NCBI GenBank assembly: GCA_043820105.1
Contig: JBDREC010000061.1
Coordinates: forward strand, 1 to 30,031
Direction: 5' to 3'
DNA from: JBDREC01 sp043820105 [NCBI: Pseudomonadota bacterium]
GTDB taxonomy: Bacteria > Bdellovibrionota_F > JAHFAK01
Length of the DNA stretch: 30,031 nt
Part shown: positions 1 to 30,031 of the stretch, piece by piece
Layout: every line of letters begins with the position of its first letter
Numbering within the stretch: the first letter of the stretch is position 1
Notes under the pieces: model-generated
Databases searched by the model: none
Seen by the model: only the letters and a program-made list of their open reading frames with translations
What the model was told of the DNA's origin: nothing
Position numbers and translations under genes: made by a program

Positions 1-317
1 TTATAGTGGGAATACAATAAGCCTTTAATAATAAAATATTTTTATTGCTTGAATAAGGAGTGTGGGCATTAGCTTTTTGAAAAAGAGGTTTTGTAATGTT
101 TTTTATGTGCCCGATCTATTGTTTAGGTATTCAAATTGGAGATGATCCTTAAATAAAATTAAAAACTTTTTGCGACTGAATAGGGAGGCTCTAGCATTTG
201 CTTTTTGAAAAATAGTTTTCGGAGGGCTTTTTTATATACTTGGTTTAATGTTTAGGTATTCAAATTGGAGATGATCCTAATTTATACTAACTAAATAGTA
301 TAGAACTATGAAATCAC
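1..317. other. non-coding stretch with two imperfect ~128 bp tandem units
   Basis: No credible gene is seen here. The stretch contains two imperfect direct units, about 51-149 and 178-278. Their last 30 bp (120-149 and 249-278) are identical, both starting TGTTTAGGTATTC. A second shared block, GCTTTTTGAAAAA, sits at 72 and 200, and a GAATARGGAG block at 51 and 178. The offset is 127-129 bp throughout, so this is one diverged tandem duplication and not three chance matches. It lies just downstream of the stop of the minus-strand paralogue operon. Its role is unknown. Confidence 0.7.
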
Positions 318-2132
318 CTATTTCGGCTTTGCTTTTCCAATTTCTTCTGCTGTACGAACTTTTGCCCTTTCCAATCTTTTTCTAGCTAGTTCAGCAGGAT
401 CATAAGGATGTTCGCCAGAACGCTGCTCTGGCATAACAAATCTTGTGGCATCTCGCGTACTTGCACTAATATCAACATCAGAAGGTCTTTCAGTATCTGG
501 CAAACTTATTTCAGCTCTTTCGGGTCGCTCATGTTGCTCAGCTTCTTGTCTTAGTCTCAAAGCTGCTTCAGTTTTTAAATCCGCTTCCCTAGGTGCTTGC
601 TCTGTCACCATCTCTACTGAAGGCAAATCCTCAGAACCAATAATTGACAAAACATTTTCCCTTGCACCTAGAATTGGATGAATATCTCTACTTGAAAGAT
701 CAAACCCAGTCATTCGAAATTTGGCTTCTCTCATTGTCTGCAAATCCATCCACTGTCCAAGTGAAATTTCTCCGGTTTCCAAAGGAATCCTTAAAAGCTT
801 TGCTTTTAAGGAAATCGTTTGATCAAGATCTTCAAAGTGTTTTAAAATTTCAATGATTTTTCTTTTTAATATATCCTTTTCTTCCCATTGTACTTCTATT
901 ACATCTGGATTTACTCTCAGAACTACTGTAATTTTTCCATCAAGTAAATAAGTTTCAATCAAATGCACTGCTTCACATTTCAATACTTGATCACCATATA
1001 AAGTAGCTGCTTCAAGTAAAAAAACAAAACTTTCACTTAAACTATCCATTGTTTGCCTAAAATGCTCAGGAAATTCTCTTTGATAAACGGCCATTATGCT
1101 TGATAATTCTAACAAGTTAAAGTTTACAGTCGAGTAAGATATTTGCCCAATTCCTTTATAAGTTAACTCAAATTCTTCTGGAAGTGGAGGTGCTTCCTTA
1201 CGAGCAATTCTCACAAGGTTTCTTTTTCTAGCCCCGTCTTGTCCTAGCTCGACTCTTTCTCTTTGGCCCTGAAGGCTAATAGCCAGTCTCCAATAAACAT
1301 CAGCCTCCAAATAGCTAAACTCTGCTGCATAAACCTTTTTCTTAAATTCAGGAACAGCAAGTTTAGGTTCAAGGGCTATCCTGATTCTTGCAGCTCCAAC
1401 AGTTTCAGGATGTTTTAGTTTTAATTTGTTTTCAAGTGCTCTGGCACTAGCTATTTGGATTGCTTCAAACCGTGAGTCAAGGCTTTGAATTAAGGCATCA
1501 ATAACAAAGGCCTCATCAAAATACCAAGCATATAAAAAATCAGCAGCTATTAACTTTGCTTTTAATTCATACTCATCAACATCAACAGCTTGTCTTGATT
1601 CAGGTAAAGACCAGACACCAGCTCTTTGAGCTATACCAGTCAAGGTATACCATGAAGCCTTGCCACTAACAAGGTCTTTAAAAACTAAAAGCTCAGCCTC
1701 AGTAGTTATCAATATCCGTGAAGCCACCTTAGCAGCTGACCTTGACAGAGAAAAACCATTTTCATTAAGAGCCCATAAAACTAAAGCTGATCTCCATAAA
1801 TCTCCACTTTTACCTGATTTGCTTAAATATTCAGTAATCAACTTACTTTTGTCAATCCAAGTTCTATCAGTCAAAACCAATAAGCATTTTTTATAAAGCT
1901 CCATTTCAACTGGATTATAAATATCTAACCTTCCTGCTAAATCAATAATTGCACTAACTTCATATAGCTCAGGATCAGTTACAGTATCATAAGCAGCAAT
2001 GGCAGCAAATTTTTCTTCAATCGTGCTATCAGGATCAAGAAGATTTTCGTAGTGATCTATTGTATTTATTACAGCGCTGGCTAAAACTTGAAAAAATAAG
2101 AATAAACATAGGATTATCTTTATAGCTTTCAT
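318..2132 (-). CDS. secreted helical-repeat (HEAT-like) protein, paralogue of the upstream gene
   Basis: The product is about 604 residues with an N-terminal signal peptide (MKAIKIILCLFLFF, probable cleavage after ASA), so it is exported. The rest looks mostly helical, with HEAT/ARM-like stretches such as AIQIASARALENKLKL. The family is not recognised and no catalytic motif is seen. It is a paralogue of the 2143-3906 gene: both share the WEE..K.KI.E.L block and a C-terminal tail with DVDIS-x2-T-[RK]-[DE]-A followed by a basic Arg/Lys-rich helix. An earlier start at 2159 is possible, but ATG 2132 is preferred. It follows GAGAGG at good spacing, gives a clean signal peptide and lies 10 nt after the stop of the upstream gene. 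The two genes are therefore probably one transcript. HEAT-like architecture is inferred from pattern only. Confidence 0.8.
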   Translation of the reverse strand: MKAIKIILCLFLFFQVLASAVINTIDHYENLLDPDSTIEEKFAAIAAYDTVTDPELYEVSAIIDLAGRLDIYNPVEMELYKKCLLVLTDRTWIDKSKLITEYLSKSGKSGDLWRSALVLWALNENGFSLSRSAAKVASRILITTEAELLVFKDLVSGKASWYTLTGIAQRAGVWSLPESRQAVDVDEYELKAKLIAADFLYAWYFDEAFVIDALIQSLDSRFEAIQIASARALENKLKLKHPETVGAARIRIALEPKLAVPEFKKKVYAAEFSYLEADVYWRLAISLQGQRERVELGQDGARKRNLVRIARKEAPPLPEEFELTYKGIGQISYSTVNFNLLELSSIMAVYQREFPEHFRQTMDSLSESFVFLLEAATLYGDQVLKCEAVHLIETYLLDGKITVVLRVNPDVIEVQWEEKDILKRKIIEILKHFEDLDQTISLKAKLLRIPLETGEISLGQWMDLQTMREAKFRMTGFDLSSRDIHPILGARENVLSIIGSEDLPSVEMVTEQAPREADLKTEAALRLRQEAEQHERPERAEISLPDTERPSDVDISASTRDATRFVMPEQRSGEHPYDPAELARKRLERAKVRTAEEIGKAKPK

Positions 2133-2142
2133 TTTTTCCTCT

Positions 2143-3906
2143 CTATTTTTTTCTAACACTTTCTATTTCTTCTCCTACCCTTTTTTTTGCTTGAAGTCTT
2201 GCCCTACTTCTTGCAACAGGATCAAATGCAAAATCACCTGGCTCTTTATTTAAATCCAGTCTTCTTGCTTCTTTTGTTGCATCACTTATATCAACCTCTG
2301 ATGACCCGGGAGGCCTCGGAAGTTCAAGATCTTCAGTATCTATTCTTTCTGAAACAATATCAGCTTCTTCCACTACAATTTCAGTGGATTCATTTCCAGT
2401 CACTTCCATAACTCGTGGAATTTCCTGGTCAATAAAACTGGGTCTATTAACAGGAGAAGACCTTTGACTATTATGTAAATCCGTTTGCCATAGTAAAAAT
2501 GACTCTCTTAAAGCTAAATACTGACTAAATTCTGTTATTGTAAGAAATTCAGCGGCAAGGGGCCAATGCATGAGTCTTGCTTTTGTACTTATAGTTTCAT
2601 CGGAATGATGAGTTAATCTTTCTAATACTTCCAGTATTTTGCTTTTAATAGGTGTGCGCTCTTCCCAAATAAATCTAACTTTTAAAGAAGACGGCTTATT
2701 TGATCTCACTTCCGGAGATGAAGCCAAATCACCCTCAATTTTTAACTCAACAAGATCATAAAGAAAATAAAGATCAATTATATTTAAAACAGCAGAATTT
2801 ACGTCCCGTCCTCCAAACTGGGTGGCAACATCAAAGACCACTGCCAGTGATTCAATAAAAGGCAAAGATAAGGTCTGTCTTAATATTTCAGGATTTAAAT
2901 CATGAATATTTCCCATTAATCGATTTATTAAAGCAAGTTCTGATAAAATCGTTCTATTAGGATCTTTAAGAACTCTATCCATAGTTTCCAAAACAGAATT
3001 TCGCCAGAATTCTAAAACTTCACCTTCTGAATTTGGTCGAATTTTTTCAAGTTGACTTGCTAATTCATTTATAACTTTTTGGGAAACTTGCAAAGCGCAA
3101 GCTTCATAAACTCGCCTGGCAAAAACAGGATCAGCTAAAGCTTCATCTAAAGCCATTGCTGAAAAAGCTTCTAATCCAGAAGGCTCATATCTTCTTTCTA
3201 AGAGGGCAGCAGCAGAAGCCAGCCTGACAGAAGGATAAGGGCTTTTCATAGTTTTAACCAGCAAAAATTGAACCCTCTGAGATTCAATGGTCTCATTTGA
3301 AAGATATTGAACAACATTTCTTAAAGCTCTTTCATAATGATTTTTTAACCTCTCGTGATCCTGAATATTTAATTCCGTACTTTCTAAAACACTATATGCC
3401 AATGCTTTTATTCCTGCCCAGGAAAAATAAGATGGTCTCTCAACTAGAGCATCAGAAAATTCTTTCATAGCAACATCATCAGCTCTAATAATATCTTCTG
3501 CTCTTTGTAAAACGTCTTCTCGAAATCCAACATCTTTTGATAGTTTTACTAAAACGATAGAAGACCTATGTAGGTCAGCACTATTTAAATGCCTAACTAA
3601 ATACTCAGAAACTAGTGCTTGCTCTAAGTATTTAGTAGTAACCATTAAGTTTAAAATTCTTTCATAAACATCTCTTTCCCAAGCCACATATATGTTCATT
3701 CGTTGAGCAGCAACTAATATTGCACTTACACCTTCATGAGTTGGTGAATCCTGAGCTTGAAAAAACTCTATTGCTTCAAAAAGCTCAGCTTGACCACTTA
3801 GAGGGTTAATTAGCCTTTCAATATGCTCACCTTCAGTTTTTTCAGCAAATAATGCAGAAATAGATAAAATATAAATAAACATAAAACACAACATGATCTT
3901 TTTCAT
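2143..3906 (-). CDS. secreted helical-repeat (HEAT-like) protein, first gene of paralogue pair
   Basis: The product is about 587 residues. The signal peptide is MKKIMLCFMFIYILSISALF, probably cleaved before AEKTEG. The body is largely helical with HEAT-like segments such as VRLASAAALLERR. No enzyme motif is seen. The C-terminal tail (EVDIS-x2-T-KEA, then a basic helix ending RKK) closely matches the tail of the downstream paralogue, while the central parts have diverged more. A GTG one codon upstream (3909) is an alternative start. ATG 3906 is preferred because AGGGA lies about 8 nt away. The stop is 10 nt before the next gene, so the two are likely translated from one mRNA. Function is unknown; an envelope scaffold or binding role is speculation. 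Confidence 0.8.
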   Translation of the reverse strand: MKKIMLCFMFIYILSISALFAEKTEGEHIERLINPLSGQAELFEAIEFFQAQDSPTHEGVSAILVAAQRMNIYVAWERDVYERILNLMVTTKYLEQALVSEYLVRHLNSADLHRSSIVLVKLSKDVGFREDVLQRAEDIIRADDVAMKEFSDALVERPSYFSWAGIKALAYSVLESTELNIQDHERLKNHYERALRNVVQYLSNETIESQRVQFLLVKTMKSPYPSVRLASAAALLERRYEPSGLEAFSAMALDEALADPVFARRVYEACALQVSQKVINELASQLEKIRPNSEGEVLEFWRNSVLETMDRVLKDPNRTILSELALINRLMGNIHDLNPEILRQTLSLPFIESLAVVFDVATQFGGRDVNSAVLNIIDLYFLYDLVELKIEGDLASSPEVRSNKPSSLKVRFIWEERTPIKSKILEVLERLTHHSDETISTKARLMHWPLAAEFLTITEFSQYLALRESFLLWQTDLHNSQRSSPVNRPSFIDQEIPRVMEVTGNESTEIVVEEADIVSERIDTEDLELPRPPGSSEVDISDATKEARRLDLNKEPGDFAFDPVARSRARLQAKKRVGEEIESVRKK

Positions 3907-3954
3907 CACTCAAATCCCTATCATTTTTAGATAAAATATGTTTTTGATTGTTTT

Positions 3955-3983
3955 TCTATATGCTGGGATAAATTTGGTTTGAA
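3955..3983 (-). promoter_or_regulatory. candidate sigma70-type promoter for the paralogue operon
   Basis: Read on the minus strand, TTCAAA (3983-3978) and TATAGA (3960-3955) are separated by 17 bp, each matching four of six consensus bases. The -10 lies about 49 bp upstream of the start at 3906. In such an AT-rich genome matches of this quality occur by chance, so this is only a candidate. Confidence 0.3.
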
Positions 3984-4025
3984 CTTATCACCTATATAAT
4001 ATGATACGTCATGTCAATGGAAAAA

Positions 4026-4180
4026 GGAACAAGAGCGCAGGGGAACAGGGTAACAAGGAAAGAGAAGCAGCATGTATCCAGCATCCAGCATCGAACATCG
4101 AAACTTACCACTTATCACTTATCACTTACCACTTACCACTTACCACTTACCACTTACCACTTACCACTTACCACTTATTA
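4026..4180. repeat. compound short tandem repeat tract, 7-bp unit, abutting the ptb stop
   Basis: Three different repeat motifs follow one another. 4026-4062 is a degenerate GGGGAACA/GGGTAACA tract. From 4076 to 4180 there are 15 heptamers in unbroken register: ATCCAGC twice, ATCGAAC, ATCGAAA, then ten CTTACCA/CTTATCA units and a final CTTATTA. The last three bases of that final unit (4178-4180, TTA) are the ptb stop codon read on the minus strand. Because three 7-bp units make 21 bp, every frame reads as a 7-residue repeat, so short open frames on the plus strand here are artefacts. Confidence 0.95.
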
Positions 4181-5077
4181 TGAGCTCAATATGCCCAAAA
4201 CGATTGAATAGAACTTGGTTTCATGAGTGTCGGCTCGGCTTGTTAAAATAATTGGCGCCATAGCACCAGAAACAATAGCACCGATTTTAGCTTGAGCAAA
4301 GAAAGCCAAGGATTTATATAAGTAATTTCCTGATTCAATTGAACCAGAAAGAATAATGTCAGCTTGACCTGCTACTTCTGAATCAATTTTTTTGATTCTT
4401 TTTGATTCTTCGCTGATTGCTATATCAAGACCAAAAGGACCCTCAACAATACAGCCTTCAATTTTTCCTTCTTTAGAAAGTTTTGTTAGTTCATCTGCAT
4501 GAAGTGTTTCAATCATCTTTGGATTAACTTTTTCAACAGCACAGCAGGCAGCAACTAAAGGTAAGTCAATACCAAATTTATGAGCAACGGAAACAGTGTT
4601 ATTAATAATTTTTACTTTATCTTCAACTTCTGGTCTAATATTAATCGCCGCGTCAGTTACAAAAAGAAGTTTAGGATATGCAGGAGCTTCAAAAACTGCA
4701 ACATGAGAAATAAGGTTCCCAGTATTAAGTCCATTTTCCTTATCAAGGATTGCCTTCATATAATCAGCAGTTCCCAGGGATCCTTTCATAATAGCAGAGG
4801 CTTCACCTTTTCTAATTAATTCACAGCAAAGCCTGGCTGCCTTTGAATGATCAGGCTCATGAATAATTTCAAAACCATCTAAAGAAATATTAGCACCTTC
4901 TGCTGCACTCTTAATATTATTTTCATCCCCTGTTAAAATACCAATAGCAAGTCCTTCATCTTGAGCTTGCCTGATAGCAGCTAAAACTTCAGCATCTTCA
5001 GCCACAGCTATAGCGACTTTCTTAGTCTCCATTTTTTTAACTTCATCTAACATTTCACAAAAATTCTTAATTGCCAT
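4178..5077 (-). CDS. ptb: phosphate butyryltransferase (phosphotransbutyrylase)
   Basis: The product is about 299 residues, the usual length for Ptb. It converts butyryl-CoA and phosphate to butyryl phosphate and CoA in the cytoplasm, feeding butyrate kinase for ATP. It looks like the PTA_PTB family throughout: an early AIRQAQDEGLAIGILTGD segment, KGSLGTADYMKAILDKE, FVTDAAINIRP, GPFGLDIAIS and a C-terminal GAMAPIILTSRAD. A related phosphate acetyltransferase is the main alternative, but the adjacent buk supports Ptb. ATG 5077 is chosen over a TTG two codons upstream because AGGAG sits 7 nt before it. buk lies upstream on the same strand, separated by a heptamer array. The stop codon overlaps the next array. 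Confidence 0.92.
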   Translation of the reverse strand: MAIKNFCEMLDEVKKMETKKVAIAVAEDAEVLAAIRQAQDEGLAIGILTGDENNIKSAAEGANISLDGFEIIHEPDHSKAARLCCELIRKGEASAIMKGSLGTADYMKAILDKENGLNTGNLISHVAVFEAPAYPKLLFVTDAAINIRPEVEDKVKIINNTVSVAHKFGIDLPLVAACCAVEKVNPKMIETLHADELTKLSKEGKIEGCIVEGPFGLDIAISEESKRIKKIDSEVAGQADIILSGSIESGNYLYKSLAFFAQAKIGAIVSGAMAPIILTSRADTHETKFYSIVLGILSS

Positions 5078-5116
5078 TACCAAACTCCTATTTACATATT
5101 ATTCTTTTTAAAAAAA

Positions 5117-5186
5117 CCAGCAACTAGCAACTAGCAACCAGCAACCAGCAACAAAACGTACCACTTACCGCTTACCACTTAGCACT
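5117..5186. repeat. heptamer tandem array between buk and ptb
   Basis: Ten 7-bp units in register: CCAGCAA/CTAGCAA five times, one CAAAACG, then TACCACT/TACCGCT/TAGCACT. The motif changes partway while the 7-bp phase is kept. The array ends 2 bp before the buk stop codon and fills most of the buk-ptb gap. Confidence 0.95.
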
Positions 5187-5188
5187 TT

Positions 5189-6259
5189 TTAATACTCTTT
5201 TGCTTCTTCTTCCCCCTTAAGCACTCTTAAAGCTCCATCCCGAAGTGGTTCCATTTCTTTTTCACCAGGATAAATCATTACATTTGCAATCCAGGATACT
5301 CTTTCAGTAATCATATCAGTAAAAGACTTTCCGTAAGCAAGGCCACCTGACAAAACTATTCCATCGACCTGGCCTTTAACAACTGTTGCTAAAAGGCCAA
5401 TTTCCTTTGAAACCTGATATGCCATTGCTTTATAAACAAGCTTTGCCTTTTCATCACCTGCTTCAATCATCTCCTCTACTTTTCTGGCATCATTGGTTCC
5501 TAAATATGCTACAAGTCCGCCCTGGCCTTTAATTTGAGATTTTATTTCCTTTTCTGAATATTTACCTGAAAAACAAAGCTTTGCTAAACCCCCAGATGGC
5601 AAACCACCTGATCTTTCTGGTGTAAATGGACCTTCGCCATCAAGTGCATTATTAACATCAATTACTGAGCCCTTAGAATGGATTCCAATTGAAATTCCAC
5701 CCCCCATATGCGCAATAATTAAATTTACTTCATTAAGTGATTTTCCCAAATCAGCTGCTGCTTTACGAGCCACTGATTTTTGATTTAAGGCGTGGAAAAT
5801 TGAAAGTCTTGGAATATTTGGATTTCCTGAAAGTCTCGCTATTTCTTCCATCTCATCGACCACCACAGGATCAACAATAAAGGAAGGACAATCTGCAATT
5901 TTTGCTATTTCAAAGGCCAAAATTCCACCTAAGTTACTTGCATGTTCGCCTCTAATGCCTTCTTTTAGATCCTTAATCATTTCTTCATTAACTTTAAAAG
6001 TACCTGATGGAATTGGTCTTAAAAGACCACCTCTTCCAACAACTGCTGAAAGATTTTTGGGATCAAAATCAATTTCTTTTAGTGCATCTAAAATTATTTC
6101 TTCGCGAAAAGGATATTCTTCTGTTATTTTCTCATATTTTGCCAAATCTTCGCTTGAATGCGATAAGTTCTTAGTTAAAATTTCTTCTTCATTTTTGAAT
6201 AAGGCAATTTTTGTGGAAGTTGAACCTGGATTGATTACTAGAATGTTTAAGTTGCTCAT
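5189..6259 (-). CDS. buk: butyrate kinase
   Basis: The product is 356 residues, typical of butyrate kinase. It transfers phosphate from butyryl phosphate to ADP, giving butyrate and ATP, the last step of butyrate fermentation. The acetate/butyrate kinase (ASKHA) signatures are clear: N-terminal ILVINPGSTSTKIALF for phosphate binding, VVGRGGLLRPIPSGTF, the HMGGGISIGIHSKG loop, DGEGPFTPERSGGLP and C-terminal IVLSGGLAYGK. The GAG-rich loop and length fit Buk better than acetate kinase (~400 residues). GGAG lies 7 nt before the ATG. buk precedes ptb here, the reverse of the clostridial ptb-buk order. Branched-chain acyl phosphates are possible alternative substrates. Confidence 0.94.
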   Translation of the reverse strand: MSNLNILVINPGSTSTKIALFKNEEEILTKNLSHSSEDLAKYEKITEEYPFREEIILDALKEIDFDPKNLSAVVGRGGLLRPIPSGTFKVNEEMIKDLKEGIRGEHASNLGGILAFEIAKIADCPSFIVDPVVVDEMEEIARLSGNPNIPRLSIFHALNQKSVARKAAADLGKSLNEVNLIIAHMGGGISIGIHSKGSVIDVNNALDGEGPFTPERSGGLPSGGLAKLCFSGKYSEKEIKSQIKGQGGLVAYLGTNDARKVEEMIEAGDEKAKLVYKAMAYQVSKEIGLLATVVKGQVDGIVLSGGLAYGKSFTDMITERVSWIANVMIYPGEKEMEPLRDGALRVLKGEEEAKEY

Positions 6260-6410
6260 TTTAATACTCCGTTTAGGCTAGTAGCTGATTAAAATTGCTT
6301 TGTTTTATAACAAATAAGAATTCTATGGCAATGAAAAAATTATTTGAGAAGTATTTGTCACACTAAATGCAAAAACATTCCCTATTCAATAATATAAACT
6401 CTTAAAATCA

Positions 6411-6454
6411 CTAAGAATTCTTAGCCGCAATGCGGCACGATAATTGCATATAAT
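6411..6454. promoter_or_regulatory. 14-bp palindrome, adjacent hairpin and candidate -10 in the buk/6533 divergent gap
   Basis: 6411-6424 is a perfect 14-bp palindrome, CTAAGAATTCTTAG. It runs directly into 6424-6436, an inverted repeat GCCGC-AAT-GCGGC, which is strikingly GC-rich for this region. A consensus TATAAT follows at 6449-6454, pointing toward the metalloprotease-like gene at 6533, but no good -35 is seen at normal spacing. An operator pair plus promoter would fit. This is inference from symmetry and position. Confidence 0.4.
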
Positions 6455-6532
6455 CTTAAGACATGAGTAGCATCCAAGTTTATTAGTCTATTATGAAATA
6501 TAGGACTTATTAAATTTCCAGGGAATATAAAA

Positions 6533-8161
6533 ATGTATTTTAGCAAAATATTATATTTACTTTTAATTATATACATAATTCAGAGCACAATTATTCAAGC
6601 AGATCAAAGCTTTAATGATCCAAGCGGTTCTATTGAAAAATATGAATTTTTCTTTGATAAAGTAATTTATAAAATTGAGCAACATAATGATGCTGTATAT
6701 ATAAGGTTTTTAGCTCCAATAGATGGAATTGATAAGAATATCTTGCAAAGAATTATCAGAGAAAAACTTCCTTCAGAATTTTTTGATTATTTACCAGATT
6801 TCAACGAAATTAATACAACTTTTATTGAAGAAATTTTATTTGCAGAAAATGAATCTGATGAGATTCCTGAGGTAAAAGAAGAAATAAATTTGGCCCCGCA
6901 AAATATAAACAATAAAATTATTGTCTATGGGAAAGAAGCTGTACTTAATACAAAAATCAAAGCAAGCACAATCCAATATTACTTTTTAGAAACACCAGAT
7001 TATTATACATTATATGAAGATAATATACCTTACCCAAAAAGTTATATAGTAAGATATGGAATTCAAACGTTGTCACATGAAGAATTATTAAATAGCATTT
7101 TTAAAGCTGAGCAAAGAGGAACTATCAGAATTGACCTAAATAATAGTGAAAATATAGCTTTTTCTTTATTAGAAAACTCATTAATTCCCCTGGTTCATAA
7201 TGAATTTGAATCTAGGTATTCTCAAAAAAGATCAGCTCAATTATATTGTAAGTCAGAAGAAATAACAGTTGATCTCGCTCTGGCAGCCAGACAGGAAGAA
7301 ATTGCCAATAAGTCAATTGAGCTTATCGCCTATTTTTCAGATGCTGATGAAGATGGCAATGTTGCTTTAACTAAAGATTCAATAAAGATAGCTGAGGCTG
7401 ATATATATTATAATACAATATTTGTAATAAATACCCTTGCCTTAGAAAATAAAAATTTTGGCTGGAACTTTAACAAGCATCCAAGAATGAAAATCTTTCG
7501 AAGCAATTATTTTAATTCTGTTTATTTAACAGAAGAAGCAAAAGAAAAACTCTTTTCAGATAAGCTATATAAAAACAAGGACTTTCTGGAGTTGGCTAAA
7601 AATTATTTTATTTCACACGAAGCTACCCATGCGTATGATTTGACAAAATATCCAATTGCAGCAAGATATCTTTTTGTTTATAATGATATAATAGATTTTT
7701 TACCACCATCTGTCCGAAATATTGACCCCAATTTTGTTAGATTTAATTATAAAGAAATGAAAATGGATTTTGCAAATTACCAGAGCAATATTGAAGCCAG
7801 AGCTCTTTTAGAAACCTTTGCTGTAAATCCATTAATAGCTTTTCTGGGATTTTCATATTACATTATGGAAAATGAAGCGTATTTAAAAGATTCAGTGGTA
7901 TATTCAGATCATTTAAACAATGATTCATTAGAATACTCCGGAAGTTCACATTATTTAGCTGCCATGAGAATACTTAAATATTTTCTAGTTCATGGTAATT
8001 TATGGGACAAATATGCAGAAAATGGATTTAGTTCAATTCTATTTTTAGACCCAAATCAATTGATAAAGCTTTCCGGTGATTTGTATATTGAGATAGGTGA
8101 TGAGCTTAAGTCACTTGATGAAAAATATAGAAAATGGGAAACTGAACATCCTAAAAGTTAA
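6533..8161 (+). CDS. secreted HExxH metalloprotease-like protein
   Basis: The product is 542 residues with an N-terminal signal peptide (hydrophobic residues 5-20, cleavage near QADQ). A zinc-protease motif HEATH is at residues 362-366 (H362, E363, H366) in a helix-like context (LAKNYFISHEATHAYD). E421, in NIEARALLETFA about 55 residues on, is a plausible third ligand of the gluzincin type. Residues 270-275 read DADEDG, resembling an EF-hand or dockerin-like calcium loop, though the usual position-12 acidic residue is displaced. The N-terminal half (about residues 25-260) is not recognised. AGGGA precedes the ATG. It likely acts in the periplasm or outside the cell; the substrate is unknown. 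Without profile searches the family is not named. Confidence 0.75.
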   Translation: MYFSKILYLLLIIYIIQSTIIQADQSFNDPSGSIEKYEFFFDKVIYKIEQHNDAVYIRFLAPIDGIDKNILQRIIREKLPSEFFDYLPDFNEINTTFIEEILFAENESDEIPEVKEEINLAPQNINNKIIVYGKEAVLNTKIKASTIQYYFLETPDYYTLYEDNIPYPKSYIVRYGIQTLSHEELLNSIFKAEQRGTIRIDLNNSENIAFSLLENSLIPLVHNEFESRYSQKRSAQLYCKSEEITVDLALAARQEEIANKSIELIAYFSDADEDGNVALTKDSIKIAEADIYYNTIFVINTLALENKNFGWNFNKHPRMKIFRSNYFNSVYLTEEAKEKLFSDKLYKNKDFLELAKNYFISHEATHAYDLTKYPIAARYLFVYNDIIDFLPPSVRNIDPNFVRFNYKEMKMDFANYQSNIEARALLETFAVNPLIAFLGFSYYIMENEAYLKDSVVYSDHLNNDSLEYSGSSHYLAAMRILKYFLVHGNLWDKYAENGFSSILFLDPNQLIKLSGDLYIEIGDELKSLDEKYRKWETEHPKS

Positions 8162-8180
8162 TAATAATAATAATTTTAAT

Positions 8181-8210
8181 CCTAATCCTAATCCTAATCC
8201 CAATCTTAAT
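8181..8210. repeat. hexamer tandem repeat between convergent genes, containing a stop codon
   Basis: Five 6-bp units: CCTAAT three times, CCCAAT, CTTAAT. The stop codon of the minus-strand S41 gene (TTA at 8206-8208) is inside the last unit. The motif is the complement of the GATTAG/GATTAA array at 22389-22436. Confidence 0.9.
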
Positions 8211-9642
8211 TCCAAATATCTTCATCAAATAATTCAATCGCCTCTTCAACAATTCCAGTAGCATACCAAAACGCCTGATCAGAAAAATTCGAATATTCCC
8301 CTTGTAATTCATCAAAATCATGTTTTAAAGTCATATATGATTCAGCAGAAGACTCATTGCCTGCTAGAATTAAATTAAAATCATCTTCCATGCCATCAAA
8401 ATATTCTGTAATAAGATCATGCTTTCTTACTATCTTTGCATATACATCAGGTTTAAAGCCTTTTTTTTCAATAAACTCACCATTTTCTAATTCAACAAAT
8501 CTTGTCCCAACATAAATCCAAAATTTAGAATTCTTAAGCAAGGTGCTACCAATTCCCCCAAAATGAAAGGCTCCAGTAGTATTATCTCCAAAAACCTTAA
8601 CATTTAAAACATCTTTTAGTTTTAGAAAACAATATAAAAAATCCTCAGCCTCTGACCCAACAAAATTATCTGTTAAGATGATAATTTTGCCTTTATAATT
8701 TTCTTTAGCATTTCCTCTAATATTTAATTTATAATAAGGCTCAGTAAATTTTAATTCTTCAAGACCATTTTGTGCAATCGCCTCTTCAAATTCAGCTTGC
8801 CTATCTTTAATTACTTCATAAACATTCTTATCAAAATCATTCTCTAAAAAACCATGTAATTTATATTGTGAAACTCTAAGGGCAAGTGCTTCAGGGCTTT
8901 GAAGATATCTTACTTTTAACAAATCACGACTCACTTCTTTTGATAAAAAACTATTAATAAAGTCTTTAGGAAGACTAGATCCACCAGTTACTCCCCTGAT
9001 GTCTATTACAAAAGCACCATATTTTCTAAGTTTTTTTGCTATTTTTGCAAGACCCTTCCATTTTTCATGTCCTGAAACTGGAAAATCATTGATACCAAGA
9101 ACTGGAATGGTTCTTCCTTTATAAGTATAAGTGTCTAAATCTAACTTATAACATCTCTTTGTTTCATCTGCTGCTATATTTCGCCCAAGTTTCATCAATT
9201 CAACATCACTATCATTAGACCTTGAATCTAAAGTTTGACTTTCATCATCCCAAGCAAATTTAGCAATTGAAAAATGATTATCTGGAATTTTTACAGCAAT
9301 TTTTGAAATAATGTTAAAAAAATCTCTTATAAATATAAACTCTTCACCATTTGCAAAGTTTGCTAAAACATCAGCTTGTACTTTTTGGAGCTGCTGATCA
9401 ATATAATCTTTATTCTTGAAAAAATAGCCTGAATATCCTTTTTTTAAAATATATTCCAACATATCAAGATCATATTGCGCTTCTTGTTTTGTAAGCTTAT
9501 TTGTTTTAGGTAAAAAGTCATAATTTGTTAGCTCATCAAGACCTTTATCAATCAAAAGATCGTAAGGAGTAAAGTCAGTAGCAAATGTAGCAGTAAGAAA
9601 AAGAAGAAAAATAAAAATCACACTCATAGTCTTGAACTTCAT
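8206..9642 (-). CDS. secreted S41-family (tail-specific type) peptidase-like protein
   Basis: The product is about 478 residues with a signal peptide (MKFKTMSVIFIFLLFLTATFA). The C-terminal half matches the S41/TSPc protease core: YGAFVIDIRGVTGGSS for the first strand and loop, then IIILTDNFVGSEAEDF with S330 as the likely nucleophile. After that come GDNTTGAFHFGG and EKKGFKPDVYAKI, equivalent to the usual G...PD turn. An N-terminal helical region (about residues 30-115) precedes it, and PDNHFSI near residue 120 resembles the conserved histidine segment of tricorn/IRBP-like members. No PDZ domain is evident. ATG 9642 is preferred over GTG 9651 because the GTG lies within the AAGGTG ribosome site. 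It probably acts in the envelope; the substrate is unknown. The stop is embedded in a hexamer repeat. Confidence 0.82.
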   Translation of the reverse strand: MKFKTMSVIFIFLLFLTATFATDFTPYDLLIDKGLDELTNYDFLPKTNKLTKQEAQYDLDMLEYILKKGYSGYFFKNKDYIDQQLQKVQADVLANFANGEEFIFIRDFFNIISKIAVKIPDNHFSIAKFAWDDESQTLDSRSNDSDVELMKLGRNIAADETKRCYKLDLDTYTYKGRTIPVLGINDFPVSGHEKWKGLAKIAKKLRKYGAFVIDIRGVTGGSSLPKDFINSFLSKEVSRDLLKVRYLQSPEALALRVSQYKLHGFLENDFDKNVYEVIKDRQAEFEEAIAQNGLEELKFTEPYYKLNIRGNAKENYKGKIIILTDNFVGSEAEDFLYCFLKLKDVLNVKVFGDNTTGAFHFGGIGSTLLKNSKFWIYVGTRFVELENGEFIEKKGFKPDVYAKIVRKHDLITEYFDGMEDDFNLILAGNESSAESYMTLKHDFDELQGEYSNFSDQAFWYATGIVEEAIELFDEDIWN

Positions 9643-9995
9643 AAGATACACCTTTATTAAAAGAAAGATATACTCACATACAAAACTAGCCGCTATGCGT
9701 CAAGTTATTTTTAAATTAAGAATTAGAATTAGATTAACATTGAAAAATATTGAATAGCAATTTATCCTATTGTTCCCTTGTGATACAAGTGCCACATCAG
9801 AAAATAATCAATAATCAACAATCAATTTTCAATAATTAATGAATGTTGGGCACCAGTCACCAGTGCACCAGTCGCCAGTAAGATACAAAATACCGAATAC
9901 CGAATACTGAATACTAAATACCAATCCCCGTCGCCTTGTTCCCCTGTGCTCTTGTTCTCCATACTTAGAATCAATTGTGCAATACACATACCAGA
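9643..9995. other. intergenic stretch with composite short-repeat element
   Basis: No gene is seen. After the leader of the S41 gene there is a short GAATTA-type 6-bp tract near 9715-9737, then the composite repeat listed separately at 9769-9963. No terminator or promoter stands out. Confidence 0.7.
9769..9963. repeat. composite repeat element, copy 1
   Basis: Sub-blocks in order: a small inverted repeat CTTGT-GAT-ACAAG (9777-9789), an AATAATC/AACAATC 7-bp tract (about 9803-9845), a CACCAGT/CACCAGC tract (about 9851-9880), an ATACCGA/ATACTGA tract (9890-9920), then a degenerate CCCCTGT/GCTCTTG tract to about 9963. The first four blocks recur in the same order and orientation at 29787-29930. 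Confidence 0.9.
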
Positions 9996-10385
9996 TTAGT
10001 AAAAATGTTCTGAAATAACATCAATGCATGGTTGGATTAATCTATATATTTTATCAAACAATTGTATGTTCATTGCCTGTAAGTGATAAAGCACAATGAA
10101 ATAATAAAGCATAAAAGCCCCAAATATGGCGATAACTGCAAAGGGTCGTCTTCGAAGTCTCCATAGAAGAATTGAGCCAAGAACAACTAAAACCATTTTT
10201 ACTGCAATAAATAAAATGGGGTGTTTAGTTATTAAAAAAGCCATAAATGGGTTTGCTTCAGTTGCTTTATAGGTTAATACCCAGTAAGTTGTAAGAATGC
10301 CATCAAGCACATTGAAGATATAGGTCCAGACAATGATCCATTTTAGGTATTTGAAATGTATTCTTTTTCCGATTTTAAAGTTCAT
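9996..10385 (-). CDS. small integral membrane protein (DUF5658-like)
   Basis: The product is about 129 residues from ATG 10385, with three predicted membrane segments (about residues 14-36, 55-75, 81-100). Residues NVLDGILTTYWVL followed by EANPFMAFL look like the N-x-x-D...T...E-x-NP pattern I associate with DUF5658-type proteins. The function of that group is not known. The frame stays open upstream to a GTG at 10514, giving 43 more residues, but that extension has no ribosome site, is very AT-rich and overlaps an inverted repeat. The shorter start also lacks a good Shine-Dalgarno, so the start is uncertain. It is divergent from ligA. Confidence 0.62.
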   Translation of the reverse strand: MNFKIGKRIHFKYLKWIIVWTYIFNVLDGILTTYWVLTYKATEANPFMAFLITKHPILFIAVKMVLVVLGSILLWRLRRRPFAVIAIFGAFMLYYFIVLYHLQAMNIQLFDKIYRLIQPCIDVISEHFY

Positions 10386-10494
10386 ATTTGTATTTGAAGT
10401 TATCAAAGAAAAAAAATCAATTGAAATGAATATTATTTTGAGATTATTAAATACTTGAAAATTGAATATGGCTATGATGTATTTTATTCTTTTT

Positions 10495-10516
10495 TCGTGC
10501 AAGTGCACGAGCACGA
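10495..10516. promoter_or_regulatory. inverted and direct GCACGA repeats just upstream of ligA
   Basis: TCGTGC-AAGT-GCACGA (10495-10510) is a six-pair inverted repeat. It is followed at once by a second GCACGA (10511-10516), ending 13 nt before the ligA start. It is GC-rich against its surroundings. It could be an operator or a 5'-leader hairpin. It is not a terminator, because no U-run follows on either strand. Confidence 0.3.
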
Positions 10517-10529
10517 GGATGGATAAGAT

Positions 10530-12503
10530 ATGAGCAAACAGGATTTCAATAAATTAACTGAAGAAGAGCTTGCAAAACAAATAGACTTTCACAATTACAG
10601 ATATTTTGTACTCAATGATCCTCAAATATCTGATTATGATTTTGACAAGTTAGTTGAGCAGCTAAAGTCCTTAAATCCTTTGCACCCAATCTTAGACAAA
10701 ATTGGTGCTGGTATTGAAACTATTGTATCAGGCTTTGACGTAATCCAACACAAAACACAGATGCTTTCACTTGATAAATGTTATGAAGATGACGATTTAA
10801 TAAAATGGGCAAAGGACATTCATTCAGATTTTTTAGTTATGCCCAAAATTGATGGCCTAGCGATTTCATTAAGATATGATAAATTTGGAAAACTCTTTAT
10901 CGGTGCTACTCGAGGTGATGGATTAAAAGGTGAAAACATTACAAAAAATGTTAAGCAAATCCAAGATATTCCAAATCAAGTAGATCTTTCTAAAATAGAT
11001 AATTTCAAGATTTCATCAAGAGACATTGAAATTCGTGGTGAAGCTTTTATGCAGCTATCAACATTTGAAAAATATAAAGATAACTTTTCAAATCCACGCA
11101 ACCTGGCAGCTGGTGCTATAAAGCAAAAAGACGAAACAAAAACAGGTGAATATGGATTATCATTTTATGCTTATGATATCCTTGGATTTGATTTCAAGGA
11201 TGAAAAGGATAAATTCTCTGTCCTTGAGAAACTTGGCTTCCCAATTCTGCTTCATAAATTTTATATCAAAGATAATTTAAATCAAGCTTACGCCTTCTTT
11301 TTAAGTGAAAAAAATAAGCTGGATTATGAAATAGACGGCCTTGTCTACAGAGTTTCTAAAATTTCAGAACAAATAAAACTTGGAAACACAGCTCATCATC
11401 CAAGATATGCTATTGCTTATAAGTTTGAAGGAGAAACTGGTGTAACAGTATTAAAAGATATTGAATGGTCTGTTGCTAGAACTCACGTTATAACGCCAGT
11501 TGCGTTAATTGAGCCAATAAAGCTTTCTGGAGCTATGGTTTCAAGAGCTTCACTGCACAATATCGGAATATTTAAAAAGCTCAAGCTATCAAAAAACTGT
11601 CAAATCAGTGTTGTTCGAAGAGGTGGTGTTATACCTCATGTTGAAAAAGTTGTAAATCAAGGCAATGAAAATATCGATCCACCAAGCAAATGCCCGTCAT
11701 GTGGATCGGAAACTTATTTTTCAGATGACTTCCTTTATTGCTCAAATAAAACAACTTGCAAGCAGGCTAATATTTCTTATTTGGAATATTTTATTAAAGC
11801 TTTAGAAATAGATGGGCTCGGCAATAAACATATTGAACAGCTCTATGAAAATTCATTAGTAAGAAAGCCTGCTGATTTTTTTAGACTTACAAAACAAGAT
11901 TTAATGCCACTAGATAGAATGGGCGAAAAACTAGCCTCTAAGATTATTCAAAACATATCATTAAAAAAAGAAATCACTCTTGATTCATTTCTTTATTCTC
12001 TTGGAATAAAAGATCTTGGAAAGCAAATTGCAAAAATAATAGCAAGCTTTGGGGATCTTGAAAAGATTAAGAATACCTCAAAAGAAGATCTTGGCTTGAT
12101 TCACTCAATCGGTGAAAACATCGCGGAATCAATAGAACTTGGTTTAAAAGAAAAAGAAGAAATAATAAATGACCTTTTAAATTATATCATAATTGTTGAA
12201 AATCAAAGTGCAGCAGGAAAGGTTGATTCCATTTTTTACAAAAAATCCGTTTTATTCACAGGCAAAATGGAAAGCCTTGACAGACGTGCAGCTCAGGATA
12301 TTGTCAAAATATTTGGCGGTAATATTTCCTCAACAGTTACCAAGGATCTTGATTTTTTGGTTGTTGGAAATGAGGTTTTTGAGAATTATAAATCTGGAAA
12401 ACTTCCTACTGGAAAACTCAAAAAAGCAACTAATTATAACAAATCAGGAAGCCAGATTTATATAATCTCGGAAGGTAAGTTCCTGGAAAAAACAAGAGAT
12501 TAA
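10530..12503 (+). CDS. ligA: NAD-dependent DNA ligase
   Basis: The product is 657 residues, normal for bacterial LigA. It seals nicks in DNA during replication and repair using NAD+. Visible domains in order: the Ia/adenylation region with HKTQMLSLDKCY, the nucleotidyl-accepting lysine K106 in KIDG, RNLAAGAIKQKD, and EIDGLVYRV. The OB fold follows with GNTAHHPRYAIAYKF nearby, then the four-Cys zinc finger CPSCG...CSNKTTC. Next are helix-hairpin-helix repeats (IDGLGNKHIEQL, LDRMGEKLASKI, IHSIGENIAESI) and a C-terminal BRCT domain (VLFTGKMESLDRRAAQDI). All expected parts are present. A weak GGA-type ribosome site precedes the ATG. It appears monocistronic. Confidence 0.97.
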   Translation: MSKQDFNKLTEEELAKQIDFHNYRYFVLNDPQISDYDFDKLVEQLKSLNPLHPILDKIGAGIETIVSGFDVIQHKTQMLSLDKCYEDDDLIKWAKDIHSDFLVMPKIDGLAISLRYDKFGKLFIGATRGDGLKGENITKNVKQIQDIPNQVDLSKIDNFKISSRDIEIRGEAFMQLSTFEKYKDNFSNPRNLAAGAIKQKDETKTGEYGLSFYAYDILGFDFKDEKDKFSVLEKLGFPILLHKFYIKDNLNQAYAFFLSEKNKLDYEIDGLVYRVSKISEQIKLGNTAHHPRYAIAYKFEGETGVTVLKDIEWSVARTHVITPVALIEPIKLSGAMVSRASLHNIGIFKKLKLSKNCQISVVRRGGVIPHVEKVVNQGNENIDPPSKCPSCGSETYFSDDFLYCSNKTTCKQANISYLEYFIKALEIDGLGNKHIEQLYENSLVRKPADFFRLTKQDLMPLDRMGEKLASKIIQNISLKKEITLDSFLYSLGIKDLGKQIAKIIASFGDLEKIKNTSKEDLGLIHSIGENIAESIELGLKEKEEIINDLLNYIIIVENQSAAGKVDSIFYKKSVLFTGKMESLDRRAAQDIVKIFGGNISSTVTKDLDFLVVGNEVFENYKSGKLPTGKLKKATNYNKSGSQIYIISEGKFLEKTRD

Positions 12504-12636
12504 TTATGTCTCATTTAAAGTATAGCAAACTATCCATGAAAATAGAAGTGATCTGTGTCAATTTTTCTTGTTTTATTAAATAAACATTATTACATAAATG
12601 AAATACTATTTTGATTAAAATTACTGGAGAAAAAAT

Positions 12637-13191
12637 ATGTTAAAAGGTAATAAAATTCGCTTTAAACCATTAGAAGATGATGATTGGGAAAATGTTTATA
12701 ATAGCCTAGAAAACACTGATGAGTTTAATTTTTACAATCCCAATTGCATGTATCCTGAAACCCTTAAAAACTTTAAAGATCATTTTGAAGATAAAATAAA
12801 AAATCATGAAATGCACCTTTGGAAAATTTTAGATTTTGAAAATAATTATGTGGGCCATATCGTCATTGCAAGTATAAATCAGCAACTAAAAAGCTGTGAG
12901 TTTGGTATTATTATTAAAAAAGATCAAAGACACAAAGGTTACGCTCAAGATGCTATTATTACTCTATTCAAATTCATCTTTGGTCACATGGCAATGAATC
13001 GAGTTTCAGCCACAACTATTTGCCTTAATGAACCAGTAATTAAATTAAATAAAGAACTTGGAATGAAACAAGAAGGAAAAATCAGAAAAGCATGGAGATA
13101 TGGCGATAAATTTTATGATCAACTCTTATTTGGAATGCTTAAAGAAGAATTTTATAAAAAATATCCACAAGAATTAACTTTACCATATTAA
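12637..13191 (+). CDS. GNAT-family N-acetyltransferase (RimJ/RimL type)
   Basis: The product is 184 residues. It begins IRFKPLEDDDWENVYNSLEN, like the RimJ/RimL-type Acetyltransf_3 group. The acetyl-CoA pyrophosphate-binding motif is IIIKKDQRHKGYAQDAI (Q/R-x-x-G-x-A). The C-terminal half contains NRVSATTICLNEPVIKLN and ELGMKQEGKIRKAW, the typical "N..a..l..klGF..eG..r" segment. It acetylates an amino group of an unidentified acceptor from acetyl-CoA. GGAG lies 7 nt before the ATG. It stands alone between ligA and the M24 gene, and context does not indicate the substrate. Confidence 0.88.
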   Translation: MLKGNKIRFKPLEDDDWENVYNSLENTDEFNFYNPNCMYPETLKNFKDHFEDKIKNHEMHLWKILDFENNYVGHIVIASINQQLKSCEFGIIIKKDQRHKGYAQDAIITLFKFIFGHMAMNRVSATTICLNEPVIKLNKELGMKQEGKIRKAWRYGDKFYDQLLFGMLKEEFYKKYPQELTLPY

Positions 13192-13238
13192 ACACAACAA
13201 AATAACTAAAACCATTTTCATAAATTCTCAAAAACAAA

Positions 13239-13267
13239 TTGACACATTCGCATATTAATATTATGCA
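13239..13267 (+). promoter_or_regulatory. candidate promoter for the M24-fold gene
   Basis: A perfect -35 hexamer TTGACA is at 13239-13244. At 17 bp spacing the -10 position reads TATGCA (13262-13267), a weak match that overlaps a small inverted repeat GCATA...TATGC. It lies about 55 bp upstream of the start at 13321. Only the -35 is convincing. Confidence 0.4.
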
Positions 13268-13320
13268 TGTAGTCATCAAGGGATCATTGATTTAATTCTA
13301 CTCGTGATGGGAGACCTAAT

Positions 13321-14790
13321 ATGTACGGTAAAATCAACTCAATAATTTTATCTATTTTTCTATTTATCACAATAATTTTCAATCTATTTGGCCAAGAAAA
13401 TGCTGTTCATAAAATCTCAACAAAAGAGCTAAGTCATCGAATGCTAGATTTCAACCAACACATCCTACAAGAAGGCTTAGATGCTTATATCTTATCAACT
13501 CAGCTTGGTATTTTTTATTTAACTGGAATAAACTACTATCCGATGGAAAGACCTTTTTTATTAATCTTTGTGCCAAAAATTAAAAAGCAGATCTTGCTTG
13601 TTCCTTTGATGGAAAAATCACACTTTGAAAAAGATCTTAAGGAAGTAGGTTTAAATATATTACCAAATGATATTATTACATATTTAGGCTATCCCGCGCC
13701 AAAAGGTGAAAGATGGAATGATAAGGTTTCTGAAATAGTGACAAGTTTAAATCTAAAAAACATTGGAATTGAAGAAGAAATTAATAGCAAAATTCTTGAT
13801 GAACTCATTGATCTTGGTCCAGATGTTAGTATTCAAAAAAACCCAATTATTAAGCAGATGAGACTTATTAAATCAGCTGAAGAAATTGAGCTTATGATAA
13901 GAGCAAATCTTCACTCAGCAATTTCTCTAAACAATTTACTTTCTGAAGCATATGATGGAATTACTATTGCTCAACTATTTAAAGTTGGAAAAACTTATAC
14001 TAATGAGAGATTATTTACTACTTTACATGACAATAATATAAGGCCTAATGTATTAAGCACAAAAACACTGGCAGCTGCATGGCCAGCACCTCACAGTGCT
14101 CATCCTCATTATATTCCATACCTTGATGATGTCTTATCAAAGGGTCCACATATTGCTTTTTCATTTGTAACATATGAAAGCTATTATGGTGAGTGTGAAA
14201 GAACATTTTTTCTGGTTCCTCCTGATGAGCTAGAAATAGAAGCTTTTAATGCTATGATGGAATCAAGAAAAGCAGCCATTGCTCAATTAGATAGACTAAA
14301 AAACGGTGAATCCGTTTATACCCAGGAAGTCCATGAAGCAGCTGATGCCATCTTAAGGCTAGCTGCAGCTGATTTTGGGGGAGAAGTCCTCCACAGAACT
14401 GGTCATGGAATTGGACTTGAACACCATGAAGCTCCATTTTTTGCAAAAGCTAATTCAAAAATTTATGAAGAAGACCAAAGCTTTATAGAAGAAAATGAAA
14501 CATCAACTGGAAAACATGTTATTGGAATTGAAGGAAGAGAAATCATAGCAGTTAATGAAGGCTATGGCGTTACTTTAAAACCTGGCATGTTTTTAAGCAT
14601 TGAACCAGGGCTTTATATTCCTGATATTGGCGGATTTAGACATTCAGATATCTTCTTCATAACAAAAGATGGCTATAAAAACTTAACTGATCTGGCTCCC
14701 ACAGATCTTGAGGATTTAGTAATCACTGAATCAAAATATACAAAAAAAGCAATGGGTGAAGTAATTAAACATTCATTGCATATTGATTAA
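13321..14790 (+). CDS. exported M24-fold (aminopeptidase P/creatinase-like) protein with altered metal site
   Basis: The product is 489 residues: signal peptide (about 1-25), creatinase-like N-terminal domain (about 35-180, LDAYILSTQLGIFYLTGI), and pita-bread C-terminal domain (about 185-470). Aligned by eye to E. coli PepP, the five metal ligands are mostly not kept. The first Asp position is F280, the second is E291 (in YYGECERTF), and the last Glu is S442 (in GFRHSD). H362 (GHGIG) and E428 (IEPG) remain. The RT after the second site and the EHHEAP motif are conserved, so the fold is secure but normal dinuclear peptidase activity is doubtful. GGGAG precedes the ATG. A Xaa-Pro peptidase label should be used cautiously. 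Confidence 0.85.
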   Translation: MYGKINSIILSIFLFITIIFNLFGQENAVHKISTKELSHRMLDFNQHILQEGLDAYILSTQLGIFYLTGINYYPMERPFLLIFVPKIKKQILLVPLMEKSHFEKDLKEVGLNILPNDIITYLGYPAPKGERWNDKVSEIVTSLNLKNIGIEEEINSKILDELIDLGPDVSIQKNPIIKQMRLIKSAEEIELMIRANLHSAISLNNLLSEAYDGITIAQLFKVGKTYTNERLFTTLHDNNIRPNVLSTKTLAAAWPAPHSAHPHYIPYLDDVLSKGPHIAFSFVTYESYYGECERTFFLVPPDELEIEAFNAMMESRKAAIAQLDRLKNGESVYTQEVHEAADAILRLAAADFGGEVLHRTGHGIGLEHHEAPFFAKANSKIYEEDQSFIEENETSTGKHVIGIEGREIIAVNEGYGVTLKPGMFLSIEPGLYIPDIGGFRHSDIFFITKDGYKNLTDLAPTDLEDLVITESKYTKKAMGEVIKHSLHID

Positions 14791-15121
14791 AATTTAAGTA
14801 TTTAATATTTTACATTCGTTAACTATGGCTACTAAGTTTAGCTTCAACCTTCCCCTTTGAAATAATTTAAAAGTTAATACTTACTCCAAGGTTTTATGCA
14901 CTGGAGAATTAGTTATTATTTATGGTATTTATGCCTATTCTTACCTACTAGATATTGACTCAAAATATCCTGAAGTACAAGAATTTATATTGCAAAATGG
15001 GAATGAAGTAGTTAGAAATAATGACTTTGTTTCTGAATTTGATAAAGATATCGCAAATTTTGCTTTAGCAACAAAATTCACAGGACAAGACAGTTGTACA
15101 AAATATATTTAGGAGCTAATC
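14791..15121. other. gap between M24 gene and nitroreductase, holding a broken ORF
   Basis: This stretch is almost entirely occupied by the interrupted reading frame described at 14825-15112. No repeats or terminator are seen. Confidence 0.6.
14825..15112 (+). pseudogene. interrupted small ORF upstream of the nitroreductase
   Basis: From ATG 14825 one frame runs 95 codons to TAG 15110, broken only by TGA at 14858 (codon 12). After the TGA there are 83 sense codons with coding-like composition, including YPEVQEFILQNGNEVV and DKDIANFALATKF. No ATG or GTG exists after the TGA to restart it. The terminal TAG lies inside TTTAGGAG, the ribosome site of the nitroreductase, an arrangement typical of coupled operon genes. 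That suggests this was, or is, a real gene. Options are a decayed gene, a sequence error at the TGA, or an unusual start. TGA serves as a normal stop elsewhere in the window (kinase, sppA). There is no ribosome site before the ATG. The family is not recognised. Confidence 0.45.
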
Positions 15122-15124
15122 TTG
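15111..15124 (+). promoter_or_regulatory. ribosome binding site deciding a TTG start
   Basis: AGGAG at 15111-15115 is followed after 6 nt by TTG at 15122. The strong site makes TTG the start of the nitroreductase. The first in-frame ATG lies too far inside the conserved protein to be the start. Confidence 0.8.
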
Positions 15125-15739
15125 GAAGCAAGCATTCTAGAAATTATTAAAAAACGAAAAAGCATTCGTCGCTATCTTCCAGATAAAGTAGATCGAAAAA
15201 TCATTGATGTTATTATAGATGCTGGAAGGCTGGCGCCCTCTTCTCAAAACACTCAAAGCTGGAGATATATTGTCATTGATGATGACAAGTTATTGATTGA
15301 ATTTAATGACATTGCTTTTAGTGGCCTTGCCAAACCAAACAACTGGATTAGAAAAGCACCATGCATTATCTTAGGTTGCTGCGATAAGAGAGTCTTTGCA
15401 AAACAAAGTGATGATAAGTTAAGAAAGTTCATTTCAAAAATTGCACCTTCAAAATATAATTTTCTTGAAATGGATGTGGCAATCAGCATGCAAAACATGG
15501 TCCTGCAAGCAACTGAGCTTGGTCTTGGAACTTGCTATGTTGGATGGTTTAATAAAAACAAAGTCAAAAAGTTTTTTAAATTACCCAAAGGCGTTGAACC
15601 TATTCTACTAACACCGATTGGCTACGAAGATAACAAATCAGAAATGCTAAAGTTTGAAAAAAATGTAAAAAAGTTTGCAAAATCTGCAAACAGAAAAGAA
15701 GTGGAAGAAATAACATTTTATAATAAAACTATTTCCTAA
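15122..15739 (+). CDS. nitroreductase-family flavoprotein
   Basis: The product is 205 residues starting at TTG with a strong AGGAG. It has the nitroreductase fold signatures: N-terminal IIKKRKSIRRYLPDKV for FMN phosphate binding, DAGRLAPSSQNTQSWRYIV, and C-terminal ATELGLGTCYVGWFNKNKV with LTPIGYED. Members use FMN and NAD(P)H to reduce nitro compounds, quinones or other substrates. The sequence does not say which applies here. The C-terminus (after about residue 175) is a Lys-rich helix. The gene ends tail to tail with the cupin gene, the two stop codons overlapping within the bases CTAA at 15736-15739. The broken ORF upstream was probably in the same transcript. Confidence 0.88.
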   Translation: MEASILEIIKKRKSIRRYLPDKVDRKIIDVIIDAGRLAPSSQNTQSWRYIVIDDDKLLIEFNDIAFSGLAKPNNWIRKAPCIILGCCDKRVFAKQSDDKLRKFISKIAPSKYNFLEMDVAISMQNMVLQATELGLGTCYVGWFNKNKVKKFFKLPKGVEPILLTPIGYEDNKSEMLKFEKNVKKFAKSANRKEVEEITFYNKTIS

Positions 15740-16131
15740 AACTGTCTTTCAATACTTTCTTTTGATTCAGCCCCATCTTTCATAGTTGTACCTTCTAATG
15801 TAAAAGCAGGAGTACAAAAGCAATAAAACTCAAGGTTTTCAATTTTATGATTTTTTATTAAATGCCATGAATCTTTTGGGATTAAAATATTATCACCTTG
15901 CTTAACTTCTTTTGTTTCATCATTTATCGTCATTAAGCCCTGACCCTTAATAATTATATACCATTCAATAAAATCATGTTTATGTTCATCTGTCTTTAAT
16001 CCTTCTTCCATAATAGCATAGGCTACAGACCCTTCTTTTATTTTGGCTGTGGGAAGGCCAAAGGTTTCTGTTATTTGGCAGCCATCAGTTGCGGTAAAAT
16101 AATCACTATTGAAAATATTTTTGATTTGCAT
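15736..16131 (-). CDS. small cupin-domain protein
   Basis: The product is 131 residues, a single cupin. Motif 1 is H-x-H in DEHKHDFIEWYIIIKGQG, followed by GLMTINDETKEVKQGDNILIPKDSWH, giving the second motif with its terminal His. These histidines could bind a metal. Single-domain cupins range from sugar isomerases to small-molecule sensors or dioxygenases, and nothing here decides among them. AGGAG lies 5 nt before the ATG. It overlaps the end of the nitroreductase gene on the opposite strand. The next gene upstream on this strand is the radical SAM protein 139 bp away, so co-transcription is possible. Confidence 0.85.
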   Translation of the reverse strand: MQIKNIFNSDYFTATDGCQITETFGLPTAKIKEGSVAYAIMEEGLKTDEHKHDFIEWYIIIKGQGLMTINDETKEVKQGDNILIPKDSWHLIKNHKIENLEFYCFCTPAFTLEGTTMKDGAESKESIERQF

Positions 16132-16270
16132 GAAAACTCCTATAAGTTTTAGAATTAAGATTAAGAGATAAGATTAAGAATATAGAAAATAGAATATTGA
16201 TCAATATAAAATTAGAATTGAGATTAAAAATGAGGACCATGCTCAGAGAACCAATATATAAATTTTAGTG

Positions 16271-17899
16271 TTAAATACATTCTTTTAGCTCAGAACCAAG
16301 CCTTTGCGGATTTTGAATTGTATCGATCTTTATAAGTTTATTTGCTTTATAATTATATCTATTTATTAGAGTCTTGGGTTGCATATGATCAGTACCAGAT
16401 TCCATTATTAGTTTTGTATAAAGTGCAAATCCTTGCACAATTGGAGCTAAAGCTCTTCCTATAATTATATCTTTGAATGAAAGCTCTATTTCAACTTCTT
16501 TTCTTAATTTTCTGACCCATTTTTTTACTTCAACTGATGTAGCATGTGAAATTGCAGCTGGAAATAAGGGTAAGGCTCGAATAAGAAGTTTTTTATACTT
16601 TTTAAACCTTGAAATAATAATAGGCTTATTGCTATTTTTAAAATGCCTATATCCAAGCAAGGTTTTTTCTATAAATCTGAGAGCAGATGGACCAAGTTTT
16701 TCAAAGTCTTGCTTAAATGCGTCTAATTGGATTTTTTCTATTTCAACAGCTGTGAAATTAGGGTGCTTAAAAAGCAAATGGAATCCGTCCTGTTTTGCAT
16801 ATGGAACATTTGTTAAAGTCCCTGCTTCATCTAACCTTTTATATAAAGGAGTTTCTGGGCACGGACTGAAGATTAGAAATTGAGTTAAGCTTGGTTTTAA
16901 GGATAAAGTGTAATCAATATCCTTTTGTATATTCTCACTATCATGATGGTCTACACCAAGAATCATAGATCCAAGAGTATTTATTCCAACTTCATGTAAA
17001 GAATCAAAAAGTTTTTTTAAGTCAATTCCAGCTGTTTTATCATAAGAATAATATTTTGATTCAACACCAAGCCAAATCGTGTCAACACCAAGCTCAACAA
17101 GCCATTCAGGATCGTATTGCATTATACTTTTTGCACTTGCAAAACATGAAAAGGTCCTGGGATTATCCGTTTCTTTAGATGTATATTCGTAAAGCTCTTT
17201 TATTCTTGTTTTATCTTTTAAAAAATCCTCATCAATTATTGAGTAGGATCTAGCTTTCATTATTGAGTCATATTTTTTCATAGCTTCAAAAATATCTTTG
17301 CCTGTTTTTAATAAGGGAATGTGCTTTTTCTTGAAAAAATGGCTAGTACAACAAAAGTCACAACCATTTGGACAGCCAAGACCGCCAAAAATCACTCCAG
17401 TCTGTCCTACCGGAAGAGACAGGCAGCTCATTTCATTTATCATTGTTGGAGTGTTAAATTTGGTAACTTGTGGCTCGTTCAAAAGTTCTTTCATATAAGA
17501 TAGCCCCTCACCCCTGCAAACAAAATCAGCATATTCATCAACTTCAGATAAAACAGTTCCATATCCACCTAAAATAATTTTTGTATTTGGAGAGTTTAAC
17601 CTTGTTAACTCTATTAGTCTTTTAGCCTTGTCCCAGGTAGGCAAAACAAAGCCAATGCCTAGATAATCATAATCTTTTTTTAACTCTTTAATAAACTCTT
17701 TCTCACTTGGATAATGTAAAACTGTGGTTGGAGCATTTATATTCTTTGCCATAAACTCAAGATTCCATCCATGATAGACAGATCGCAGTGAAAAAATCCC
17801 CTGAGACCTTGTAACCTGGGCATGAAAAAGCTCTGCCTGCACATGCTCATTTTCAAGCCCAAAGGGCTTCTGTACTGTAGTAAATAATACTTTATTCAT
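16271..17899 (-). CDS. B12-binding-type radical SAM protein
   Basis: The product is 542 residues. The N-terminal ~150 residues resemble the cobalamin-binding Rossmann-like domain of this superfamily (KIILGGYGTVLSEVDEYADFVCRGEG), although no DxHxxG motif is seen, so actual B12 binding is unproven. The radical SAM [4Fe-4S] motif is C176-x3-C180-x2-C183 (CPNGCDFC), with an extra Cys at 184. Downstream is typical radical SAM barrel sequence (DTIWLGVESKY, GINTLGSMILGVDHHD, TQFLIFSPCPETPLYKRLDEAG). The C-terminal ~150 residues are helical and basic. AAGGGA lies 9 nt before the ATG. Such proteins methylate or rearrange diverse substrates; none can be named from this context. Confidence 0.88.
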   Translation of the reverse strand: MNKVLFTTVQKPFGLENEHVQAELFHAQVTRSQGIFSLRSVYHGWNLEFMAKNINAPTTVLHYPSEKEFIKELKKDYDYLGIGFVLPTWDKAKRLIELTRLNSPNTKIILGGYGTVLSEVDEYADFVCRGEGLSYMKELLNEPQVTKFNTPTMINEMSCLSLPVGQTGVIFGGLGCPNGCDFCCTSHFFKKKHIPLLKTGKDIFEAMKKYDSIMKARSYSIIDEDFLKDKTRIKELYEYTSKETDNPRTFSCFASAKSIMQYDPEWLVELGVDTIWLGVESKYYSYDKTAGIDLKKLFDSLHEVGINTLGSMILGVDHHDSENIQKDIDYTLSLKPSLTQFLIFSPCPETPLYKRLDEAGTLTNVPYAKQDGFHLLFKHPNFTAVEIEKIQLDAFKQDFEKLGPSALRFIEKTLLGYRHFKNSNKPIIISRFKKYKKLLIRALPLFPAAISHATSVEVKKWVRKLRKEVEIELSFKDIIIGRALAPIVQGFALYTKLIMESGTDHMQPKTLINRYNYKANKLIKIDTIQNPQRLGSELKECI

Positions 17900-17918
17900 C
17901 TATAATTCCCTTCAATTT

Positions 17919-17953
17919 AAAATCCAAAATCCAAAATTCAAAATTCAAAATCA
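17919..17953. repeat. short heptamer array
   Basis: Five 7-bp units: AAAATCC twice, AAAATTC twice, AAAATCA. It lies between the divergent radical SAM and histidine kinase genes. The AAAATTC unit is the same one found translated inside the FAD/Fe-S oxidoreductase gene. Confidence 0.9.
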
Positions 17954-18006
17954 GATAATAACATATTTTCATTGAATTGATTGTAAAAGAAATGTAAAAG
18001 CTTAGA

Positions 18007-18939
18007 ATGAAAAAACTGCTCCCAATAATTTTTCTAGTTATAACTTTACTTGCATCAAGTGCGATACTTACCCTCTGGATAGTTTGGTATATTAGTGTAA
18101 ACAATCTCTTTGGAAACTTATTTGAAAAATATGGAATTGAACCCTCATATTACACAAGTGTGCTTTGGCTTTTACAGGGAATTTTCCTTGTAGTTTTTGT
18201 CATTGCTGGTGCAATTACCATATTTGTATATTGGACTAGATCAAAGTCCCTTGATAACATGAGAATGGCTTTTATATCAGGAGTTTCCCATGAACTATTA
18301 ACACCCCTGTCTTCATTAAAACTTTATATTGAAACAATGCTTTTAAGAAATATAAATAAAGAAAGGCAACAAGAATTTCTAAATCTTATGCTAGAAGATA
18401 CTGATATTCTAGCTGACCATATTTCAAAAATCCTGCTAGCTTCCAAACTTGAACGGAAAAAAGCTGTTTATACTTTTAAAACAGTTAATATGACAGATTA
18501 CATTACTGATTATTTAAGTTCTAATAAAAACAATTTCAAAAAATCGAAAATTACATTTAGAAGTAATAGTAAAAATATTTTTTCAAAAATTGATACGGCA
18601 TTTTTTAATATAGTATTAAGGAACATTATTGATAATGCTATAAAATATGGTCCCAATAAGACCACTATCAAAATTGAATTAAATAAAAAAAATAATAAAA
18701 ACATACTATCAATATCAGATAATGGCCCAGGAATTGAAGAAAAAAGACTTAAAAAAATCTTCTCACTTTTTTATAGAATTAATCACAATAAAAAAGGAAC
18801 AGGTCTTGGATTATATATAGTTAAGACACTTGTAAAAGCGCATAAGGGAAATATTTGGGCTATTAATAATATAGACAATAAAGGTATAACGATAAATATT
18901 TCACTAAAGGATGAATATGCAAAAGATATTAATAGTTGA
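18007..18939 (+). CDS. sensor histidine kinase
   Basis: The product is 310 residues. Two membrane helices (about 5-30 and 52-76) flank a short external loop of about 22 residues, with no HAMP or PAS domain, so any sensing must be by the loop, membrane or partners. The HisKA domain has the phospho-accepting H95 in SHELLTPLSSLK. The ATPase domain shows the N box NIIDNAIKYG, G1 SDNGPGIEE, and G2 GTGLGLYIVKTLV. It autophosphorylates and passes phosphate to the response regulator encoded next, whose gene overlaps by 23 nt. The ribosome site before ATG is weak. This is a minimal kinase; the stimulus is not known. Confidence 0.94.
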   Translation: MKKLLPIIFLVITLLASSAILTLWIVWYISVNNLFGNLFEKYGIEPSYYTSVLWLLQGIFLVVFVIAGAITIFVYWTRSKSLDNMRMAFISGVSHELLTPLSSLKLYIETMLLRNINKERQQEFLNLMLEDTDILADHISKILLASKLERKKAVYTFKTVNMTDYITDYLSSNKNNFKKSKITFRSNSKNIFSKIDTAFFNIVLRNIIDNAIKYGPNKTTIKIELNKKNNKNILSISDNGPGIEEKRLKKIFSLFYRINHNKKGTGLGLYIVKTLVKAHKGNIWAINNIDNKGITINISLKDEYAKDINS

Positions 18940-19603
18940 AGATGAAGCCAATCTGGCAAAGGGGCTTAAGTTTAACCTTGAAATGGAAAACTATGAAGCT
19001 CACACTATTGATACAGCTGAAGAAGCATTAGATATTTTTATGAACTTTGACATGATGATACTAGATATAATGCTTCCCAAGATGGATGGAATCACTGCCT
19101 TAAAAGAAATCAGAAAGCAAAATCCAAAGTTTCCAATACTAATTTTATCTGCAAAAAAATCTGAAGAAAGTATAGTCTCAGGCTTACAGGAAGGAGCTGA
19201 TGATTATATGACAAAACCATTTTCTCTCAAAGAACTCTTATTGAGAATAAATAGAATTTTAAGTAGACAATCATGGTACAATGATTCCACAAAAAAATTA
19301 TCAAGCTATAATTTTTCCAGATTTTCAATAGATTTTGAAGCATTTGAGGCAAAAACAGCCAGAGGCCATACAAAACTTACACAATATGAATGTTTTGTAA
19401 TGAAGTATTTAATTGAAAACAAGAATCAAATTGTAAGCAGGCAAGAACTACTTGAAAATGTTTGGGGCTATGAAAGTAAAGAAATTGAAACCAGAACTGT
19501 TGATATTTTTATTGCAAGGCTAAGAAAACTTTTTGAAAATAATCCAAAAAATCCTCTTCATATTATAAGTATTCGAGGATTAGGATATAAATTTGTAGAT
19601 TAA
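18917..19603 (+). CDS. OmpR/PhoB-family response regulator
   Basis: The product is about 228 residues: receiver domain (1-115) plus winged-helix DNA-binding domain (about 130-228). The receiver has the acidic pair in VEDE, phospho-acceptor D50 in MMILDIMLPKMDG, and the conserved Lys in DDYMTKPFS. The DNA-binding end shows the recognition-helix region TRTVDIFIARLRKLF and the wing ISIRGLGYKFVD. ATG 18917 is preferred over 18911 because AAAGGA runs directly into the earlier ATG. The gene starts inside the kinase gene, so translation is coupled. Targets are unknown; the genes just downstream are possible ones. Confidence 0.95.
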   Translation: MQKILIVEDEANLAKGLKFNLEMENYEAHTIDTAEEALDIFMNFDMMILDIMLPKMDGITALKEIRKQNPKFPILILSAKKSEESIVSGLQEGADDYMTKPFSLKELLLRINRILSRQSWYNDSTKKLSSYNFSRFSIDFEAFEAKTARGHTKLTQYECFVMKYLIENKNQIVSRQELLENVWGYESKEIETRTVDIFIARLRKLFENNPKNPLHIISIRGLGYKFVD

Positions 19604-19645
19604 TTTAACTTGACCCTTTCTACTTAAAATAATATTAAGCAAATC

Positions 19646-19933
19646 ATGAATATAGAAGCATTAAAAGATCTTATAGAATCCGCGAAAAAAACAACCTGGC
19701 ATAAAAGTATTAAATTTGACGAAAGATTTCTGCTTTCTTATTTGGAAAACCACCCACAAGTTAAATCTCTTGAAACTTATTTAGTTAAAAATGGACTTCC
19801 CAGAATTAGACTTGAGTTTAACGATAATTCAATTGGATATGTAGATATGCTAATTCATAACGGATCAATAATTACTGAATATGAAGCTATGATTTCTCCA
19901 CTTTCTTCTGAAGACCTTAATATTGAGATTTAA
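19646..19933 (+). CDS. small uncharacterised protein in the two-component operon
   Basis: The product is 95 residues, with no signal peptide or membrane segment. It is not recognised. It begins MNIEALKDLIESAKKTTWHK and continues with alternating helix and strand character (IRLEFNDNSIGYVDMLIHNG), ending acidic. No metal-binding or catalytic motif is evident. The ribosome site is poor. It lies 42 nt after the response regulator and 74 nt before the aldolase, all on the same strand, so it is likely part of the same transcript. Base composition matches its neighbours. Confidence 0.6.
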   Translation: MNIEALKDLIESAKKTTWHKSIKFDERFLLSYLENHPQVKSLETYLVKNGLPRIRLEFNDNSIGYVDMLIHNGSIITEYEAMISPLSSEDLNIEI

Positions 19934-20007
19934 AAACTGCAAGTTCTTGACTTATTTTTCACGTGCTTTATATATATGAAAATTTTTTTAGATGTAGGTT
20001 TCCTAGT

Positions 20008-21081
20008 ATGAATCAAAAAAAATTGCTTAAAATAAGACCCGAAATTGTCACGTATCTACTTGGTGAACAAAGCAATATATGTCTTTTATCTCTAAAAGAT
20101 ATATTAGAGAAGTTAAAAAATCATCCTTGTATGATTTTATCTGCAAACGTAAGAGTTCCTCACGTTATTCCTGGTATAATGAAGGCAGCAACAGAAAAAA
20201 AAGCAATTATTGGTTTTTCTCTAGCTAGAAGTGAATGTGACTTATCTGGTGGCTACACTGGACAAACTCCTCAGATTTTTTCTGATACTCTCTTGGAACA
20301 TGCTGAAATGCAGAACTTTAAAATGCCTTTTTTTATTCATGGCGACCATATAACAGTTAAAGACAATGAACAAGATTCTATATATGCAGCTAAGGAATTA
20401 ATTGATGTTGAAATAGAATCAGGTTTTACCAGCTTTGCAATAGATGCTTCTTGCAATGAACCTCATGAAAGCATAGAAATAGTTAAAAGACTATCCAGAA
20501 GAATCCAAGATGAAGGCTATGCTCTGGAAATTGAGATAGGACAAGCCCACAATAGCGATAACCATAACAACCTGACCCATCCTGGTGACGCTAAAACATA
20601 TATCAATAAACTTATTACCCAAAATGTTTATCCGAGCTTTGTCTCTATACAGAATGGCTTAAAACATGGTGTTTTTATAGAAGGCGAAGAAATTTTTATA
20701 GACTTAAAAAGAACAAAAGATATCTATGATATTGTCAAAGAATATGGCGTTTTTATTTCACAACACGCGATTAGCGGCAAGCCAGATAACCTTATTCTTA
20801 AGTTCCCAAACTATGGCATAAAAAAAGGTAACATTGGATCCCTTTGGCAAAACATCACATACAATAATCTTCCAAAAGATTTAATGGATGAGATAAAGGA
20901 CTGGTCTATTACTCAAGGAAAACACATAAAATATGCACTCAGGCATTTTAAATCAGAGATTGACACTCTCCCAAGAAACATTGTTGATAAAATAGAATTA
21001 CAAGCATATGAAGAAACCCTTAGATACATCAATCTTTTCCACCTCGAAAATACAGCCAGTCTAATGAATGAGGATGATTAA
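20008..21081 (+). CDS. class II ketose-bisphosphate aldolase-family protein
   Basis: The product is about 357 residues with the class II (zinc) fructose/tagatose-bisphosphate aldolase layout. The HGDH motif gives the catalytic Asp and first zinc His. Next come FAIDASCNEP, ALEIEIGQAHN (acidic ligand region), NGLKHGVF (second zinc His), ISQHAISGKP (third His and the phosphate loop, usually HGGSG) and KKGNIGSLWQN (NI substrate motif). It cleaves or forms ketose bisphosphates with dihydroxyacetone phosphate; the sugar specificity cannot be read. ATG 20008 is chosen over GTG 19963 because AGG precedes it and homology starts after it. The rsmD start follows after 2 nt. Several motif positions are unusual for housekeeping FbaA, so a specialised aldolase is likely. 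Confidence 0.8.
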   Translation: MNQKKLLKIRPEIVTYLLGEQSNICLLSLKDILEKLKNHPCMILSANVRVPHVIPGIMKAATEKKAIIGFSLARSECDLSGGYTGQTPQIFSDTLLEHAEMQNFKMPFFIHGDHITVKDNEQDSIYAAKELIDVEIESGFTSFAIDASCNEPHESIEIVKRLSRRIQDEGYALEIEIGQAHNSDNHNNLTHPGDAKTYINKLITQNVYPSFVSIQNGLKHGVFIEGEEIFIDLKRTKDIYDIVKEYGVFISQHAISGKPDNLILKFPNYGIKKGNIGSLWQNITYNNLPKDLMDEIKDWSITQGKHIKYALRHFKSEIDTLPRNIVDKIELQAYEETLRYINLFHLENTASLMNEDD

Positions 21082-21083
21082 AA

Positions 21084-21635
21084 TTGAGGGTCATTTCTGG
21101 CATTTACAAAAACAAAAAACTATCTTGCCCTAAGGGCCAAGAGGTTCGCCCTACTTCTGATAAAGTAAAAGAATCACTCTTCAATATACTTGGCACAAGA
21201 ATCCAAGATAAAAATATTGCTGATTGCTTTGCAGGATCAGGTGCTTTAGGAATTGAAGCTTTATCAAGATCTGCAAGTAGCTGCTTATTTATTGAAAAGC
21301 AAACAGAGCATTTAAAATACTTAAAAGAAAATATTGATAACTGCGATTTAAATGAAAAATCTATTATTGTTAGATTAGATATTATAAAAGAAGCAAAAAC
21401 CTGCGCAGAGATTTTAAATAAAAACAATATCCATATTGTATTTGCAGATCCTCCATACATATTCACAGATTTTAAAAGATTTTTAAATATTTTTGAAAAA
21501 ATCAAAACAGTTGAACTTATATGCTTTGAGCACAGTTCAAAATTAGAAATAATTCTTCCAGAATTTTTAGAGCTGGCTGATTATCGCAAATATGGAGATA
21601 CAGCTATTTCATTTATTGAGCCGTGTAGAAGCTAA
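21084..21635 (+). CDS. rsmD: 16S rRNA (guanine966-N2)-methyltransferase
   Basis: The product is 183 residues, standard for RsmD. It methylates G966 of 16S rRNA with SAM during 30S assembly. The signatures are N-terminal MRVISGIYKNKKL and RPTSDKVKESLFNIL, the SAM-binding CFAGSGALGIEALSR, and the catalytic ADPPY motif. The start is TTG 21084, two bases after the aldolase stop, with GAGGA about 9 nt upstream inside the aldolase gene, so translation is coupled. The 3' end overlaps comF on the other strand by 27 bp. Confidence 0.93.
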   Translation: MRVISGIYKNKKLSCPKGQEVRPTSDKVKESLFNILGTRIQDKNIADCFAGSGALGIEALSRSASSCLFIEKQTEHLKYLKENIDNCDLNEKSIIVRLDIIKEAKTCAEILNKNNIHIVFADPPYIFTDFKRFLNIFEKIKTVELICFEHSSKLEIILPEFLELADYRKYGDTAISFIEPCRS

Positions 21636-22283
21636 AACCAAACAATCAATGCTTTGCACGCAACCTTTTAATTTTAGAACATTTGCTAAAGCTTCCAAAC
21701 TTGCTCCTGTTGTACAAACATCATCCACTAGCAAAACACGCTTATTTTTTAAAAGGTCTTTTAATTTTATCTTAAAATCATTTGAGGAGATATTATTCTT
21801 TCGACCACTAAAATCAAGGCTTGCTTGAGATTTTGTTTTTTTACATTTAACAATTATGTTTGCTAATAAACCAATTTGAGTCATTTTTGATAGTGCTTCA
21901 CATATCAATAAGATGTGATCAAAACCCCTTGAGTAAATTGTCAGATAATGACTAGGAAAAGGAATAATAAAGTCATGAGATTTTTTTCCAAATTCCAGAA
22001 AATAAACTTCAGATAACAAAAAAGCAAAAGTCTTTGCCAGCGAAAAGTGCAGATTATATTTATATTCTTTAATTAGCTTTGACAGCAAATCTTCAAAAGC
22101 TCCATATGCAATCAAGGAATCAACAAATCTTGGAGAAGCCTCAAACCCCTTCATGACTTGTCTTTCGAGCTTAGAAAGACAGTTTTTACAAAGACCGGTA
22201 TTGTCCTGAAGATACTGAGTGCAAACAAAACAGAATTGGGGGAAGGTAATATTCAAAACTTTATTTAAAATTTGCTGCAACAT
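21609..22283 (-). CDS. comF: ComF-family phosphoribosyltransferase-like protein
   Basis: The product is 224 residues, normal for ComF. It has an N-terminal double CxxC zinc-binding segment (CFVC ... LCKNC) and a type I phosphoribosyltransferase fold with the PRPP-binding loop VLLVDDVCTTGASL near the C-terminus, plus YSRGFDHILLICEAL. The family is linked to DNA uptake, where ComF/GntX is needed in the cytoplasm for competence, but many members are annotated by similarity only. No other competence genes are in the window. The ribosome site is weak. The 3' end overlaps rsmD, tail to tail, by 27 bp. Confidence 0.9.
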   Translation of the reverse strand: MLQQILNKVLNITFPQFCFVCTQYLQDNTGLCKNCLSKLERQVMKGFEASPRFVDSLIAYGAFEDLLSKLIKEYKYNLHFSLAKTFAFLLSEVYFLEFGKKSHDFIIPFPSHYLTIYSRGFDHILLICEALSKMTQIGLLANIIVKCKKTKSQASLDFSGRKNNISSNDFKIKLKDLLKNKRVLLVDDVCTTGASLEALANVLKLKGCVQSIDCLVLASTRLNK

Positions 22284-22609
22284 AGTGATAAGTAGTATGC
22301 AAAGTTTAGGCCAAAGCTATGAATAGAATTTATATTTCGATACACAAAAAAAGATATTTGCTATTTAAACTTATTGGATAAGGAGTACGATTAGGATTGG
22401 GATTAGGATTAAGATTAAGATTAAGATTAAGATTAAGACATAAGAGCTAAGAGAATAAAGAAGCAAGAGACAAGAACGATAAACTATTACAATTTTCAAG
22501 TTAAATGGCAATATACGGCGAATAAAAAATCATATCTTGATTTTTGTTTCTTTGTATAATTTAGTGTTTTCAAATCTTTAAAATATTCTCACAAAAAGGA
22601 GATCTGTAT
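22284..22609. other. divergent gap between comF and sppA-type gene
   Basis: No gene is seen. It holds the hexamer array at 22389-22436, followed by a degenerate GAGCTAA/GAGAATAAAG-like tract to about 22480. A TATAAT (22555-22560) lies about 50 bp before the sppA start without a well-spaced -35. AAGGAGATC is the ribosome site of the sppA-type gene. Confidence 0.6.
22389..22436. repeat. hexamer tandem array
   Basis: Eight 6-bp units in register: GATTAG, GATTGG, GATTAG, then GATTAA five times. It is the complement of the CCTAAT motif at 8181-8210. It is followed by degenerate units of 6-8 bp. Confidence 0.93.
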
Positions 22610-23593
22610 ATGAAAAAATATCTTTTATTGATTTTAATTCTGGCAGTTAGTTTTGTTTTAAATTCATGCTTTAAAATTAATATTCAACCATTTAGACAAG
22701 AGCCAAAGCCTGCTAGTGAATATATAATAAAACCTGCTACATTAATAAGCACAAATGATAAAGTTGCTGTTATTGACATAGAAGGCTCAATTGGAGGAGG
22801 AAAATGTAAACCTCTATCTATTTGTGCAGTTGGTATGATGTCAGTGCTTGCTAAAATTGAACAAGATACTGATGTTAAGGCTCTTATTATAAATGTTAAT
22901 TCTCCTGGTGGAGAGGTTACAATAACTGATATTATTTATGATTCTATTATGAAATTAAAAAAGAAAAAGAATATCCCGGTTTATACCTTCGTCCAAAGAG
23001 CTTGTTTTTCAGGAGGTTATTATATAGGCTTAGCTGCTGATGAAATTTATGCCCTTCCAACCTCCTCAATTGGATCAATTGGCGTAATATGGCTGTCATT
23101 TGAGCTTGTGGATACTTTGAAAAAAATAGGGGTTAAACCTGTTGTAATCAAATCTGTAAAAAATAAAGACTTAGCTTCTCCTTTTAAAGAAATGCTTCCT
23201 GAAGAAAGAAAAGCTATACAAGATAATATTGACCATCTTCATAATAAATTTACGAACATAGTTGTTGATAGACGTGCAAAAATTACAAAAGATAATATTG
23301 ATAAAATAGCAACTGGGTTTGTATTTACAGCAGACGATGCATTAGAAAAGGGTTTAATTGATGGGGTTATGTATTATGATGAATTTCTTGAAAAACTTAA
23401 AGAAAAGCTAGAGCTTAAAGATTTTAACCTTGTAAGATACTCACTTTATAAAAATGAAATTCAAACCTATTATACTCCTCACATGTCTAATGATTTTCCT
23501 TTTTCACAAGATATTGGAGCTTCTTTGCTGAATGCTTTTGAAGAGACTCTTGAAAATAGAAGTGGGTATTATTATATGAGTGGTAAGTGGTGA
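22610..23593 (+). CDS. sppA: lipoprotein S49 signal-peptide peptidase (SppA-type)
   Basis: The product is 327 residues, the short SppA form. The lipoprotein signal has its lipobox ending at C20 (FVLNSC), so it is anchored at the membrane by lipid and not by a transmembrane helix. The protease core has NSPGGEVTITD, the likely nucleophile S134 in ACFSGGYYIGLAADEI, the SSIGSIGV turn, and a probable general-base Lys near 186 in KNKDLASPF. It degrades cleaved signal peptides or other membrane-proximal peptides. AAGGAG lies 9 nt before the ATG. The final codons SGKW and the TGA stop fall in two AGTGGTA/AGTGGTG repeat units, so the natural C-terminus was probably altered by repeat expansion. Confidence 0.9.
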   Translation: MKKYLLLILILAVSFVLNSCFKINIQPFRQEPKPASEYIIKPATLISTNDKVAVIDIEGSIGGGKCKPLSICAVGMMSVLAKIEQDTDVKALIINVNSPGGEVTITDIIYDSIMKLKKKKNIPVYTFVQRACFSGGYYIGLAADEIYALPTSSIGSIGVIWLSFELVDTLKKIGVKPVVIKSVKNKDLASPFKEMLPEERKAIQDNIDHLHNKFTNIVVDRRAKITKDNIDKIATGFVFTADDALEKGLIDGVMYYDEFLEKLKEKLELKDFNLVRYSLYKNEIQTYYTPHMSNDFPFSQDIGASLLNAFEETLENRSGYYYMSGKW

Positions 23594-23645
23594 GCTTGAT
23601 GCTCGATACTTGATGCTAGATACTCGATACCCGAAGCTAGTTAAG
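23579..23645. repeat. heptamer array overlapping the end of the sppA-type gene
   Basis: AGTGGTA and AGTGGTG (23579-23592) encode the last residues and part of the stop of the SppA-type protein. From 23598 six further heptamers run in register: GATGCTC, GATACTT, GATGCTA, GATACTC, GATACCC, GAAGCTA. AGTGGTA is the complement of the TACCACT unit found beside buk and ptb. Degenerate TTAATCC-like units continue to about 23690. Confidence 0.9.
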
Positions 23646-23691
23646 GCTAAATCTTAATCCTTGCAGCTTAATCCTAATTTTAATTTAAATT

Positions 23692-24966
23692 TTAAAATTC
23701 GGCCTGTTCTTCTTCACATCCTTCTTCACCTTCTAGGCATTCTTCTTCAACTAAAACTTCTTGAGTTAAAACATCGTGAAACTCAGCGTTTATTCCAATG
23801 CTTGAATGCTCACCATCTAAATAGCCTTGAAAATATATACCTGTTATAACACAATCAACTTCCTCGCAATCTCTAATATCTCTCCAAATAAGAAAATCAA
23901 TATCTGGGTCATTTGCATGTTCAGCGTGAATCCAAGAAACATCAACATCATAGTTATCCCTATCTAGCCAACGCTCACCTTCTCTTTCACGAGATTCAAA
24001 AAATGGAGCCCTTATAATTTCTCCATTAATATCTGAATCTCCTGCCTGTAAATAAATACCAGTTAAAGCTTTTTGGGAAGAATTGGATTGATCAACACCT
24101 GTTTCGTAATTAGCTTCATTTTCCACAGCAGTACCACCTTCACATTCTGATCCATGTCCAGAGCCAAATGGAATAGTATCATATTCTGAAAAAGAACCAT
24201 CTTCATTAATAATTTTATATCTTATAGCCATACATTGTATTCTATTATTCCAATCAGGGTGTCCATTACTATAGCCTCTTAATTTTAAGCCAACTATAAC
24301 TGAATTATCATCACTTCGAGATTGTACTGGAGCATCTTCGCGAGCGTGACTTTCACCTTCTTCGCTATTATCAGTGTCTTCATGAAAACTTTCAAGCCTT
24401 GTAATTGGACCTTGGAGATCAATTTTCAAAACATATTCAGGCTCATCAGGATCAACAGGTTCTTCGCAATAAAGCTCAACACATTCTTCAATGCTATAAC
24501 CCTCTTCACCATATACAGCATCATACTGCTCTGATGTTCCACAATAACAATTCATATCACATGTCAAATCAGTTCCTGCTTCTTCATCAAAATATTCTGA
24601 CATTTCAAAGGCTTCTTCTGAACACTGATCAACTTCACCTTCTTCACAAAAGGTTGGAAAGAGTTCAGCGAATTCTGGATCAGCACAGTAATAATCATAG
24701 ATATCACCCCAAACTGGATTCCAGCATTCTGTTGCAGCATCTAAAACACATTGAAAATCATCTTCGCAAAGTGCTTCAGCGTCAGCCATACATTCTTCTA
24801 ATGTAGTTTGTAAAATAGGAATGCTTGGGCCATCAATATCTAATCCACCACCATCATCACCACCACCTTGTGTTTGTTCTCTTTTAGTGTTTTTTGCACA
24901 TGAAAACATAAAAAGAGTTAAAACAGCCAGGATAATCATTATCTCTTTTTTTCTTAAAAATTTCAT
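23692..24966 (-). CDS. large acidic cysteine-rich lipoprotein
   Basis: The product is 424 residues with a lipoprotein signal (Cys at 23, FMFSCAKN), then a Gly/Asp linker (QGGGDDGGGLDIDG). Residues about 50-170 are very acidic and rich in cysteine (ECMADAEALCEDDFQC, CDMNCYCGTSEQYD), suggesting a disulfide-bonded domain. Residues about 175-405 contain three related strands (VIVGLKLRGY, ALTGIYLQAG, VITGIYFQGY), suggesting a beta-prism-like domain of threefold repeat, perhaps VMO-I-like or lectin-like. That fold guess is inference only. It ends in another acidic Cys-containing tail. GGGGAG precedes the ATG. It is probably co-transcribed with the tiny lipoprotein upstream. No enzyme motif is seen. 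Confidence 0.78.
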   Translation of the reverse strand: MKFLRKKEIMIILAVLTLFMFSCAKNTKREQTQGGGDDGGGLDIDGPSIPILQTTLEECMADAEALCEDDFQCVLDAATECWNPVWGDIYDYYCADPEFAELFPTFCEEGEVDQCSEEAFEMSEYFDEEAGTDLTCDMNCYCGTSEQYDAVYGEEGYSIEECVELYCEEPVDPDEPEYVLKIDLQGPITRLESFHEDTDNSEEGESHAREDAPVQSRSDDNSVIVGLKLRGYSNGHPDWNNRIQCMAIRYKIINEDGSFSEYDTIPFGSGHGSECEGGTAVENEANYETGVDQSNSSQKALTGIYLQAGDSDINGEIIRAPFFESREREGERWLDRDNYDVDVSWIHAEHANDPDIDFLIWRDIRDCEEVDCVITGIYFQGYLDGEHSSIGINAEFHDVLTQEVLVEEECLEGEEGCEEEQAEF

Positions 24967-25347
24967 ATATTCTCCCCATTATTTATTTAATCATTATATT
25001 TAATATTATGCATTTTCTTCTTGGATTTGATTTCTCTGCCTATCTTCATTTTTAGCACAAGAAAATAAAGTTATTATGGAAATAAAAATTAGAAAGAATA
25101 TTCTAATATAGTCTAGGTGTTTCATGTCTTCCCCCAAGCTCGGTTGATTTGAGCTTATATCTTTTATTTAATACAATTAATTTTTTGCATCTTTGAGACT
25201 GCTTAGTTGGAATGATAAACAAATATGTTTTCATTCATAGAATTATAGATGCAAAGATCATGCCGCGCCATAAGCCCATGTTTTCATTGCTTTTCATCTG
25301 TTTATGTAAAACAAAATGGCCTGAATCTTGCACCAAATAGCCGAATT
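24967..25347. other. gap holding a tiny lipoprotein gene
   Basis: 25006-25125 is a small lipoprotein gene, listed separately. In the remaining 25126-25347 no gene, repeat array or convincing promoter was recognised. Confidence 0.55.
25006..25125 (-). CDS. 39-residue small lipoprotein
   Basis: A 39-codon gene with GGGGGAAG just before the ATG. The product has a complete lipoprotein signal ending LFSC with Cys at position 23, leaving a 17-residue polar, charged mature peptide (CAKNEDRQRNQIQEENA). The lipid cysteine and the surrounding FSCAKN are at exactly the same residue positions as in the 424-residue lipoprotein encoded 39 bp downstream, so the two signals probably share an origin. It could be a small functional lipoprotein or a duplicated and truncated 5' end. 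A strong ribosome site and a clean stop favour expression. Confidence 0.6.
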   Translation of the reverse strand: MKHLDYIRIFFLIFISIITLFSCAKNEDRQRNQIQEENA

Positions 25348-28300
25348 TTAAGCATCCTTTTCCGAATTTCGGTGTTCTAGCAAAACAGAATAAATATCAT
25401 TAATTTGCACACTAGATCCCTCAATCTTACCCTGAATACACAAACCATCCCTACATGATGGGCAAGAAGAAACTATATTTTCAGGATTAATTTGCTTAAT
25501 ATCTTTGAATAATTCCTGAGCTATTTTACCACCTATTAATGGATGCTTATATCTGGAAATCCCAGCTAATCCACAGCATTTATCCAGAGTCTTAATTTTT
25601 CCAAAAAAACTTTCCAAAAACTTAATCTGATTAGTAGTTACTTCATCTTTATTATGACATGGAATTTTTATTCCTAAATTTTGAATTTTGAGTTTTGAAT
25701 TTTGAATGAATTTTTCCCCCCTGTCCCCCTGTTCCCCTGTTCTCTTATACAAGTGGTCTATACTATCTTCTATTTTCAAATTCTTCTCTCCAATATCCTT
25801 CAACATTTCCAAACAAGTCGGACAACTGGTAACAATAGTAAGGTCTTCTGATCCATTCCTTTCTTTTATAATTTTTATAGCTTTTTTTATTTCTTTTTCT
25901 AACTGCTCTTTCAGTTTTTCAGCTTTTGACAAAAAACCTTCTGCTTTATAAGGAAAACCACAGCAAATAGTATTTTTAAAATCCCAAAAAGGAATTTTCT
26001 CAAGCTCAGTATAATATTTTTCAAAAGACTCAGAAGCCTTTGGCTGAAAATAGCTTTCAGCACATCCTCTAAATCTTATTAGAGTAGACTCGTGACTATT
26101 TTCAATTTCATGGCCCTGCAATACTATATTATCATTTTCATGTATTAGCTTGCCTTTTAATAAGGGATCATAGGATTGCGCTGGAATTTTCGGTGCATTT
26201 AAATATGTTCTTATTGCTGCTTGTTTAAAAGATAAAATACAAGCAAGTTTCATAAAAGGTAGCATGATTTTCTGAGAAACAGAAACTAAAGAGTGGAATA
26301 GTTTTTTAAATGACCAATCACCTAAAAGAGAATTTAAAATGATTTTTAACTTTTTATTCCCCCATTCACCTTGATCAATTAATTTGTAATAATGACTTTT
26401 TAAAACTTCAATATTTATATCACTGGGACAATTTATATCACAGCGTTTGCAGTAAAAGCATTTTTGCAGTGAAGGTTCAAACTCTTTTAATATTTTTTTA
26501 ATTTCCTTTGCTGAAAACATTTTGCTATGAATCATAAAAACAAGCTTTTCTAATAAATACAGAATATCTTTTTTAGAAAACATTGTTTGCCAGGAAGATA
26601 TTCCCCTAAATTCATAATTCAACCGGCTTTGAGAATCTGTAACTGGACAAATATTACATGAAGTACATCTTGTGCATTTAGAAGCCAGTGACAATATTTC
26701 ATTAATGTCATGATTTTCATTTCTTAATTTTTCTATTTCTTCTGATGAAAAATTCAAAGCCCTAGCAGATATTTTTTGTGAAATCTCATTTTCTGCAAAT
26801 AGCTTTCCTCTATTAAATATATCTTTGGGGTCTAAAAATTTTTTAATACAACTTATTCTTTGAAATTCATCCTTTGCCAAATAAGCATAAAAGTGTTTAT
26901 TTGCTTTTCCTGAAATTCCGTGTTCACCAGAGAAAGCATACTTCATATTATCTTTACTATTTGCTGCTGCTAATTTTGCTATTGATTCATTTAAAAAAGA
27001 CCAGGCTTTTTTTGAATCATCTTCATTATAAATATCAAAACCCGCGACATTCCAATGCATTATTGCAGTATTTGGTAAAGACAAGTGCCCAAAAAACAAA
27101 TCATTAATTTCTTTTTCATTAGCTTGGCAATGCTTTGTTTCATTCTTTATTATATTTACAGCTTCATTTAAATAGGAAAAAGATATTTCAGAATCTGTTT
27201 TACATTTTGACTTCATTTTTTTCGGCAAAAGCTCCCTTGGCTCAATCATTGCTGTAGCCTCAGAAGGAACATTTTCTAAAGAATAAATATCACTTATCCT
27301 AAAATCAATTTTAGCTGAAGGTAGGGATGCTATTATTAATCCTAAATTCTTTTTAAGCTCATCTTTTTTATCTGCTTCACAAGAAAGCATTAAATAGGCT
27401 TCACAATCTTTATTAAATATATTTGGGAAATCATTTTTCAAATGCATACTAATAGCTGGCTCAGTAATCATTTCAAAATAATGTGGGTTTAAATTTTGGC
27501 TTTTAATAGATTGGATAAAAGTAATAGCTTCACTAAGCTTTTCAAATAAAATAGATGAAGTAAAAGCATAGTCTAATTTTTTTTCAACTTGCAAAGAAGC
27601 TTCACTTATAATACCTGTGGTACCTTCAGCGCTTACAAATAAAGAAGATGGATAAAAAGCTTGTGAACATAAATTCAAATTCACTTCACCTGATTTTATT
27701 CCATAGAATTTATTAAAAACTAAAAAGCCATTTTCTTTAACATATTTTTTTTCATATCCTGTTTGTGCAAAATATATTTCTTTTCCTGGGGAAACAATAG
27801 CACTTCCCGAAAGTAAAACCTCGTGAATTCTTTTTCCTCCATTACTGCCTGAAGCAATTATCCCGCCAAGACTAGCTCGAGGTGTGTTTGGCTGACATCT
27901 TAAAACAAAGCCTTCATCTTCAACAGATTTAATTATATCCTTATATGAGGCTCCAGCTCCTGCTTTAACAGAAAATATTTGTCCTTCTTTGCTTGTTATA
28001 TGATAATCAACTTTTTGTATTTCACCAAGGCCAGGAATTGCAATTGTAATGGATGGTGTATAAGGAATAATTCCCATATTATAACCGCCACCACCCCCAA
28101 AAGGAATGATAGGAATATTTTCTTTAAAACAAAATTTGATAAATTTAAGTAAATGTTTTTTTGAATAAATTGAAGCAATTGCTTCTGTGGGAATTGTGCG
28201 AAATTCAGTTGAGTCTGTAGAATAAGCTTCGCGAGCGCCCCAAAGAGTATTAAAATTATTGCTTCCAATAATTGATTCTATTCTATATCTTTTTTTCTCA

Positions 28301-28518
28301 ATAATGGATCTAATGCGAAGTGTTTCTTTTATGTTTCTTTCAATATAAGCAAAAAGATCTTTTGAGATAAGGTCCTTAAACTTATGTCTTAAGTCCTTTT
28401 CCCATGATTTATATGTACAGAAAAAAGGGAAATATGTATATTCAGATATTCCTAAAATAATATTTTTATCTATAGGCAGGCAAAGTCCAAAAGGTTCAAT
28501 TTTGTCATTATAATTCAT
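25348..28518 (-). CDS. FAD-linked oxidase fused to Fe-S/CCG-domain subunit (D-2-hydroxyacid dehydrogenase-like)
   Basis: The product is 1056 residues, like single-chain YdiJ/D-lactate or D-2-hydroxyglutarate dehydrogenases. In order: an FAD_binding_4 domain (about 75-290; PIIPFGGGGGYNMG, PRASLGGIIASGSNGG), an FAD-oxidase C-terminal domain (about 320-580; GEHGISGKAN), and two [4Fe-4S] motifs, C615-x2-C-x2-C-x3-C and C687-x2-C-x2-C-x3-C. Two CCG domains follow (CCGFPYKAEG with TSCPTC; CCGLAG with SSCPSC). It oxidises a D-2-hydroxyacid and passes electrons to an unknown acceptor. Residues about 925-949, between the CCG domains, are encoded by a short-repeat tract translated in frame. No good ribosome site is seen at the ATG. 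Confidence 0.9.
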   Translation of the reverse strand: MNYNDKIEPFGLCLPIDKNIILGISEYTYFPFFCTYKSWEKDLRHKFKDLISKDLFAYIERNIKETLRIRSIIEKKRYRIESIIGSNNFNTLWGAREAYSTDSTEFRTIPTEAIASIYSKKHLLKFIKFCFKENIPIIPFGGGGGYNMGIIPYTPSITIAIPGLGEIQKVDYHITSKEGQIFSVKAGAGASYKDIIKSVEDEGFVLRCQPNTPRASLGGIIASGSNGGKRIHEVLLSGSAIVSPGKEIYFAQTGYEKKYVKENGFLVFNKFYGIKSGEVNLNLCSQAFYPSSLFVSAEGTTGIISEASLQVEKKLDYAFTSSILFEKLSEAITFIQSIKSQNLNPHYFEMITEPAISMHLKNDFPNIFNKDCEAYLMLSCEADKKDELKKNLGLIIASLPSAKIDFRISDIYSLENVPSEATAMIEPRELLPKKMKSKCKTDSEISFSYLNEAVNIIKNETKHCQANEKEINDLFFGHLSLPNTAIMHWNVAGFDIYNEDDSKKAWSFLNESIAKLAAANSKDNMKYAFSGEHGISGKANKHFYAYLAKDEFQRISCIKKFLDPKDIFNRGKLFAENEISQKISARALNFSSEEIEKLRNENHDINEILSLASKCTRCTSCNICPVTDSQSRLNYEFRGISSWQTMFSKKDILYLLEKLVFMIHSKMFSAKEIKKILKEFEPSLQKCFYCKRCDINCPSDINIEVLKSHYYKLIDQGEWGNKKLKIILNSLLGDWSFKKLFHSLVSVSQKIMLPFMKLACILSFKQAAIRTYLNAPKIPAQSYDPLLKGKLIHENDNIVLQGHEIENSHESTLIRFRGCAESYFQPKASESFEKYYTELEKIPFWDFKNTICCGFPYKAEGFLSKAEKLKEQLEKEIKKAIKIIKERNGSEDLTIVTSCPTCLEMLKDIGEKNLKIEDSIDHLYKRTGEQGDRGEKFIQNSKLKIQNLGIKIPCHNKDEVTTNQIKFLESFFGKIKTLDKCCGLAGISRYKHPLIGGKIAQELFKDIKQINPENIVSSCPSCRDGLCIQGKIEGSSVQINDIYSVLLEHRNSEKDA
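25677..25747. repeat. short-repeat tract inside a coding sequence
   Basis: Read on the coding strand there are GGGGAACA/GGGGGACA units of 8 bp, then AAAATTC/AAAACTC units of 7 bp. These are the motifs seen in intergenic tracts at 4026-4062 and 17919-17953. The open frame is kept, and the protein shows a 7-residue echo (IQNSKLK, IQNLGIK) as expected for a 7-bp repeat. Confidence 0.92.
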
Positions 28519-28604
28519 AATATTTAAGTATATTTATTTTTTTCTTTATACTTTCAATATTTTATTCTAAAATTCAAGTGTTTTAAAATAAAAAGGATCT
28601 TTTA

Positions 28605-29780
28605 ATGAATAAGAATTATAAATGCAATTTTCTATCTCTTATTATTATTATTTTCATGTTTTCAGCATCTTCTTACATCTTCTCCATTGAATCAAAAATT
28701 GATTATACGATAAAAAAAGGTGACACCTTATGGGCAATATCAAATGACTTACTGGGTGATCCCTATAAATGGAAAATACTATGGGATTTAATGCCAGAAA
28801 ATGAAAGAGGAAATAATCCTAATGTAATAAATGTTGGTGATAAGATTACAATTGTTACAGACGAAAATAATAATCCCAAAAGAATACTTATAAATGCAAA
28901 GGAAGAAGTAATTACGGAAAATGATAAAATAGATGAAAATATTAAGAAAATAAAAGAGGAAAAAATAATTCAAAAGAAAATCAACCCTATAAAGAAAAAA
29001 GAGCAAAAACCTATAAACACACTTGATGCAGAAGAAAAAGCATATAATGCTAAGCTTGAAGAAATAGAAAAAGAAAAACAAGCATCTAATAAGCAAGCCG
29101 AAATCACAGAAAAACCTCCTAGTTATCAATATAACAATGTTTTAAAATCTTTTATTACTAAAGAAAAATATTTGGCAGCTGGAAAAATTATAAGTCTTGA
29201 AAAGCCAAGTATTATGATTTCTACAAATGACAAGCTATATGTAAATTTTATTGAGCCGGATAATGTCATTATTGGAGACCAATATTTTTTAGTTAGAAAA
29301 GAAGGGGACATTATACATCCAATTTCAAAGAAATTTATGGGATATAAAATTGTTAAAACTGGAATAATTAAATTACTTAAAAAAAATAATGACCTTTTTA
29401 CAGCTATTGTAGTTCAAGCATTTAAGGAAATAGATACTCATGACCGTATTATTGATTTCAAAAAGCCTTCAAAAACAATAAATACTTCTTATATGAAAAC
29501 AAAGGTAGAAGGTTATGTTATTGGGTCACCAGAGGACAAATTCCTTTCTGGATCCCATGATCTTGTTTACCTTGACCTTGGATCAGAAAATCAAGTTATT
29601 GAAGGAAATGTTTTTGATATTCTAAAAGACTATGCTGACCCAATATCCCAAGAAAGGCTTCAAAGAAAAATAGGGACATTAGCTGTATTTGAAGTTTTTG
29701 AAAAGTCTTCAATTGCAATGGTCTTAAATGCATCAGAATCAGTAATGAAAGGACAAGTAGTTAAATCCATTAATAAATAA
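28605..29780 (+). CDS. secreted LysM-domain protein
   Basis: The product is 391 residues. A signal peptide (about 1-28) is followed by one LysM domain (about 34-83; YTIKKGDTLWAISNDLLGDP ... NVINVGDKITIV), which binds peptidoglycan. Next is a Lys/Glu-rich, probably coiled or disordered linker (about 95-160). The C-terminal ~230 residues are beta-rich and contain two similar halves (YLAAGKIISLEKPSIMIS ... GDQYFLVRK, and KVEGYVIGSPEDKFLSG ... GNVFDILKD). The overall plan resembles LysM proteins of predatory and related proteobacterial lineages, though I cannot name a family. It is likely a periplasmic wall-associated protein. AAGGA lies 7 nt before the ATG. Confidence 0.85.
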   Translation: MNKNYKCNFLSLIIIIFMFSASSYIFSIESKIDYTIKKGDTLWAISNDLLGDPYKWKILWDLMPENERGNNPNVINVGDKITIVTDENNNPKRILINAKEEVITENDKIDENIKKIKEEKIIQKKINPIKKKEQKPINTLDAEEKAYNAKLEEIEKEKQASNKQAEITEKPPSYQYNNVLKSFITKEKYLAAGKIISLEKPSIMISTNDKLYVNFIEPDNVIIGDQYFLVRKEGDIIHPISKKFMGYKIVKTGIIKLLKKNNDLFTAIVVQAFKEIDTHDRIIDFKKPSKTINTSYMKTKVEGYVIGSPEDKFLSGSHDLVYLDLGSENQVIEGNVFDILKDYADPISQERLQRKIGTLAVFEVFEKSSIAMVLNASESVMKGQVVKSINK

Positions 29781-29786
29781 ACCCGC

Positions 29787-30031
29787 ATTGTCCCCTTGTG
29801 AAACAAGTGCCACCTCATTAAATAATCAATAATCAACAATCAATTTTCAATAATCAATGGGGCACCTGTCACCAGAGCACCAGTCACCAGCAAGATACAG
29901 AATACCATATACCGAATACTGAATACTGAATACCGAATACTGAATACTGAATACCGAATACTGAATACTGAATACCGAATACTGAATACTGAATACCGAA
30001 TACTGAATACTGAATACCGAATACTGAATAC
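29787..30031. repeat. composite repeat element, copy 2, with long 21-bp higher-order array
   Basis: 29787-29930 matches the element at 9769-9920 block by block: CTTGT-GAA-ACAAG inverted repeat, AATAATC tract, CACCAGT tract, ATACCGA/ATACTGA tract. From 29911 to the window end, 17 heptamers run in strict order ACCGAAT, ACTGAAT, ACTGAAT, repeated without error, giving a 21-bp higher-order unit. The array continues beyond the window. Confidence 0.95.

Follow-up and report, generated by a model that had tools for sequence, protein, structure and literature searches.

Heptameric tandem arrays with several unit sequences and a duplicated composite element in a 30-kb stretch of bacterial DNA

Introduction

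The STRR sequences of filamentous cyanobacteria consist of 7-bp units, and this unit length is common to them and to the arrays described here, which were found in a stretch of bacterial DNA of 30,031 nucleotides (the window). The LigA protein encoded in the window shows 34% identity to that of the one cyanobacterium searched and 30–36% identity to near-full-length matches in other genomes. Matches were obtained in 28 of the 32 genomes, and the one in the cyanobacterium is no better than those in other phyla. A search with LigA-derived seeds gave no match. As none of the genomes searched with LigA proved to be a relative of the window, growth or loss of arrays at its own loci was not observed.

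The excess of heptamers in bacterial genomes was already reported, and polymerase slippage proposed as its source, by Mrazek et al. 2007, as related in PMC4692102 and PMC4679880. The heptameric LSSRs of prokaryotes, as summarized in the same two papers, have 7 nt as the prevailing long unit and a sporadic distribution among genomes; the distribution seen here is likewise sporadic, and within the window 7 nt prevails too. What sets the window apart from these summaries is that a composite of several heptamer blocks is present in duplicate and that two arrays of hexamers accompany the heptamers.

Several other systems can be compared as far as the cited passages describe them. The TAACTGA repeats of marine Beggiatoaceae (PMC4679880) are, like the arrays of the window, intergenic direct repeats of a heptamer, and occur in several phyla including Bacteroidetes. 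However, one unit prevails there, whereas the window features several, and TAACTGA does not appear among the leading classes of unit in its ten arrays. The GGGNATC and GGGGA(C/T)T repeats of Xanthomonas and Nostoc (PMC4692102) are again heptamers distributed over spacers in variable copy number; unlike our arrays, they are G-rich and quadruplex-forming, as the consensus units of the window heptamer arrays contain no run of three G or C. In the P6b stem of the Nostoc tRNA-Leu intron (PMC4476775) one class of 7-nt units is replaced by another with the register kept, but this is a stem inside an intron, and the window arrays have no stem. Finally, the dispersed elements of Geobacter metallireducens (PMC2700814) are built of four or five heptanucleotide units and are present in 49 copies with the consensus GGACCGG; a regulatory role was proposed by the authors, and the units differ from those of the window.

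Results

The arrays were identified by TRF and by a period-neutral autocorrelation scan covering periods 1–20. At a score of at least 16, the scan yields six period-7 and two period-6 arrays and no array of any other period, so that period 7 accounts for six arrays out of eight. At a score of at least 12, there are nine period-7 and two period-6 arrays and one each of periods 3, 8, 10 and 14. In 20 Markov resamples preserving the composition, not a single array of any period scores 14 or higher. Both methods recover period-7 arrays at 4076–4102, 4103–4177, 5119–5152 (starting at 5115 according to TRF), 9803–9825, 9889–9921, 17919–17951, 25677–25707, 29821–29843 and 29909–30031. In the intergenic DNA of the window (17 stretches, 3,669 nt), the autocorrelation z-score is 11.0 at lag 7, 5.3 at lag 14 and 1.5 at lag 6, and is negative at the remaining lags from 3 to 16; once the arrays are cut out, the lag-7 value drops to 2.0. 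Thus the 7-bp arrays reported in the preliminary description are real. LSSRs are characterised by 7-nt tandem units extending longer than expected by chance and by mostly intergenic location. The same is seen here: the six arrays scoring at least 16 have no counterpart in the resamples, and all listed heptamer arrays lie outside ORFs of at least 100 aa, with the sole exception of 25677–25707.

The intergenic ATCCAGC/CATCGAA array (4076–4102) runs directly into an array of 10.7 ACTTACC units (4103–4177), also intergenic, which reaches as far as the stop codon of ORF 4178–5083 on the minus strand. The spacer between the latter and the next minus-strand ORF, 5189–6259, contains an AACCAGC/AACTAGC array (5115–5152) and a TACCACT array (5159–5187), whose unit belongs to the ACTTACC class. 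The product of ORF 5189–6259 is similar to annotated butyrate kinases. The AAAATCC/AAAATTC array (17919–17951) is situated in the spacer between divergent ORFs. Between convergent ORFs there is a weak, imperfect GATGCTC/GATACTC array (23595–23640) whose best period is 14 or 21; the scan calls the region 23579–23645 at period 14 with a score of 12.

The array of AATTTTG (25677–25707), a unit of the AAAATTC class, is within an ORF of 1056 aa with a FAD/CCG domain, on the minus strand, where it corresponds to residues 938–948. It is followed by a period-8 array, CCCCCTGT (25717–25742, residues 926–934 of the same ORF). Homologs of this ORF (about 22% identity), aligned in order to see whether the coding array is an insertion, extend over residues 926–948 with small gaps only. 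Two further arrays are hexameric, TAATCC (8159–8205, between convergent ORFs) and GGATTA/GATTAA (22389–22438, between divergent ORFs), and match each other on opposite strands in the self-comparison; hence the window is not purely heptameric. It had been suggested that all loci share the 7-bp period and that the unit length is conserved, mostly at 7 bp. Period 7 is indeed dominant and holds at most loci, but the array at 25717–25742 has period 8, the one at 23579–23645 is weak and called at period 14, and the two hexamer arrays had not been listed.

The self-comparison also shows that the regions 9769–9922 and 29787–29934 are 87% identical and represent a composite element of about 150 bp. Its first copy (9769–9922, intergenic) contains the small palindrome CTTGTGATACAAG, an AATAATC block, a CACCAGT block with unit steps of 7, 8 and 7, and an AATACYG block of approximately five units. 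In the second copy (29787–30031) the blocks follow in the same order, and the AATACYG block has at least 17 units and continues past the window end; here it forms a higher-order repeat of three units (21 bp) with 96% matches. The duplication includes the non-repeat left end of the element, whereas most other array sites of the window have the array sequence in common and not the flanks. A comparable pair of composites, 2 kb apart, is present in a Lentisphaerae genome (L141).

A part of the apparent motif variety of the window thus comes down to a single composite element in two copies. The preliminary description assigned different motifs to the arrays; several motifs do exist, but 9803 and 29811 represent copies of one element and not independent loci. 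It also stated that a change of motif leaves the phase intact. The spacing between the CACCAGT and AATACYG blocks is equal in both copies, in agreement with this statement, but the spacing between the AATAATC and CACCAGT blocks differs by a 6-bp indel. These two junctions are the ones comparable via the two copies; elsewhere the phase between unrelated motifs is undefined.

The frequency of period-7 arrays scoring at least 14 is 41 per Mb in array-bearing genomes and 9 per Mb in unfiltered ones; for the window it is about 200 per Mb, but a single stretch of 30 kb that was selected because of its arrays cannot give the rate of its genome. The array-bearing set (392 kb from 20 genomes) has 16 such arrays in seven of the 20 stretches. 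The unfiltered set, comprising 20 Chloroflexota drawn with a fixed step and 20 Flavobacteriaceae hand-picked regardless of counts (650 kb), has six arrays in three of the 40 stretches. A pool of 60 genomes yielded three period-7 arrays with a score of at least 13 in 987 kb, a rate biased down by the 40 genomes without ACTGNNN matches among them. At the 117 listed loci selected by AATACYG, seeds excluded, we observed 75 period-7 arrays versus 24 of period 14, 21 of period 8, six of period 6 and four of period 9, and the heptamer arrays of other sequence beside the seeds form 53 unit classes. When all spacers are pooled, lag 7 is not raised (z of 0.1 in 20 array-bearing genomes and −0.8 in 30 flavobacterial loci), and hence the signal sits in particular arrays. 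The concentration of heptamer arrays in some genomes is added by the present analysis.

Three consecutive AATACYG units occur in at least 117 stretches from many phyla. Three ACTTACC units are present in none of 40 AATACYG-bearing genomes, versus five of 40 for the reversed control, hence the choice of unit looks genome-specific; the idea of a universal unit vocabulary across phyla was dropped. Three ACTTACC units also occur in eight IMG/VR stretches. Of 70 Flavobacteriaceae, 20 contain the pattern of four ACTGNNN units followed by ACT, and 7 contain its reversed control. In two other groups, where the control genomes were counted from tables, the control is slightly more common (16/121 versus 17/121 and 17/118 versus 22/118), and a preferred ACTG core is not supported in general. 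In the same 70 Flavobacteriaceae, GAATACT repeated three times was found in three genomes, AAYAACN repeated four times in 16, and AACTCAT repeated three times in none. Contiguity of the conserved unit columns was reached in 0 of 2000 permutations both for the seed loci and for the Flavobacteriaceae regions, although both had been chosen by such patterns; for the Chloroflexota (107/2000) and the eight segments of the window (66/2000) it is weak, and the 20-genome set gives no signal. Four of the 45 pairs of window arrays have units within one mismatch, with about 1.5 expected; this again is weak, two of the pairs being due to the composite copies.

The spacer between atpD and atpC in the Flavobacteriaceae is an orthologous locus at which period 7 is kept while the unit differs between species. 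This constancy of the period with unit change is likewise added by the present analysis. The search matched 116 of 120 genomes; the 30 returned loci, 40 of the 86 others, and L079 and L091 were analysed. Of these 72 spacers 68 were parsed; some of them begin a few nucleotides inside atpD, owing to approximate placement of its stop codon. A length below 50 nt led to the omission of 24 of the 68. In the spacers of at least 50 nt, the mean z-score is 3.59 for lag 7 (above 2 in 37 of 44) and −3.4 for RNA folding (below −2 in 37 of 44). Many of the predicted folds feature helices of 4–5 bp with internal loops of 2–3 nt between them. With a second null model, lag 7 retains a mean of 3.02 (30/44 above 2) versus 0.11 in other spacers of the same group (3/79), and the mean fold z-score is −2.39 (28/44 below −2) versus −1.58 (27/79). 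As the fold scores are low in other spacers too, hairpins alone are weak evidence.

Among the genomes with ACTG-type atpD–atpC spacers, typed by eye, 7 of 11 have ACTG-type arrays, versus 13 of 59 of the rest (p = 0.009); without one self-match the count is 6 of 11 (p = 0.058). For AAC-type spacers, also typed by eye, the corresponding counts are 3 of 8 and 13 of 62 (p = 0.37). That the spacer unit tracks the rest of the genome is thus not established.

Discussion

On balance, the window probably contains heptameric LSSRs of a seemingly heptamer-rich genome, and slippage or recombination in a 7-nt register is the explanation that suits them best. The excess of 7-bp units, the duplication of the composite as a block and the difference in unit number between its copies are directly seen. 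Short chance repeats might have seeded the arrays, which would then lengthen in the register of seven, either through slippage during replication or through unequal recombination, while point changes would produce in-phase variants. Whole array blocks may have been moved between spacers by recombination or copying, and tolerated there. According to a published conjecture, seven may win via the way in which the replication machinery handles a slipped loop of 7 nt.

Pure slippage does not explain how the atpD–atpC spacer keeps period 7 with a unit that differs between species. Nor does it explain the strongly complementary flanks observed outside the window, in 34 of 192 heptamer arrays versus 6 of 192 control positions, where both arms of one hairpin can count twice. 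These flanks, the lag-7 signal of the atpD–atpC spacers under both nulls and their folds, many with short helices, speak for intergenic elements with a function, either as hairpins in RNA or as arrays bound by protein, in which the 7-nt register is under selection and units may change while register and pairing stay; the Nostoc trnL P6b stem, built on two alternative 7-nt motifs (PMC4476775), is a published parallel. We consider this rather unlikely, as under the second null the fold scores are low in other spacers too and the window itself behaves differently. None of its ten arrays has a flank z-score below −3, a complementary heptamer array beside it or a strong fold, and there is no Rfam match at gathering scores. 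The nine DNA folds are mostly ordinary; 23590–23645 has a z-score of −2.3, and those of 4076–4180 reach −7.6 and −2.7, yet are very weak (−2.8 and −2.3 kcal/mol). It is less probable still that the arrays are laid down by an element that moves or provides a template, whether MITE-like or based on reverse transcriptase. Two copies of the composite in 30 kb, with non-repeat sequence included, favour this view, but when the window is compared with itself on both strands the composite ends show no inverted match (short terminal repeats would escape this comparison, and copy 2 has its right end beyond the window), and most other sites share no flanks. In IMG/VR, 19 bases from the left end are present once, with no array within the surrounding 340 nt.

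Reverse transcriptase is equally frequent in genomes rich in arrays (at least five ACTGNNN matches) and in poor ones (picked from genomes with none and with none of the control), 11 of 30 in each, and no source of template was found; an origin of the arrays from reverse transcriptase thus gains no support. The Y-family polymerase shows no association, with 27 of 30 in both groups. An assembly artefact that created or lengthened the arrays, in particular the terminal one, is very improbable: the longest array is cut by the window end and only assembled sequence is at hand, but the others are short (23–75 nt), contain distinct variants as interruptions and have unique sequence around them, and similar arrays are present in many independently assembled genomes. 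Chance in an AT-rich genome, whose low GC content (31.8% in the window) makes short repeats easier, is refuted by the empty resamples and the specificity of lag 7.

The more general proposal, one mechanism setting the period and not the sequence, gains indirect support from the heptamers of other sequence at the AATACYG loci, the 41 versus 9 arrays per Mb and the atpD–atpC spacer. It is weakened by the composite being present twice, the two hexamer arrays, the phase broken at one of the two comparable junctions, and the pooled lag 7. As a tentative and rather doubtful extension, in a subset of bacterial genomes something could fix the register of arrays, seven, and not their sequence, so that units would be swapped wholesale at one orthologous spacer with period 7 surviving, in some lineages inside hairpins with both arms heptameric. 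If so, genomes would inherit the heptamer-rich state as a trait, and a definite cause would underlie it, which a comparison of sister species rich and poor in arrays could reveal; the candidates would be a factor acting in replication, repair or recombination, or else an RNA or protein reading the 7-nt register.

The window is a clear case of multi-motif heptamers with a duplicated composite element. The concentration of arrays in particular genomes makes rich and poor relatives comparable in the search for the cause, and the atpD–atpC spacer of the Flavobacteriaceae provides a natural series in which the unit varies at a constant period. Were the cause mutational, it would reveal that bacteria replicate or repair their DNA with a step of 7 nt; were it functional, it would point to an unrecognised reader of 7-nt registers.

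Tandem arrays in the window

Tandem arrays with a 7-bp unit are in excess in the window (30,031 bp, GC 31.8%). The autocorrelation scan scored periods 1–20 equally, and at scores of at least 16 it yielded arrays of two periods only, six of period 7 and two of period 6; in 20 Markov resamples of the window no array reached a score of 14. TRF agreed with the scan. The excess of self-matches in the intergenic DNA (17 stretches) was z = 11.0 at lag 7 and 5.3 at lag 14, lag 6 giving 1.5 and the remaining lags from 3 to 16 being negative. The preliminary description, that of 7-bp arrays with different units and a common phase, was mostly right as to the arrays themselves, but not as to the independence of the loci or the phase. 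Two strong arrays that it did not list are hexameric: TAATCC at 8159–8205, between convergent genes, and GGATTA/GATTAA at 22389–22438, on the opposite strand and between divergent genes. These two represent one hexamer unit on both strands.

The heptamer arrays are all intergenic except that at 25677–25707, which encodes residues 938–948 of an ORF of 1056 aa that contains FAD-oxidase and CCG domains. The same ORF contains a C-rich array of period 8, CCCCCTGT (25717–25742), its coding strand being G-rich. A perfect 30-bp direct repeat (120–149 and 249–278, about 130 bp apart) lies downstream of the minus-strand ORF 318–2159.

None of ten window arrays has a strongly complementary flank (z below −3), and Rfam gave no match at gathering scores. 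Among nine window folds, the low z values at 4076–4180 go with weak folds; the fold of 23590–23645 has z of −2.3.

The composite element

The loci at 9803 and 29811 are copies of one composite element rather than independent arrays: 9769–9922 and 29787–29934 are 87% identical across 154 columns, and the copies also share a non-repeat left end with a small palindrome, CTTGTGATACAAG. Two block junctions can be compared between them. At the first, AATAATC to CACCAGT, a 6-bp indel separates the copies, whereas both copies have equal spacing at the second, CACCAGT to AATACYG. Given this indel and a 7-8-7 step within the CACCAGT block of copy 1, the phase is not kept as a rule. The final AATACYG block of copy 1 has about five units; that of copy 2 has at least 17, a lower bound because the window ends inside the block, and features a 21-bp higher-order repeat. 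The window end (30031) falls within its longest array, and the contig may have broken there.

Heptamer arrays in other genomes

Public genomes of many phyla contain three successive AATACYG units, in at least 117 stretches altogether. In the 117 loci listed, with the seed arrays excluded, period 7 ranks first (75 arrays in 53 unit classes), followed by periods 14, 8 and 16 (24, 21 and 10 arrays), periods 6 and 9 having six and four. In 392 kb of 20 AATACYG-bearing genomes there are 16 arrays of period 7, in seven of the 20 stretches, the next being periods 12 and 14 with five each. In 650 kb of 40 genomes unfiltered for arrays (20 drawn at a fixed step, 20 hand-picked regardless of counts), period 7 has six arrays in three of the 40 stretches, and each other period from 5 to 9 at most one. 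Certain genomes thus have a concentration of heptamer arrays, and that of the window looks like one of them. The window LigA (10530–12503) has about 30–36% identity to LigA of many genomes in near-full-length matches, which suggests a deep-branching host; the LigA searches brought up no relative.

Outside the window, a strongly complementary flank was observed for 34 of 192 heptamer arrays versus six of 192 control positions, although hairpin arms can be counted twice. A Lentisphaerae locus has a composite GAATTAT and TCAGCAT heptamer element twice, 2 kb apart (L141, 16412–16489 and 18385–18467), with partly complementary arms. Two Winogradskyella species have a GAATACT array at a common site (L069, 6818–6906; L124, 106–253), adjoined in one of them by an extra TCACTCA array. 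A Chitinispirillaceae MAG (G023) has an 87-nt GTTTAG hexamer array at a contig start (L140, 1–87) and 176 matches to CCATTCA x3, a reversed control.

The atpD-atpC spacer of Flavobacteriaceae

Two AATACYG loci, L079 and L091, have an array in a common spacer, atpD-atpC (gene names assigned from reading the protein sequences). From the family of G001 (Flavobacteriaceae by its record title), 120 genomes were drawn, 116 of them matching; 72 spacers were read, 68 parsed, and 44 were at least 50 nt long. At this site, chosen since two members carried an array, the mean lag 7 z of the 44 spacers is 3.59, exceeding 2 in 37, counts that are not independent events because the species share ancestry. 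Lag 14 has a mean of 2.43, and each other lag from 3 to 13 at most 0.33. In the 36 spacers without exact arrays lag 7 is still 3.03, and under another null the mean of the 44 is 3.02 (30/44 above 2) versus 0.11 (3/79) for the group's other spacers. The units vary by species (for example, GAATACT, GACTGCAAACT-type, AAYAACN, GAGTT/AACTC, GCTTAAA). Many of these spacers (L079, L091, L147–L216) fold as hairpins of 7-nt modules, others being short and plain; the mean fold z is −2.39 versus −1.58 in other spacers, which also beat shuffles, less strongly. The titles and abstract openings of the literature found contain no description of unit swapping at this site.

Possible causes

Lag 7 is not raised over the pooled spacers of 20 array-bearing genomes (z of 0.1) or of 30 flavobacterial loci (−0.8), which speaks against a broad effect. 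Neither a templating element nor a gained polymerase is supported by comparing 30 array-rich genomes with 30 array-poor ones from the same groups, richness being set by one pattern family: in tests of presence only, reverse transcriptase (PF00078) was found in 11 of 30 and 11 of 30, and Y-family polymerase (PF00817) in 27 of 30 and 27 of 30, with no association. According to PMC4692102 and PMC4679880, heptamers were recognized in 2007 as over-represented and as the commonest of the long classes in most genomes, and a 7-nt polymerase contact was proposed; TAACTGA arrays occur across phyla (PMC4679880), dispersed heptanucleotide elements have been described (PMC2700814), and in the Nostoc trnL stem one class of 7-nt units is replaced by another (PMC4476775). 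The window arrays belong to this known kind. The most likely mechanism is that arrays would change through slippage or recombination with a register of 7 nt, and whole composites would occasionally be copied.
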